NCBI GenBank assembly: GCA_963662175.1
Contig: OY759225.1
Coordinates: forward strand, 8,195,107 to 8,259,106
Direction of reading: 5' to 3'
Source: Aradus depressus
Lineage: Eukaryota > Arthropoda > Insecta > Hemiptera > Aradidae
DNA: 64,000 bases
Below, piece by piece: positions 1 to 64,000 of the stretch (its first letter is position 1; every line of letters begins with the position of its first letter). The notes beneath the pieces were generated by a model, which was not told the origin of the DNA, did no database searches, and saw only the letters and a program-made list of their open reading frames with translations. Made by a program: the position numbers and the translations under genes.

Positions 1-82
1 ATGGAATAAAATAATTTTGGAGACTGATCCTGGCCTTATACTTTTTTTGGAAGTTCCGAAATTCAATTTAAAAAGTGCATAA

Positions 83-223
<141 letters not shown>

Positions 224-498
224 TAAATATTGAGTTTTTTTTAAAAGTCTAAAGTCCAAAAAATGAAACATCGAAATTCAATCTTTATTTTTGGACACTG
301 ATCATTTTGGCGATGTTTGTGCTCTAACTCAAAAACGATCATAGTAATGAACTTGAAATTTGAATATATATGTAATGTGGTCATAATAGTACAGGGTAGA
401 GTGATCTGTAGACAAGTGGTCACTTAGGTTAAATAGTAACTAAGGACTTTACCTCAACTCTCCAAATTTCCTAATTTTTTTTTTTTTTTAAATTCTAG

Positions 499-628
499 AA
501 TTAAGGAAATTATCAACGGGAGTAAGGTGATAAGTACGCCTATTATCACTGCATATTTGGAGAATGATACGGATGTTGATTTTGCCAAAAGAGTCAAAAT
601 GCGAGTAGAAAAAACAACCCTTGATGAG
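499..628 (+). CDS. POLR3A: POLR3A coding exon B
   Basis: Acceptor aattctag|a after a long T-tract, donor gag|gtatga. The first base completes the Arg codon left by exon A. The reading then runs [20 protein letters not shown] and on to DE, matching the RPC1 segment after the trigger loop. It has 43 full codons and ends in phase 0. The short intron before it (276 bp) is the only one between these exons with no clear transposon. Confidence 0.92.
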
Positions 629-937
629 GTATGATCACAGTCTTAAACAATAACATTATATATTTTTTAAATTAATTAATCATACTAATATTCGGCCATT
701 GCACCCCTAACCAATCCATTGTTCTAAATTGTCTCAAATCGTTATTATTTCCCCAGCTCTAGGAAAAGTATAGGGGAAGTTATGTAATCGGTCAAAAATT
801 CGATTCGGAGTTTTCAACGGAATTTCATATTTTCCGAACTCCTGATTTCGAAAATAAAGTATAAAAATTATTTCTGAGAATTTCTGCCCTATTACACAAC
901 TTCCCATATATTTTGAACCAACATTCAAAGTACCAAC

Positions 938-1931
938 TTAATTTTGATTTGATCCATGAAAATCAACGCAACTCTTACTTTGATGAGTTGCTGCGAACCA
1001 AGTTTCCTCTTTTCTTTACCATATTTACAGACGGATCAAAGATGGACAGCGGAGTTGGGGCGGCTGTCTTTGATCCTTTCTCCAATGTAGATACATCAAT
1101 CAGGCTTGCAGATTCTGCTTCAGTCTACACAGCTGAGCTAACTGCCTTGGCGGATGCCCTTCAATACTTACAATCAGTAAGTTATTCTAGGGTTTTGATT
1201 CTTACTGATAGCTTGAGCGCCATTCAGATGCTTGGAAATGTAAGTCTCAGTTCCCGTTTGAACAATATAGTTATCTCAATCTTGGAGAGTCTGGTTCGAC
1301 TTAGATCGATAGGTAAAGTCATTAAATTTGCCTGGATCAGAGGTCACTCTGGAATAAAAAACAACGAAATTGTTGACCTTCTTGCCAAGGGTGCTACACG
1401 GTCTTATGATCAGGGTCGTTTCGTTCCATACAACGATGTACACTGTCATTTTAAGCAAAAATTGCGATTTGATTGGCAGAAAAATTATGAAAGTAGTAAG
1501 GTTGGCCTGTTTTATAGATGTCACAATCCTGGAGTTAGCCATATTCCCTGGTATAGAAACGTTTCTGCCCCCAGAAATTGGATACGAGTTATGTGCAGAC
1601 TAAGGACGAACCATGCGGTGTCAGGGGCTTACCTACATAAGATCGGTAGACGGTTTGATGAGTGTGTGAGCAGAGAGACGATCCGCAACACATCATCATG
1701 TCCTGTATGAAGTATGCAGCTGAAAGATGGCACTGTATGCGAACTATAAGCTCTCTTCTGGGAAAACCCTCTCCCACTTATTTAGATATCCTGACAAATC
1801 CCTCGGTCACATTTGAAGCTATTGGCACCTATATTAGCTGTATTGGAATTAGTGTTTGAGTAATATTGAATAAAGACTAATACTACTATTATAGAACGAT
1901 GGCTAATGGCGTCAAGCTAAAGCCTTTAATA

Positions 1932-1960
<29 letters not shown>
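938..1960 (+). mobile_element. 5'-truncated LINE (RNase H + 3' tail) in POLR3A intron
   Basis: A non-LTR retrotransposon 3' end, flanked by the 11-bp target duplication AAAGTACCAAC (927-937 and about 1960-1970) and ending in a poly(A) run (about 1933-1960). The reading frame up to 1710 encodes a retrotransposon RNase H with visible catalytic residues: D in FTDGSK, E in YTAELTAL, D in LILTDSLSA and D in NEIVDLLAKG. Behind it lies a zinc-knuckle-like tail (CVCEQ...DDPQHIIMSC), but this is read in another frame from about position 1660, so the copy carries a 1-base frameshift and is dead. The tail includes an AATAAA-like sequence near 1868. The architecture (RT lost, RNase H, poly(A)) fits the I/Jockey group. 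Confidence 0.85.
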
Positions 1961-1965
<5 letters not shown>

Positions 1966-2180
1966 CCAACCAATGGAGATTAGAATATCAGTAGATTAAA
2001 TATTAAATTCAGAAAATACTTAATCATGAAGTTAATAAGATACTCTTCATGGGAGAATTATTTTATTTATTATTGTTATTAGTATTTTTTATCTTTTTTA
2101 ATTTATGCTTTCTTTTTATTCATTTACCAACATGTATTTTATACATATTTTATTTATTTATTTATTTTTGTACATATTCA

Positions 2181-2505
2181 GGTTTAGGTTTTGTGACTCC
2201 TGCCCGAGCTTTAACTACGAGGTCATATCGCCTACTACCAGAGCGCTCTTTCGTCACTCTGGTGACATTATCTCGACTCTACTGTGCAAGTGAAATTTTG
2301 CCTACCCTAAATTTTTATTCACCTAGGGCGGGGGTCTTTAACGAGTACCTGAAATTGTACAGGCTCGGGACCATCGCTTAAAGTCCCATCCGAAGGAAGT
2401 CGTGGTTAAGTTTATTTTACCTCCCAGATAAAATAAACTAAGAGCCTCGGTCGGGTTTCGAACCCACGCTCTTTAGCTCAGAAGCCAAGCACGCATACCA
2501 CTATT
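2181..2505 (-). mobile_element. SINE-A copy (minus), nearly full
   Basis: Reverse copy of the tRNA-headed SINE. The tail side (ggtttaggtttt, TTAGG-like) is at the left, and the B box (rc of ggtttcgaaccc) lies near 2455. The last bases of the tRNA head are lost at the right. It sits in the second visible POLR3A intron. Confidence 0.85.
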
Positions 2506-2630
2506 TATTTTAAATATTTTCTATTACATATCATTTTATCATTCGTCCTTATCGTCAAACCGTCTACATAATATGGATCTAAGAAAAAAATAATTAAAAT
2601 AAAATAGGTGCTTCATATAATATTTTTAAA

Positions 2631-2848
2631 AAACCTTGAGTACGCTGTCCTTCGGGTTGAACGTTAAGCGATGGTCCCCAGCATGTACGTTGTCAGGTAC
2701 TCATTAATGACCGCTATCCTAGGTGAATAATAATTTAGGGTAGGCAAAATTTAAGACTCCCATTGTAGAGTCGGGCTCATATCCACAAGAGTGACTCTGG
2801 TAGTAGGCGATATGACCTTGTAGTTAAAGCCCGGGCATGAGTCTTAAT
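2631..2848 (+). mobile_element. SINE-A copy (plus), 5'-truncated
   Basis: Body and 3' part of the SINE only, from the cttgagtacgctgtccttcgg segment to gcccgggcatgagt. The tRNA head is missing. It lies opposite in direction to the copy at 2181, so the two could pair in the pre-mRNA of the POLR3A intron. Confidence 0.85.
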
Positions 2849-2886
2849 AACTAACTGTAATATTTAAAACATTTGTATTGTTTAAG

Positions 2887-3005
2887 TTGATTGAATTCAT
2901 CGAAGAAGTTTACCAGCCATATGACAGTTTTATATTGATAAAATTGGATTTGGAGAGAATTCGGAAAACCAAACTGGAAGTGAGTGCAGAAAGTATCAGA
3001 CACAG
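2887..3005 (+). CDS. POLR3A: POLR3A coding exon C
   Basis: Acceptor tttaag|ttg, donor acag|gtaaat. Phase 0 at entry; 39 codons plus 2 bases. It reads [20 protein letters not shown] and on to SAESIRH, matching the RPC1 stretch between the trigger loop and the C-terminal conserved block. The last two bases (ag) join exon D to make Ser. Confidence 0.92.
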
Positions 3006-3759
3006 GTAAATAATTGTATTTAATAAAATAAGCAAAATAATACAGCTGTATTATACTTTGTATAAATAAGTGTGGACAACTATGGGTGAAAGTTAGTTTT
3101 ACTTCATCGGCTGTATCAGACGATCAAGACACTTCCGGAAAAGTTATCAACAATTAGTATATTAATTTTAATTAAATTCAAAAAAACATATCATCTGTAT
3201 TTATTATATAATTTATTTATCTACTGATTTTCTGTGGACAAGCCCATCGACAATGCTTTATTCTCTTCTGCACAGACATTGAAAATTACCCTTAACACAA
3301 AAGCTAATAGCTGGTTGTTGCGTTATGACAACAGTTGCGACCAACTTTAATAAGACAAAAAAAAAAAAATGTATCTTCTGTATAATGTTATTATTTGGAT
3401 ACTTATATTTTCAAGTATTTATATATTCATTTTTTTTATTTATTTGTTAGTAGTATTGTTAATTCTAATCCATGTCAGACGCGTTATAGTTAATATCGGT
3501 TTAAGTATCTAAATTATAAGCTATCTTAATGTATACATTCTTATGACATATCCTATTATCATGTTATGGTTTAACGGAAATAAATATTATTAAAAATAAA
3601 ATAAAATAGCTTTATTGACATTATTTTAGAACAAAAGCCTCTCCTTTTGGAGGTTTTGAGTCTACTTCTCTTCCAACAGAAGAAATCAGAAAATAAATTA
3701 ACGAATGTTCCTAAATTAAATTAAATTATTTCTTAAGTATAACTGTTCCTTCTTGAATA

Positions 3760-4030
3760 GTATTGTAACACATTTGTTCCATGTTTCTCTGTTGCTAGCC
3801 ACTGTGCTCCATCCATCCCCTATTCTCTCCACTATCTCGTCCCTCCACCGCAGTGCTGGTCTTCCTTTTCCTCTTCTTCTGTCTCTGGGAATTCACTCCG
3901 TGCAGACTTTAGCCCATCGTCGAGGATCCATCCTTGTCCCATGCCCTGCCCATCTCCACTTCTTCAAGTGTGCTATCTTCTGGAGGCTTCTTAGCCTCAC
4001 CTTCCGTAGAATCTCGCTGTTTAAATATTA
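3760..4030 (-). mobile_element. LINE 3'-end fragment (RT C-terminus, minus)
   Basis: Read on the minus strand, this piece gives the basic C-terminal region usual behind the reverse transcriptase of arthropod LINEs: a WGH/RM-like stretch, then a block rich in Arg and Lys, then a W-rich end. Several stops break it. A short (att)n run lies at its right edge. The open plus-strand frame across it (3753-4052) is a shadow. Confidence 0.5.
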
Positions 4031-4255
4031 TTATTATTATTATCAAATGTAGGTGAGGTTATGGGAGGTTTTGAGATAGCCGGTATAAAAACCTAAAGAC
4101 CTCGGATGTGTTCAAACACAGTATTTTGAAGGTTTAGTCAAACCTATGCTACTTTATTACTTAAAATGAACTATAGTTATCTAATATTTTATTATTTTAT
4201 TGAAACTGTTTTTATGAAAGTTAAACTAATAATTTTTACATTCTTTTTGTCCTAG

Positions 4256-4406
4256 TATCTGCACTTCGAGTGCTGTGAAGCCGAAGAACGTGCAGGTGCT
4301 GGTTCACACTTCTGCACTCATCACAGTCATTCCTGATCCTGGCAAAGAAACCATCGACTTCGTGATGCGATCTTTGAAGATTGCACTACTCAAGATAGTT
4401 ATCAAG
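4256..4406 (+). CDS. POLR3A: POLR3A coding exon D
   Basis: Acceptor tttttgtcctag|t, donor aag|gtaatt. The first base completes Ser, then ICTSSAVKPKNVQVLVHTSA and so on to LLKIVIK. It has 50 full codons and ends in phase 0. The match to RPC1 is good at the start and end and loose in the middle, as expected for this less conserved segment. Its last 22 bases and the following intron start are duplicated near 8254. Confidence 0.9.
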
Positions 4407-4712
4407 GTAATTTGTCCATTCAACAAACCATTTATTATTATTAAAAGGAAGTTTCATTATAAAATTAAATTGAAACATACCATAAGCTTAATTTTTAACC
4501 CCCAACGCGAAAAGAAGGGTATTATAAGTTTGAAGCCTTTGTCTGTGTGTGTGTCTGTGTGTGTGGCATCGTAGCTCCAAGACGGCTTATCCGAATTCAA
4601 AACGGTTTTTTCGTTTCGAAAGGTTGTATTTGCGAGATGGTTCTTGGCCTGTGTAGGTATCTCGGCCTCTATTACAGCTAGAGACTTGGAGTTTGAGCTC
4701 AAATGTTTATAA
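4385..4712 (+). repeat. Source copy of an exon-tail + intron duplication
   Basis: This stretch starts 22 bases before the end of exon D, crosses its splice donor and runs into an interspersed repeat (from the aacccccaacgcg segment to ctcaaatgtttataaggc). The same sequence recurs at 8254-8625. The repeat part resembles a short element common in insect genomes (…gtctgtggcatcgtagctcc…). Confidence 0.8.
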
Positions 4713-4954
4713 GGCAGCCCCTCCACCCCAAGCCTCCCCCTAGCCCTTCATCCCCCCCCCCCCCCCCCCGAAAAAAGCTCTCCACCAAGGTTACAGTAAA
4801 AAAAAGAATGAACAAAAATTTTTTTTTTTATTGTGTCGGTAAAAAAAAAACATTTTATGCAAAGATATTGTGAAATACTTAATAAAAATGAAGAAAAACC
4901 TTTTTTTTTTTAAATATCTATTTCACAAAATATATATTTATAATATAAGGATTC

Positions 4955-4993
4955 ACTACCTGAAGATGTCGAATTGCCGAAACTAGTTGTGGT
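4955..4993 (+). ncRNA. Hammerhead-ribozyme-like motif 1
   Basis: Core CUGAAGA at 4960-4966 and GAAA at 4979-4982. Helix I can pair ACTAC (4955-4959) with GTGGT (4989-4993). Helix III is the palindrome ACTAGT, with U at position 17 before the predicted cut. Helix II (4968-4978) is the weakest part. One extra base (T, 4967) lies between A9 and helix II, as in the other copies here. It is probably part of a Penelope-like element terminal repeat. Function is not shown. Confidence 0.55.
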
Positions 4994-5056
4994 AAAAATA
5001 AAATATGTTGGACTGATACATCCGTATTATTTATTTTACTGAGTATTTGTTAAGTC

Positions 5057-5083
5057 GTGGCTGAAGATGGTAGCAATACCTAA
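5057..5083 (+). ncRNA. Hammerhead-like motif 2 (decayed)
   Basis: Second motif about 100 bp downstream on the same strand. Core CTGAAGA at 5061-5067, helix II GGTA-GCAA-TACC with a GNRA loop, but GAAA has become TAAA and the palindrome AGTACT has become ATTACT. The 3' flank (ttttgtgaaatagac) recurs at the other copies. Likely inactive. Confidence 0.45.
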
Positions 5084-5328
5084 ATTACTCCCTTATATTT
5101 TGTGAAATAGACTATATTAAAAAAAAAAAAAAAAACATTTTTCTTTATTTTTCAATATTAATGTTTAACTGAATTAAATACAAAAGAATACTGTATGGTC
5201 TTCTTGAATCCTGTCCTTCAGCAGTATCCACATTCACATCTCCAAACCAACCTTGGGTTCTACTACGACGAAGATTACCCTGGAACACCCATACAAGATT
5301 GATATGACAACCATAACCTCATAAGGAC

Positions 5329-5487
5329 AAGTATTTTACTCGTGAAAACCCCCTACCCTGGGTTATAAACCTGAATAGACAAAATTTAGAACTCCCATAG
5401 TAGAGTTGGGCTCATGTCCATCAGAGCGAGGAGATAAAACTCTGGTAGTAGGCGATATGACCATGTAGTTAAAGCCCGGGCATGAGT
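5329..5487 (+). mobile_element. SINE-A fragment (plus)
   Basis: The 3' half of the SINE, ending in gcccgggcatgagt. It is diverged, and the tRNA head is absent. It lies in the POLR3A intron between exons D and E. Confidence 0.75.
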
Positions 5488-5726
5488 TACAGTAACTAAC
5501 CTGTCGATTTTCAGATCCCCAACTGCCGAAGTAATGGATGTAACGGCATGAAATTTTATGTATGGATTCAGAATCCAATGAGCAATACATCTGTTGATTT
5601 TCTGATATTTCTTGGTGGAGAAGTACATCATGATTCACAAACGACTTTCTTCTTTCGTTATGAATTTCCGCATAGTAACCCTCCCTCCTAACGTTTCTCT
5701 TTAAAGTTTGTGTTGTTTGTCGGTAG

Positions 5727-5911
5727 GGCGTGCCGAATGTGAACCGAGCGGTGATCCACAGCGAAGACGAGGAAGGAGTGACCCGTTACAAGCTCTTGGT
5801 GGAGGGTGACAACCTCCTGGGAGTGATGGGCACCATCGGAGTGAAGGGTACCAAGTGCAGATCTAACAACACTTTCCAGATGTACACCGCACTTGGCATC
5901 GAGGCTGCCAG
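5727..5911 (+). CDS. POLR3A: POLR3A coding exon E
   Basis: Acceptor tttgtcggtag|ggc, donor ccag|gtaatt. Phase 0 entry, 61 codons plus 2 bases. It encodes [17 protein letters not shown], then [10 protein letters not shown], then GVKGT...[17 protein letters not shown]. The VPEV.RAVIH-like, LLVEGDNL and LGIEAAR motifs are diagnostic of the RPC1 C-terminal core. Its splice donor lies within a 15-bp sequence that a LINE insertion has duplicated at 6612-6626. Confidence 0.94.
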
Positions 5912-5918
5912 GTAATTA

Positions 5919-6611
5919 TATATATATATATATATGTGGTGGGCTAGTGTTTTACACCTAGGGACCTAAGCATCCAGTGCTCTTATCCCTTCCCTGGAAG
6001 CGCTGGGCTTCCCCCTTATTATATTACCTGTATGTTTATACTACCTGAACCAAGCCCTTCATGAAGTGCTCTGTCTCCCAGTTTCCTGGGCTCTCATAGT
6101 CTAGGCTTCTAAAGTCCTCCTCTGCGATTATATCTCCACCAAAGATGCGGAATCTCATTCGCGCATATCCCGAGCAGCTGCCCAGGAAGTGTTCCGCCGT
6201 TTCGTCTTCTTCCCCACATCTATCGCAGGTAGGACTGTCCTCGACTCCCACAGTGTGTAGGTGTCTATTGAACGGACCGTGTCCTGTGAGAACTCCAGTC
6301 AGTTGCCTAAGCTCGTCCCTTTTGAGGTTCAGGATCCCCTCTTTCAGAACTCTGGGACTCCCTTCCCAGGAACATCATCGACTGCCTGCATGTGGTCTTT
6401 TCTCTCCATGTACGCTCCAAAATGTTCGGTATGTCTCCCGGCTTACTTGAACCTTCCTTGGCTAGTCGGTCTGCCTCTTCGTTTCCCTGGATCCCCGAGT
6501 GTCCAGGAACCCAGTAGAGTCCAATCTTCTTGCACTGCTCGGATGTTTAACTGATTTGCGCACTCCCTTACCAGCTTTGATCTGATTTCTGCGCTGGCAA
6601 ATGCTTGGAGT
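5919..6611 (-). mobile_element. LINE insertion (minus) that duplicated the exon E splice donor
   Basis: 5'-truncated LINE in reverse direction. Minus-strand frames give the RNase H end (AALQAFASAEIRSKLVREC) and a zinc-knuckle tail (CDRCGEEDETAEHFLGSC), so it belongs to a Jockey/R1-like group. The 15-bp repeat GCTGCCAGGTAATTA stands on both sides (5904-5918 and 6612-6626) and is the target duplication. The LINE 3' end carries a (TA)n stretch in place of poly(A). A related copy is at 41455. Confidence 0.82.
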
Positions 6612-6944
6612 GCTGCCAGGTAATTACTCTTCACCACAAATTCAACTTGGGGCAATTTGTCAAAATTTCTTACACTAATATATTTTTAGTGTCTATATTC
6701 TTCTTCCATCTATTTTTTTTTCGTTTGCACAGCCTAGCAAATGTAGACGTTTCGACAAGATTTCTTATCATTATCTAAAACCTTTTTTTTTTTTCTAAAA
6801 GGTTACAATAAATAACATAATTTTTCTGGTACGTTACATAAAATAAGCAACAAGAGACATATTTTTGTTTACGAAAAATTGGGAAGAGGAAGGGAAAACA
6901 ATTATAAATAAGGTGGAGGGAAGGACTTATTGCCTTTCCAGCTA

Positions 6945-7140
6945 TACGAAGTATAGTGGAAGTTGTGAAATCGGTCAAAGGTTTGAGTCTGTCTGTGAAC
7001 ACAATAACTCTCTATGTAACGAATATAACGACACGAAATTTTATATGTGTGTCCAGAACTACATAAGGAAATTCCATATTGATTTTCAATATCAGAATTT
7101 CAAAATCGGCCAAAGGGAATGAGATAATTAGGAGGAGGCT
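6945..7140 (+). repeat. Family X interspersed repeat
   Basis: Copy of the most abundant repeat of the window. It opens with a tacgaagtatag-like motif and ggaagttgtgaaatcgg (usually ggaagttatgtaatcgg), passes a tgtctgtgaacacgataact segment and a 'tatcgacacgaaatttta' segment, and goes on to a block like gccaaatcggccaaaggg. I know no coding function. It might be a non-autonomous DNA element or a dispersed satellite. Confidence 0.6.
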
Positions 7141-7451
7141 AGATATTTCATATTTAAATTAACAACCTCATAAGGATAAGGACGATATCTATTGATTTTT
7201 AGCTGAATCGTCCGAAAGGGACCCCCTTCGATTCGAGGAGCTGATGTATTTGTTAAAATACAGTACTCAATGAAGGGTAGGGGAATTTTTTAAGTATTTT
7301 TTTCGTGTTCAGCACACCAAAAAACATGAAGTTTATAAGTTTCATAATTTTGGCCAGAACTTTGTTCATTTTGCTCCAGTATGCGAGGGTTTACTGTAAA
7401 GTAATATTATTATATAAATAGCTTACGTTGTATATTGTATGTGATTTTTAA

Positions 7452-7491
7452 AGGGTCTGAGGATGGTTTAACAACCGAAAGCGCTCACCCT
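7452..7491 (+). ncRNA. Hammerhead-ribozyme-like motif 3 (all helices intact)
   Basis: The best hammerhead match of the window. Helix I AGGGT (7452-7456) pairs with ACCCT (7487-7491). The core is CTGAGGA (7457-7463). Helix II is GGTT-TAAC-AACC (7465-7476). GAAA is 7477-7480. Helix III is the palindrome AGCGCT, followed by C at position 17. One extra base (T 7464) lies between A9 and helix II. In Penelope-like elements such type I hammerheads with a palindromic helix III are thought to act as dimers. Self-cleavage is predicted, not shown. It lies in the POLR3A intron between exons E and F, sense to the gene. Confidence 0.65.
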
Positions 7492-7644
7492 AAATAAATA
7501 TTTTGTATGAGAAAGGACTATTTTTCTTAATAAATAAAATTGTATGATGTTTATCATAAATCAATATACCAATAACATGTTAGTTATTCATATAATTCTT
7601 TAACCCTCTTTTGATAATGCCTAATAACTGGTGATTTGTTGTAG

Positions 7645-7813
7645 ATGGACGATCGAGTCTGAGATTCAGATGGTAATGGCGAACCATGGAATGTCTATTG
7701 ACCAGCGTCATGTGATGTTAGTCTCTGAATTGATGGCATCTCGGGGGGAGGTGTGCGGGATTCAACGTTTCGGACTGGCCAAAATGCAGGAGTCCGTTCT
7801 CAACCTTGCCTCC
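7645..7813 (+). CDS. POLR3A: POLR3A coding exon F
   Basis: Acceptor tttgttgtag|a, donor tcc|gtaagt. The first base completes Arg, then the frame gives [49 protein letters not shown] and NLAS. The [18 protein letters not shown] block is one of the most conserved parts of largest subunits. It ends in phase 0. An open frame that continues past the donor to 7984 is intron read-through. Confidence 0.94.
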
Positions 7814-7984
7814 GTAAGTCCCCGTACCCATCTACCTCTGTCTCCTCTTCGAATCTACCTCCAACATCATAATATTGTCAGCCATCTACCAAAAGCACTC
7901 AAAACTCAAAAGAGAAATTGTATCTCAGTTAAAACATCTTTGAAAAAGAAACAATGTTGTCCGAAACATTTTTTACTTCCCTAG

Positions 7985-8250
7985 ATAAACAAAGTATAGG
8001 GGAAGTTATGTAATCGGTTTGAAATTCGATACTAAGTTTTTAGAGGAATTTCATCCAAAAATGAAAAAAATAAAAATGCCTGTCAGGATGTGTGTCTGTG
8101 AAGACGATAACTCCCGATAGATTGAATGTATCCAAACGAAATTTTACATGTGTATCTAGAACCCTCTAAGGAGATCACATGTTAATTTTCAGCCGAATCA
8201 GCCAAAGATAAGGGGGGGGGGTGGGGGGGTTAGGAGAGGGACCTAACATA
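7985..8250 (+). repeat. Family X interspersed repeat
   Basis: Same opening and subunit pattern as the copy at 6945, ending in a run of G (about 8211-8229). It directly abuts the exon D duplicate at 8254. Confidence 0.6.
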
Positions 8251-8253
8251 ACA

Positions 8254-8625
8254 ACTACTCAAGATAGTTATCAAGGTAATTTGTCCATTCAACAAACCAC
8301 TTATTATTATTAAAAGGAAGTTTCATTATAAAATTAAATTGAAACATACCATAAGCTTAATTTTTAACCCCCAACGCGAAAAGAAGGGTATTATAAGTTT
8401 GAAGCCTTTGTCTGTCTGTGGCATCGTAGCTCCAAGATGACTGAACCGATTTCAAAGCGTTTTTTTTTTGTTTCAAAAGCTGGTATTTGCGAGATGGTTC
8501 TTAGCCATGTTTGATGGAAATCGGGTATGCCGTTTCCAAGGTTTCAGGTTTCATCAGAGCCTGTGTAGGGATCTCGGCCTCTATTACAGCTAGAGACTTG
8601 GAGTTTGAGCTCAAATGTTTATAAG
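8254..8625 (+). repeat. Duplicate of exon D tail, splice donor and intron start
   Basis: Near-exact copy of 4385-4712. It includes the last 22 bases of exon D and an intact donor (tcaag|gtaatt, cut after 8275), then the same interspersed repeat. It holds about 45 bp (near 8510-8555) that the first copy lacks, so the first copy is the one with a deletion. It lies in the F-G intron. It is not a working exon: only 22 coding bases exist and no acceptor is evident right upstream. Confidence 0.8.
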
Positions 8626-8969
8626 GCCCCCTTTTTAAAAAAAGGTTTATTTTTTGTGTCGGGGATTTTTTTAATTTTCTATTTAATATTTTATTTGAAA
8701 TATTATCCACAAGAAATGTATACATTTTTCAACCAGAACCGATTTTCAACGTAGCAGCGTTGTCAGTAGGCACATACCACTCGTACAATGTAGTAGCTAC
8801 AGAACTACTGGCCTTTTGCGTTGAAAACCGGTTCTGGTTATTTAATTTGCTAATATCAAAATATTTATATTTTGATTTATGAATTATGTTATTCTAATAT
8901 TTAATTGTATAATATTTGATTTAAACAAAAAGGACGACTTTTGTCTGATTGTGTTTTTTGATTTGACAG

Positions 8970-9103
8970 TTTGAGAGGACGGATGACCATCTCTTCGATG
9001 CAGCCTACTACGGACAGACAGACGCCATCACTGGAGTTTCAGAATCTATCATTATGGGAATACCAATGTCTGTCGGAACTGGCCTTTTCAAACTACTTCA
9101 CAG
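8970..9103 (+). CDS. POLR3A: POLR3A coding exon G
   Basis: Acceptor gatttgacag|ttt. The frame reads [40 protein letters not shown] and KLLH, the last conserved block of RPC1. It ends with two bases of Arg (ag) directly before ATATCCTTT. No GT donor fits this position. The exon joins 11161 across a U12 AT-AC intron. Confidence 0.93.
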
Positions 9104-9198
9104 ATATCCTTTTTTTATTAGTTTTTTATACCTATAGTATAAGGTTAACTAACTAACCTATAGTAAGAAATATTGTAATCGACACTTTTATGTGGTGA

Positions 9199-9542
9199 GG
9201 GCGCCGGTAGCTCAGTGGTATGCGTGCTTGACTTCTGAGCTCAAGGTTGTGGGTTCGTAGCCCGACCGAGGCCCTTAGTTTATTTTATCTGGGAGGTATA
9301 ATAAACTTAAGCACGCCGTCCTTCGGATGGGACGTTAAGCGATGGTCCCGAGCCTGTACGATGTCAGGTACTCGTTAAAGACCCCTACCCTAGGCGAATA
9401 AAAATTTAGGGTAGGCAAAATTTAGGACTCCCACAGTAGAGTCGGGCTCATGTCCACCAGAAGAGTGACGATAGAGCGCTCTGTTAGTAGGCGATATGAC
9501 CTCGTAGTTAAAGCCCGGGCATGAGTCATAAAACCTAACCTA
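9199..9542 (+). mobile_element. SINE-A, full-length copy (plus)
   Basis: The head is tRNA-like with Pol III A box (TAGCTCAGTGG, from 9208) and B box (GGTTCGTAGCC, near 9253). The body has the segments ggacgttaagcgatggtcc, aaatttagggtaggcaaa and gagcgctctgttagtaggcg, and the end is gggcatgagtcata AAACCTAACC. The tail is made of AACCT units, i.e. the complement of TTAGG. Confidence 0.92.
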
Positions 9543-10106
9543 TAAAGATTACAACTCCATGTGAATTTCGGGGGTTTTCAAAAGCATATTGACTGTCCTA
9601 TATGGTACTTTCCCGAGACGGAATAATATAGAGCTCCGGCGGAGTGTTTTATTATTTATTCATTAGGGCTTTTATCAATATGACTATGGACAACATTTTA
9701 CGCATGTTGGGGCTCGGGGGCCCTTTATCATTGCTATAGCGGTAGCTACGCCCCCGATATCACCACAAACTATCTTGGCTCCTTCATCTCTTCTAGGATC
9801 CTGGCTAGACGCCACGCCTGATCCTGACCCCGGATAAGTCTCTCAGTCCATAATTCAAGTAAGCACCGTTTCCTCTTGTCTCAATAATTTTTGATGCTTA
9901 TCTTTCCCGACGGGACGAACGTAAGTACCAAAGAACTCGATGTAATGGAAATGCGTTTTTTGAAGTGGCGCAGTATATAAGATGACATATATATATTTTC
10001 ATGTAAATTGGAGTAGGAGTTAATGCTAAAAAACTTTCTTCCCATGTACGCATTTACGAATCACCTTAAGAACAAAGATAAATATTACATATTTTATCGT
10101 TATATA

Positions 10107-10200
10107 GTAGAGTCCCGCTACTCCGGACTAGATGGGAGGGTCCGGACCCCGTCCGGATCACCAAAAGTCCGGATTAAACGGAATTTGCAGTAAAATGCAC
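10107..10200 (+). mobile_element. pogo/Tigger-like end fragment
   Basis: Starts tagtagagtcccgctactcc and contains paired gtccgga/tccggac motifs typical of pogo-like ends. No matching right end was found nearby. Confidence 0.4.
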
Positions 10201-10230
10201 ATGATAAATATTTTAGCAATTAGTTATTGT

Positions 10231-10477
10231 TACTCATGCCCGGGCTTTAAGTACGAGGTCATATCGCCTACTACCAGGTGACTCTACTTCGAGAGTCCTA
10301 AATTTTGTCTACCTAGGTTTATTCATCTAGGGTTGGGTCTTTAGCAAGTACCTGACACACTGACTCGGGACAGCGTGCACGTTTTTAACCTCCTTTATGA
10401 AAAACTTAAAGATCTCGGCTTGGTTTCGAACCCGCGATTCTGAGCTCAGTAGACTAGCGCGAACTGCCAGCGCCCAA
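10231..10477 (-). mobile_element. SINE-A copy (minus), internally deleted
   Basis: Tail side actcatgcccgggcttta at the left, tRNA head (rc: gggcgctggcag...) at the right. It is strongly diverged and lies inside the AT-AC intron. Confidence 0.75.
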
Positions 10478-10530
10478 ACAAAACACAAAGATCTTAGCAA
10501 GCGAAAAATTCACAGCATGAAAACAGAGTA

Positions 10531-10954
10531 CAATAGAACCTCGATTATCCGTGGTAATGGGGAGGAGACATCGCGCGGATAAATGAAAACTACTTTTTGT
10601 TTAACGAATTAGATATGTGTTTACATTGTCATGTTATAACGTTATCAGGGCTTGAAATATGAAGTAATCCTTCTTTGTTTTTTGCGGTTTGAAATGGTTT
10701 TCCTTACTTCAATTCTAATTTTTCTCAAATTCATGACGTCATCGAAGTCAACATTTTCCTGTTGGCAGAAGTTGAGGAGGACATGAACTGCTTTCATTGC
10801 TTGACTTCTCTGACTGTTTTCTTCTTTAACGTCAAAACTGTCATCATTGTCGCTCTCATCGTCTTCTGAATCAGCCTCGCAAGTTTCTAGGAACCTATAC
10901 TTACTGCTTACACACCACGGTTAATCGCGATCATGGATAATCGAGGTTCTACTG
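10531..10954 (-). mobile_element. pogo/Tigger-like element with transposase C-terminal remnant
   Basis: Terminal inverted repeats caatagaacctcgattatcc (left) and ggataatcgaggttctactg (right), with a TA target duplication at both sides (10529-10530, 10955-10956). A minus-strand stretch from about 10890 to 10670 gives an acidic region (EADSEDDESDNDD) and then a tail like that of Tigger transposases. The catalytic core is gone, so it is non-autonomous. Confidence 0.75.
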
Positions 10955-11160
10955 TACTCATTTTTTTTTCCCTTATTTGGTGCATTATTATAGATATAAA
11001 TAAAAAATACATATTTTAACCCAGTTTAAATAATAAATCTTTATTGAGCTTATAATGATATCTCAGTTATATAACCTATGACCAAACAAGCTATGAAAGC
11101 TTATATAAAATATTTATTGATATCAATATGTGTATATTTTCCATAACTGATGTTTACGAC

Positions 11161-11242
11161 AGATAAAGATGAAATCAAACTGGAGAAAAGGCCCATGCTC
11201 TTCGAAGACCCCGCCTATCATGTTAATACTCTGAAACAATGA
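11161..11242 (+). CDS. POLR3A: POLR3A last coding exon H, with stop
   Basis: Joined through the AT-AC intron: ag|a makes Arg, then DKDEIKLEKRPMLFEDPAYH VNTLKQ and TGA at 11240-11242. The KRP.LFED segment matches the extreme C-terminus of RPC1, and the length fits. No AATAAA is seen soon after. TTTATTATT-rich sequence follows, so the poly(A) signal is undecided. Confidence 0.88.
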
Positions 11243-11339
11243 ACAACATCTTCGTATATTACTGTATTGTTAATATATGTTTTATTATTATTAATCATGT
11301 GTTTTATTATTGATTACCTGTAATTTTCCTATTTCATTA

Positions 11340-12540
11340 ACCCCCAGAACGAATTAATCAATTAACTTTACGCTCCCTCTCCAAAACTGGCCAATTTGGC
11401 TGTAAATCGATAGGTGTCGTCCTTATGGGATTTTGGTCACACATGTAAAATTTCGTGTTACATTCATTCTATCGGCAGTTATTAGAGTTTTAATGTTAAA
11501 CCTCCCCCTAATCCCTATATTTCATTTGGCTGAAAAACATCACGTGTAGTCGTTAGAGGGTTTTGGATTGACATATTTTTTATTTTTTTTTTTTTAAATT
11601 ATATTTGCAATCTATATACATAATAAGCAAATATGTGGTCAAAAAGAAAAATATAACGTCACTCGATGGGAGAAGCCAGCCAACGCTGACACTCCCTCGA
11701 TAATTAATTGTCATTATACACTATCCTCCGAGAAAAGATCGCTAGGCCACCTCCTGTTAAAGCGGCGGGGAGGATTGTCAGGATGGGAATGAGAGGAAAG
11801 GTCTTGTGCGAGAGGATTTGAATGGGAAGAAAGGTTTCTGTGGAATGATTGGAATCGGGATTTGATTAATTTATTGACAGTGGGAATACTGTGATCTCTG
11901 TGTAGGACTTTATTGGTGACATAGAAAGGTGCGTTGACAATTCGTCGGAGAAATTTGGACTGGAATGCTTGGATACGATTGATGTTGGATTGTTTAGTTG
12001 TACCCCAAAGTTCGAGTCCGTAAGTCCAAATTGGTCTTGTAAATCGTAAGTTTGTTGTTAGTCGTCAATTTTGATTTTGGTCCAAGTAGTTGATGTAACT
12101 GTCCGTATTTTGGATTCAGTTCTTGTCGTTTAAGTCGTGTATGTGGGTCCCACGTAAGTCTACTGTCTAGGTAAAACCCGAGATAGCGGACTTGGTTTGA
12201 AGAGGGAATCAGGATGTTGTTAATGATGACGGGAGGACAGGATTGACGGCGTAGGGTAAATGTGACTTGAACACATTTCTGCTCATTTAATTTAATTCTC
12301 CAGAGGTTGCACCACCTCTCTATTTCAGTGAGGTGCTCCTGGAGGATGAGTGAGGCTACAGCGGGATCGGGTTTGGTGGAAAGGATTGCTGTGTCGTCAG
12401 CGTAAGTCGTCAGTAATGTCTGAGGATGGATAGGAATGTCGGCGGATTGATATATACAATTTCGTTATAAAACTTTCATTCTATCGGGAATTATCGTGTT
12501 CACAGACAGCAAATTTTTTTTTCATATTTAAATGTATATT
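11340..12540 (-). repeat. Family X repeat interrupted by a LINE
   Basis: Minus-strand subunits of family X (…aatttcgtgttacattcattctatcgg…) run from 11340 to about 11575 and resume at 12444. A LINE sits between. Confidence 0.6.
11576..12443 (-). mobile_element. Jockey-like LINE 3' part with RT palm (minus)
   Basis: On the minus strand the piece near 12405-12390 reads YADDTAIL, the catalytic palm motif of reverse transcriptase. It goes on through a W-rich segment to LGFYLDSRLTWDPHTR. The 3' end shows as a T-run near 11577-11595. It is flanked by ggattgacata (11565-11575) and ggattgatata (12444-12454), a target duplication with one difference. Stops and frameshifts make it dead. A shorter sister copy is at 48800. 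Confidence 0.8.
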
Positions 12541-12980
12541 ACTCAATATATCGACTCACAAAAAAATTATGAAATAAAAATCAGCCCGATCAGGACAACA
12601 ACCTAGAAAGCCGGTTAACATAAAATCCAAGAGAGAGGCCAGACTATATTATCATTTAGCAACATGTGAAATAATCATTTCTCACTACATCAACCATCTT
12701 CACATGGTCCTTAATTATCCAACTTGGTACATTTTCCACCCCCCTGTTTTTAATTACAGTGCAGTTAAATCAGTTGCTGACGCTTCTGAGAAGAATTCTG
12801 GATTCACATATAAAATTTCGTGTCGATACATTCATTCTATTGGGAGTTGTGATCACAGACAGACAGAAATTTTGTTTTTCATATTTGGAAACTAGAGGTC
12901 GGTATACATGAAATTCCATTGAAATTCCGCATTTTTGCTTTACATAACTTTTCCTATACCTACTATACTTCGTAAAGCTG
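12485..12980 (-). repeat. Family X-related repeat block
   Basis: Minus-strand block with cagacagc, ccgatcaggacaacaacctag and catttctcactacatcaacc segments. The same pieces recur at 37795-37890, 38636-38720 and 39420-39610. It ends at the tatacttcgtaaagctgag terminus of family X. Confidence 0.55.
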
Positions 12981-13517
12981 AGAAAGTAAAATAGTGAAAT
13001 GTGAAAGTTAATTTATTTTTCTCTACTTGATCTCATGTCATTTTTGCTTATTACTTTCCTGCATAAGACAGGTACGATTTATATCCCTGAGTGCATTTTA
13101 ACGGTGGTCCCCGCTTCTTTTTCAGGAGCTTGACTGCATTTTAGCATAATCTTTTATAGACGTTGATCGCCTCTCAGAAAAAGTCGTAATTTATATCACT
13201 ACTTTTTAATAGTTTAAAATGATATTAAAATAGCCAAATTGCGTCAAATCATTTTTTGAAACAGGATGTCGGAAAAAATGATTTTTTGACGTATTACATA
13301 ACTTCCTCTATACTTATGACTCGACCGCAAATCTAGTTCCCGAAAAAATATTGATATAAGTATTTCATTCTATATTCCTTAGTAGTCGTGCTCCTTCCAA
13401 ACGCCCAGGGAAAATTAAATCTTAATTGTAAATTGTATCGGAAAATATCGGTACCTCAAAGCACAATAGTGCTATGTCCATTTTTTATGATTTTAAGAAA
13501 ATGATATCAATTGTTTG
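12981..13517. other. Unassigned AT-rich intergenic stretch
   Basis: AT-rich sequence with short family X-like scraps. I see no exon, RNA gene or clear element ends. Confidence 0.4.
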
Positions 13518-13832
13518 GTTAGGTTAATTAGGTTTTATGACTCATGCCCGGGCTTTAACTACGAGGTCATATCGCCTACTCCCAGAGCGCTCTTTCGTCA
13601 CTCTGGTGGACATGGGCCCGACTCTACTGTGGAAGTCCTAAATTTTGCCTACCCTAAATTGTTATTCACCTAGGGTAGGGGTCTTTAACGAATACCTGAC
13701 ATCGTACAGGCTCGGGACCATCGCTTAACGTCCCATCCGAAGGAAGGCGTGCTTGCTTAAGTTTATTTTACCTCCCAAATAAACTAAGGGCCTCGGTCGG
13801 GTTTCGAACCCACGATCTTGAGCTCGTTGGGC
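13518..13832 (-). mobile_element. SINE-A copy (minus)
   Basis: Tail side ggttaattaggtttta at the left, then the usual body. The head ends early, soon after the B box (rc ggtttcgaaccc near 13800). Confidence 0.85.
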
Positions 13833-14044
13833 AATCGTTTGGTGATAAGAAGCCTCATCAAAAGCACAATTCTGCTTTGTCATGTTACCATTAGAGGCAG
13901 ACCAACCACAAAAACAATTACCAATCACTAGTCAACCACAACTCCTTTCCTCTCTTCAAATCAATTATATATGAACAAACTGACACTATACTCATATATG
14001 TATCTATTTACTATTCACATGGAGGATCCTAATTCATGATAATC

Positions 14045-14250
14045 GTACTGAATAAAACACTAAGAACGAGTCAACAATTCCACTATATTTATATGAAAGA
14101 CAAAATATATTTCACTGGTTAGAGCATTGTCAAGTGTACAGGATAGTCATAAGTCTATATTATGCTCTAATCACCGAAATATATTGTGTCTTTTATATAA
14201 ATATAGTGGAATTTTTGACTCGTTCTAAGTGTTTTATTCAGTAGTACTTA
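14045..14250. repeat. Foldback (inverted repeat) element
   Basis: Two arms of about 85 bp: actgaataaaacactaagaac...ttccactatatttatatgaaag... on the left and its near-complement ...gtgttttattcagtag on the right, around a loop of about 30 bp. The outer part (tgaataaaac...ttccacta) resembles the outer part of the hammerhead-bearing foldbacks at 43645 and 52609, but I see no hammerhead core here. Confidence 0.6.
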
Positions 14251-14447
14251 CAATGAACTTCCACAAGATCTCTGGCGAAAACATCTCTAATCATGATAAT
14301 CAATTTTCTTCCTATATTGATCTTAATTTCTTCATTACGTCAGTTCTTTGTAGAACAGAGATGCCTGTCCGTGCACGGAGAAAAATATATTCTTGTGGCA
14401 AGAAAAAATGTTCTTGTGGCAAAAAAGTTTTACTCTGTATTTTGTGT

Positions 14448-14532
14448 TGGTGATAGGGAATAGTAGACATCAGTCGGTGATAGGGTATAGTAGACACCAC
14501 TAGGTGATAGGGTATAGTAGACACCACTAGGT
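14448..14532 (+). repeat. 27-bp tandem repeat, three copies
   Basis: Three units close to ggtgatagggtatagtagac + accacta, between two ttcttgtggcaagaaaa-like motifs. No function seen. Confidence 0.8.
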
Positions 14533-14845
14533 GATTCTCTCGATGAGAATAGAGTTTTACTACCCTAGCTAAACAAAGTATGAGGCATGTTTTTTTACTT
14601 AATTCTGTTTGAAGATAATGTCAAGAAGATTATTTCTTGCCACAAAATTATAGTTTTCTCCGTGTGCAGAACTTTGATTAGGGATGGTAGATAGATATGG
14701 AGAAAGTACCGATATTTTATCAATACTTTTCTATTATTATTTTACTTTCTAAGCTATAGAAGGAATAGTTTCCCACTCACCATTTTACACAAATTTGGAG
14801 ATAGCACTGTTGTGCTTTAAGGTATCGATATGTTACAAAGATTTC

Positions 14846-15345
14846 TGTTCAGGCGAGTTGCTTGAAGTTGCCGCCAGTTTCATTTATTATTTTGTATATT
14901 TAGATACCCCCTCCCACTTGTTGTCCTGATAGGGATTAGTACCCTCTGTACTCCTAAGTCTGTCCCCAGTTGTCCTTTGGATGCCTCTCCCTGAGGTTGT
15001 ATCCCGTTGCCGCTAAGGCCCCAGTCTATCCCGTTGCCGCTAAGGCCCCAGTCTATTCCCAGTTGCCTCTAAGGCCCCAGTTCTCTCTACGTTTCGTTGC
15101 CTCCCCCTGAGGCCCCAGTTTGCCTGCTCCAGATAGACCGTCCAGACTTCCGTCCAGTAAGGTATTTAATACAATAGCAATCGCTGGCCAGCCATTTGTA
15201 ATTTGTTTTAGATGCCCCTGGGCGAGGAAGGCTCTGCCTGGAAAATGGTAAGTTATATATAGTTCATTTCTAATTAATACAGTCCACTGTGAAAACCCCC
15301 CTCCGTATGCTCCCCTGATTAGATATTTCTGCAGGGGCGCCTACA
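14846..15345 (+). repeat. BEL/Pao 5' LTR
   Basis: Begins TGTTCAGGCG and ends GGGGCGCCTACA. It holds two exact tandem 24-bp units (gttgccgctaaggccccagt...) and a third degenerate one (about 15005-15080). The stretch ttatatatag near 15254 may be a TATA element. This LTR should start the genomic RNA. Confidence 0.93.
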
Positions 15346-15591
15346 TTTTGGTCCTACCGGGCAAGGATACGAATTTTGTTTGTGGCGTATCCAGCCAGCA
15401 TACCCCCCCCCCCCCCCCCCCCTCTTTGTAATTTTGATTTAATGTTGCCCCTCTTTTTATATTTGGTTGTAGCGTAGCCAAGCAGCTTTATCGCCCCTTT
15501 TGTATTTGTTCAATTTTATTTTTATTTTAGGTAGCCAGATAGCACCTTCTCATTAGTTTTTTCTTTTGTTTTGACACAACCCTTTTCCATC

Positions 15592-18500
15592 ATGTCAAAG
15601 AAGGAAGAAGAATCCGAACTTTCAGAGATCGGTGTGAAAATAGCAGTTGCCCTTGCTAGTAGAGAATTAGTGTTTTCGCAGGTCAGTGCGACCCTTAATG
15701 AGTCCAAGCGGTTAACCGTTGACACTTTGGACGATTTCACTCCGGCTTATCAGCGCTTAAGTGATCTAGTCTCACAGTTCAGTGCAATTCAACAAGAGCT
15801 TATCCTCCTAAAAGTGCATGCTACAAAGCACGAATCTAAGTCTGTGGAGATAACTAAGGTACAGCTTGCGTTTGACCAGCTTGTTGACACAACTCGAGCC
15901 AACTACTTGAGGTGTAAAAGACAAACACCTGTAGACCATATTATCACACCTTCGGCACATCAATCCCAATCAGTTTTACCTCGCATAAACATTCCTGTTT
16001 ATAATGGCGAAATTTCTAAGTGGCAAGAGTTTATATCTCTATATGACTCTTTGGTTCATAGTAATAGTTCTCTCAATCAGTTGCAGAAATTTCATTATTT
16101 ACGAGCCGCTCTGAAGGGCGAAGCATTATCGTTAGTTGCATCTCTCCCTTTGATGGAAGAAAATTACACCCTCGCTTATGAAGCCCTAAAAATGCGATAT
16201 GCTAATAAGCGACGCCTATTAACATATTATTTACAAAATATTTTGGATTTCCAGTCTATATCCAAACCATCCTATGATGGGCTTAAGAATTTTCTGCAAG
16301 TTCATCAAAATAATGTGAACGCTATTAAAGCTTCCAATGTGCCTAATTTAGCGGATTTTCTTTTATTTTCATTAGCTCTTTGTAATTTAGACCCTATTAC
16401 TCGTCGAACCTTTGAATCCAGGCAAGAAGCTAATTGTTTACCAGCCTATCAAGATTTAATTGATTTTGTAACGAATCAAGAAAGGTCGTACGAACTTGCT
16501 CCCCCAAGCAAATGTCCAGTTAGTAACTGGAATAAAGCTCAAACACTTATGTTAAGTTCTGCTAGCACTAGTAGATCTAGGTTAAGCAGCCCAGAAAATA
16601 TTAATCCGTCGTCTAATGGAAAATTTAGACCCCATTCGCCTGTTAGTTTCTCATGTCCGCACTGTAGTGCGCCTCACACTCTTTCAAGATGTTTATCGTT
16701 TCTCTCCCTTCCAGTTGATAACAAATATCAACTTTTGCGAAAGTGGAATCGTTGCTTCAACTGCACAGGTACACATTCACGTAAACAATGCCCTTCCAAC
16801 AAGGTATGTCAACATTGTTCTTCCAGGAATCACCATACTATGTTGCACCCCGTCAACATGGATGGTTCACCGAAACGTCCCCTAGCCAGTGGCGTAGGCA
16901 CGCAACCGGAGCCCCCCAAACCAGCTCAAGAGTCTCAAGTGATGTCATGCCACTACGAAGCCACATCCTCTGCCCCTTCTACTGTCCTCCTTGGAACAGC
17001 TCAGGTATTGATAAGAGGCAGTGACCAATTGTTTTACCCTTTCAGAGCAGTTTGTGACCCTGGATCACAAGTATCTATTTTGACTTCGTCGGCCACCCAG
17101 ACCCTCGGTCTTAAACCCTCATCTACTTCTAGATATCTCACTGGCATAGGACAGACCACCAGTAAGCCCATAGGCCAAGTGTCCTGTTGTTTGAAGTCTC
17201 GGCTCTGTGACAAGTCTTTTAATGTCAATGCTCTCGTGATGCCAAAGATATCCGGTAACATGCCATCTGTTTCGTTGCCTGAAGATTTTGTGAAGCGCTT
17301 TAAAGACCTCGAATTAGCTGACAGTCAGTTTTTTAAATCCTCAAAAGTCGACCTCCTTATAGGTGCCGATTTGTATCCAGAGATTCTCAATGACTCTGCG
17401 ACCCCTATGCTGCTCAAAGGTAATCCATCCGCCATCAGCACATATTTTGGTTGGGTAATAACTGGCTCTATAACTGGTAATTTGTCTCTGAGTCCCTCTC
17501 AGTCATTGTTAGCAACTTGTGAAGATGTAAATGACACCCTCGTCAAGTTTTGGCAAACAGAGGAAATTGACAACCCGTTGCCAAATAACCCCTCGTATGA
17601 CTTTTGTGAAGAATCCTTCAAGGTCACCCATACCAGAACAGAAACTGGTAGATATGTCGTTGCACTCCCGTTTAGGCCCGGTGCTTCTCCGCTAGCGTCT
17701 AATACTAAACGCTCCCTCTCGTCTTTCTATTCTCTAGAAACCCGGTTGTCTAAGGACCCCAAGAAGTATGAAGATTATAGAAGCTTCATGTCTGAGTACA
17801 TATCCCTCTCGCATATGTCCTCAGCCCCTAAACCATCAAATTACGTCATTCCTCATCATGGCGTATTAAAGTTGGACAGCACCACCACCAAACTCCGTGT
17901 GGTTTTCAATGGTTCTGCTCCTGATTCCACTGGTCTATCACTCAATGATCGACTGCTCAGTGAACCCAAGTTACAGCGTAACGTCTCGGCTATTTTGTCT
18001 TCTTTCCGATTCCATCGTATAGCCCTCTGCTCTGATATCAAGATGATGTACAGACAGGTTCTTCTTCATCCCTCTCAACGTGAATATCAGCACCTTTACT
18101 GGCGTTCAAGTACCACCGAACCGGTCCAGGAGTATGAGCTTAACACCGTCACCTATGGCCTGGGCCCCAGCGCCTTCCTAGCTCAACGGGTGCTGAAGCA
18201 GCTTGTACAAGATGAAGGAGAAGCTTATCCCCTCGCTTCCCTCGCTATAGTGGACAACACTTACGTTGATGACATCATTACAGGAGCTAGGGACGAAAAA
18301 TCTGCGATTAGGCTTCGTGATGAACTCATTTCATTGTTGGGAAAAGGTGGTTTCGAGCTCCGGAAATGGTGCACCAACACTCCCGCTGTTCTTGAATCTC
18401 TCCCTCTCGATCACCTAGACTCTACAGTTGTGTTCTCCACAGAAGACAAAGCTTTAAAAATTTTGGGTATGTTCTGGGAACCCCAGTCTGATTGTTTTTC

Positions 18501-20829
18501 CTTCACAGGAAATAGTTTCGAAGGACCTATCACCAAGCGTTCAATCTTGTCTTACATCGCCAAGATTTTCGATCCGCTTGGCCTTCTGTCACCGTTCATC
18601 TTTACTATGAAGTTGATGCTGCAGCAGCTCTGGCGCCTGAATCTGGACTGGGACACTGAGGTCACATATGATCTCGCTAAATTGTGGCATAAGTTGCATT
18701 GTGACATAGACAAACTGTCTAACCTCAAGATTCCACGTTATGTTCCATCCGACCCTTCTTTCCAATACAGTCTCATCGGTTTCTCTGATGCTTCTATTCA
18801 TGGATTCTCTGCGGTGCTCTATCTGAGGATATTCGACGGTAGCACTGTTCATGTAGTGTTATGGAGAGCAAAGAGCAAAGTTGCGCCTCTGAAAGTGTTA
18901 ACTATTCCCCGTTTGGAGCTCTCTGGTGCCCTACTCCTTTCTAAGTTAGTTTCCTCTGTGCAATCTGAAGGTTTTCCTCATCCCATCTCTGCGGTTTACC
19001 TTCATACTGATTCACAGATTGTTCTGTCCTGGTTAGCCACACCCCCACATTGTCTCAAAACGTTTGTGGCTAATCGAATCGTCTCCATATTGGAACTCAC
19101 CAAACCATCGTATTGGAGTTATGTGCCTAGCGCGGACAATCCTGCCGATTTGTCTTGTCGCGGACTGTCCCCTGCGCAACTTGGATCCTTGTGGTTCCAA
19201 GGCCCTAGTCAGTTAGTTTCCGATTTTCCCTACTGGTCAGGAGAAAATGCCGTTCATGAGTATAATACTCATGCCCATGTACTCGAAGAGATGAAGTCTG
19301 CGGACACATCCCTTATGGTGGAAGATAAGAAGAATAAACACCCCCTCTTGATCCTCATCGAAAAGAACTCATCGTTTCTGAAGCTGCAGCGTGTTTGTGC
19401 GTGGCTTCATCGTTTCGCCAACAATACACGTTCACCCTCTGGCATTTCACGTACTAGTGGACCCTTAACTCCACAGGAACTTGAGATTTCACTTGTGTGT
19501 CTTCTCAAGGTTACCCAGCAGTATCATTTTCATACGGATATATATCGTTTACAATCCAACCTTGAGGTGTCTCCCAGTATTGCCTCTTTGCACCCATTTC
19601 TCGATCCATCGGGACTCCTCAGGGTGGGCGGTAGATTACGGCACGCTAACATCTCTTATGATGCGAAGCACCCTATATTATTACCAAAAGAAGCACACTT
19701 ATCCAGGCTTATCTGTGGACACTACCACCTCGTGTCTCTACATGCTGGTCCCAGAGCAGTTCAGTCCATGATACAAGCAAAATTCTGGATAATTTCCTTA
19801 CGTGGTCTTCTTCGTAAATGTATTCATGCATGCGCAACATGTCACCGGTTTCGAGCCTCACCCTTTCGTCCGATCATGGCAGATCTTCCCGCTCACCGTG
19901 TGACAGTTCAGCGTCCCTTCCTGACTACTGGTGTTGATTATGCTGGCCCCTTTCCTGTGAAAACCAGTAAGTTGCGTAAATCCCCTCATTATAAGGGGTA
20001 CCTGTGTCTTTTTGTGTGCTCTACCACTAAGGCAGTGCATTTGGAGTTCGTCTCGGAACTCACCACCGAAGCATTTCTTGCAACCTTTGATAGGTTCATC
20101 GCACGCCGAGGTCTTCCCTCTCAGATCATCTCTGATTGCGGACGTAACTTCGTTGGAGCCTCTCGTCAACTGCAGGAACTTCATAAGTTCCTTCAGTCCC
20201 ATCATACAAGTATTTTCGATAATTTATCGAATCGTCAAGTATTATGGTCCTTCAATCCCCCTTATACTCCTCACTTCGGAGGGTTATGGGAGAGTGCCAT
20301 CAAATCCGCCAAATCGTTACTTCATCGACTCATCGGAGATCGTGCACTCACCTTTGAGGAGTATTCTACATTATTTTCAAGAATAGAAGCGGTTCTCAAC
20401 AGCCGACCCCTCTGTGCTCCATCTACAGATCCCGAAGATGCTGTGGATTATTTGACGCCCGGTCACTTTCTGATTGGTTCTTCGCTCCTGGCTCCTCCCG
20501 AGCCTCTTATTGAAGAATCAAAATCTCCTCGTCATCGTTGGCACTTGGTCCGTCAACTTCATCAATCCTTCTGGAGAAGATGGTCCACGGAATATCTCAA
20601 CACCCTGATCCAACGCACCAAATGGAAGAAGGATACTTCCACTCCAGAGATAGGGGACCTGGTATATGTGCCCGATGACGCACATTCCCCTCTCTCTTGG
20701 CCTCTGGCTCGTATCACGGCTGTGCACCGTGGTACTGATGGGGTAGTACGAGTAGTCACTGTGAACACTCCCGCTGGAATATTTACTCGTTCCGTTCACA
20801 AACTCCTCCTCCTCCGAGATATTTCGTAG
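15592..20829 (+). CDS. BEL/Pao Gag-Pol polyprotein
   Basis: 1745 codons from the first ATG (15592); the frame is also open for seven codons upstream but without an ATG. Domains by residue: coiled gag with a DUF1759-like segment (about 60-230); zinc-knuckle region with several CxxC pairs (355-430); retroviral-type aspartic protease near 489, where the usual D-S/T-G reads DPGSQ; reverse transcriptase (about 700-960) with palm motif YVDD at about 891; RNase H starting GFSDAS near 1065; integrase with HH-CC zinc finger (CATC near 1413) and the DDE core D about 1449, D about 1515 (ISDCG), E about 1567; DUF5641-like C-terminal domain (about 1620-1740). No stop or frameshift. No env-like frame. The protein carries out reverse transcription and integration in a cytoplasmic particle. 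The DPG protease triad is the one odd residue. Confidence 0.95.
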   Translation: MSKKEEESELSEIGVKIAVALASRELVFSQVSATLNESKRLTVDTLDDFTPAYQRLSDLVSQFSAIQQELILLKVHATKHESKSVEITKVQLAFDQLVDTTRANYLRCKRQTPVDHIITPSAHQSQSVLPRINIPVYNGEISKWQEFISLYDSLVHSNSSLNQLQKFHYLRAALKGEALSLVASLPLMEENYTLAYEALKMRYANKRRLLTYYLQNILDFQSISKPSYDGLKNFLQVHQNNVNAIKASNVPNLADFLLFSLALCNLDPITRRTFESRQEANCLPAYQDLIDFVTNQERSYELAPPSKCPVSNWNKAQTLMLSSASTSRSRLSSPENINPSSNGKFRPHSPVSFSCPHCSAPHTLSRCLSFLSLPVDNKYQLLRKWNRCFNCTGTHSRKQCPSNKVCQHCSSRNHHTMLHPVNMDGSPKRPLASGVGTQPEPPKPAQESQVMSCHYEATSSAPSTVLLGTAQVLIRGSDQLFYPFRAVCDPGSQVSILTSSATQTLGLKPSSTSRYLTGIGQTTSKPIGQVSCCLKSRLCDKSFNVNALVMPKISGNMPSVSLPEDFVKRFKDLELADSQFFKSSKVDLLIGADLYPEILNDSATPMLLKGNPSAISTYFGWVITGSITGNLSLSPSQSLLATCEDVNDTLVKFWQTEEIDNPLPNNPSYDFCEESFKVTHTRTETGRYVVALPFRPGASPLASNTKRSLSSFYSLETRLSKDPKKYEDYRSFMSEYISLSHMSSAPKPSNYVIPHHGVLKLDSTTTKLRVVFNGSAPDSTGLSLNDRLLSEPKLQRNVSAILSSFRFHRIALCSDIKMMYRQVLLHPSQREYQHLYWRSSTTEPVQEYELNTVTYGLGPSAFLAQRVLKQLVQDEGEAYPLASLAIVDNTYVDDIITGARDEKSAIRLRDELISLLGKGGFELRKWCTNTPAVLESLPLDHLDSTVVFSTEDKALKILGMFWEPQSDCFSFTGNSFEGPITKRSILSYIAKIFDPLGLLSPFIFTMKLMLQQLWRLNLDWDTEVTYDLAKLWHKLHCDIDKLSNLKIPRYVPSDPSFQYSLIGFSDASIHGFSAVLYLRIFDGSTVHVVLWRAKSKVAPLKVLTIPRLELSGALLLSKLVSSVQSEGFPHPISAVYLHTDSQIVLSWLATPPHCLKTFVANRIVSILELTKPSYWSYVPSADNPADLSCRGLSPAQLGSLWFQGPSQLVSDFPYWSGENAVHEYNTHAHVLEEMKSADTSLMVEDKKNKHPLLILIEKNSSFLKLQRVCAWLHRFANNTRSPSGISRTSGPLTPQELEISLVCLLKVTQQYHFHTDIYRLQSNLEVSPSIASLHPFLDPSGLLRVGGRLRHANISYDAKHPILLPKEAHLSRLICGHYHLVSLHAGPRAVQSMIQAKFWIISLRGLLRKCIHACATCHRFRASPFRPIMADLPAHRVTVQRPFLTTGVDYAGPFPVKTSKLRKSPHYKGYLCLFVCSTTKAVHLEFVSELTTEAFLATFDRFIARRGLPSQIISDCGRNFVGASRQLQELHKFLQSHHTSIFDNLSNRQVLWSFNPPYTPHFGGLWESAIKSAKSLLHRLIGDRALTFEEYSTLFSRIEAVLNSRPLCAPSTDPEDAVDYLTPGHFLIGSSLLAPPEPLIEESKSPRHRWHLVRQLHQSFWRRWSTEYLNTLIQRTKWKKDTSTPEIGDLVYVPDDAHSPLSWPLARITAVHRGTDGVVRVVTVNTPAGIFTRSVHKLLLLRDIS

Positions 20830-20956
20830 TGCCCCCCTTAATATTGTATATAGCTCAAAGTTATTTTTTCTGTTTTAGTTTTTTAGTGTTACCCGTCTCA
20901 GGAAGTTCAGTTCTTTATTTAGCTTGAGTAAATTATTTTAATTTAGGTGGGCGGTA

Positions 20957-21456
20957 TGTTCAGGCGAGTTGCTTGAAGTTGCCGCCAGTTTCATTTATTA
21001 TTTTGTATATTTAGATACCCCCTCCCACTTGTTGTCCTGATAGGGATTAGTACCCTCTGTACTCCTAAGTCTGTCCCCAGTTGTCCTTTGGATGCCTCTC
21101 CCTGAGGTTGTATCCCGTTGCCGCTAAGGCCCCAGTCTATCCCGTTGCCGCTAAGGCCCCAGTCTATTCCCAGTTGCCTCTAAGGCCCCAGTTCTCTCTA
21201 CGTTTCGTTGCCTCCCCCTGAGGCCCCAGTTTGCCTGCTCCAGATAGACCGTCCAGACTTCCGTCCAGTAAGGTATTTAATACAATAGCAATCGCTGGCC
21301 AGCCATTTGTAATTTGTTTTAGATGCCCCTGGGCGAGGAAGGCTCTGCCTGGAAAATGGTAAGTTATATATAGTTCATTTCTAATTAATACAGTCCACTG
21401 TGAAAACCCCCCTCCGTATGCTCCCCTGATTAGATATTTCTGCAGGGGCGCCTACA
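20957..21456 (+). repeat. BEL/Pao 3' LTR
   Basis: Same 500 bp as the 5' LTR, with no visible substitution. Its end is 93 bp from the stop codon of the convergent TMEM135-like gene, so it may overlap that gene's 3' UTR on the opposite strand. Confidence 0.93.
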
Positions 21457-21549
21457 ATTTCCTTAAGTTAAATTAATAAGAGCATATTTCATAATATAAA
21501 GGAATATATATATACTCAGAGGAAGTCTTTCTTTGGCCACTTCATTGTT

Positions 21550-21619
21550 TTATTTAAACATTGTTGTTGCAATATACTGCTTTGCATTCTTTTCGAATTC
21601 TCCAATGATTATTCCAGTC
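21550..21619 (-). CDS. TMEM135: TMEM135-like gene, exon 9 (last), with stop
   Basis: Acceptor (minus) aattacag|g; 22 codons and TAA at 21552-21550. The tail reads TGIIIGEFEKNAKQYIATTM FK. The stop overlaps an AATAAA on the minus strand (21554-21549); a later signal is not obvious. The C-terminus is shorter and less conserved than in vertebrates. Confidence 0.8.
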
Positions 21620-21856
21620 CTGTAATTAAAAAATAAATAAATAGACAATGCATTTATGTCATGAGATTCTGAATTTATAATTATTTGTATATTCTCTACA
21701 GCAAATAGCTGCTTCGGGAGAAACTCCCATCATTAGTACCATTAATTTTATTGATGATCATTATTGTAATCCAATATATCCAATGTATCCAGTATATCCA
21801 ATTATACCCATATTATATATAAGTATATAGTTATTATATTAAGTATAAGTACTTAC

Positions 21857-22020
21857 TTATTACAGGTGAGAGTGTCCAATATCTTAGCAATAAAGGGGGG
21901 ACTACATTCGTTATTTAGCAATCGTAACTTTATCATGTACACATAGCTGATGGCAAAACACAGCTCTGTGTAAGGTAAATCCGGGAGAGAATACAAACTT
22001 CTTACTCGGTTTCCCATTAT
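21857..22020 (-). CDS. TMEM135: TMEM135-like gene, exon 8
   Basis: Acceptor aatttacag|ata, donor aataa|gtaagt. It begins IMGNRVRSLYSLPDLPYTEL and continues CFAISYVYMIKLRL, a hydrophobic segment that fits the late membrane part of the family. A second GT (gtaata) six bases earlier would give a TGA at the join and is ruled out. It ends in phase 2. Confidence 0.82.
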
Positions 22021-22164
22021 CTGTAAATTAAATAATATAAGTTCTTAGAAAGAGGGATCTGTTGATCTCTTTTAGGATATTTTCGATCCAGTAATTTAGG
22101 AGGCGAACAACAAAAAAAAAATGAAATGAGAAGAAAGGAAAAAGAGAATCAACTAATATAGTTT

Positions 22165-23279
22165 TAGTTTTTTAAATATATTTTTATTGGTCTCATATGT
22201 TTGGTCAAAAGTGTCCAGTAAATATCTAGCACAGGAGTCCCTAAAGGACCAAAATAGAGTAGGATTGAGAAGTGTGTCAGGACATCAGGGGTGTGAGAGC
22301 AACGAAAGGGCTGATCAACTAGCCAGGAGCTGACAGAGGACCTCAAGGGAACACATTTAGTTCTGGAGAGGAGGTCCAAAGCAGACATTTAGAACTCCTC
22401 AGAGAAAAAGAGCCGAGAGCTTCTGAATATGAGCCGAATGGATCTTAGAACTAAGGGCTGATCATAGAACACTCTCATATGAACAGACACTTGCACAATA
22501 TGTGCATCGCTGGACAGTAAATGTGACAACTCCGGTTCATATTCTAAGCCAGTGTAAAAGTCTAGAAAGCAAGAAGTTTTACTGCTTCGGGTCTGCTGGA
22601 CTTTATTAAAGATACAGGGATGTGGTAGGAACCAACACGCAGGGTACACAATGAAATGAAATGAAAAATAATCATAAGAAATAAACAAAAAATACAAGTA
22701 TCTACCAATTGAGACAGAATAAAAATAAATGAAAAGAAGTCTCTGGAAATAAATATTAAATGTTAAAGACAGGCAATGTGTAAAACATAACAATAATAAG
22801 TTATATATGAATTGTAAAAAAACTGGATGAAACAGAAGAGTAACTATCTGTCCAGTGGAGAGAGAGACTTATAGGAAGACGAGAACTATCTCATAGGAGC
22901 CCGCCTTAGGAATCAGAGGTTTGTTGAGTTAGGAGATAATGGAAAAGTAGGGACTTAAATAAACGAAGAGTAGGAGCAAGGCGAATCTGAATAGGGAGAG
23001 AGTTCCAGAGGGAGTTAGCCTGGATAAGGAAGGAGTTGTGGTAGGTTGTTGTCCTGTGGGAAGGGAGGTAAAGATCAGAGGGACGGGTTCTAGTGACTTT
23101 CTGGTGGATATGGGATTTAAATTGGAGCATTTGGAAGATGTAGGAGGGCTTTTGGGAAGATATGGTTTGATAGAGAAAGGAGCCTAGGAAATATTGCCGG
23201 CGAGAGGATGGAAAGAGCCATTTTAGATCGATTAAGGATTTAGTAATAGAGGAGTACAATAGACTACACATCAGCCCTC
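22165..23279 (-). mobile_element. LINE 3' end (minus) in TMEM135 intron
   Basis: A minus-strand frame (23271-22906) ends in a segment like NSLWNSLPIQIRLAPTLRLF, the well-known C-terminal end of CR1/Jockey-type reverse transcriptases. It continues with a long non-coding tail to an AATAAA-like sequence near 22190. An A-run of about 14 (23280-23293) lies at the other edge. It is in the intron between exons 7 and 8, in the same direction as the host gene. Confidence 0.7.
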
Positions 23280-23377
23280 AAAAAAAAAAAAAAGGTATTT
23301 CAATTAAAAACATAAATAAAATAATGCCCGTAAACAAACGGCATGACACTTTATGACATCGATGACCTCCACTGCTA

Positions 23378-23767
23378 GGGCGCCGCTAGCTCATAGATAG
23401 CGTTTTTTCTACTAAGCTCAAGATCGAGGGTTCAAAACCTGGCGAGACCCTTAGGTTTTTTTTTTCCTTAGGTAACTAAACCTGGATAGGCAAAATTTAA
23501 AACTACCACAGTAGAATCATGGGCTCATATCAATCAGATCGACAATAGAGCTCTCTAGAGGGTGTTATGGTTCCACACCAGGTACGAAAGCACCCAAGAG
23601 CTCAGCGGGGTGGGTTTAGTGGAAAGCCAACATGAGGCATACCACACTGTTGGGAATGCACGTGCATCCCTTCGTTGTAAGTATTCCTATCGCCCTGCGG
23701 AGGGGGAAAAAAAAGAGCTCTCTGACAATAATCGATATGACCTTGTAGTTAAGGCCCGGGCATGAGT
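23378..23767 (+). mobile_element. SINE-A copy with insertion (plus)
   Basis: Diverged head gggcgccgctagctcatag, body, and the end ggcccgggcatgagta. A segment of about 150 bp (about 23562-23712) with no match to the SINE splits the gagctctct repeat, which appears at both edges (gagctctcta/gagctctctg) and may be a target duplication. Confidence 0.7.
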
Positions 23768-24139
23768 ATTTTTCACTACAAATGCAAGTATTTACGCAAC
23801 AAGAAGAGCTCTACATCATGGCACGACGTATATTACGATTATCTGAACACAACCACAACATGAACTATATAAGGTTAGTAATAGTCTGAAAAAGTCCGAG
23901 AGAATGCACTCCTGATGAACGATAACATGGAAATTATTTCTGGAATGTATTTCTAAGTTGTTTTCGTGCCACAAGAAATTTGGCAATGAAGTTAATGGCG
24001 TTGAATCAATTGAACACCGAATAAGTTTCCTTCCTAAATCCTACTCATTTAAGTGTCAGCTTCTGTAAATAAACTTGTTATTCAATTTTTTCTATACAAA
24101 TATTTTCTTTTGGAATTTTACCAGTTAGTTATTTTAATT

Positions 24140-24530
24140 GATGCCCGGGTTTTAACTACAAGGTCATACCTTCTACTACCAGAGCGCTCTTTTCAACTAA
24201 GGGAGTTTTAAATTTTGCCTATAAATTTATATTCACCGTGGGTATGGGGTCTTTAACGAGTACCTGACATCGTACAGGCTCGGAACCATCGCTTAACGTC
24301 CCATTCGAAGGACGGCATGCTTAAATTTATTTACCTCCCAGATAAAAAACCTTGAGCACGCCGTCCTTCGGATGGGACGTTAATCGATGGTCCTCACCCC
24401 GGGTGAGTAAAAATTTAGGGTAGGCAAAATTTATGACTCTCTTAGTAGAGTCGGGCTCATGTCCATCAGAGTGATGAAATAGCGCTCTGGTACTAACTTC
24501 ACCTTGTAGTTAAAGCCCGGGCATGAGTCA
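24140..24530. mobile_element. Head-to-head SINE-A pair (minus then plus)
   Basis: 24140-24350 is a minus-strand 3' part. 24347-24530 is a plus-strand 3' part. Both lack the tRNA head and meet at gataaaaaacc, giving an inverted repeat of about 190 bp per arm. Confidence 0.8.
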
Positions 24531-25374
24531 AAATGAGAATAGTAAAAGTATTCTTATAATTAGTATATAGATATGTATATATTGAGTATTCTTTATATCC
24601 TTAGGAATAAGTGTAATCGCCCAGAAGCATCCTAAAAAACGATTTATCTTAAAGAAATACCTATTAATATAAAATATTTATAGTAAAAAAAATGTCTATT
24701 GTATTTATTAATATTAGAAATTGTATCTTCATTTATTTTATACTATTTATTTATTTTATTTTTATTATTATTATTATTATTAGCTATTGATCTCATGTGT
24801 GTTAGTATTCTAACATTTAGATTTAACATAAATAATTATATTTATAAATAATAATTGTTACTCAGTCTTCCATGTAAGATTTCTTAAATTTTTTTTTTTT
24901 AAACAAACTTGTGATTATTGTTCGAAACATTTCTCTTGTGAAATATGCGTTGTTGTGACACGTTGAGTCTGGCGGCTACCATTTGGTTTGCGCAACATAT
25001 TGTTGTTGAACAGCGAAAGAATATTTCTACTGATTTCAACAGACAAGAACTCGTAAAACTTGATTATAAGTTTTAATAAGTTAAGCTGTATATTTCTAGA
25101 CAAAGTTTCTCATGAAAAGTTTCGACAACGAAAGACACTCTCATTTTAGCAGACAGTCAAACTAATATATTCAAGAGATTTTTCTTCAAGAAATTAATTG
25201 ATAATGACAATAGTAAATTTTCCACTAAAATTTGGAGTGAAATGTAATACACGATAAGTGATGAGATATTATTCACTTCATTTCCCCAAGTTTTTCTTGT
25301 TATTTCTTCAAAGTTTTCTTTACTATTAACTGAATAATAGTTATATTATTTTCAATAACAGTAAAATCGTATTT

Positions 25375-25416
25375 GTCGTGACTGATGAAGGTAGCAATAC
25401 CGAAAGTACTCCCATA
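25375..25416 (+). ncRNA. Hammerhead-ribozyme-like motif 4
   Basis: Core CTGATGA (25382-25388), extra A, helix II GGTA-GCAA-TACC with a GNRA tetraloop (25390-25401), GAAA (25402-25405), palindromic helix III AGTACT, C at position 17 (25411). Helix I is weak: one A-C mismatch next to the core, then G-C, U-A and G-U. The flank ttttgaaataaacaatattt resembles that of the other copies. It is antisense to the TMEM135-like gene, in its intron. Confidence 0.6.
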
Positions 25417-25583
25417 TATTGTACAATTTTTTTGAAATAAACAATATTTTAAAAAGCCTAAGTTTTTTATTTATTTATATGTTTATCAAAGGTTTGAAAT
25501 CCTTAGGTATTTTTTTTTCTTGGAGGTAAAAAAACCTTGACAGACTTAAAACTTATTCGTTAAATACTATAATATAACAAAAC

Positions 25584-25680
25584 CTGATTAGAATAAATTT
25601 AGAATAGTAGTGTCAGGCTTATATCCACCAGAGCGATGAAAGAGCGCTCTGGTAGTAGGCGATATGACCTTGTAGTTAAA
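25584..25680 (+). mobile_element. SINE-A fragment (plus)
   Basis: Only the segment from aatttagaatagtagtgtc to tgaccttgtagttaaa remains. It ends about 95 bp downstream of exon 7 of the TMEM135-like gene. Confidence 0.65.
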
Positions 25681-25775
25681 AAGTTTCAAAAGCACCATTT
25701 GATAAGTGTAGAAATGAATGACACAAGTGCACTACATTTCTGCAATTTAAATGCAGTGATTTTTAAATTTGATAC

Positions 25776-25916
25776 CTTTATCAGTACAGTTATCAGAGCT
25801 GCCAATATAGTTAAATTAGGGAGTATAAAATACGCTCCTCCTGCCAACAACCCAGCCATGGCATCATTCAATCCTTTGTTCTCTCCATTTATTTTATATA
25901 AAAATCCTCGAACCAA
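25776..25916 (-). CDS. TMEM135: TMEM135-like gene, exon 7
   Basis: Acceptor tttttag|ttg, donor aag|gtatca; 47 codons, phase 0 at both ends. It includes LVRGFLYKINGENKGLNDAM and AGLLAGGAYFILPNLTILAA. The G-rich AG(L/F)LAG stretch matches the Tim17-like part of TMEM135, where vertebrates have IIAGFLAG. Confidence 0.88.
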
Positions 25917-26007
25917 CTAAAAAATTAAATTAAAAAGTAATAAAAAAACAAACAGATTAAAAATTCAAAACATGATAAAAATAAAAATAAAAGGATGATA
26001 CTAGTAC

Positions 26008-26169
26008 CTCAAAAATCCCAACGTATGTTCCAAAAAATGCTGCCAATTTGAAATTTTTCCATTGACATAATAATTTCAAAAATTTGATAGAAAAAATATT
26101 TTTTATATTGGATGCTGTGACCTTTGCAATTTGTGTTAAAAGTCCAATGGACCAATTTTTTAATATATT
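26008..26169 (-). CDS. TMEM135: TMEM135-like gene, exon 6
   Basis: Acceptor ttctcag|aat, donor gag|gtacta; 54 codons, phase 0 at both ends. The end NFKLAAFFGTYVGIFE aligns with the family block NFQLGAFLGSFVSIYK. This is the clearest match to TMEM135. Confidence 0.9.
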
Positions 26170-26262
26170 CTGAGAAAAAAAAAAATAAAATAAAATAAAT
26201 ATATTTTTATACAATTTTACCATCAGTCAAACTAGTATAATATTTCTATTTTGTTTTCTTAC

Positions 26263-26374
26263 TTGAAATATTTTCTTGAGACAAATTTTAGTTTTCGCCT
26301 TTTCCAGATTATCTTCATCCTGATGGCTGTTTTCTTCACAAATAACTTCATTCCCGGCTAAAGGTGTGTAGAAC
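26263..26374 (-). CDS. TMEM135: TMEM135-like gene, exon 5
   Basis: Acceptor cattttag|g, donor caa|gtaaga. Its first base completes Trp, then FYTPLAGNEVICEENSHQDE and a charged Lys-rich run. This is the hydrophilic middle linker, much shorter than in vertebrates. It ends in phase 0. Confidence 0.78.
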
Positions 26375-26789
26375 CTAAAATGACATTTCCTACACTCACC
26401 TAGATACAGAACTTTTCAGGGCAGCACTTTTTTACTTTTGCATTAATCGTGTAAATCCAGTTTTTGGAATAAATAAGTTATGTTTGCATCATTATTAATC
26501 ATATATACCTTCTAAATCTATAGGAGTGATGAAACTGAATATTGTTAATCCTTTCTTGGATTTTCCTTTAGTTACCTAATCATTCCCCATCACTTATCTA
26601 ATTATTTACCATACTTTTTGAAATACTCGTGAATGCCTCTCTAAAGTTGATCAAGTTGATTTAACCGAGAACATACACAATTTTTCGAGATACCAACAAA
26701 CCCACATTTTTATAATTCCGGAAGTATTAGAGTCCTGAGCTCCCAACTTCTTCACAGTGCGCAAATGGCTTGGCAGATGATCACAGTAC

Positions 26790-26944
26790 ATTTAGCTCAT
26801 TTTGGTCTCACTATGGTTTGCGAGTTCGAATCTCGTCCGGGAGTACCTCCTAGATAAAATAAACTAAGGGCCTCGGTCGGGTTTCGAACCCACGTTCTTG
26901 AGCTCAGAAGACAAGCACGCATACCACTGAGCTACCGGCGCCTT
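26790..26944. mobile_element. Chimeric SINE-B / SINE-A fragment
   Basis: 26790-26847 is a plus-strand piece of SINE-B (ggtctcactatggtttgc, B box gagttcgaatctcg). It joins directly to a minus-strand SINE-A head (26848-26944, rc of ggcgccggtagctcagtgg). The joint is at ctcctagataaaat. Confidence 0.7.
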
Positions 26945-27133
26945 CTGAAGATGAAAATATAATTATAATATTGGTTATTATGACTGACATATGATAAGTA
27001 TTTAGAAACTGAAAAAAAAAAAATTGAATTTAAAAATGCTTGAATGGTTGAAAAAAAAAAAAAAAAAAAAATATTGGGAAACCGTAATGAAGTTTATGAA
27101 GCTAATTTTATCAACCATCTTTTCCTATTAAGG

Positions 27134-27475
27134 TTAGGTTAGGTTTTATGACTCATGCCCGGGCTTTAACTACGAGGTCATATCGCCTACTACCAGAGCG
27201 CTCTTTCTCACTCTGGTGGACATGAGCCCGACTCTACTGTGGGAGTCCTAAATTTTGCCTACCCTAAATTTTTATTCACCTTGGGTAGGGGTCTTTAACG
27301 AGTACCTGACATCGTACAGACTCGGGACCATCGCTTAACGTCCCATCCGAAGAACGGCGTGCTTAAGTTTATTTTACCTCCCAAATAAAATAATCTAAAA
27401 GGCCTCGGTCGGGTTTCGAACCCACGATCTTGAGCTCAGACGGCAAGCATGCATACCACTGAGCTACCGGCGCCC
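27134..27475 (-). mobile_element. SINE-A, full-length copy (minus) with 16-bp TSD
   Basis: The target duplication TCTTTTCCTATTAAGG is at 27118-27133 and 27476-27491. On the plus strand the element opens TTAGGTTAGGTTTTATGAC and ends ggcgccc. This defines the ends of the SINE exactly: the tRNA head begins GGGCGCC and the tail ends in two AACCT-type units directly at the target. Confidence 0.93.
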
Positions 27476-27558
27476 TCTTTTCCTATTAAGGAATAATAAT
27501 AATAATAATTCAAAAAAGTATTTACAATATGTTCTAATTTAGAAAACAAATACCATAT

Positions 27559-27760
27559 CGGGAGCCATGGTGGCCGTGCTGGCTAGAGCATAGGGCTCTG
27601 GTCGCATGGTCTCACTATGGTTTGCGGGTTCGAATCTCGTCCGGGAGTGAGTTTTATTTCGTAGATAGAACTCCCTCCCGGGGCCATGAATGTCGAACAA
27701 CTAGATAACACAGCGACATGGCTAATATGCATCGTACATAAGGCCAAAAAAAAAAGTAGC
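27559..27760 (+). mobile_element. SINE-B copy (plus), second tRNA-like SINE
   Basis: Starts gggagccatggtggccgtgc. It has an A-box-like ggctagagcataggg and a B box GGTTCGAATCTCG, then a body with gagttttatttcgtagatag and gacatggctaatatgcatcg, and a run of A. About 200 bp. A sister copy with target duplication is at 36274. Confidence 0.75.
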
Positions 27761-28031
27761 AAATCGACATTTCTTTTTGATTTAACAGAATGTCCGTTCT
27801 CAAGGAGCAGAAGAAACAGCGACATACGGAAGTTTTATAATATATTTTTGTATGGGCTATTTAATATTTCTATATAGAAATATGTATCTAGTTGAATAAA
27901 AATGAAAAGTATATGTATCTATAGCTAGATACTGATTTGAACGGAGTATTTGTATCTAGATACTAAGAAAGAAAACAAAAGAACTGCTACTATATACTGG
28001 ATATTATTTTTTATAACAGCTAAAAACTCAC

Positions 28032-28186
28032 CACATATTTTCGCTGTTATTAGAATTTTCTTTTAATAAATTGAACATTAGGGCACTATTAAAAACCATG
28101 AAAATTATTGTTTCAATTATTTTGGCTGTATTGGGACGATGAATAACTTTAGGCATTATTACACTTCTGTACAGAGATTCGAATGT
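28032..28186 (-). CDS. TMEM135: TMEM135-like gene, exon 4
   Basis: Acceptor tttcag|aca, donor atgtg|gtgagt. It encodes TFESLYRSVIMPKVIHRPNT, AKIIETIIFMVFNSALMFNL. The TFESL.R pattern and the following hydrophobic helix fit the family (…ATETLFRMGV… then a membrane segment). It ends in phase 2. Confidence 0.87.
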
Positions 28187-28227
28187 CTGAAAATGAAACC
28201 AAAGAAACATTATGTTAGTTATTGTAA

Positions 28228-29371
28228 TTCATGCCCTGGCTTTAACTACAAGGTCATATCGCCTACTATCAGTGCGCTCATGTGGTGGACGTGAGCCCAA
28301 CTTGAGATTGGCAATCCTAAATTTTGCCTATTTAGGTTTATTCATCTAGGGCAGTGGTTGGCAAACTCATTAGTCAACAGAGCCAACGGTACAACGATTG
28401 AAATTTTTTTGAGAGTCTAATTTTTTAAACTGTATAGGTAGGTACATTGTTATTAACTTAATTAGGGTACTCCTAAGCTGAACTTTGATAAAAACGTCCT
28501 CAATCTGATTGAGGTACGTTCGCTGAGGTCGACCCCTTCCAACTCTGCAATCCACACTCTTCTTGTCTACTTATTTCGTCTATCTCCTTTCGTTCATTCT
28601 CTCTGTATATCCAAACCATCTCAACATTCCTTTCTCAATCCTCGACACTACATTTTCTTTCACTCCACAACGCTCCCTGAAATTAACTTAATAAACTTTA
28701 CTTAAAATTTTAACTCTTAGTTAAATTATATGTGCGTTGAATAAAATTTGATACCAACACATAAACACCAACTAAGTATGTAAATAATTCAATTCAATTC
28801 AATTCTTTATTAGCCTTTAGGAAATACATCTTTTAGGCTCAGGGTTCGGCTTGATATATACATTATTCAGTTAAAAAAAGTACAAATAAATGAAGATAGA
28901 ATAATAATAATAATAATAAAATACAAAGTAATAGAACCTTAATGAACAAATGAAAAAAAAAAAATAGTGAAAAAACTTCTACTGAAATGGTTTTTTATTT
29001 AAATACTTCAATGTCCTCTGATTTTTAGCGCCCTTACTATGTATAGTATGATATTATTGAGGTTTTGGTTGTTTGTATGTTGGAAAGGGTCTTGTGAGGT
29101 TGCGGGCTCTTTAGTGCTTCTACTAAGTATGTAAGTAAAGAAATAAGAAAGCCAGTCATCACAAAGTTTCAATCGCACTGTACGTGCGCGCCCCCACACG
29201 TGGTATTTTGTGGAAGAGCCACACTCAAGAGGCCAAAAAAGCCGCTTGTGGCTAGTGAGTCGCGGTTTGCCGACCACTGACCTAGGGTACGAATACCTGA
29301 CATCGTACAGGCTCGTGACCACTGCTAACGTCCCATCAGAAGAAAGACGTGATCAAGGTTTTTAGACCTCA
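28228..29371 (-). mobile_element. SINE-A (minus) split by a hAT insertion
   Basis: 28228-28351 and 29280-29371 are the two parts of one SINE copy. They join at the (a)tctaggg/acctaggg target duplication of the hAT element inside. The SINE's tRNA head is missing. Confidence 0.85.
28352..29279. mobile_element. Non-autonomous hAT element
   Basis: 928 bp. Terminal inverted repeats CAGTGGTTGGCAAAC (left) and rc CAGTGGTCGGCAAAC (right) are of the hAT type. The 8-bp target duplication ATCTAGGG/ACCTAGGG (28344-28351, 29280-29287) has one difference. Subterminal motif gccgcttgtggctagtgag at the right. No transposase frame is visible. Confidence 0.9.
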
Positions 29372-29413
29372 CAAAAAAAAAAAAAAAACTACTTTACTAC
29401 AATTTTATGATAA

Positions 29414-29542
29414 AGTGAATAATAATTTAGGCTAGACAAAATTTAGGACTATCATAGCAGAATCGGGCTTATGTCCACCAAAGCGTCCATAGAACACTCT
29501 GGTAGTAGATGGTATGATCTCATAGTTAAAGCCCGGGCATGA
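29414..29542 (+). mobile_element. SINE-A fragment (plus)
   Basis: 3' part ending gcccgggcatga. It begins about 45 bp after the broken SINE above and lies opposite to it. It ends about 30 bp past exon 3. Confidence 0.75.
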
Positions 29543-29574
29543 ATGTATATATAAACAAACAAACAAAACAATAC

Positions 29575-29701
29575 CATGGTCAAAAAATAAGACATCAGAA
29601 TGTTTTTCCTGGCTGAGCTCTCAAATGCTATTGTCAGTCCAGACAAAAATGGTACGATGTACACCGTTGGGTAATACCCAACTCCTCCGCCGAGAATTCG
29701 A
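29575..29701 (-). CDS. TMEM135: TMEM135-like gene, exon 3
   Basis: Acceptor actttag|t, donor ccatg|gtattg. Its first base completes Ser, then RILGGGVGYYPTVYIVPFLS and GLTIAFESSARKNILMSYFL. This aligns with the vertebrate region around R-KILGKFYLW...GLLTIYMANL. Phase 0 at the end. Confidence 0.88.
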
Positions 29702-29998
29702 CTAAAGTATGAAAAAATGTTATTAGTTTATATTTCGATCTTTAGCCTCAAATTTTTGCTATTTAATAATTTTTTATTGACAAAATATATCACAAATAAA
29801 GAGATTTATCTATCATATTATCTATTAATATAAATAATAGTAGTAATTATTACACATTATATATAGACAGGGGGGTATAGACTCCCGGGGGCACAGCCCG
29901 CAGTTTTCGTGGTTAGCGCTGTAGACGTTTTGTTATTAATTTGTGAGTCTCAGACCCCTAGAAGCTCCCCCTGAGGTAACCACTGACTGTAATACTTA

Positions 29999-30150
29999 AG
30001 CTGACTTTACATGAGCAACAAAAATGCAAAGCGCAGCAGCAAGAAATGCACGCTGTGGTTTCTGTGCTTTTAGAATTAAATGACTCACAACCAGTAGTGT
30101 GTATTGTTGCTGTTGCGCTTTGCATTTTTACTGCGCATGTAAAATCAGCT
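29999..30150. mobile_element. MITE with 45-bp inverted repeats
   Basis: 152 bp. The left end agctgactttacatgagcaa and the right end (rc) agctgattttacatgcgcag continue as inverted repeats into aatgcaaagcgca. A TTA stands on each side (29996-29998, 30151-30153), which would suit a PIF/Harbinger-type 3-bp duplication; a TTAA reading is less exact. No coding capacity. Confidence 0.65.
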
Positions 30151-31140
30151 TTAAGGGTATAAAGTATAACATAAATGATGATTTTGAGCGAGGAAATGAA
30201 ATGATCGAATTCATATATATTTAAATAAATATAATATGACTTGTTTTGTACATTATTTAGGTAAAGCACAATTTTCGTTCATCCTCCAAAAATCGTGAAA
30301 GAACTTCCTCTTTGAAGTGTTCTCGATCGTTTTCCAGCAACTTTCTGTGCACGCTTAGCATGCAGAGACCATTGAGACGGAATTTTTAATCTAAAATTTT
30401 TTTTATTTATTTAATTTTTCTTGGTTTTTTGCTTTGACGAGGGGAGGCACGCGTATATATATATGTATAGGTATATATATATATATATGAAGGGTTGAAA
30501 GCCATAGTGGTGTAGGTCAATTTTTTTTGTATTCTTGACTTACGTCTTTTACGAAAACTTTATAGGCATAACTGTTGAGAGAAAGAGTGAAGTAAGTCCT
30601 AGTTTACTTTACTAGCCGATAGAATTCAACATTTTCCAAATATTTGAATGGAACAGCTATTTTGTATACCAGTAATAATGGTGTGAGCCTTTGGTTTCTA
30701 ATAATGAACCTAAAGTGACTTACACCACTATGGCTTTCAACGCTTCATATATGAGTGCCTATTTTTCCCTGAAGCAAATAGGGCAGCCGCCTCAAGTCTT
30801 CCATCAAAACAATTAACTACGATAAACTGGAAAAAGTTCCTTCTATCAGTTTCTAAAAGTGTATTTTGTGATCATTATTTATTCTACAAATTTCTATTGG
30901 TTTTTCTGGAAAGTTTGATAGCTTTCTACGAGTTTCTAAATAGTTCTATTCGAATTGTGGATGAGTTACTGGATTATTCTGGGAACTTTATGTTGACTCA
31001 AGATTTTTCGATGGTTTCTATGATGTTTTCTAGAAACTTTTGCAATTTCGAAAAACATGCTGGAAAATTTCATGACATAAGATTATAAAATGTTCTGGTG
31101 TATTATATAAATTATTAAAAATAAATTTTAGCAGAATTTA

Positions 31141-31785
31141 TATACGGAGTGGCCCAGATAAGCGGGCCACAAGTGAAATAACTCCTAAACGGTTAGAGAT
31201 ACCAACATTGTGCATAGGACTAAAATTGTAGCACTCGCCGAGAGCTATGGTATAGCGTCCTCGGAAAGACATAGATGACCCTTTTATAGGCTCAAACAGC
31301 CCTTCGAAGGGCGGGGTTCCCTTTTGACCCTTAAGTTTCATTACATTTTATTAAAGTACTAATGAAACAAGGAAGAACTGTGCAAACAGATTTTTGATAC
31401 GTCAAGTAGTTCTCGGAACAAAAACTATTAAAGTTGCACGTTTTTCTTATTCTGAAGTTAGTTGGAATTTAATAACTTCAGAATAAGAAGAACGTGCAAC
31501 TTTAAACGGGTTTTTTCAAGAACTACTTGACGTATCAAAAATCTGTTTGCACAGTTCTTCCTTGTTTCTTTAGTACTTTAATAAAATGTAATGAAACTTA
31601 AGAGTCAAAAGGGAACCCCGCCCTTCGAAGGGCTGTATGAGCCATTAAAAGGGTCATTTTTGTCTTTTCAAGGACGCCACACTATAGCTCTTGGCAAGTG
31701 CTACAACTTTAGTCCTATGCACAATTTTGATATCTCTAACCGTTTAGGAGTTATTTCACTTATGGCCCACTTATCTGGGGGTATA
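31141..31785. repeat. Large palindromic element (arms about 315 bp)
   Basis: Left arm from ggagtggcccagataag to tattctgaagtta (31460). Right arm from taacttcagaata (31473) to cttatctggggg. The loop is about 12 bp. It lies between TATA-rich flanks. Open frames in both arms are mirror images and not genes. It looks like a foldback DNA element of unknown family. It lies 3' of exon 2 of the TMEM135-like gene. Confidence 0.8.
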
Positions 31786-31928
31786 TATATTTCCTTCGGA
31801 AAATTCCCCTGAAAATAATACGTGACGTCCTTATGGAGTGTTAGACAAACAAAAACGTGCTCTCTAAAAATAAAAATATAATTTTTACAGACAACAATAA
31901 AACCATATTAACAACAATATTTCGTTAC

Positions 31929-32062
31929 CTCAAACAACAGCTTAATAGAGTGTAGAGCGATGAGCAAAGCGTTACTGCTGTGACGGATTTCATAAAATTT
32001 TTTCTAAGCAATAAAAATTCGTCAGCAGTTTTTATTTTTTTCCTTTTGTAGACAAGTTGTGC
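31929..32062 (-). CDS. TMEM135: TMEM135-like gene, exon 2
   Basis: Acceptor gatcgtag|gca, donor ttgag|gtaacg. It encodes AQLVYKRKKNKTADEFLLLR, KNFMKSVTAVTLCSSLYTLL, SCCL. The basic RKRK-like motif then a membrane helix matches AAILRKRKLDYYL... in vertebrates. No stop; too diverged in length to show among long open frames. It ends in phase 2 and joins exon 3 to make Ser. Confidence 0.86.
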
Positions 32063-32319
32063 CTACGATCAGATAAAATAAATATACATTAGAAAATGGG
32101 AACATAGTATAATAGTTTTTTATCTATATAATAAAAATGAATGGCTAAATTTGCTAAGCGCAAAACTCGAGAACGGCTGGACCAATTCGGCTATTTTTTT
32201 TTTTCAAATATTTGTTGAAGTCCGAGGAAGGTTCTTATGAAGAGACTTCCTAGCTGTCAACTGGGGGGGGAGGGGGGGGGGGGGGGGGGGAGGGAGTTGT
32301 AAGCATAAAAATTGCTCTA

Positions 32320-32880
32320 GCGCATTAACGGATGGACGGATTATCATGAAATTTCACATGTAGTATTCTTAAAAGCATAGTTAAAAAATAGGCTGTGTGG
32401 CGTCCCTAAATTTTGAACGGGGGGGGGGGGGTTGTAAGGCAGGCCTAAATATAAAGATAGTTCTGTCATTAACGGATGCTCGGATTGTCATGGAAGTTTA
32501 TATGTAGTTTTCTTAAAGGCCAAATTGAAAAATACGCTAAGTGACATTTCAAAATTTTGAACGGGAGGGGGGGTTGTGGGGGTAGGCCTAAATATAAAGA
32601 TAGTGATAGGTCTTTAACGGATGATCGGAGAGTCATGGAATTTCATATGTAGTATTCTTAAAGGCCAAATAAAAAAATATGGTGTTTGACGTCACAAAAT
32701 AGTGAACGTGAGGGGGGGTTGTGGGGGTAGGCCTGCATACAAAGATAGTTATAGGTCTTTAACGGATGATCGGAATGTCATGGAATTTCACATGTAGTAT
32801 TCTTAAAAGACAAAAACAAAAAAAAGGATATGTGACGTCTCAAAATTGTCAACGGGAGGGGGGTGTGGGGAGAGCAAGCA
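32320..32880 (+). repeat. Tandem repeat, four units of about 148 bp
   Basis: Units start near 32320, 32464, 32612 and 32760 with attaacggatg.tcgga. Each goes on with tcatggaatttcacatgtag and a g-rich stretch (gggagggggggttgtggggg). The sequence before (32140-32320) with ctcgagaacggctggaccaa belongs to the same family. It lies upstream of exon 2 in intron 1 of the TMEM135-like gene. Confidence 0.8.
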
Positions 32881-33039
32881 TATACCTAAATAGTAGTTTC
32901 AAAATCAATATTTAAAAATTGGATGTGACCCTTTGGACGGGAGTGGCGGGGCTGCATTAATGCTGAATGAATCTCACATGGAGCTTTCTTAAAGATGGGA
33001 TATAGCCCTAATTTTAATACGGTGGGTTTCCTAAGCATG

Positions 33040-33275
33040 TATTACCTAGGAGGTCCACCGTTGCACGGTAAATAATAGCTCTCACCAGCGTTCTTAAGCA
33101 CAAAATACCTAGGGCATCCGCTGTTGCAAGGCACATACTAGCTGCGGTGCCCAACGTTCCTAACTACGTACTATCTGTGTTGGCCAGCGGTCCTAAGAAC
33201 TTAATAGCTGGTTGCACGGAGTTGCAAGGCGCATACTATCTAAGATGCCCGGCTAAGTAGGAACTAGCTGTGGTT
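33040..33275 (+). repeat. Degenerate tandem repeat (about 55-60 bp)
   Basis: Recurring pieces: cctaagcatgtattacctag, tgttgcaaggcacatactagct, ggtgccca. The period is irregular. No function seen. Confidence 0.5.
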
Positions 33276-33359
33276 CCAAGTGGAAAAAAAAAAAAAAAGA
33301 TTTTATTTCTATTAGTAATATTATTTATACAGAACATATTTCGTGTTAAGACCCTTAGT

Positions 33360-33600
33360 AATTAATAACATTTTCTGCAGATATATTGTGAAACACTTAA
33401 TAAAAAATAAAGAAAAACTCATATTGTTTAAAAAATATTGTCTATTTCACAAAGAATATAAAAAAATATAAGAGTACTTTCGGTATTTATACCCTCTCAG
33501 CCACGACATAACAAATAATGTGTTTGTTTTCAATACCGAAAGTACTCCCATATATTATATGTATATATACTTTGTGAAAGAGACAATATTTTTAAAAAAT
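33360..33600. repeat. Foldback with hammerhead remnants
   Basis: Outer arms tattgtctatttcacaaag (left) and ctttgtgaaagagacaatat (right). Inside, the minus strand at 33513-33477 reads GTGGCTGA...GGTATAAATACCGAAAGTACTC: helix II, GAAA and the AGTACT palindrome, but with a broken core. The plus strand at 33530-33548 reads aataccgaaagtactccc. It is a mirrored pair of decayed hammerhead ends, the same family as motifs 2 and 4. Confidence 0.55.
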
Positions 33601-34030
33601 ATACATTTTTTAAATTTTTTCTTTAGTAGTTTGAAATTTTTAACATTTTTGTGTTGAGATTCTAAATTTATAATAATATACACTTTCATAAAATAAGTTC
33701 TGCATAGAAAATGTTATAATTAATGTAAGGAAAAAAAATTAATAACAGTAAAGATCAGAAAATAAATTTATATACTGAAGTTGAGAGTTATTTTCGATAC
33801 GTTTATTTTGTGGTTTGGAAACACCAAAATATTTATTTGAAGAGGAATAAAGTTGTCAAAATTATATATATTATTATTTACGATTTTTTAATTGAAAAAT
33901 AAGAAAAAATAACAGACAAGGGATCTCATGCAAGAGCTTGCCTATTAAATTTTACAATAAAATTTGCTTTGTTAAATAAAAAATCAAAAGTTTTCACTAT
34001 TTATGATATTAATATAATAAAATAACTTAC

Positions 34031-34189
34031 AATGTACACTAATAACATGACACGAAATGATCCCTTGACACAGGAAATTAACATTTGTAAATTTCCATAA
34101 ATACAACTTTTATTCCAGGGATGAAGTACTTCAGAGCAATTTTTATGTTCTAAAACTTTATCAAAAACAAATTTACTAATTATAACCAT
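34031..34189 (-). CDS. TMEM135: TMEM135-like gene, exon 1 with start
   Basis: ATG at 34189-34187 and donor att|gtaagt; 53 codons, phase 0. It begins MVIISKFVFDKVLEHKNCSE VLHPWNKSC, then a hydrophobic helix (…LISCVKGSFRVMLLVYI). The C..VLHPWN..C pattern fits the Cys-rich start of TMEM135 (C-E-GHTWHPSC). No ATG lies upstream in frame before a stop. In whole the gene encodes 407 residues, against about 458 in vertebrates, with the deficit mainly in the middle linker and the C-terminus. The family consists of multi-pass membrane proteins linked to peroxisomes, mitochondria and lipid or cold stress; the exact role is not settled. Confidence 0.87.
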
Positions 34190-35440
34190 TTTGAAATTTA
34201 TTATTACACACAATTATTTACTGAAAACACTAGATTTTGTTAAAAACTGAAATACTAGTCTCAATGTTGTTGATACAATAACTAGCTCAGCGCTTCCTCA
34301 AGTGACAGATCAGCATTTCCATTGAATCGTCCATTAACATAGTTAATGTTTTAAACATTAGTTATAATTAAATATTATTGAAATATCACCGTTAGGTAGC
34401 TTCAGTCTCAAAATTATTTAAATATTCCAACCTATATTTTTTTTTAAGTTATGTATTATACGTATTTTATTGTTGAATCAGTTTTTCTCAAATTAACATT
34501 ATTTAAAACCGTCTGGGCATCCTCCTCTTTCTTATGTTATAATTTAACTCCTTTTCGTCTTTGTATTTATACATATACAGGGGCGTAGACAGGGGGGGCA
34601 GTCTATACCCCCCCCCCCCCCCCCCCCCTTGTCCTAACTTTGCCCCCTCCTGCTCAATTACTACCAATGTAACTAATGTATCGACACAAAATTTAGTATG
34701 TGGAATCAGAAGCCACTATATAAATTGAATATTGCGTTTTAGAGGGAGAGCGTAAACTTAATTGATTAATTCTTGCTGGGGAAGTACATAGTCGGTATTT
34801 CACCGACGACTTTTCATTTTTTAACTCATGAAATAATCACATTAGACTTGGAAGTCTGTGATAATATACACAGGTAGAACGGGTATTTTTCCTTCGTGTA
34901 CAAATGCAAAAGTGAGATACATCGCAATGCACATTTTTGTGTTTTACGAGAGTTCATGATAGCCTACATCGCCTGACTGTCAGACAGAATAATTATTTCT
35001 ATTCCCCGACAACTCTAATCAGTCTTTCTGCAGTCACATGAATGCTAACTTTTCGATTTTATGAAACTTATCCCAAAATTCAATAAAAAAAAGAATATTA
35101 ATTAAGAGATTTTTGATTAGGTCATAAATATAAGTGCAATCTTGTAAAACGTACTTATGACTCGAAGTGAAGTGGTCTCAATTTGTGTCCGATTTCGGCC
35201 AAAATCGAATCAGATCTAAGTTAACACATGTTATTTCTTCATTCCAAATTTCAAGTTCATAGCTACAATCATTTTTGCAATCACACATACGGATATCATT
35301 GCGAAAATGGTCAAAAAGTATTTAGGGGACCATAAAACGTGTAAATCCGTTGAAAACGTTCGGATATTCGCACGATTACTACAGACACTTCCTTATATAG
35401 TTTTTTTTTAAACCTTCTCAACGGACACCCTTCTGCAACG
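34190..35440. other. Upstream region of TMEM135-like gene; repeat scraps
   Basis: Holds the promoter of the minus-strand gene, with no clear motif seen. It also holds a C-run (about 34606-34628), a family X 3' end (34640-34830: gaagtacatagtcggtattt and accgacgac), and a diverged stretch (35120-35400) that recurs at 35549-35680 (aggtcataaatataag ... aaatc-gatca). Confidence 0.45.
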
Positions 35441-35443
35441 GAC

Positions 35444-35530
35444 AATAAACTAAGGGCCTCGGTCGGGTTTCGAACCCACGACCTTGAGCTCGAAAGGCAA
35501 GCACGCATACCACTGAGCTACAGGCGCCCT
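35444..35530 (-). mobile_element. SINE-A tRNA head only (minus)
   Basis: rc of gggcgcctgtagctcagtgg through B box ggtttcgaaccc to taagtttattgtc. Body and tail are missing. It is not a real tRNA gene because the head belongs to the SINE family. Confidence 0.75.
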
Positions 35531-36273
35531 CGGGAGGGAGATTTATCTTAGGTCATAAATATAAGCATCCTGTTAAATGTATTTAAACCCCGAAGTAAAG
35601 TGGGCTTTATTTTCGTCTTGTTTTTGCTAAAATCTGATCAAATCCTTGTTAGCACTCATTTCAAATAAGTAAAAATCCGTTTTAAAACTAGATCTCGGAT
35701 TCTCGAAGGATAAAAAGTAATTAAATACCTCCTGTTGGACGGGTAAGGAGATTGGTTTAAATGGTTTGAGAGGAGTGTTGATAGAGCGAGGTTGGGCTTG
35801 CTTAGTGAAGAAAAGCAAGGCACCTTAGAGAAGGACAATTACCAAGGACCCTGTGATAATAGGCAGAGGGAACAGGACAAAAACAGGGGAACATCCTCTC
35901 AGAATTTCAATATCACCATCAATATCAGTTTTTGTATGGGGGGGCCCCCCCGTATTGTAGAACGGGGGGGGCCTTAAGAAAAACCGTCCTCTAAGATGAT
36001 CCTCTTCCGTGGACCTGCTCGCCCTTTTTCATCAACCTTCTTCTTCCTCGGCCCTGCTTCCCTTTATGCAACAGTTGATCAAAATTCAATATAGTTTAGC
36101 ATAAGGGATGTTACCCCCGGAGGAAACGAAAAAGTTGTCGGTGAATCATCTGCTATGTACTTCACCAGAATTAAGTTTTGTTCGTTAAGCACAATGATAG
36201 CCGGTCAAAATGTCTTGTGTTACAGAATACAAATAGTCCATCTTTGTGTATTTATTCACTAATTAGGTTACTT

Positions 36274-36486
36274 CAGGGAGTCACGGTGGCCGTGCGGGCT
36301 AGAGCATAGGGCTTTGGTCGCATGGTCTCACCATGGTTGCGGGTTCGAATCCCGCTCGGGAGTGAGTTTTATTTCGTAAATAGAACTCCTTCCCGGGGCC
36401 TTGGATGTCTCGTAAATAATTAGATAACACAGTGACATGGCTAATATGCATCGAACGTAGGGCTAAAAAGAAGAAAAAAAAAAAAA
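36274..36486 (+). mobile_element. SINE-B copy (plus) with TSD
   Basis: Flanked by the duplication GTTACTT (36267-36273, 36487-36493). Starts cagggagtcacggtggccgt, B box gggttcgaatcccg, ends in about 20 A-rich bases. It defines the ends of SINE-B. Confidence 0.82.
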
Positions 36487-36527
36487 GTTACTTAACTCCT
36501 AACAGCTGTTTTTATTTTTATAATATA

Positions 36528-37055
36528 CAGTAGAGCGTCGGAAATCCGGATGTCAAAAATCCGAAGCGTCGCAAATCCGGATCGCAAGGGAATGGTTTGA
36601 AAGTGATGGCAATGACCCTGGTTATCATCATTTGAATGATGACGAAATAGTTCATCAGGTAATTGAGGACAATGATGATGGAAGCAATGTAAGAGAGAGT
36701 GACGACGATGAAGAAATGGATGCCGAAGAAGCTGCCGGTCCTTCACACACTGGTTAACTGGTTAGAGAGGCAACCTGAGGGGACGGCGACACAACTCGTA
36801 CTTCTTAAACTAATCTAAATTACCTAATGTACATGTTCTTATTCAATATTCTTTATTAAAATATTTTGTGTACTGTATTTTTCGAACCCTTCAGCCTCTA
36901 TTTTGCAATACAGTAGACACCCGAGCGTCATGTATCCGCTAGGCGATACATATACGTATGTATACAGTTATTGAAAGCACATTTGAAAATCCGGACAGTT
37001 CAGTAATCCGGATGGGTCCCGGTCCCGATCGATCCTGATTAACGACGCTCCACTG
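36528..37055 (+). mobile_element. pogo/Tigger-like element with transposase C-terminal remnant
   Basis: Ends cagtagagcgtcgg and rc cagtggagcgtcg, TA on both sides. Inner gaaatccggatg/atccggatggg motifs. The plus strand at about 36589-36756 encodes EWFESDGNDPGYHHLNDDEI and an acidic tail ending in AAGPSHTG and a stop. This is the C-terminal end of a Tigger-type transposase. Confidence 0.8.
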
Positions 37056-37194
37056 TAATAATAATAATAATAATTTTTTTATAATATTTTAATAATCTTA
37101 ATGTGTGTACATTTTTTTACAACAGAATATACCAACTTAAAATTATGTATTTATGTTCAAAACCTGATAAGGATGACAACTATCAATTTTCTGC

Positions 37195-37335
37195 GACTTC
37201 AGTTGAAAAGAGAGACCAGAGAAGGCTGGCTCGACTCAAATATACTAATAACTGCCGATGTAATGAATGTATCGACACAAAATTTATTATCAGGATTTAG
37301 AAGCCATTATGTAAGTCATACATTGTGTTTTAGCC
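37195..37335 (+). repeat. Family X 3' part
   Basis: Subunit with taactgccgatgtaatgaat, tatcgacacaaaatttat and agcccaaacggt. Confidence 0.55.
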
Positions 37336-37339
37336 CAAA

Positions 37340-37876
37340 CGGTTGAGAACGAAAACGTAAAAAAAAATAGAATACTTATTGTACCGTAGTATAAGAAACT
37401 AAAAAAAATTGAGGACACTAGAGTTTTGAATATTCTAATTGGGGGTTGGGGCGAGGAATAGTGCTAAATAAATGCAAGTCCATGTAGGGTCCACTTGAAA
37501 TTATGGATGCTTCATAAAAGTGATGCAAATTTATTACAACGAGAGTGGCATTAGAGAGAAGAGACTGAGGAGGAGGCTAGGATGTGTGTTTCTATAACGA
37601 TGTGCCTCTCAACACTTCACTGAGGTCTGTATAATGAACCCTTGGTTCACCCCCCCGACTTCTCTTCTACTTAACTCACCCCCTCTCACCCTCTAGTTTT
37701 TGAAAACAAGCCCCTTGTTAAGCGTCCTCAACTGATTTAACCTCACGGTAATTGAAAACAGGGGTGGGTGGGGCAAATGTTGTACCAAGTTGGATAATTA
37801 GAGACCATGTGAAGATGGTTGATGTAGTGAGAAATGATTATTTCACATGTTGCAAAATAAAATATAGTCAGCCTCT
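37340..37876. other. Unassigned stretch
   Basis: AT-rich then C-rich sequence without a clear exon. 37795-37876 holds the tgaagatggttgatgtagtg segment that also occurs (reversed) at 12640-12710 and in the hairpin element at 59547. Confidence 0.4.
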
Positions 37877-37889
37877 CTTGGATTTATTA

Positions 37890-38634
37890 ATTTATGGTTT
37901 CCAGATTTACTTTGTAAAGCTCCATTCTAGTAATAGATAATTAAAATACACAATTTCTTTGTTCACTATAGTATATTATATTCTCAAATACTCAACTAGT
38001 AAATCCTTTAAGATTAGATACAGGGAACACACAAGAAATACAAACTGCAACACTTCCTCATTTCACCAACATCTCACAGACACAGGACATACCATAAACA
38101 CACAACACAAACCAACTATAATACATATCTGCCAAAAAGGTCCACTTTTGAATTTACTGGAAGCGGTAGAAATAAATAAACTGAACAAAAATAACGATAT
38201 TGTAATGCTAAATGAACAAATAGAACTGAACCAATCCCCCCTTCTTAATTTAAATATCAAGTAGCTAAGAGTCTGATGATTGTAGAAATGTTTTGCCAAC
38301 TGACATTCAGAGAATACTATAATTTTCATTTGATGTTTTAATTTGCCTTTAAATTCTATTTATTTGTTTTTATTCACTTTTTTCTTTTTTATTTTATATT
38401 TATTATTATCTTGTAAATATCTGTTTATTGGAATGTATAGAGTAACAAAAACAAGGGATTCCCCGTCACTACCTAAAAAAAAAACCCTCCATAACTGTAC
38501 CTTCTACCCCGTCAACCAATTCTGTCAGTTTATAAGTGACTCTTGATAATGCCTTAACACGGCGAAACTAGTTGAGTATTTGAGAATATATAGTGAAGTT
38601 TGACAAAGAAATTGTATATTTTAATTATCTATTC
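37890..38634 (+). mobile_element. Penelope-like element fragment with inverted terminal piece
   Basis: Flanked by the 13-bp duplication CTTGGATTTATTA (37877-37889, 38635-38647). From 37998 the frame encodes the C-terminal half of a Penelope-type GIY-YIG endonuclease: SFKIRYREH, HLTDTGH, KGPLLNLLEAVEI and LLNEQ..L..SPLLNL, with a stop near 38264. The GIY-YIG start and all of the RT are missing. The 3' tail 38568-38634 is repeated in reverse at 37934-37999, and the two copies meet the frame at the palindrome ACTAGT. A decayed hammerhead motif sits just before the 3' tail. Confidence 0.85.
38539..38577 (+). ncRNA. Decayed hammerhead motif in Penelope-like 3' terminus
   Basis: Helix I ACTC (38539-38542) pairs with GAGT (38574-38577). 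Core reads TTGATAA in place of CTGANGA. Helix II is GCC...GGC (38551-38563). GAAA is 38564-38567. Helix III is the palindrome ACTAGT, U at position 17. C3 and G8, both needed for catalysis, are lost, but all helices remain. Confidence 0.6.
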
Positions 38635-38659
38635 CTTGGATTTATTATTTTGTACTAGC

Positions 38660-39340
38660 TGGCTTTCGAGGTTACTCTCATCATCATGCTGAGAAAACAT
38701 CTAATTAGAGACCATGCGAGATTGGTACTGTGATGTATAAAAAAAATATACACATTAAAATGATTAAATTATTAATATTAAAAAAAATTAATTATATTTA
38801 TTTCTCTATAAAAAATCAAATTTCTTTTAAAACAAAACACGGCCATCAGTTGTTTTTTTAGTGAGTGTAGAGACGGGTCGAGACATGGGTTGAATGGAGA
38901 CGGTCTGAATGTGTGGAGAGTGGTGTTTAAAATGTAATGAACGGGCTTAAAATGTAATGAACGAAATAGAAGTGAATTGACGGTGAAATTGATCCAAAAA
39001 TAAGGTACTGTTGTTTGTTTTTATGTACAGGATATATGCCCAGAAATATATAACTTAATTTTAAAGAATGGCCAAAAATATAAAACAGAAAAAAGATTAG
39101 GATAGTTTTAAGAATTTAGTATTTAAGATTTTTTCCTTTGATTTTTTGTTTGTTTCAGTGTTTAGTTTTTTTTTTTATTTTATAATGTAGATGATTTAAA
39201 AAAATAAACCCAATATTATTCTCGTAAATTCTATTCTATTCATTTTCCCTGTTGGCCCAGTAAGATAATTTGAAAACCTTTGGATTAGATTTAATATTAT
39301 TGAAAAAGAATAAAAATGGCATCTCTTAAGAAATCCAAAT
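38660..39340 (+). repeat. Repeat family Y copy 1
   Basis: From tgatgtataaaaaaa through aaaacaaaacacggccatcag, gtgtagagacggg, ggtactgttgtttg to aaaatggcatctctta. A sister copy, with a hairpin insertion, is at 59115-59815. No coding frame. Unknown family. Confidence 0.55.
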
Positions 39341-39399
39341 AAAAAGTTTGTTAATTGAATTTTTTTTTAAAAATACGTGCATTTTCTTAAAAATTGTCT

Positions 39400-40075
39400 T
39401 GAACTTTTGATACTTTTTTAGTTGCTAAATGATAATATAGTCTGGCCTCTCTCTTGTATTTTATTAACTGCGTTAACTGGCTTTCTAGGTTGTCCTGATC
39501 AGGCTGATTTTTATTTCACTTTTTTTTTTGAGTCGATATATTTAGATGATATACATTCAAATATGAAAAAAAAAAATTGCTGTCTATGCGTCTGTGAACA
39601 CGATAATCCCCGATAAAATTAATGTTTTATAACGAAATTTTATATATCAATCCAAAACCATCTAACGATGACACGTATTGTTTTTCAGCCAAATCGACCA
39701 AAGGGAAGAGGGGATTAGGAGAGAGTTTTAACATAATAACTCTAATAACTGCCGATAGAATGATAGTAATGACACGACATTTTATATGTGTGACAACACC
39801 TATCGACTTTTCAGCCCAATCAGCCAAAGGAGAAAGGGGATTAGAAAGACTCATATCTGCTGTTGTAATGAATGTATCGACACAAAACCCCATAAGGACG
39901 ACACTTATTAATTTTCAGCGGAATCGATAAAAGGGAAGGTGGGGATCAGAGGGGGCGCTCAACTCAAAACTCCAAACTAACAGGCGATGTAGTAATTATA
40001 TCGGGAAAAATTAATTGATTAATTCGCTTTGAAGTTGTATATAGCCAGTGATTCACCGACATTTTTTTAATATTA
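39400..40075 (+). repeat. Family X block, several subunits
   Basis: Begins with the tctggcctctctcttg segment, then three subunits with aactgccgatag/gccgatgtag, tatcgacac-aaa and ccaaatcgaccaaaggga, and ends gattcaccgacattttttt, the usual end of the family. Confidence 0.6.
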
Positions 40076-40540
40076 AATTAAATTGGGGAGGAATGCAATT
40101 TAGTTTTAATAACTTATAAAAGTATTTTTCCCCTTGAAACGTTGAAAGGTCGATTACAGTGTGGCCTCTTATGTCTGGTAACGAGTTTAAGGTTTAAGAA
40201 GGGTTTTCAAAGAGGCCCCCCCCTCACTTTCATTTAATATTTAGGTACACTTAGCCTCCTAGGCTAGGTGTATAGAAAAGCCGGGAGGGTTGAGGTGTCA
40301 AGGCGTCAGCTATAATGGGCCTCCTTGGGATCAGATCCGGCCTGAGTTCACCTGATAAAGTCCCCCCATCACTGTCTACGCCCTGTCAGGTCAGAGGACT
40401 GGTCCGCGGCGTTTCCACAATAAAAATACTTAGAAACTCTCTGACAATGTACTTCCCCATAGTGAATTAATAATCAAATAAATTTTTGCTCTTCCTCCGA
40501 AACTAATTTACTTATTTGGTTGAAATTCAATTAGTTATTA
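40076..40540. other. Unassigned stretch
   Basis: Mixed sequence with no clear gene; partial family X end motifs (acgttgaaaggtcg, gtacttccccatag). Confidence 0.35.
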
Positions 40541-41070
40541 TGACTCATGTCTGGGCTTTAACTATAAGGTCATATCGCCTACTACCAGAGCGCTTTTTTT
40601 GTCACTCTGGTTGACATGAGCCCGAATCTATGAGTCCTAAATTTTGTCTACCTAGGTTTATTCACTTAGCGTAAAGATCTTATGGACCTGTTTCCAAGAA
40701 CAGCACTACAGAGAATTGAGAGACCTCTCCGGGGAGTCCGGCCTGGTGTCCGTGATCAAGCAGGCGAGATTACATTGGTTGGGCCACGTAGAGAGAATGG
40801 AAGGAGAAAGACTCCCTAAACAAGCCCTCTACGGTAGGCCAGGCGGTGCCAGGAAGAGGAAGACCTAGACTCCGTTGGCTGGACGACGTCGAGGCGGATC
40901 TCCGAGTGTTGGGCATCAGAGGATGGAGGGAGAAGGTTTTCGAGACGAATGGAGGAGGATTGTGACGGAGGCCCGGGTCCTTTCAGGATCGTAGCGCTGC
41001 AGGAAGAACAAGAAGAAGTAAAGTTCTTTAACGAGTACGTGACTTCAGTACAGGCTCGGGACCTATATAC
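40541..41070 (-). mobile_element. SINE-A (minus) split by a LINE fragment
   Basis: 40541-40681 and 41018-41070 are parts of one SINE. The target duplication of the inserted LINE is gtaaagatctt/gtaaagttctt (40671-40681, 41018-41028). Confidence 0.8.
40682..41017 (+). mobile_element. LINE 3' fragment inside SINE-A
   Basis: Encodes the tail behind the [30 protein letters not shown], then, after a frameshift, [22 protein letters not shown]. It ends with an AGAA-rich tail (ggaagaacaagaagaa). It is dead (stop and frameshift). Confidence 0.82.
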
Positions 41071-41079
41071 ATGTACATG

Positions 41080-41115
<36 letters not shown>

Positions 41116-41118
41116 TTT

Positions 41119-41402
41119 AGGTTAGGTTAGGTTTTATGACTCATGCCCGGGCTTTAAGTATGAGGTCATATCGGCTACTTTTGCCTAGCCTAAATTTTTA
41201 TTCACCTAGGTAGGGGTCTTTAACGAGTACCTGACATCGTACAGGCTCCGGACCATCGCTTAACGTCCCATCCGAAGGACGGCGTGCTCAAGTTTATTTC
41301 ACCTCCCAGATAAAATAAACTAAGGGCCTCGGTCGGGTTTCGAACCCACGATATTGAGCTCAGAAGACAAGCACGCACACCACTGAGCTACCGGCTCCCT
41401 CT
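41119..41402 (-). mobile_element. SINE-A copy (minus), internal deletion
   Basis: Opens TTAGGTTAGGTTTTATGAC after an AT-repeat; about 60 bp of the middle (agcgctctttcgtc...) are missing. It ends gctaccggctccc. Confidence 0.88.
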
Positions 41403-41454
41403 ATATTGTTTTTTTATTTACGTCTATTTAAAATGTGAATACTATTATCAATCT

Positions 41455-42591
41455 AGCCCTTCATTGAATACCCAGTCTCCTAGTTTTCTTAACGAATCTG
41501 AGAATGCTCCCACGGTAGAATCTCGTCCGAGTGTATACCCAGGAAGTGTGCCGCCGTCTCGTTTTCTTCAACACATCTATCACAGGTAGGACTCTCCTTG
41601 ACTCCCACAGTGTGTAGGTGTCTATTAAACGAACCGTGTCCTGTGAGAACTCCAATTAGTTGCCAAAGCTCGTTCCTTTTGCGGTTCAGTATCCCATCCT
41701 TCAACACCTTGGACTCCCCTCCCAGGAATATCTTCGACTGTCTGCATGTGGTTATTTCTCTCCATGACTGTTCCAAAAGGTCTGTAGTTTATTACTTTCT
41801 TTGGCCAGTCGGTCGGCTTTAGGGTTGTAAAATCGATAGTTGATGTTAACAATAGTTTCGATAATATCGGCATTAAACTATCGATACTATCAATAGTTTA
41901 AGGACTTTGTATTTCTGGGATGCACTGAATAGAAGGAAGGTTACATTTACTGTTCTTGTAGAGTGTTTCGTTGCTTTGAACTGAAAATTTACTATTCTGG
42001 TGGCGTGCTTTGTTGTTTTGAACTAAAAAATGAGTCGTAAACGGAAGTCCGAAGTGTGGAATTACTACGATAAGGATGTAGATAAAAAAAAACTGGCTAA
42101 ATGTCGTTTTTACAGTGCCGAATTCAGAACTTCCGGGAACACTTGTTGGTTTTTTGTTCTATTTTATTTTGTAGAGAGGTTTCTGATGTTCTAGTGTTTG
42201 ATTTTAGTTGTTCTTTTTTGATTTGATATTTTTTGTTAGTACCTAACAATGAAAACTCATCTGGTCAATATATAATATATATATATACGTGTTTTGAATT
42301 CATATTTTTATGTTCAATTGAAGTTTGTAGTTTAGTTCCTGATTGCGTTAACGAACTGATCTGATCAGAGAAATATAGGGACTTACACTGTACGACATCT
42401 TGTTTATTTGTCTTCCTTAAATTACTTACATGGTACATGTGTGCATATACTGGATGTCACTTCTCCTTAAAAAAACATTTCGATAGTATTATCGATAGTT
42501 TCAAAAACTATATTTTTAAACTACCTATCGTTACTATCGATATCACCATCGATAGTTTTACACCCCTTGTCTGCTTCTTCGTTTCCCTGAA
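41455..42591 (-). mobile_element. LINE fragment (minus) split by a hAT element
   Basis: 41455-41819 and 42569-42591 belong to the same LINE family as 5919-6611 (shared caccgtgtgtaggtgtctatt-like and ggtctgc(c)tcttcgtttccctg segments). The minus strand gives a zinc-knuckle tail CDRCVEENETAAHFLG. Confidence 0.82.
41820..42568 (+). mobile_element. Non-autonomous hAT element with BED-finger remnant
   Basis: Ends tagggttgtaaaa and rc aaggggtgtaaaa. Many atcgatag motifs near both ends. 8-bp target duplication gtcggctt/gtctgctt (41812-41819, 42569-42576). From ATG 42030 it encodes MSRKRKSEVWNYYDKDVDKK and AKCRFYSAEFRTSGNT, the BED zinc-finger start of a hAT transposase. The second Cys has become Tyr/Ser, and the rest is lost. 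Confidence 0.85.
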
Positions 42592-42607
42592 TTTAAAAGT
42601 GACTTTT

Positions 42608-42641
42608 GTGCTGACGATGGCGTAAGCCGAAACCGGTGCAC
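42608..42641 (+). ncRNA. Hammerhead-like motif 5 (G at position 17)
   Basis: Helix I GTG (42608-42610) with CAC (42639-42641), core CTGACGA (42611-42617), extra T, helix II GGC-GTAA-GCC, GAAA (42629-42632), palindrome ACCGGT. Position 17 is G, where cleavage needs A, C or U, so this copy should not cut. Confidence 0.6.
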
Positions 42642-42806
42642 CTTATGTATATATTTTTGTGGAATTAGACATTATAATAATGTTAGACATTATTATAATG
42701 TTCTTGGTATTTATATATTCTGTGATTCCTTGGAACAGCTATTGTACTTGAGTCAAGTTGACTGAAAGGGACCAGTTCGAGTTGTAGTTCAAACTAGCCC
42801 CAAGCG

Positions 42807-42972
42807 ATGCGCATCATTCCCTGGTTTGTTAGAAAGTACAAGATCCAGAAGGAACATCCTCAGTTGGCAGAAACTGATAAGAAAGTTGCAAAGAAAACTT
42901 GTATGGGTCTGTTAGGAGTTCGTGTTCCTGGCTTCAGCCAACATGTAGTGTCTCTTCAACCAAGACCATTCG
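42807..42972 (+). CDS. Candidate host exon (unassigned) with U12-like donor
   Basis: 55 codons from ATG: MRIIPWFVRKYKIQKEHPQL, then AETDKKVAKKTCMGLLGVRV and PGFSQHVVSLQPRPF. The composition is protein-like, it has no repeat match in the window, and an in-frame TAG lies at 42795-42797, so the ATG would be the start. The sequence after 42972 is GTATCCTT, a full match to the U12-type GT-AG donor. I do not recognise the protein. It could instead end at the in-frame stop a few codons on. Confirmed only by RNA or homology. Confidence 0.35.
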
Positions 42973-42999
42973 GTATCCTTCAAATTCTACTCAACTAAT

Positions 43000-43435
43000 T
43001 TGACTAAAAAGGAATTCATTCGAAACTTATAAATTTTATAAAAAGAAAAAAAAAGTCCCGGCTATGTTGACACTATATTCATATATATAATATGCATATA
43101 CCCTATCCTGCCCCTAATTCCCTGACACTGTCACAAACCTATAGTTAGGGGGATATTTATGTGTAACATAAGATATAATGATGTATGTATATAATGTTGA
43201 ACAAAAATGATGTAGATATATAATGTGAAAATTGTGTAGAACCACTATATTTCTTATATAAGAGTAGCTATTGTGCAATTATAATAAATAAAGATATATA
43301 GTAGAATATAGAATAGAAATATGTAAATAGTATTACCTGAAGAGATAGAAAAAGCCAAGTTATGTATAGACCTTCTGGAACATGGGTCCAGAACACTCTA
43401 TGAGCCTATATAAATGGCCGCCCAGGCAACCTCTC
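43000..43435. other. Unassigned AT-rich stretch
   Basis: AT-rich sequence with atatata runs. No exon seen. Confidence 0.35.
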
Positions 43436-43590
43436 AGCACTCTAGTTTTTGATAGCACTCTTGTTTAAGAACTCCAGTATCGCACTCTAGTTGGCACTCC
43501 AGTTAGCACTCTAGTTTTGATCGCACCCTAGTATTGCACTCTTGTTTAAGTACTCTAGTTTTGGCACTCTTAATTTATAACTCACTCTAA
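43436..43590 (+). repeat. Degenerate tandem repeat based on gcactctagtt
   Basis: About ten irregular units like gcactctagttttgat and cactcttgtttaag. No function seen. Confidence 0.6.
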
Positions 43591-43781
43591 CTTGTATTTT
43601 GATCAGTCACAGTTCACTATTGCAATCCAGTGTATTATTTCTTAAATGAATAAAACAAACTTATTTTTGAAATATTGTCTATTCCACTAAAGATATTTAT
43701 AAAAATAAAACTACCGGTTTCGGCCTCACACCATCGTCAGGTCTAGTTATGAACTGAGAAGTGAGAAGTGAGTTCATAACT

Positions 43782-43815
43782 AGACCTGACGATGGTGTGA
43801 GGCCGAAACCGGTAG

Positions 43816-43817
<2 letters not shown>
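43782..43817 (+). ncRNA. Hammerhead-like motif 6 (right arm of foldback 1)
   Basis: Core CTGACGA (43786-43792), extra T, helix II GG...CC (43794-43804), GAAA (43805-43808), palindrome ACCGGT, A at position 17. Helix I GAC with GTT (one G-U). A mirror copy lies on the minus strand at 43743-43711. Confidence 0.55.
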
Positions 43818-43885
<68 letters not shown>

Positions 43886-43945
43886 TTAGTGGAATAGACA
43901 ATATTTCAAAAATAAGTTTGTTTTATTCATTTATTACAAGTTTCC

Positions 43946-44510
43946 TACGCCTAGCCCTAGAGGAAGAGATGCGCGGACAGTCCAGACCAGTGCGCTGCAA
44001 GGACATCGTCCAGAATTGGATTGTGGAAAAATGGCAACAACGTTGGTCACGATGCCCGGATGGGCGAACGACATACGCATACTTCCCGGACGTCCGGGTA
44101 CGCCTTGACTCAACATGGGTACAGCCTAATCACTGGACGTCTCAAATATTATCAGGTCATATGGTGATTTCAACTCCAAGCTGTTCTTCTTTCACAGGAA
44201 GAACACCCCGAACTGTTCGTGCGGCGGTATCGAGACTGCAGAACATGTGGTCCTCGAATGTCCGCTGTACGACCAAGCTAGGGTGGAGTTGATTCATGGG
44301 ACAAGATCGTATTTGGGACTGGATCTACGGCAGATGGTGACGGAAACAGACTACCCGATGTTCTGCCGATTCGTCGGCTCCTGGCGGGAGCAGAAACAGG
44401 CAACGTAAGATGGTAACCCCTTGATCCCCGAGCTTTGACCAAACGTAGACAGGGTGATATTGCTGCAATGCAAGGCGCACCCTCTTTTGAAAGCAAATAA
44501 AAAAAAAAAA
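43946..44510 (+). mobile_element. LINE 3' end inserted in foldback 1
   Basis: Target duplication AAGTTTCC (43938-43945, 44511-44518) and A-rich tail. Frames give QNWIVEKWQQRW and HWTSQILSGHG, then after a frameshift FFFHRKNTPNCSCGGIETAE HVVLECPLY, an R1/Jockey-type tail with its zinc knuckle. The uninterrupted target is seen at 52636-52652 in foldback 2. Confidence 0.85.
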
Positions 44511-44826
44511 AAGTTTCCACAATATGTCCGCGTTCCTCAACTTAGAAGTTATTATTTCTTATCTTATGTATGTGAGTTCTTGCCCTGAACTTTGTAAGTA
44601 CAAATATATATATATTTTATGTTACTTGCCAGAATTCTTATTTTTATTACGGTCTACTGTCAATAAGTGGCCATGTTATAGGGTTTTAAATTTACATATG
44701 AATACGACAGTTATTACAGTTTTTGGCTGATTTGGCAGAAAATGTAAAGGTGTCGTCCATAGAAGGTTCTGGATACATATGTAAAATTTTTCGTCTTCAC
44801 AGACATGCACACATAGACATAAAGGA

Positions 44827-45150
44827 GGGCGCCGGTAGCTCAGTGGTATGCGTGCTTGTCTTCTGAAACCAAGATCATGGGTTCGAAACCCGACCGAGGC
44901 CTTTAGTTTATTTTATCTGGGAGGTAAAATAAACTTAAGCACGCCGTCCTTCGGATGGGACGTTAAGCGATGGTCCCGAGCCTGTACGATGTAAGGTACT
45001 CGTTAAAGACTTCTATTCTAGGTGAATAAAAATGTAGGTTAGGCAAAATTTAGGACTCCCATAGTAGAGTCGGGCTCATGTTCACCAGAGGGACGAAAGA
45101 GCGCTCTGGTAGTAGGCGATATGACCTCGTAGTTAAAGCTCGGGCATGAT
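44827..45150 (+). mobile_element. SINE-A, nearly full copy (plus)
   Basis: Complete tRNA head with A box TAGCTCAGTGG and B box GGTTCGAAACC. It ends at cgggcatgat and then T-rich sequence; the AACCT tail is absent in this copy. Confidence 0.9.
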
Positions 45151-45650
45151 TTTTTTTTTTTTCATTTTGGAACCAGGATGTCACAAAACACAAAATAGTC
45201 AATTAATATATTAGTGTACTAAAATTAATTTAGTCATATTGCCTGCTTAATCTTTCTGAAGTCAACAAATAGTCCTATGGATTTGTTCCATGCAGCTCCG
45301 TCCTGATCATAAAATTAACCTAAAATTTTTATTTTTTCACTTATCAAAATTAATGTTCTTCCGTTGATATACCTCGGAGATTAAATTTTTTTTTTTTTTT
45401 TTTCTCCATCATAACTACAAATAAACCTCACAGACTCTTCGGCATCAATTTTTAATCCCTTAAATATTTGATGATTGATAGAGATTAATGAATATCTGTT
45501 GATTTTTTTTTTATTGATGTGGATTCATTTTTTTTTCAAACTTTTTTTTAATTGATAAGGATAAAAAGTAGGAGAAAGTAAATAAATGAATGTAAACAAT
45601 TTCTTTTAAACAAGGTCATCAAGTTTGTTTGAATTTTATTTCCTCAGATA
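45150..45650. other. Unassigned T-rich stretch
   Basis: Several long T-runs, no gene seen. Confidence 0.35.
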
Positions 45651-45651
45651 T

Positions 45652-46640
45652 ACGAAGTATAGGGGAAGTTATGTAATCGGCCAGAAAGTCGATGTTGAGT
45701 TTTCAACGGAATTTCAAGTTTTCCATACCCTACCGAAAAAAAATATATATATATATAGTCAACTCTCGATAATTTGAAACTCAAGGGACGAGAGGAAAAG
45801 TTAAAAATACCGAGAGTTCAAATAAACAAGACGGAGTTAGGAAATAATTCAAATAAACAGGAGTGTGATTAAAAGTATGTATGTACGTTCATAAATGTGT
45901 GGTGATTTTATCCATACTTTTTAAAATCATGGACAATATAGGTGGTGAAATATTGAACTGCTTTGCAACTTATTTTTTCAATATTCCATTTTTCACAGCT
46001 TCTATAACACGCAGAAAAACGCTGTTTAAATTTAACTAAAGAAAGAAAAGTGCAAACTCAATTAATCTAGTCGAGGGCATGTAAACAAAGGACAGGTCTG
46101 TGCAGGATCAAATGACTCACATCAGAAGAGGGGAGCCCTGACTTCAAATTATAGAGAGTTGGGGAGCCCTGACTGCAAATTATAGAATGTTGGCACCAAG
46201 ATGCTATTGCTACAACTTCAACTTACTGAGGGGACCAAATGTACATTAATTTTTTTCAATTTATCGAGTGTTTTTCAAGGGACCTGAACAAAACTTCAAA
46301 TTATCGAGAGATTCAAATTATCGAGTGTCAAATTATCGAAAGTCGACTGCATAAGTTAAGAATGTATTAACAAGAAATTTTATAAGTGTATCTAGAACCA
46401 TCTAAGGACGAAACCTGTTGATTTTTCAGTCAAATCGACTAAAAGGGAAGGGGGGGATTAGGAGGAGGCTCAACACAAAGACTAATAACTCCTGTTGTAA
46501 TGAATATATCGACAAAAAATTTGATATGTAAATTCGAAACGATGGCCCAGGTGAATTGAATATATCGATATAAATGTGAATATGTGTATCTAGAAGACCA
46601 AAGGGAAGGGGACGTTAGAGAGGGAGTCGAACAAAAACCC
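45652..46640 (+). repeat. Family X copy interrupted by a pogo-like element
   Basis: Opening ggggaagttatgtaatcgg (45662) to about 45745, then the pogo-like element, then subunits from 46365 with tatcgacaaaaaatttgat and ccaaagggaagggg. Confidence 0.6.
45756..46348. mobile_element. pogo-like MITE
   Basis: Ends tagtcaactctcgataattt and rc cagtcgactttcgataattt. Inner aaattatcgag(ag) motifs repeat near the right end. No transposase piece found. Confidence 0.65.
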
Positions 46641-46682
46641 GATAACTGCCGAATGTCGACACAAAAACCAGATAACTGCCGA

Positions 46683-46791
<109 letters not shown>

Positions 46792-46958
46792 AATATAAAA
46801 CCTTATTGGAACGGCACCTTTCAATTATCTGCTCATGGGGTGAGAAAGGATGGAGATTGCACTCAAAAACCTCCTCAAATTCCCCAAAAACCCTCTGCAA
46901 CACGAAATTTTATATGTCGATCCAGAACCCAATAAGGACTACATCTGTCGATTCAAGG

Positions 46959-47299
46959 TTAGGTTAGGTTTTATGATTCATGCCCGGGCTTTAATTACGA
47001 GGTTATATCGCCTACTAGCAGAGCGCTCTTTCGTCTCTGGTGAACATGAGCCTGACTCTACTGTGGGAGTCGTAAATTTTGCCTACCCTAAATTTTTATT
47101 CACCTAGGGTAGGGGTCTTTAACGAGTACCAGACATCGTACAGGCTCGGGACCATCGCTTAATGTCCCATCCGAAGGACGGCGTGCTTAAGTTTATTTTA
47201 CCTCCCAAATAAAATAAAGTAAGGTCCTCGGTCGAGTTTTGAACCCACGATCTTGAGCTCAGAAAGCAAGCACGCATACCACTGAGCTGCCGGCCCCTC
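46959..47299 (-). mobile_element. SINE-A, full-length copy (minus) with 16-bp TSD
   Basis: The target duplication ATCTGTCGATTCAAGG is at 46943-46958 and 47300-47315. The element opens TTAGGTTAGGTTTTATGA and ends gctgccggcccctc. It is inserted in family X. Confidence 0.93.
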
Positions 47300-47314
47300 A
47301 TCTGTCGATTCAAG

Positions 47315-47470
47315 GGGGACTTAACACAAAAACCCTAATAATCAAAGTTTCGCGACGTAAAACATATATTTGTATACAGAACCTTATAAAGACGACGTTT
47401 GTCGATTTTCAACGAAATCGGCCGAAGGGAATGTAAGGATCAGAGAAGGTACTCAAAATTCCTAATTATT
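47315..47470 (+). repeat. Family X subunit
   Basis: Continuation of the family X copy broken by the SINE at 46959 (acgacgtttgtcgattttc, ggccgaagggaat). Confidence 0.5.
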
Positions 47471-47780
47471 ACATACATACATCCTCGGCGCTACAGCTCC
47501 ATTCGAGCCTTGGCCTCCTCCAGAGACTTCCCCCAAAAATTCCTGTCCAGCGCCAGCATTCTCCAGTTTTGCAGCCGAAGGTTCCTTGCGTCCCCATCGA
47601 CTGCGTCCATCCATCTCTTCATAGGTCTTCCTCGCCCTCTGTTTCCCTCCGGGATAACTATCATGACGTTTCAGCCTCCTGCATCCTCTGCACATGGCCT
47701 GCCCATCGCCTCGCCAGTCTTATCACGTCTGTGATCTTGGACTCTCCAAACTCCGCAGCGACCTCGGCATTATTTTTAAT
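47470..47780 (-). mobile_element. LINE 3' fragment (minus)
   Basis: The minus strand reads a basic tail typical of arthropod LINEs (…RWMDAVDGDARNLRLQNWRM …NFWGKSLEEARARMEL), close in type to that at 40682 but of another subfamily. Confidence 0.6.
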
Positions 47781-48429
47781 CCAAATTATTATTGTTATAA
47801 TAAAATATATCAACACAAAATGTATGAGTATGACACAAATAGATTTTCTATTAAATCGGTGAGTTAAGAGAGAGAGCGAAAACTCAGTTGGTTAAATCGC
47901 GCTGGAGAAGTACATTGTTGGGGATTTTTTAAAAATTATACTCTCCAATAAGCTGAAATGTTATCATTTTTTTTTTATTTAAAAAAAATGTAAAATCTAT
48001 CTATATTCTTTGCGTCCACTGGGATAAATTCAGTTCTCTCAGACTGTAGAAAATAACGCTTAGAATTTATTTTGGATTCTTTTGTAAGTGATTGAAACTG
48101 TAACTTTACTATAATATATGTGATATGAAATATAAATATATATATCGTAAATAGGGATAAAGAGGGTCTATCAGGGATATAGGACTGGACAATAAGGGAT
48201 AAATAAGAAGAAACCAACTAACTGAACCAAGATTTTGAAGGGGAAAATAGCTTTTTCATATTTTATTCTACAATTTTCCAGAGTTTTTCCAAGTTTTTGG
48301 CTCATCGATCCCTTTACTATGTGAAAATATTTGAAAATTTTATTTATGAATAAAGAAATAAATGAAATTATTTTACAAAAAAAAAGTGTCGATCAATCAT
48401 ACCTACAGTAAAAAAAAAAGAAAAAAAGT

Positions 48430-48690
48430 CAATTAAATTTTCACAACCCCTTCAAAACCAGTCTGACCGTTTGAAATGTATGAAAAATCATATATTCTCA
48501 TCATACATTCTGTATCGATACATTCATCACTTCGTCCTCTGATCCCCTCCCATCCCTTCGGCCGAATTCGCGTTCTTAAGTGGTTTTGGATACACATATG
48601 AAGTTTCGGGACGATATAGGAACTGACACACTCACATACAGACAGAATTTCTGACCGATTACACAACTTCTCTTATACTTCAAATAGCTG
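48430..48690 (-). repeat. Family X copy (minus)
   Basis: Contains the rc of atgaatgtatcgatac and ends at rc of the opening motif (ttacacaacttctcttatac). Confidence 0.6.
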
Positions 48691-48794
48691 GGGAGATAAT
48701 AGTAATATTTAAAAAAATAAATATCGGATAAAATCCAGCGATACAAAAAGAAAATTTTAAAAATACTAGTAAACAAAAATAAATATATATATCA

Positions 48795-49190
48795 TTAATT
48801 TTTTTTTTTTTGTTGTTTTAATATTATATTTGCAATATATATACAATATATACTACATAATAAGCAAATATGTGGTCAAAAAGAAAAATATGACAACTTG
48901 ATGGGAGAAGACAGCCAGCGCTGATACTCCTTCGAAAATTAATTATCATTATTCACTATCATTCGAGAAAAGATCACGAGGCCACCTCCTGTTCAAGGGG
49001 CGGGGAGGATTGTCAGGATGGGAATAAGAGGAAAGGTCTTGTACGAGTGGATTTGAATGGGAAGAAAGGTTTCTGTGGAATGATTGCAATCGGGATTTGA
49101 TTAATTCATTGACATTGGGAATACTGATATCTCTGTGTAGGACTTTATTGGTGACATAGAATGGAGCGTTGACAATTCGTCGGAGGGTTA
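48795..49190 (-). mobile_element. Jockey-like LINE 3' end (minus), sister of 11576
   Basis: Minus-strand frame gives RRIVNAPFYVTNKVLHRDIS, IPNVNELIKSRLQSFHRNLS and PLNRRWPRDLFSNDSE then stop, the intact C-terminus of the LINE protein. The 3' tail ends in a T-run at 48798-48812. The same sequence in broken form lies at 11640-11960. Confidence 0.8.
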
Positions 49191-50600
49191 AAAGATTTAA
49201 AATAGGAAAAATTATATAATATATTAATATATTTAAAAGTAGCGCTAAGCCATCTAGCATCAAGCTTAGGGTTCTAACACAGAGGTCCACTTGTAAAATA
49301 TATTTTGAATAACTATTATTATGATAAATATTATGAAAAAATTGTTTTTTGTTAAAGAAAAAAACCTCTATTTGTTAGGTTGAAAAACTTATAAATAAAT
49401 TGGTGGAATAATAAGCCTGTGAAGAATATATATTATTATAAATTCATAATCTCCTTAGACTACCCAAAAGTCAATTATTGATTAAAATGGTCAATTGGTA
49501 CTGTAGGGAGAGCGAGAACATACTTGACTAATTCGTATTGGGAAAGTACATTGCTGAAGATCCTCAGACAACTTTTTTTGTTTGAATTGAGGTAAATTCT
49601 TTTTATATTATTTTTGTCTAAGAGTTATCTTCAAAATATATTTTGTTGTAGTTAATCTAGTGTAACCACCTTTCCCCTTCTTGAGAGAGTGTGTGAATTG
49701 TTTAATTAGTAAAAATAAAAAATTTTAATCGAAAAATTATTAAAATTGAAAATTCTTATATCGCGACTTTAAATGAAAAATGCCTTGGATAGCTGAGTAC
49801 ACTCCTCACGGGAAGAACGGTTACAAGTTCCTAATGTGTAGTTGTCACCAGTAATTAATAATAATTAACTACTGTTGCCAACTAGAAGAAGCATGAGTGG
49901 GGGGGAATGGAATGAATCAAACTTAGAACTGTAACATATTTATTTTAATAAGAACAAAATTTACAAAACCTTTTACAAAATATAATTTACAAATAAAATG
50001 GGCCTATGTCGGAAAGACTGAATCGTTTCTAAAAACATCTATCCTCGAATCGATATTACAGGTACCTTAATTATGATATCCCTGGCGATGACGGTGCGAT
50101 CAGCTTTATCTGGACATCCCGCAGAAATCATCCAATCACATAGTCCTTGAAGATCTGTCTGGTTTCGAGGCTACATTAGATGTTACATTTTTCACTGGCT
50201 TTACACCGTCCGAAATACACTATATCTCACTGACTAGTTCGATGTGGCCTGAACGGCCCCAAGAATGAAGAAGTAGTTGATTTACTCACATATTTAAAAC
50301 TCAACTGTAAAATCTAAAAGAAAGATATAACTGACGTGGTCTGTCTAGCCCCAACTCTGAACGTATAATGCCTATGAAGAAGGGTGGCTTCTTTAGTTTC
50401 ATCGTGGTGCGGATGGATCCCGACATCTTATTGGCTGTTTGTTCCCGCCTAATTTACTTCCAGCCAATCACCTATCACCGGTTGCATCAGTCAATTCCGA
50501 GAACGGGGGATTGCTAGCCCGGCCTGGCCTTTCAGGCAACACCGGATGTAAACAATTATCTTGCTTCCTTCCTTTCATCTATATCCTTTGTTCCTTATTT
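49191..50600. other. Unassigned stretch
   Basis: AT-rich to 49900, then a less AT-rich part (50040-50600) with gatcagctttatctgg and ctgatctc-free sequence. Small open frames only. A family X end (ttggtactgtagggagagcg ... gaagatcctcagacaac) lies at 49495-49575. Confidence 0.35.
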
Positions 50601-50601
50601 T

Positions 50602-50800
50602 CGCTCCTAGCGATCGCGATTCACTCGCAGGCATCGCTAGTTCCAAGCATGTTCTTCTAAATGAAATTATCTTCAATTTAACTCCAAACAACCCATAATT
50701 CGCTCTTGTTTCGCTCCTAGCGATCGCGATTCACTCGCAGGCATCGCTAGTTCCGAGCATATTCTTCTAAATAAAATCCTCTTTAAATCAGCTCCAAGTG
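50602..50800 (+). repeat. Tandem duplication of about 104 bp
   Basis: The segment ttcgctcctagcgatcgcga + ttcactcgcaggcatcgctag + ttcc(a/g)agcat appears at 50600 and 50706. A third weak trace is tcgctcgtagtgtcac near 50812. Confidence 0.8.
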
Positions 50801-50892
50801 GCCTCGATTCGCTCGTAGTGTCACTGGTCCTTGCTGTATAATAATAATAATAATTGTCTATAGGGTAGACATGCTACACTAGTTCCTTAGTT

Positions 50893-51069
50893 ATTGTGAC
50901 TCATGCCCACAACTTCGATGTCATATCGCCTACTACCAGATCGCACTTTCGTCACTCTGATGAACGTGAGCCCGACTCTACAAGAAAGTTCTAAATTTTA
51001 CCTACTAATTTTTATTCACTTAGGGTAGGGATCTTTAATGAGTACCACCACTGAGCTCCCGGCGCTCCC
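50893..51069 (-). mobile_element. SINE-A copy (minus), large internal deletion
   Basis: Tail side gactcatgcccacaac; the part from the B box to the middle is missing; it ends tgagctcccggcgctccc. Confidence 0.75.
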
Positions 51070-52010
51070 TATAGTCAATCTATTGTTGATATTGTGACTG
51101 TATTGTTTTATTGTACAACAATGAATCAATGTGATTTTTTAATTTTTCATAGCATTATTTTTTTTTTTAGTATTAAATGAATATATTGTTTCTTTGTATA
51201 TTTTTATTTTTGATTGGATCGCTAAGAGGACGCCTTCATAAAAATCCCAGCACTTGGTAAGTAGAAAACAGGCTAATAATATATATTTTTAAAATATTTA
51301 TGCATCAGTTTAGTTGCACTTCAAAATTTCATTTGATTCAAAATGAAATAATACAAGTTATTATGTTCAAACCTCATTAGACTGAGCAGAAGCTTACCCG
51401 GCTTTCGAAGTAACCTGTTACTTGCAACCTGTTATATTTAAAGATACTAGTTTTCCTAAATTCCTACTCAGTTCATATTTCACGATTCGTGAGTCGTTTA
51501 AAGTTGAAGAGAGTCTTATTCAGCAAGAAATTTCGTAATCTATAGTTAAGGTCATATGAAGTTTATCGTGCCTGTAGTCGTTTTAGCCTAAATTGTAAAA
51601 AAGCCATAAAATAGGCAAACGTGGGAAATACGAGTCTGAGTATCATTTTGGTGCCACATTTACTCCCGGCGCTGGCCAAGAGAGCAGCTAAAGTAGCAAA
51701 CATATTTAGGGCGTGCTAGTGATGATTAGCTTCTCCCCTCATGAAATCCTCTTGCCTTCAGCTCTCCTTTCCTTCTTGGTCTGCCGCCACTGCTGGTCAG
51801 TGGTGAGGCTCCATTAAGTTGGAGGGATGGGGATAAAATAAAATAAAACAATCAATGTTGAATAATATATGATTGGAAGAGTATTTTATATATCATTCTG
51901 TATTTATTTAGAATTGATAATGACAAGAAGTCGAAACGTCTATATGAAATAAAGAAAATATTTTTTTTAAATATATTCATACCTCAATTGCCTCAAATTA
52001 CCATATTGAA
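51070..52010. other. Unassigned stretch with one hammerhead-like trace
   Basis: No exon found. At 51912-51945 the sequence ttgataatgacaagaagtcg + aaacgtc has helix II GAC/GTC, GAAA and an ACGT palindrome but a core like that of the decayed Penelope motif. Confidence 0.35.
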
Positions 52011-52350
52011 AAGATATATTAGAGTTTTTGTGTTAAGCCTCTCCCTAATATCCTCTTTCCTTTCGGTCTATTTGGCTGAAATTCAATACATGTAGTTCTT
52101 AGAGGATTTTGGGCACACATATGGAATTTCGTGGCGATTCATTCTATCTGAAGGTACCGCGTTCACAGACACAGAGAGATATAATTTTTTTTTTAAGTTA
52201 CCGATTACATAACTCATCCAAAATCCAATAACTATGACACCTATTGATTTTCAGCCAAATCGGACAAAGGAATGGGGAGAGGATTAAGAATTAAGATGAG
52301 AGGGTTCTCAACTCAAAAACTTTAATAATTGCCGATGATGTAAAGGGGGT
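52010..52350. repeat. Family X block
   Basis: Contains rc and direct subunits (gattcattctatctgaagg; ccaaatcggacaaaggaat; ttgccgatgatgtaaa). Confidence 0.5.
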
Positions 52351-52608
52351 CATTTCGAGCTTTGATTGGTTTCTTTAAATAATTTATAATAAATTAAATT
52401 AAAAATGTCAAGTAATGAGGAATTGTTGATATATGGTGCTGTGGCTATTTACATTGTTGCATCCAAAAAAAGAAATCGAAGAAAAATTTGGGTTAAAGAC
52501 TGGCTTTCAAATTTTTATTTTTTAAAAACAATAAAAACAACACACACTAAACAATAATTATTAATAAACTTTTAAAACTTAATTTTATTTATTGAAAACA
52601 AAGAAATC

Positions 52609-53160
52609 TTCTAAGTTGAGGAACGCGGACATATTGTGGAAACTTGTAATAAATGAATAAAACAAACTTATTTTTGAAATATTGTCTATTCCACTAAAAA
52701 TATATATATACAACTACCGGTTTCGGCTTTATACCATCGTCTGGTCTAGTTATGAACTAAGTCAGTTTGCAGAGAGCGACCCTTCTAATACATCTCGGGT
52801 GAAAGGGTGCCATTAAAACTTGGGAGTCCCCCGGCTGTACCGTTATAAATCGTATTTGTATTTGTACTTATTTATTTGTTGTTTTGCCACGATTAGTCTA
52901 GTGACATTGTTTTATGTAAATTTAGAACTAGGTTTTGATAAGAAATATTTCATGAGTTAGCTAACGGTACAGCCGGGGGACTCCCAAGTTTTAATGGCAC
53001 CCTTTCACCCGAGATGTATTAGAAGGGTCGCTCTCTGCAAACTGACTTAGTTCATAACTAGACCTGACGATGGTATAAAGCCGAAACCGGTAGTTGTATA
53101 TATATATATCTTTAGTGGAATAGACAATATTTCAAAAATAAGTTTGTTTTATTCATTTAT
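52609..53160 (-). mobile_element. Hammerhead-bearing foldback element 2
   Basis: 12-bp target duplication AACAAAGAAATC (52597-52608, 53161-53172). It has the same ends as foldback 1: on the minus strand it opens (t)aaatgaataaaacaaac and closes with the tttccacaatatgtccgcg...cttagaa tail. Arms hold hammerhead motifs at 53058-53096 (plus) and 52746-52706 (minus, core mutated to CAGACGA). A further inner arm of about 95 bp (gtcagtttgcagagagcgac ... gtaccgtta) and a loop of about 115 bp are absent from foldback 1. Confidence 0.82.
53058..53096 (+). ncRNA. Hammerhead-like motif 7 (foldback 2)
   Basis: Core CTGACGA (53064-53070), extra T, helix II GG...CC, GAAA (53083-53086), palindrome ACCGGT, A at position 17 (53092), helix I GAC with GTT. 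Same form as motif 6, with a different helix II loop. Confidence 0.55.
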
Positions 53161-53530
53161 AACAAAGAAATCAAAATAAACATAAAATTATTATTTTAAC
53201 TTTTGATAATTGATAACGCCGGAGCATGCGCAGAGTGGCTAGTTTGAAGAACTGAACTGATTCAAACCCCACACACAGTCAAATAGGCTTGTCGTCAGTT
53301 CGATGTGTCACACCATTTTTTTGTCATGATGTCATGCCATTTCTACCTCATGCACGTCAGTTTGTTGTGTCAGTTCAATGTGTTCAAGCCAAACTGACCG
53401 TATATGACAGGCTTAAGTCTGATTACTACCCCAAATGATCGACTGGTTTTGGAGAGGAAGCGAAAAATTAATTGATTAATTCGTTTTGGAGAAATACATT
53501 TCCAGTGATTCACCGGCCTTTTTTTTTCAG

Positions 53531-53705
53531 GAACGATCTGTTCTATTTGAAAAGTGATGAAAATGAAGTGTTGAAGAAGAAGATCGCAGGTAACTACTTG
53601 AATATACTGCAAATTCAAAAAGCCAATCTGGATCAACAAAACCAAGGACAGGTCCCGTTGACAAGCGATGAAGAGTTTACCTGGTACCCGATAGCTGTAG
53701 AGTAA
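53531..53705 (+). CDS. Candidate terminal host exon (unassigned)
   Basis: Acceptor tttttttttcag|g, then a frame NDLFYLKSDENEVLKKKIAG, NYLNILQIQKANLDQQNQGQ, VPLTSDEEFTWYPIAVE and TAA. 58 codons after one leading base. The T-tract before the acceptor is the 3' end of a family X repeat (gtgattcaccggcc + T-run). Composition and the clean acceptor favour a real last exon, but I do not recognise the protein and see no partner exon. It cannot join 42972 directly (phases differ). Confidence 0.4.
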
Positions 53706-53840
53706 CCAGAACAAGAGAGCTATAATGGGATATTATTATATTGTTCCGAACTGAATCTTTTATCTTTGGTCATTTCATATATTCATTGTTCATCTATGTA
53801 GATTAACTTGAAACATGTTCTATTTTACAACATTAATTGA

Positions 53841-54180
53841 GGGCGCCGGTAGCTCAGTGGTATGCGTGCTTGTCTTCTGAGCTCAAGATCGTGGGTTCGA
53901 AACCCGACCAAGGCCCTTAGTTTATTTTATCTGGGAGGTAAAATAAACTTAAGCACGCCGTCCTTCGGATGGGATGTTAAGCGATGGTCCCGAGCCTGTA
54001 CGATGTCAGGTACTTGTTAAAGACCCCTACCCTAGGTGAATAATATTTAGGGTAGCAAAATTTAGGACTCCCACAGTAGAGTCGGGCTCATGTCTACCAG
54101 AGTGACGAAAGAGCGCTCTGGTAGTAGGCGCTATGACCTCGTAGTTAAAGCCCGGGCATGAGTTTTAAAACCTAACCTAT
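53841..54180 (+). mobile_element. SINE-A, full-length copy (plus)
   Basis: Opens gggcgccggtagctcagtgg, ends gggcatgagttttAAAACCTAACCT. Target duplication AACATTAAT (53829-53837, 54181-54189). Confidence 0.92.
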
Positions 54181-54345
54181 AACATTAATATTCGAACTTA
54201 GTTTTATTTCTTTATTTTCATACAAAAAGTTGCCCCTGTTTTGTGTTTAGAAATGTTTTTCTTAATGTTTCATGTTATTTTAATATAATTATTGACATAT
54301 AATATATTCACCTCATTACTTGCCCGAAGGAGGTCTTAACGTTTC

Positions 54346-54490
54346 TTATCTGGGAGATGAAAAATACATGAGCACGTAGTCCTCTGGATGGGACGTAAAG
54401 CAATGCCCCGAGCCTGTGCGATATCAGCTACATGTTAACCACCAAAAGAGCGCTCTGGTAGTAGGCGATATGACCCTGACGAGTCACAAT
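54346..54490 (+). mobile_element. SINE-A degenerate fragment (plus)
   Basis: tatctgggagatgaaaaata, gatgggacgtaaagcaatg and gagcgctctggtagtaggcg are left, with deletions. Confidence 0.7.
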
Positions 54491-54504
54491 TTACAGGTTA
54501 CCTC

Positions 54505-54870
54505 AAATTAGACTCCTGACGGGAAAAACAAAACAATTATAAAAAAAAATTGAAATAAAGTCCAGGATTCTGCTGCAGGTTCCTTCCATTATCTGCTTCG
54601 GTTCCGTTATGGTAGACCCGAAGCAGTATAATCTTCTGCTTTCTAGTGTCCTGCACTGGCTTAGAATATGTACCAGAGTTTCATTTTCTTCGCCAAATTT
54701 CCTGCACAGAGTGCTTCTAGCAATGCCCACATTGTGTAAGTGTTTGTTCATATGACAGTGACCTGTGATCAGCTCTTAGATGCATTCTGCTCATATTCAG
54801 GAGCTCTCGGCTCCTTTTCTCTGAGGGTTCCGCTACAAAAAGTTTTGAATGTCTTTGCTTTGGTGAATGA
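54505..54870 (-). mobile_element. LINE 3' fragment (minus)
   Basis: Minus-strand frames give LLNMSRMHLRADHRSL and HLHNVGIARSTLCRKFGEEN ETLVHILSQC, the zinc-knuckle tail of an RNase H-bearing LINE, with a frameshift between them. Confidence 0.65.
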
Positions 54871-55129
54871 ATGGTTAGTAAGGTCTTGGATGATATTTTG
54901 AGACGTATAATAGGATCCAAAATTAATTGCTTAAAAATGACTTAATTAAAAAAAATTGATTATTTATGATGTTGACTAGAGTTCATCTTATTTAATTATT
55001 AAACAACCTGGAGTTTGTCTTAAGGTTTTTGTTTATAAAAAAGTGAGTGGTTCCACAAATTGTCTCATTTCAGCCTGCTACCTGAAAATTATCTTAAGTT
55101 CCGTTTGTGTTCTTAAGTAAAAAACAAAA

Positions 55130-55395
55130 TGTCGGTCTCATATATAATCACTGGCAATGGTACTTCCCCAGCTTAAATTTATCAACTAAGTAGTCGCTCT
55201 TCCTCTAAATACCGAATACAAAATTATCGGCAGATCTTGAGACTTTTTGAGTTGAGCCTCCCTCCACTTTGGCTGATTTCACTGAAAATTAAGAGGTGTC
55301 GTCTTTATAGGGCTTTGAAATTACATATGAAATTTCTTGTTAATACATTCAGTTCAGAAGAGATATGTAGTTATATTGACCGACTTTAAATCCGC
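55130..55395 (-). repeat. Family X copy (minus)
   Basis: Starts with rc of the family 3' end (aatcactggcaatggtactt) and contains rc of the subunit motifs. Confidence 0.55.
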
Positions 55396-55399
55396 CTGC

Positions 55400-55850
55400 T
55401 AACTACTACTGCAACTTTCACCTAAAAACTCGAATGAACTACATACTCTCCACAATAGCTAAAACTATTTACCAGTCAGATAAGAACTATTACATTCAAT
55501 TGATTCCTGGACACATCAATCTGAATGACAACGACAGAGCTGACGAACTTGCCAAGCCAGGAACAGAAAAGAACACAGTGACACTCAGAATCGACTTGAC
55601 CTTAGAAGACACCCTTTCCATCATACAACAGCAGACACTAACGGAATGGCAAACCAACTATACTGACATATCCCAAACCAAAGGACAATACCACTACAGA
55701 GTACAGGAGACAGTAACGACAAAGCCATGGTTCCACCCACACAGTGAGACACTGACGACTAAACAGATCATATACTTGACACGCCTGAGGACCGGACATG
55801 CCAGAACAAACAAATACATCTAATCAAAATAAAACCACCCCCTTACTGTG
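55400..55850 (+). mobile_element. LINE RNase H fragment (plus)
   Basis: Frame 55434-55823 encodes IQLIPGHINLNDNDRADELA K, the last two catalytic blocks of a LINE RNase H, then TNYTDISQTKGQYHYRVQET and LTRLRTGHARTNKYI stop. The zinc knuckle is lost. The copy is fairly young, since the frame is open. Confidence 0.72.
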
Positions 55851-55947
55851 AACACTAGGGGGGGGGGGGGGGGGTCGATCTGGTCTTCCCCATTACCCTC
55901 CATACCCGAACATACTCGCTCCAGCTTTATAGGACTACAATTAAGTA

Positions 55948-56195
55948 GGCCTACTACCAGAGCGCTTCTTCGTCACTCTGGTGGACATGAGCCCGACTCT
56001 ACTGTGGAAGTCCTAAATTTTGCCTACCCTAAATTTATATTCACCTAGAACTCGGGACCACCACTTAACGTCCCATCCGAAGGACGGCGTGTTTAAGTTT
56101 ATTTTATCTCCCAGATAAAATAAACTAAGGGCCTCGCTCGGGTTTCGAACACACGATCTTCAGCTCCGAAGGCAAGCACGCATACCACTGAGCTG
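55948..56195 (-). mobile_element. SINE-A copy (minus), both ends cut
   Basis: From ggcctactaccagagcgctt to accactgagctg. The tail and the first bases of the head are missing. Confidence 0.8.
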
Positions 56196-56214
56196 TGTTA
56201 AGCTTCCCCCTTTT

Positions 56215-57060
56215 CTATTTAGCCGAATTGGCTGGTAATCGATAAGTGTGCTCTTTAGAAGACTCTGGATTCACATATACAATTTAGTGTCGATACATTC
56301 ATTCTATCGGAAGTTATCGTCTTCACAGACACGAAGACACACTCTGATAGAAGTTCCGGAAAACATGAAATTCCGTTTAATATTCGGCATCGAATTTTTT
56401 GACCGATTCCATATTTTGTATAACTAGGGAAGTAAAACTAACTTGTGTGTATGTGAACACGATAACTACTCATACAATGATTGTATCGACACGAAATTTG
56501 ATGTGTGTATCCAGAAACTCATATGGACTGCACCTAGATATTCAGCCAACTTAACCAAAGAGAAGAGGAATTAGTAAGAAGTTTAACTCAAAAACGCTAA
56601 TAACTGCCGATGTAATGAATGTATCAACACGAAATTTCATACTTGAAGTCAAAATTCAATGGGGACAAAACCGGTCAAATTTCAGCTATATCGGTCTAAA
56701 TGAAGAGGGGGTTCAGGGGATGGGGCTAAATTCAAAAACCCTAATAACTGCCGCTGTAATGAATGTATCGACACGAAATTTCATATTTAAATTCAAAACC
56801 CAAAGAGGACAAAACCTGTCAAATTTCAGCGATATCGGCCTAAATGAAGAGGGAGTCCAGGGGATGGGGCTAAATTCAAAAACCTTAACAACTTCCGATG
56901 TAATGAATTTATCGACACAAAATTTAGTATGAGGATATAAGAGCCTCTATGTAAGTCAACTGTTGAATATTAGCGCAAACGGTCGAATAGTTTCAGTGGG
57001 GGATTGGTTAATTCGTTGTAGGGATGTACATAGCCGGTGATTCATCTACAACTATTTATT
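56215..57060 (+). repeat. Family X block with three tandem subunits
   Basis: Subunits of about 141-145 bp start at 56598, 56743 and 56884 (taataactgccg-tgtaatgaa). Each contains tatc-acacgaaatttcat, aatttcagc-atatcgg and aatgaagaggg. It closes with catagccggtgattcatc. It shows best that the family grows by internal tandem copies. Confidence 0.65.
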
Positions 57061-57289
57061 TTCACCCTGTATATAGTCTGCCCTTGGAAAGTTACCCCTG
57101 TTTCTAGGAACTCTCTATACATGTGATGGAAAGTAGAGTTAGCCTGTCTAACTCTAAACTTTCCCATTTCCTAGTTCCGGGTATCCTCCCACTCTGCACA
57201 TCCCCTAATCTCCATAGTTATCCTGTTCTTCAGCCATCCTACCCCACTCAACCCTTTAATAAGATTATTTTCATTTTACTTTCCAAGCA

Positions 57290-57625
57290 ATACGAATAAT
57301 AGAGGATGTTATGTAATCAGACAGAAATTCAAAATCACGTTTTCACCGGAATTTCAAATCATTCGACATTCCTACCCTGATTCGAAAAATTAAAAAAAAG
57401 AAAAGTCGTCGGTGCATTTCCAGCTTGAAAATTAAATGAATTGATATTCAGCTAAATCGGTCTACGAGAAGAAGAATAGTGGGAAGCCTTAACACGAAAA
57501 CCTTATGTAATAAATGTATCGACACAAAATTTAGTATGAAGATTCAGACGCTCATATGTAAGTCAACTACCGATTTTAAGCCCATATGGTCGTCTGGTTA
57601 TGTATGGAGAGTGTTAACGGAAAAT
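57290..57625 (+). repeat. Family X copy
   Basis: Opens with tagaggatgttatgtaatc (the usual opening, diverged), subunits to about 57620, where a Tigger element interrupts. Confidence 0.55.
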
Positions 57626-57626
57626 A

Positions 57627-58676
57627 CAGAAGAGCGTCGATTATCCGAACGTCAGTTATCCGCACTGGCTTCATGGAAAAAAAATCAAATTAGTTGTTCC
57701 ATGAGGGAAGCCTAATTAATTCTTAGGAAGAGCTTTGTTAGCTGTATAAGGAATATCAGTTTTTCTATGAATTCAGTTTGACGGGCAGACAGTCAATATT
57801 TGTTTACTAACAACGAAAGTGTATGTCTATGTATGTAATTTGTTCATTGGATTTTTCCACTGAATCTCTTTCCATTCTTATGGTCAGTTTTCAGTCAATG
57901 TTCTCAGTTTCAAATCATTCATTGCGAGTTTAGGTTAGGTTTTATGACTCATGCCCGGGCTTTAACTATGAGGTCATATCGCCTACTACCAGAGCCCGAC
58001 TCTACTGTGGGAGTTCTAAATTTTGCCTACCCTAAATTTTTATTCATCTAGGGTAGGGGTCTTTAATGAGTACCTGACATCGTACAGGCTCGGGACCATC
58101 GCTTAACGTCCCATCCGAAGGACGGCGTGCTTACGTTTATTTTACCTCCCAAATAAAATAAACTAAGAGCCTCGTTCGGGTTTTGAACCATTGAGTTACC
58201 GACGCCCTCATTCATTGTGAGGCGTACATTGAATTAGTTAGTGGTTACATATTTTAAGTAAAACTTACATGTTGACAAAAAGGAAACGAGTAGTGCTTTC
58301 ATTAAGAGATAAAATGAAAATTATTATGCGGCTGAAGAAAGGTGAAACGGATCAGGCATTAGCTATCAAGTTCGGTGTTGGTAATTCAACGCTATTCTGA
58401 TTCAATCACTAAATATGCACTTAATCTTGACAATGAGCAGGGCACTTCACATCGTAAAACTATGAAAACCCCGGAATCCGAATTCTTGGAAGATGCTACA
58501 TTTACTTGGTTTTTGCAAAAACGGGCTTCTGGGGCCCATTTTGTGTGAAAAAGTAGCGGAATTTAACATTGGCTTGGTTGTGACTCTTCATTCATGGCAA
58601 GTTCTGGGTGGCTCAAAAATTTCGATTATCCGATCCACCCCACACAACATTAGTTCGGATAATCGACGCTCTATTG
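57627..58676 (+). mobile_element. Defective Tigger/pogo element with nested SINE-A
   Basis: Ends cagaagagcgtcgattatcc and rc caatagagcgtcgattatcc, TA on both sides (57625-57626, 58677-58678). From 58269 the plus strand encodes MLTKRKRVVLSLRDKMKIIM RLKKGETDQALAIKFGVGNS, the CENP-B-like helix-turn-helix of a Tigger transposase. It then shifts frame and goes on as KTPESEFLEDATFTWFLQKR. The catalytic DDE part is gone. Confidence 0.85.
57932..58208 (-). mobile_element. SINE-A copy (minus) inside the Tigger element
   Basis: Opens tttaggttaggttttatgac; flanks tcattcattgcgag (left) and tcattcattgtgag (right) are the target duplication with one difference. The head is partly deleted after the B box. 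Confidence 0.85.
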
Positions 58677-58689
58677 TACATTAACGGTA

Positions 58690-59114
58690 ATTCACGGACA
58701 TCTTTTTAATTATAAAAAGAGGACAAGATGTAAATGTTTAATAGTGTTTCATTCATTATTTGTCTAAATTGAGTGACAATTGGAGTGGGGAAGTTGAGGT
58801 TGTCTCGTGAATTTACCGAGAGATCTGAGTCTGTCGGCGCCTTATGTATTATTTATTTGAATTTATCTGCCATTAGGGTAGAGACTGGTTGTCAGTTGAA
58901 TCTTCCCTGTGACATGTAGATCTGTTGCTATCACGGAAGATTTACATTATTTAAAATGATTATCTAGTAGTCAGCTCATTCATAAGATATAAGAGGACCA
59001 AAGTACATTTCGGACAGCACTTGTGCAGGGTGTCCCTACAATCATCGGTACGACTGGGTAAATTTTGTTACTACCCCCAGCTGTACGATGTATAGAAGAA
59101 GTAATCTAATCGCT
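58690..59114. other. Unassigned stretch
   Basis: No exon or element ends recognised. Confidence 0.35.
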
Positions 59115-59815
59115 TGTGATGTATAAAATTACACACATTGTAATTATTAAAATATTATAAAATTAATTATATATTTATTTGTTTTGTTTTAAAACAAACC
59201 AATGAGTGGAGAACAAAAGACGACCATCAGCTGTTTCAAATAGAGTGGACGAGTCCAAGTTGGGTTGTGGAGGCGAGATGAGATGTGAAGGTGGACAGTC
59301 TAGGAGTGAGAAAAGTGTTTAGACTTAAGGTGTGGTGAACCAAGTAGGTGTGATATAACATTGAAATAGATGCGCGAACGAGGTACTTTTATTTATTTAT
59401 ATGTATATAATATAAATGCCCAAAATATCAAAGAATTATAAATTAGATTGTAAGATTTTTTTTTTTTATTGATTTTTTTTTATTTCCTACTTAGTTTTTC
59501 ATTTTATAATTTAGGTTTAGGTAAATAAACCCAAATATTTGTTCTCTCACAGGATGTCAAATATATGGTAGTCTGACCTCTCACAGATTTTTATTTAAGT
59601 AATAGCTAAAAAAAAAATCTGTGAGAGGTCAGACTACCTTATATTTGACATCCTGCGAAATAATCACTTCTCACTACATCAGCCATCTTCATATTATTTG
59701 TTCTCTTATTCTATGCTATTCATTTTCCCAGTTAACCTAGTAAGATCATTTGGATTGGATTTAACATTTTTGAAAAATTTAAAAAAAACAATATGGCATC
59801 TCTTCAGTAAATTTA
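59115..59815 (+). repeat. Repeat family Y copy 2, interrupted by a hairpin element
   Basis: Matches 38730-39340 in order (aaaacaaaccaatg... gacgaccatcagctgttt, gcgaacgaggtacttttat, cattttcccagttaac, aatatggcatctctt). The copy at 38730 is the uninterrupted form at the hairpin site. Confidence 0.6.
59547..59694. mobile_element. Hairpin element with 11-bp TSD
   Basis: Target duplication TATTTGTTCTC (59536-59546, 59695-59705). The inserted 148 bp is a near-perfect hairpin (ggatgtcaaatatatggtag + tctgacctctcacagattttt with its mirror) and then gaaataatcacttctcac + tacatcagccatcttcatat. The tail piece is shared with family Z sequences at 12640 and 37800. Confidence 0.75.
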
Positions 59816-59889
59816 GAAGCACTTTCTTCAAAATTCGATATTTTTTTAGGGCCCTATTTGGAAATTACTGTAGAAATCAAAATTAAATT

Positions 59890-60465
59890 GAAGACCAGCA
59901 ATAATTTCTACAGGAAATGTGGTAATTTTGTTTATTTGTTTATTTATTATTAAATTTATTAATTAAATTATTATTTTTATTTTTATTTTTATTTAACACT
60001 ATAAATTTAGTTAAGGACAGTGGTCTGTTGTGATGTGTGGGCCTGGGGCCCGGGGCCTACCTGTACCATACATAAAAGCCTCACTCTGCTCCCTCTAGAT
60101 GGGGCTACAACACATGTATCCTCTTCCCTCTAAGTCCCTTATTATTATTCCAGTCTTACATGGTCATACAAGCACCCTCCCTTCTATAACCTGATATCAT
60201 TTGGCATAAATTACCCATCAGGGTCCAAGCACCAAGCACCAAAGCACCCTCCACACAGACTCTGCTGGTTCCAAACCTCCCCCATACCGTCTCACTGGAA
60301 TATTGAAACATTATTGATTAACTTCAATGGTAACTCAACAAAATTAACCCAAGAACCACAACGTTGGGTACCATAATTAAAAAATATGAAATAATAAAAT
60401 AAAAATAAATTTAAATTAATAAATATTTCATTTGGATTTTTTCTAAAATATCAAAATATATATAT
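59890..60465. other. Unassigned stretch
   Basis: AT-rich with a less AT-rich part at 60020-60300 (gggcctggggcccggggcc). No coding signal that I trust. Confidence 0.35.
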
Positions 60466-60470
60466 ATTTG

Positions 60471-60820
60471 GGGCCGGTAGCTCAGTGGTATGAGTGCTTG
60501 CATTCTAAGCTCAAGAACGTGGGTTCGAAACCCGACCGAGGCCCTTAGTTTATTTTATCTGGGAGGTAAAATATACTTAAGCACGCCGTCCTTCGGATGG
60601 GACGTTAAGCGATAATCTCGAGCCTGTACGATGTCAGGTACTCGATAAAGACCCCTGCCCTAGGTGAATAAAAATTTAGGGTAGGCAAAATTTAGGACTC
60701 CCACAGTAGAGTCGGGCTCATGTCCACCAGAGTGACGAAAGAGCGCTCTGGTAGTAAGCGATATGACCTCGTAGTTAAAGCCCGGGCATGTGTCATAAAA
60801 CCTAACCAAACCTAACCTAT
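60471..60820 (+). mobile_element. SINE-A, full-length copy (plus)
   Basis: Opens gggccggtagctcagtgg, ends catAAAACCTAACCAAACC TAACC. A Tigger-like element begins directly after it, in a TA of the SINE flank. Confidence 0.92.
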
Positions 60821-60821
60821 A

Positions 60822-61714
60822 CAGTAGAACCTCTATACCTAAGTCGAACATCAAGGGAGACGCCAAAAAAATCGAGTTATAGAGTTTTCGACTTAGGCGG
60901 ATTTTGATTCGACTTGTAGAGGTTAAGATTCATTCTAACTAATTTTGAGTTAGAGAGGTGAAATAAATAAAAATTCAAGTTACAGAGGTAACAAACATTT
61001 TTTATTATTGTTGACAGAGTACCTACTCATTGGTAGGCCAAATTGTTCAGCAACATCTTTCTTCTTTTGAAAGCTCTTCACAGGTTCGAGCACTTCTAAC
61101 TTTTTAGCGAGATTCAAAGTTTTCGGTTTACATTTCACAGCACTCATGTTTTAACAATTTTATTCGTAAACTGTTGTAAAAATTGATGTGTATTGCGGTA
61201 GAACCAAACTACTTCTGACAATTTTTCAATGGACAACAAATGACTTGCTTCGCTAAAGTTGAAATGAAATCAATAATAATACCCTTTATCATTTCTTAGA
61301 ATTGGTAATCCTATTTATTGTATACTCCTAAATTGTTTTATAAGAAACAATGGTGTACATTGTCGGCAAATGGTAATTTATTTTTCTTCGAGCTATAGAG
61401 GTAATAAGTTTCAAATAATCGAGTTGTAAAGGTTGTAAAATAAAAACATTGCTATGTTCGAGATACAGAGGTCCAATTTATTTTTTCGAGTTATAGAGGG
61501 AAAATATGTACCAAAATGGCTTGTAGGGACTCACTGATTATTTCGACTAATAGAGGGTTGAGATTTCGAGTAATGGAGGTTTTGGGGCTTGAAGGGAAAG
61601 GAACAAAACTTTTTTTCGAGTTTTGGAGGTTTTCGACTTAATGAGGTTCGACTTATCGAGGTTCGACTTATCGAGGTTCGACTTATCGAGGTTCGACTTA
61701 AAGAGGTTCTACTG
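60822..61714 (-). mobile_element. Tigger/pogo-like element with transposase N-terminal remnant
   Basis: Ends cagtagaacctctatac and rc cagtagaacctctttaag, TA on both sides (60820-60821, 61715-61716). On the minus strand from ATG 61147 it encodes MSAVKCKPKTLNLAKKLEVL and KKKDVAEQFGLPMS, the DNA-binding start of a Tigger transposase. The interior is rich in tcgag-tatagaggt motifs; the right end has four tandem gaggttcgacttat units. Confidence 0.83.
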
Positions 61715-61753
61715 TATATAATGCTTATGACCTAGATGTTGAGCATCTATAAC

Positions 61754-61754
<1 letters not shown>

Positions 61755-61803
<49 letters not shown>
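61755..61803. repeat. (TA)n microsatellite
   Basis: About 45 bp of pure TA. Confidence 0.9.
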
Positions 61804-61807
<4 letters not shown>

Positions 61808-61913
61808 GGTGTCCTTTTTAGATGGCCCGGCTGAATTTCTCTTGAACCGATAACGTTATAAAAAAAATAAAAAATACGTATTTAATATTTTTCAGTCTAC
61901 ATATATATATAGA

Positions 61914-62260
61914 GGGCGCCGGTAGCTCAGTGGTATGCGTGCTTGACTTCTGAGCTCAAGGTCGTGGGTTCGTAGCCCAACCGAGGCCCTATGTTTATTT
62001 TATCTGGGAGGTAAAATAAACTAAAGCACGCCGTCCTTCGGATGGGACGTTAAGCGATGGTCCCGAGCCTGTACGATGTCAGGTACTCGTTAAAGACCCC
62101 TACCCTAGATGAATAAAAATTTAGGGTAGGCAAAATTTAGGACTCCCACAGTAGAGTCGGGCTCATGTCCACCAGAGTGACGAAAGAGCGCTCTGGTAGT
62201 AGGCGATATGACCTCGTAGTTAAAGCCCGGGCATGAGTCATAAAACCTAACCTAACCTAT
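61914..62260 (+). mobile_element. SINE-A, full-length copy (plus)
   Basis: Opens gggcgccggtagctcagtgg, ends catgagtcataAAACCTAACCTAACC. Flanks are TA repeats on both sides, so the target duplication is not resolvable. Confidence 0.93.
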
Positions 62261-62935
62261 ATATATATATAATGATATGCCATCAAATTTGTCTATATTT
62301 GCAAAAATATTCAATCTAATCGAAAGGTATTTCCTTACTTGGTTGACAAGGAAAACGAATAGCATAGAATCGAGAACCGAAATTAGGTTTATTTAAACTA
62401 ACCTACATTATGAAAAAAAGAATAACTTTCCGATCCTCGCACTAAATTTTGTGGCGATTAATTCATTATATCCGCTGTCATTGGGATTTTTGAGTTTAAA
62501 AAAAAAAAATTAAAAAATTCGATTAGGTCGTTTTCACAAAATTTTAATATTCTCCCTCAATTACTGTATATTTCGAAGTTTCAATTTAGGTATACATTTT
62601 AATGTAACATGTAAGCCCATATAAGAGGGAAAGAAACTTTATAACTGAATTCACTCATTTATGTATCATTTTATGTATCATTTCATTATGTTAAATATTT
62701 TAGGAATGTAATTTGAGATTGATAATGAAGGCATATTATATAAATATATAGCCTTGACGATAAAATTAACTCCAGCTTCAGTCTTGTGTGAAGAGATTAG
62801 AGGCTTCGCGGGAAAATTCATTATTAAATATTTGGAAGTTTCATTAAAATGTATCCGGCGTAACATATGAAATTTGTGAGAAGGGGTAATTGAGGTTATT
62901 ATTACAGTTAGTTACAGTGACTCAAAGCGGGCATC
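62261..62935. other. Unassigned AT-rich stretch
   Basis: Only short frames. A family X-like end lies near 62440-62470 (ttgtggcgattaattcatt). Confidence 0.35.
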
Positions 62936-62937
62936 AA

Positions 62938-63240
62938 CTACAAGGTCATATCGCCTACTACCTATCAATTTTCAGCGGAATTAGCTAAGAGGGTGAGAGG
63001 ATCAGGAAGGGCTCAACTGAAAAAACAAACAATAACAGCATATATAATGAATGTATCGATATGAAAATATATATTAAAACCCATAACTTGAGAAGGCACC
63101 TAATAATTTTCCCCGAAATCGGTCGAAATTAAGTGGAGACCAGAAAAGGACTCTACATAAATACTCTGATAACTGCCGATGTAATGAACGTATCGACACA
63201 AAATTTGGAAGGAGCGAAAACTGATTTGAAATTTTGTTAC
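62938..63240 (+). repeat. Family X block with SINE-A scrap
   Basis: Begins with a 28-bp SINE-A remnant (caactacaaggtcatatcgc), then family X subunits (gccgatgtaatgaacgtatc). Confidence 0.5.
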
Positions 63241-63268
63241 ATTAGGAAAATATGCTGTATATAAGGTA

Positions 63269-63530
63269 TATATTATCTGGGAGGTAAAATAAAATTAAGC
63301 ACGCCGTCCTTCGGATGGGACGTTAAGCGATGGTCCCGAGCCTGTACGATGTCAGGTACTCGATAAAGACCCTTGCCCCAAGTGAATAAAAATTTAGGGT
63401 AGGCAAAATTTAGGACTCCCATAGTAGAGTCGGGCTCATTTCCACCAGAGTGACGAATGAGTGCTCTAATAGTAGGCGATATGACCTCGTATTTAAAGCC
63501 CGCGCATGAGTCATAAAACCTAACCTAACT
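63269..63530 (+). mobile_element. SINE-A copy (plus), head missing
   Basis: Starts tatctgggaggtaaaataaa, ends catgagtcataAAACCTAACCTAAC. Confidence 0.88.
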
Positions 63531-63539
63531 ACCTACATC

Positions 63540-63780
63540 AGCCATCTTCATATTATACAATTTCGTGTCGATACAATAATTTTATATCCAGATTTATTGT
63601 GTTCACGGACAGAAATTCCGGAAATTATGAAATTCCAATGATTTCTGACCGATTACATAACTCTGAAAAACTTTAATAAAGTTCGTTGTAATGAAGTTTC
63701 AGAAGCTTTAAGTAAGTCAACTTTAAATTCGTTTTGTGGAAGTTCATTGACGGTGATTCGACGACTTTTTTTTTTTATTT
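63540..63780. repeat. Family X ends in both directions
   Basis: tcagccatcttcatattata, then rc opening motif (ccgattacataactc), then the 3' end ttcattgacggtgattcgacgac and a T-run. Confidence 0.5.
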
Positions 63781-63936
63781 TAATTCGCAACATGAACAAT
63801 AATTTATCCTAGAAGTATAATCCACTGGAGTGTTCATTTCAAACGCTAATTCGGGGTTATTGGGGATTCAATTAAATAACTTAGGGAGAGAGAATCAGGT
63901 TACTTGGGACATGTTGTTTGAAACAATTTGACCTAA

Positions 63937-63993
63937 ATGATGAAACTGTCCGAGAAGATGAAGGAAGCCGACAGAGATCCTGGACCAAGTTGG
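63937..63993 (+). CDS. Very weak exon candidate at window end
   Basis: MMKLSEKMKEADRDPGPSW followed by a GT donor-like gtaaagt. The protein-like composition and the lack of repeat match are the only support. The window ends seven bases later. Confidence 0.18.
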
Positions 63994-64000
63994 GTAAAGT

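Follow-up and report, generated by a model that had tools for sequence, protein, structure and literature searches.

Hammerhead motifs in a 64,000-nucleotide window of the Aradus depressus genome as probable terminal repeats of several Penelope-like retroelement subfamilies

The stretch of Aradus depressus DNA analysed here (the window, 64,000 nucleotides) raises the question of why hammerhead-like motifs with differing helices recur along it and what kind of element could have left them there. The initial annotation listed seven such loci, and all of them are present, with cores that start at 4960, 7457, 25382, 38543, 42611, 43786 and 53064. We found 11 hammerhead copies in the window (Table 1). 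Those overlooked previously are at 43740, 52743 and 33500 on the reverse strand and, in decayed form, at 5061 on the forward strand; a truncated motif at 33525, also on the forward strand, had been missed too. The motifs belong to the minimal type I hammerheads, and their helix III is a 6-nt palindrome.

The bare core pattern is weak evidence for such motifs, with 19 matches against 4.84 expected. With the helices required, a strict structural scan gave 4 matches where 0.015 were expected (200 first-order Markov sequences, of which none held more than 1), and a looser one gave 12 where 1.46 were expected (at most 5 in any of 100 second-order Markov sequences), 10 of these 12 being true loci; the matches at 24124 and 14133, both on the reverse strand, are AT-rich and probably due to chance. 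A structural scan with no extra nucleotide after the core returned 0 loci, so this nucleotide, absent at 33500, is general. Model R1, which recovers its 11 training copies by construction, produced four further matches (E 0.01, 0.062, 0.18 and 0.57), among which only that at 33525 is credible. At gathering scores, no Rfam family matched anywhere in the window, hammerhead models included, and a permissive Rfam scan of 42300-44000 only gave 28 matches with no hammerhead family among them; its best matches were microRNA-type hairpins, because the inverted structure A43 forms a near-perfect hairpin. A cluster of ribozyme motifs missed by Rfam thresholds is now accounted for. One pattern match in viral contigs (L001), GC-rich and with no visible relation in 501 bases, was set aside.

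Table 1. Hammerhead copies, inverted structures and open stretch in the window (palindromes of helix III in brackets).
Feature	Position	Strand	Remarks
C5	4846..5169		head-to-head inverted, degenerate; arms at best 53 nt, 72%; duplication unconvincing
Hammerhead F (ACTAGT)	4953..4995	+	within C5; helix II with one mismatch
Hammerhead C, decayed	5053..5097	+	in C5; GAAA to TAAA, palindrome broken
Hammerhead D (AGCGCT)	7450..7493	+	solo
Hammerhead C (AGTACT)	25375..25418	+	solo; A-C at first helix I pair
C33	33375..33640		head-to-head inverted; doubtful 9-bp duplication TAACATTTT (33366, 33641)
Hammerhead C (AGTACT)	33465..33508	-	C33 left arm; core one base short
Hammerhead C, truncated	33525..33547	+	C33 right arm
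E38	37890..38634		head-to-head; left-end tail; duplications CTTGGATTTATTA (37877-37889, 38635-38647)
89-codon open stretch	37995..38261	+	in E38; putative endonuclease C-terminus, no search support
Hammerhead E (ACTAGT)	38536..38580	+	in E38; C3U and G8A
Hammerhead B (ACCGGT)	42604..42645	+	solo; position 17 = G
A43	43645..44549		head-to-head; right-end tail, insert-interrupted; duplications TATTATTTCTTA (43633-43644, 44550-44561)
Hammerhead A (ACCGGT)	43705..43747	-	A43 left arm
Hammerhead A (ACCGGT)	43779..43821	+	A43 right arm
A53	52609..53160		head-to-head; left-end tail; duplications AACAAAGAAATC (52597-52608, 53161-53172)
Hammerhead A	52708..52750	-	A53 left arm; U4 to A
Hammerhead A	53057..53099	+	A53 right arm

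The motifs combine a hammerhead core with three helices that show paired variation. The paired changes quoted in the initial annotation are found in the sequence. Against its description, helix I at 25382 opens with an A-C pair, and helix II at 4960 has one mismatch. When each of the six subfamilies is represented by a single copy, 21 of 24 helix I positions pair, and 1 of 720 permutations, which is the true arrangement itself, does as well; for helix II, 17 of 18 positions pair and 72 of 720 permutations are as good, which is unconvincing alone. Across all 11 copies, several of which are close relatives, with few independent lineages, the share of paired cells is 82.6% (of 132) and the covariation score 0.608, neither value being reached in any of 500 shuffles, and pairing falls to 28-45% when the partner is slid. 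Neither the number of pairs changed on both sides, equalled or exceeded in 49 of 500 shuffles, nor the number of pair types, equalled or exceeded in 66 of 500, is unusual. The earlier observation of paired changes stands, though two of the five covariation measures are ordinary.

Individual copies depart from this pattern in several ways. At 38543, where the initial annotation called the core decayed, there are two core changes (C3 to U, G8 to A), and the altered bases still pair; since this is one copy with two transitions, it may represent either a compensatory change or plain decay. The GTG/CAC helix at 42611 places G at cleavage position 17, and G is normally a non-cleaving base there. The copies at 43786 and 53064 belong to one subfamily, with three helix I pairs, G-U among them.

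Eight of the 11 copies sit in five head-to-head inverted structures, and the other three are solo. The arms of A53 are complementary at 97-99%. Target-site duplications of 12, 13 and 12 bp flank three of the five structures, and in a control only 7 of 3000 random zone pairs reached 12 bp or more; the duplication of A43 emerged only once its tail had been traced across the insert. Each of these three insertions has a short end and a long end, the latter extended by a tail of about 40-45 nt, and the tail ends of A43 and A53 agree within 2 nt. The initial annotation, which named no type of element and overlooked the head-to-head arrangement, was right that there are several ribozyme-bearing subfamilies, as indicated by about six helix sets and by the target-site duplications at three elements, with the reservation that few independent lineages are represented. 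Past activity of the elements, which it proposed, shows only in the insertions with duplications.

A short middle flanked by long inverted arms, together with target duplications, could also be expected of non-autonomous DNA transposons (foldback or MITE-like) whose terminal inverted repeats contain hammerheads incidentally. Such transposons would have equivalent termini and a fixed duplication length, whereas here the tail makes the ends unequal in all three duplication-bearing elements, the duplications differ in length and three copies are solo without inversion, so that we regard this origin as very unlikely. Animal retrozymes, reported from molluscs to arthropods (PMC7229834), are short and non-autonomous, spread via small RNA circles and carry their type I hammerheads in direct tandem repeats; they resemble our copies in hammerhead type, low GC and short length. 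They are nevertheless a highly improbable source, since no direct tandem hammerhead array (repeats of about 170-400 nt) was found when sought in the window, helix III is of the short palindromic type and the copies are arranged head-to-head. That the motifs are chance matches within AT-rich DNA can be practically dismissed, for although the bare core does arise by chance and helix II taken alone is not significant, the structural scans exceed Markov expectation, the helices vary in pairs and the motifs lie inside inverted elements with duplications.

The loci are very probably terminal repeats (pLTRs) of Penelope-like retroelements, a kind of element that is already known; about six subfamilies would be represented, mostly by truncated copies. 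The Penelope-like traits found here are terminal repeats with a minimal type I hammerhead, head-to-head pLTRs, a short duplication and a one-sided tail. Penelope elements are described in PMC3846280 as having an inverted pLTR, duplications of 8-10 bp, a head-to-head arrangement as the commonest and a 31-bp tail on one inverted pLTR, and PMC7761336 states that pLTRs carry minimal type I hammerheads, possibly acting as dimers. For PAc, PMC11167929 reports that an AUG lies where stem II begins, that the two target strands are both cut and then extended, and that two adjacent internal start sites match the tail. Counted against the Penelope-like reading were the in vitro results on PAc, in which the PAc hammerhead cleaved only with added protein, its loss was without effect on insertion and the start sites were alike on both strands, as well as the account in PMC3846280 that attributes palindromic junctions to self-priming on an antisense template. 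Also counted against it were the early stop that follows the hammerhead AUG in four of the six subfamilies and the lack of duplications in some places: none that was convincing was found at the solo copies 7457, 25382 and 42611, and none that was clear at C5 and C33.

In the stretches and frames searched, neither a Penelope-type reverse transcriptase nor a complete GIY-YIG domain was found, which also counts against this reading. The 89-codon open stretch in E38 bears a putative resemblance to the C-terminus of a Penelope GIY-YIG endonuclease. It has only a sub-threshold Pfam match (DUF3718), no relatives in protein searches or viral contigs, no NCBIfam match and only one, unrelated, PDB match (E 1.7), and its predicted fold is poor (mean pLDDT 38.4). 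Relatives bearing organism names, among the 120 listed for the BEL/Pao polyprotein, were all arthropods, a weak sign of an arthropod host.

How these insertions could have arisen may be proposed by analogy with published systems. At 6 nt, the palindromic helix III of the minimal type I hammerhead in each pLTR would be too short for a single copy to function well; cleavage would then take place in a dimer of two copies joined by the palindrome. Dimer action is reportedly established for such ribozymes, to judge by the title of a cited work. In dimer predictions for seven copies, that at 38543 alone showed all three hammerhead helices, 7457 yielded helices I and III with helix II shifted, and the remaining five failed. 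If insertion follows the course published for the in vitro system, both target strands would be cut by the endonuclease, and each cut end would prime reverse transcription at a site lying some way downstream of the hammerhead. One end would begin at an outer site, giving the tail, and the other at an inner site, and the 5′ to 5′ meeting of the two cDNAs would produce a head-to-head insert flanked by short target duplications. Should a tail at one end only prove to be the rule genome-wide, it would put to the test the idea that insertion of Penelope-like elements is primed on both target strands, from two RNA start sites that differ; the PAc in vitro work has not decided this step.

The hammerheads also raise the question of translation. 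An AUG overlaps the core in 9 of the 11 copies, at the same place as the stem II start (A9-U-G), and in four of the six subfamilies a single further codon separates it from a stop codon that lies in loop II. The sequences are AUG-GUA-UAA or AUG-GUG-UGA in A, AUG-GCG-UAA in B, AUG-GUU-UAA in D and AUG-CCU-UAA in E. An early stop in at least four of six subfamilies has P = 1.9e-4 from stop frequency alone, a post hoc value for subfamilies that are related. It is conceivable, though unlikely, that the hammerhead is also a translation switch, in which stalling or re-initiation at a two-codon upstream ORF within the ribozyme and ribozyme folding would be mutually exclusive; the UAA-bearing loop may instead be kept for folding. 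In a literature search for an upstream ORF in such ribozymes, none of the 15 papers listed mentioned hammerheads together with Penelope, which does not establish its absence.

Hammerheads of amphibian satellites and animal retrozymes are likewise of type I, and those of the satellites, whose weak helix III bears a palindromic loop, function as dimers (PMC7229834, PMC6155905). Both kinds differ from ours in forming direct tandem repeats without inverted pLTRs or tails. Close likenesses are found in Adineta vaga Pen2a_Av and Anolis PAc, which share head-to-head inverted pLTRs, a short target duplication, a one-sided tail, a hammerhead in the terminal repeat with an AUG overlapping the stem II start, and a TATATATA stretch close to the hammerhead. 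In contrast to known Penelope-like elements, the duplications here measure 12-13 rather than 8-10 bp, the tail measures 40-45 nt rather than 31 (A. vaga) or 30-40 (D. virilis, as cited), and no protein-coding copy was seen in the window; unlike in PAc, the AUG soon meets a third-codon stop in four of the six subfamilies. Minimal dimer-type hammerheads of Penelope-like elements were reportedly described by Cervera and de la Pena in 2014 and by Lunse, Weinberg and Breaker in 2017, and the copies in the window are like these in being of type I, in having a very short helix III and in being expected to act as dimers.

The seven hammerhead-like loci of the initial annotation were all found where it had placed them. 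In this animal DNA (GC 37%), the bare core pattern has 19 matches where 4.84 would be expected, so the core by itself is weak evidence. With helices required, a strict structural scan gave 4 matches against 0.015 expected and a looser one 12 against 1.46; ten of these 12 are real loci, and adding a decayed copy at 5061 brings the total to 11 copies, confirming and extending the original observation.

The copies, named here by core position, are minimal type I hammerheads in which CUGANGA is followed by an extra nucleotide (U or A, except in 33500, which also lacks one core base), helix II of 3–4 pairs, GAA and a 6-nt palindrome (perfect in all but one of the 11), with a helix I of 3–5 pairs. 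Copies 42611 and 25382 are probably inactive because of, respectively, a G at position 17 and an A-C pair opening helix I. The two core changes in 38543 both affect the C3-G8 pair, which stays paired; in PAc, a Penelope-like element of Anolis, swapping this pair gave a partial return of cleavage, according to the available text of PMC11167929. An odd feature, found in four of the six subfamilies (A–F, told apart by helix sets), is an AUG-codon-stop within the hammerhead; the novel reading built on it, in which the ribozyme would also switch translation, has a low probability.

In an alignment of all 11 copies (A1), which includes several closely related rows, 82.6% of the 132 helix cells are paired and covariation scores 0.608; none of 500 shuffles reaches either value, and sliding the partner along lowers the paired fraction to 28–45%. 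Neither the number of pairs in which both partners changed (equalled or exceeded in 49 of 500 shuffles) nor the pair-type count (66 of 500) is unusual in the same 11 copies. For six subfamily representatives, the helix I signal is strong, none of the 720 permutations other than the true arrangement doing as well; helix II alone is not significant (72 of 720). The inner pair of the palindrome, which cannot form in a single hairpin, is CG in six copies and UA in five, a variation consistent with one copy pairing with another. Minimal type I hammerheads in pLTRs, the terminal repeats of Penelope-like elements, may function as dimers (PMC7761336, available part). Among the predicted dimers of seven copies, only that of 38543 has all three helices, and that of 7457 has helices I and III.

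Eight of the 11 hammerheads lie inside five inverted structures, and 7457, 25382 and 42611 are solo.

Inverted structures detected by self-comparison and inverted-repeat search of the window
Structure	Coordinates	Arrangement
C5	4846-5169	head-to-head, degenerate
C33	33391-33632	head-to-head
E38	37924-38641	head-to-head
A43	43643-43945	head-to-head
A53	52644-53165	head-to-head

A53 is flanked on both sides by AACAAAGAAATC and E38 by CTTGGATTTATTA. A first flank test of A43 found no word in common; two TATTATTTCTTA copies flank it once its right tail is traced across an insert (43946-44512; poly(A) at the end, GTTTCC flanking), itself probably a piece of a poly(A) retroelement. The zones compared were picked after looking; in a control set of 3000 random zone pairs, 7 have at least 12 bp in common. 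A 9-bp duplication candidate at C33 is doubtful, and the C5 flanks share only an A-rich word. A43, A53 and E38 carry a tail of about 40–45 nt (manual count) at one end and none at the other, the end points of the A43 and A53 tails differing by at most 2 nt, and C33 and C5 each have a recognisably related tail on the left. The word GTGRAATAGACAATATTT, derived from these copies, occurs nine times against 0.36 expected, eight of them adjoining hammerheads of subfamilies A and C; at up to 3 mismatches, none was found beside 4960, 7457, 38543 or 42611. At 4953-5097, hammerheads F and C, whose palindromes mismatch each other, lie about 100 nt apart in one orientation within one inverted structure. 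In C33, C5 and E38, one arm ends in or beside a hammerhead, at helix II, the cleavage site or helix III; cleaved templates or chance might account for this.

The window also encodes a BEL/Pao polyprotein, whose relatives with an organism name are arthropods among the matches listed (at least 120). The ORF of the element (15000-21451), of 1752 aa, looks intact, and the element looks recently inserted because one open stretch and one 27-bp tandem array are each present on either side, about 6.1 kb apart. About 135 bp separate hammerhead D from a downstream match to RNA polymerase Rpb1 domain 5 (7628-7981; PF04998, E 2.2e-9), perhaps a host exon. An interspersed repeat of about 320 bp occupies 2184-2502 and at least about a dozen other sites in both orientations, its closer copies being about 88–96% alike among the matches listed. 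At 31153-31779, 627 bp are 90% identical to their own reverse complement and hold no hammerhead, and 32323-32870 is a tandem repeat (3.8 copies, period 145 bp).

As to insertion, transcripts of tandem or separate copies would base-pair via the palindrome and undergo cleavage as dimers; the cut target would prime RNA at either of two start sites, giving a long and a short end, and we infer that priming from both cut strands would yield an inverted insert with duplications, as in the window. The available text on PAc counts against this scheme or leaves points open: its hammerhead cleaved only with protein added, hammerhead mutants left insertion unaffected, and start sites were the same on both strands (PMC11167929). 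The account preferred in the available part of PMC3846280 is self-priming on an antisense template, and the available part of PMC7761336 treats the role of hammerhead cleavage as still open.

Proteins of Penelope-like elements were not found in the window stretches searched. An 89-codon stretch in E38 shows a putative resemblance to the end of a Penelope endonuclease; sequence searches and fold prediction lent this resemblance no support. The initial annotation, which read the loci as several ribozyme-bearing element subfamilies, was right in outline and overlooked the element type and the head-to-head structure. The elements show the published Penelope-like anatomy, which in the available part of PMC3846280 comprises an inverted pLTR adjoining a direct one, most commonly head-to-head, duplications of 8–10 bp and an optional 31-bp tail on one inverted pLTR. 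For PAc, the available text describes stem II as the ORF start, cutting and extension of both target strands, and two adjacent start sites that agree with the tail; its cleavage site lies 26 bp past the AUG, compared with a predicted 23 nt in A53 (PMC11167929). The window elements most likely belong, as a new member, to an already known kind.
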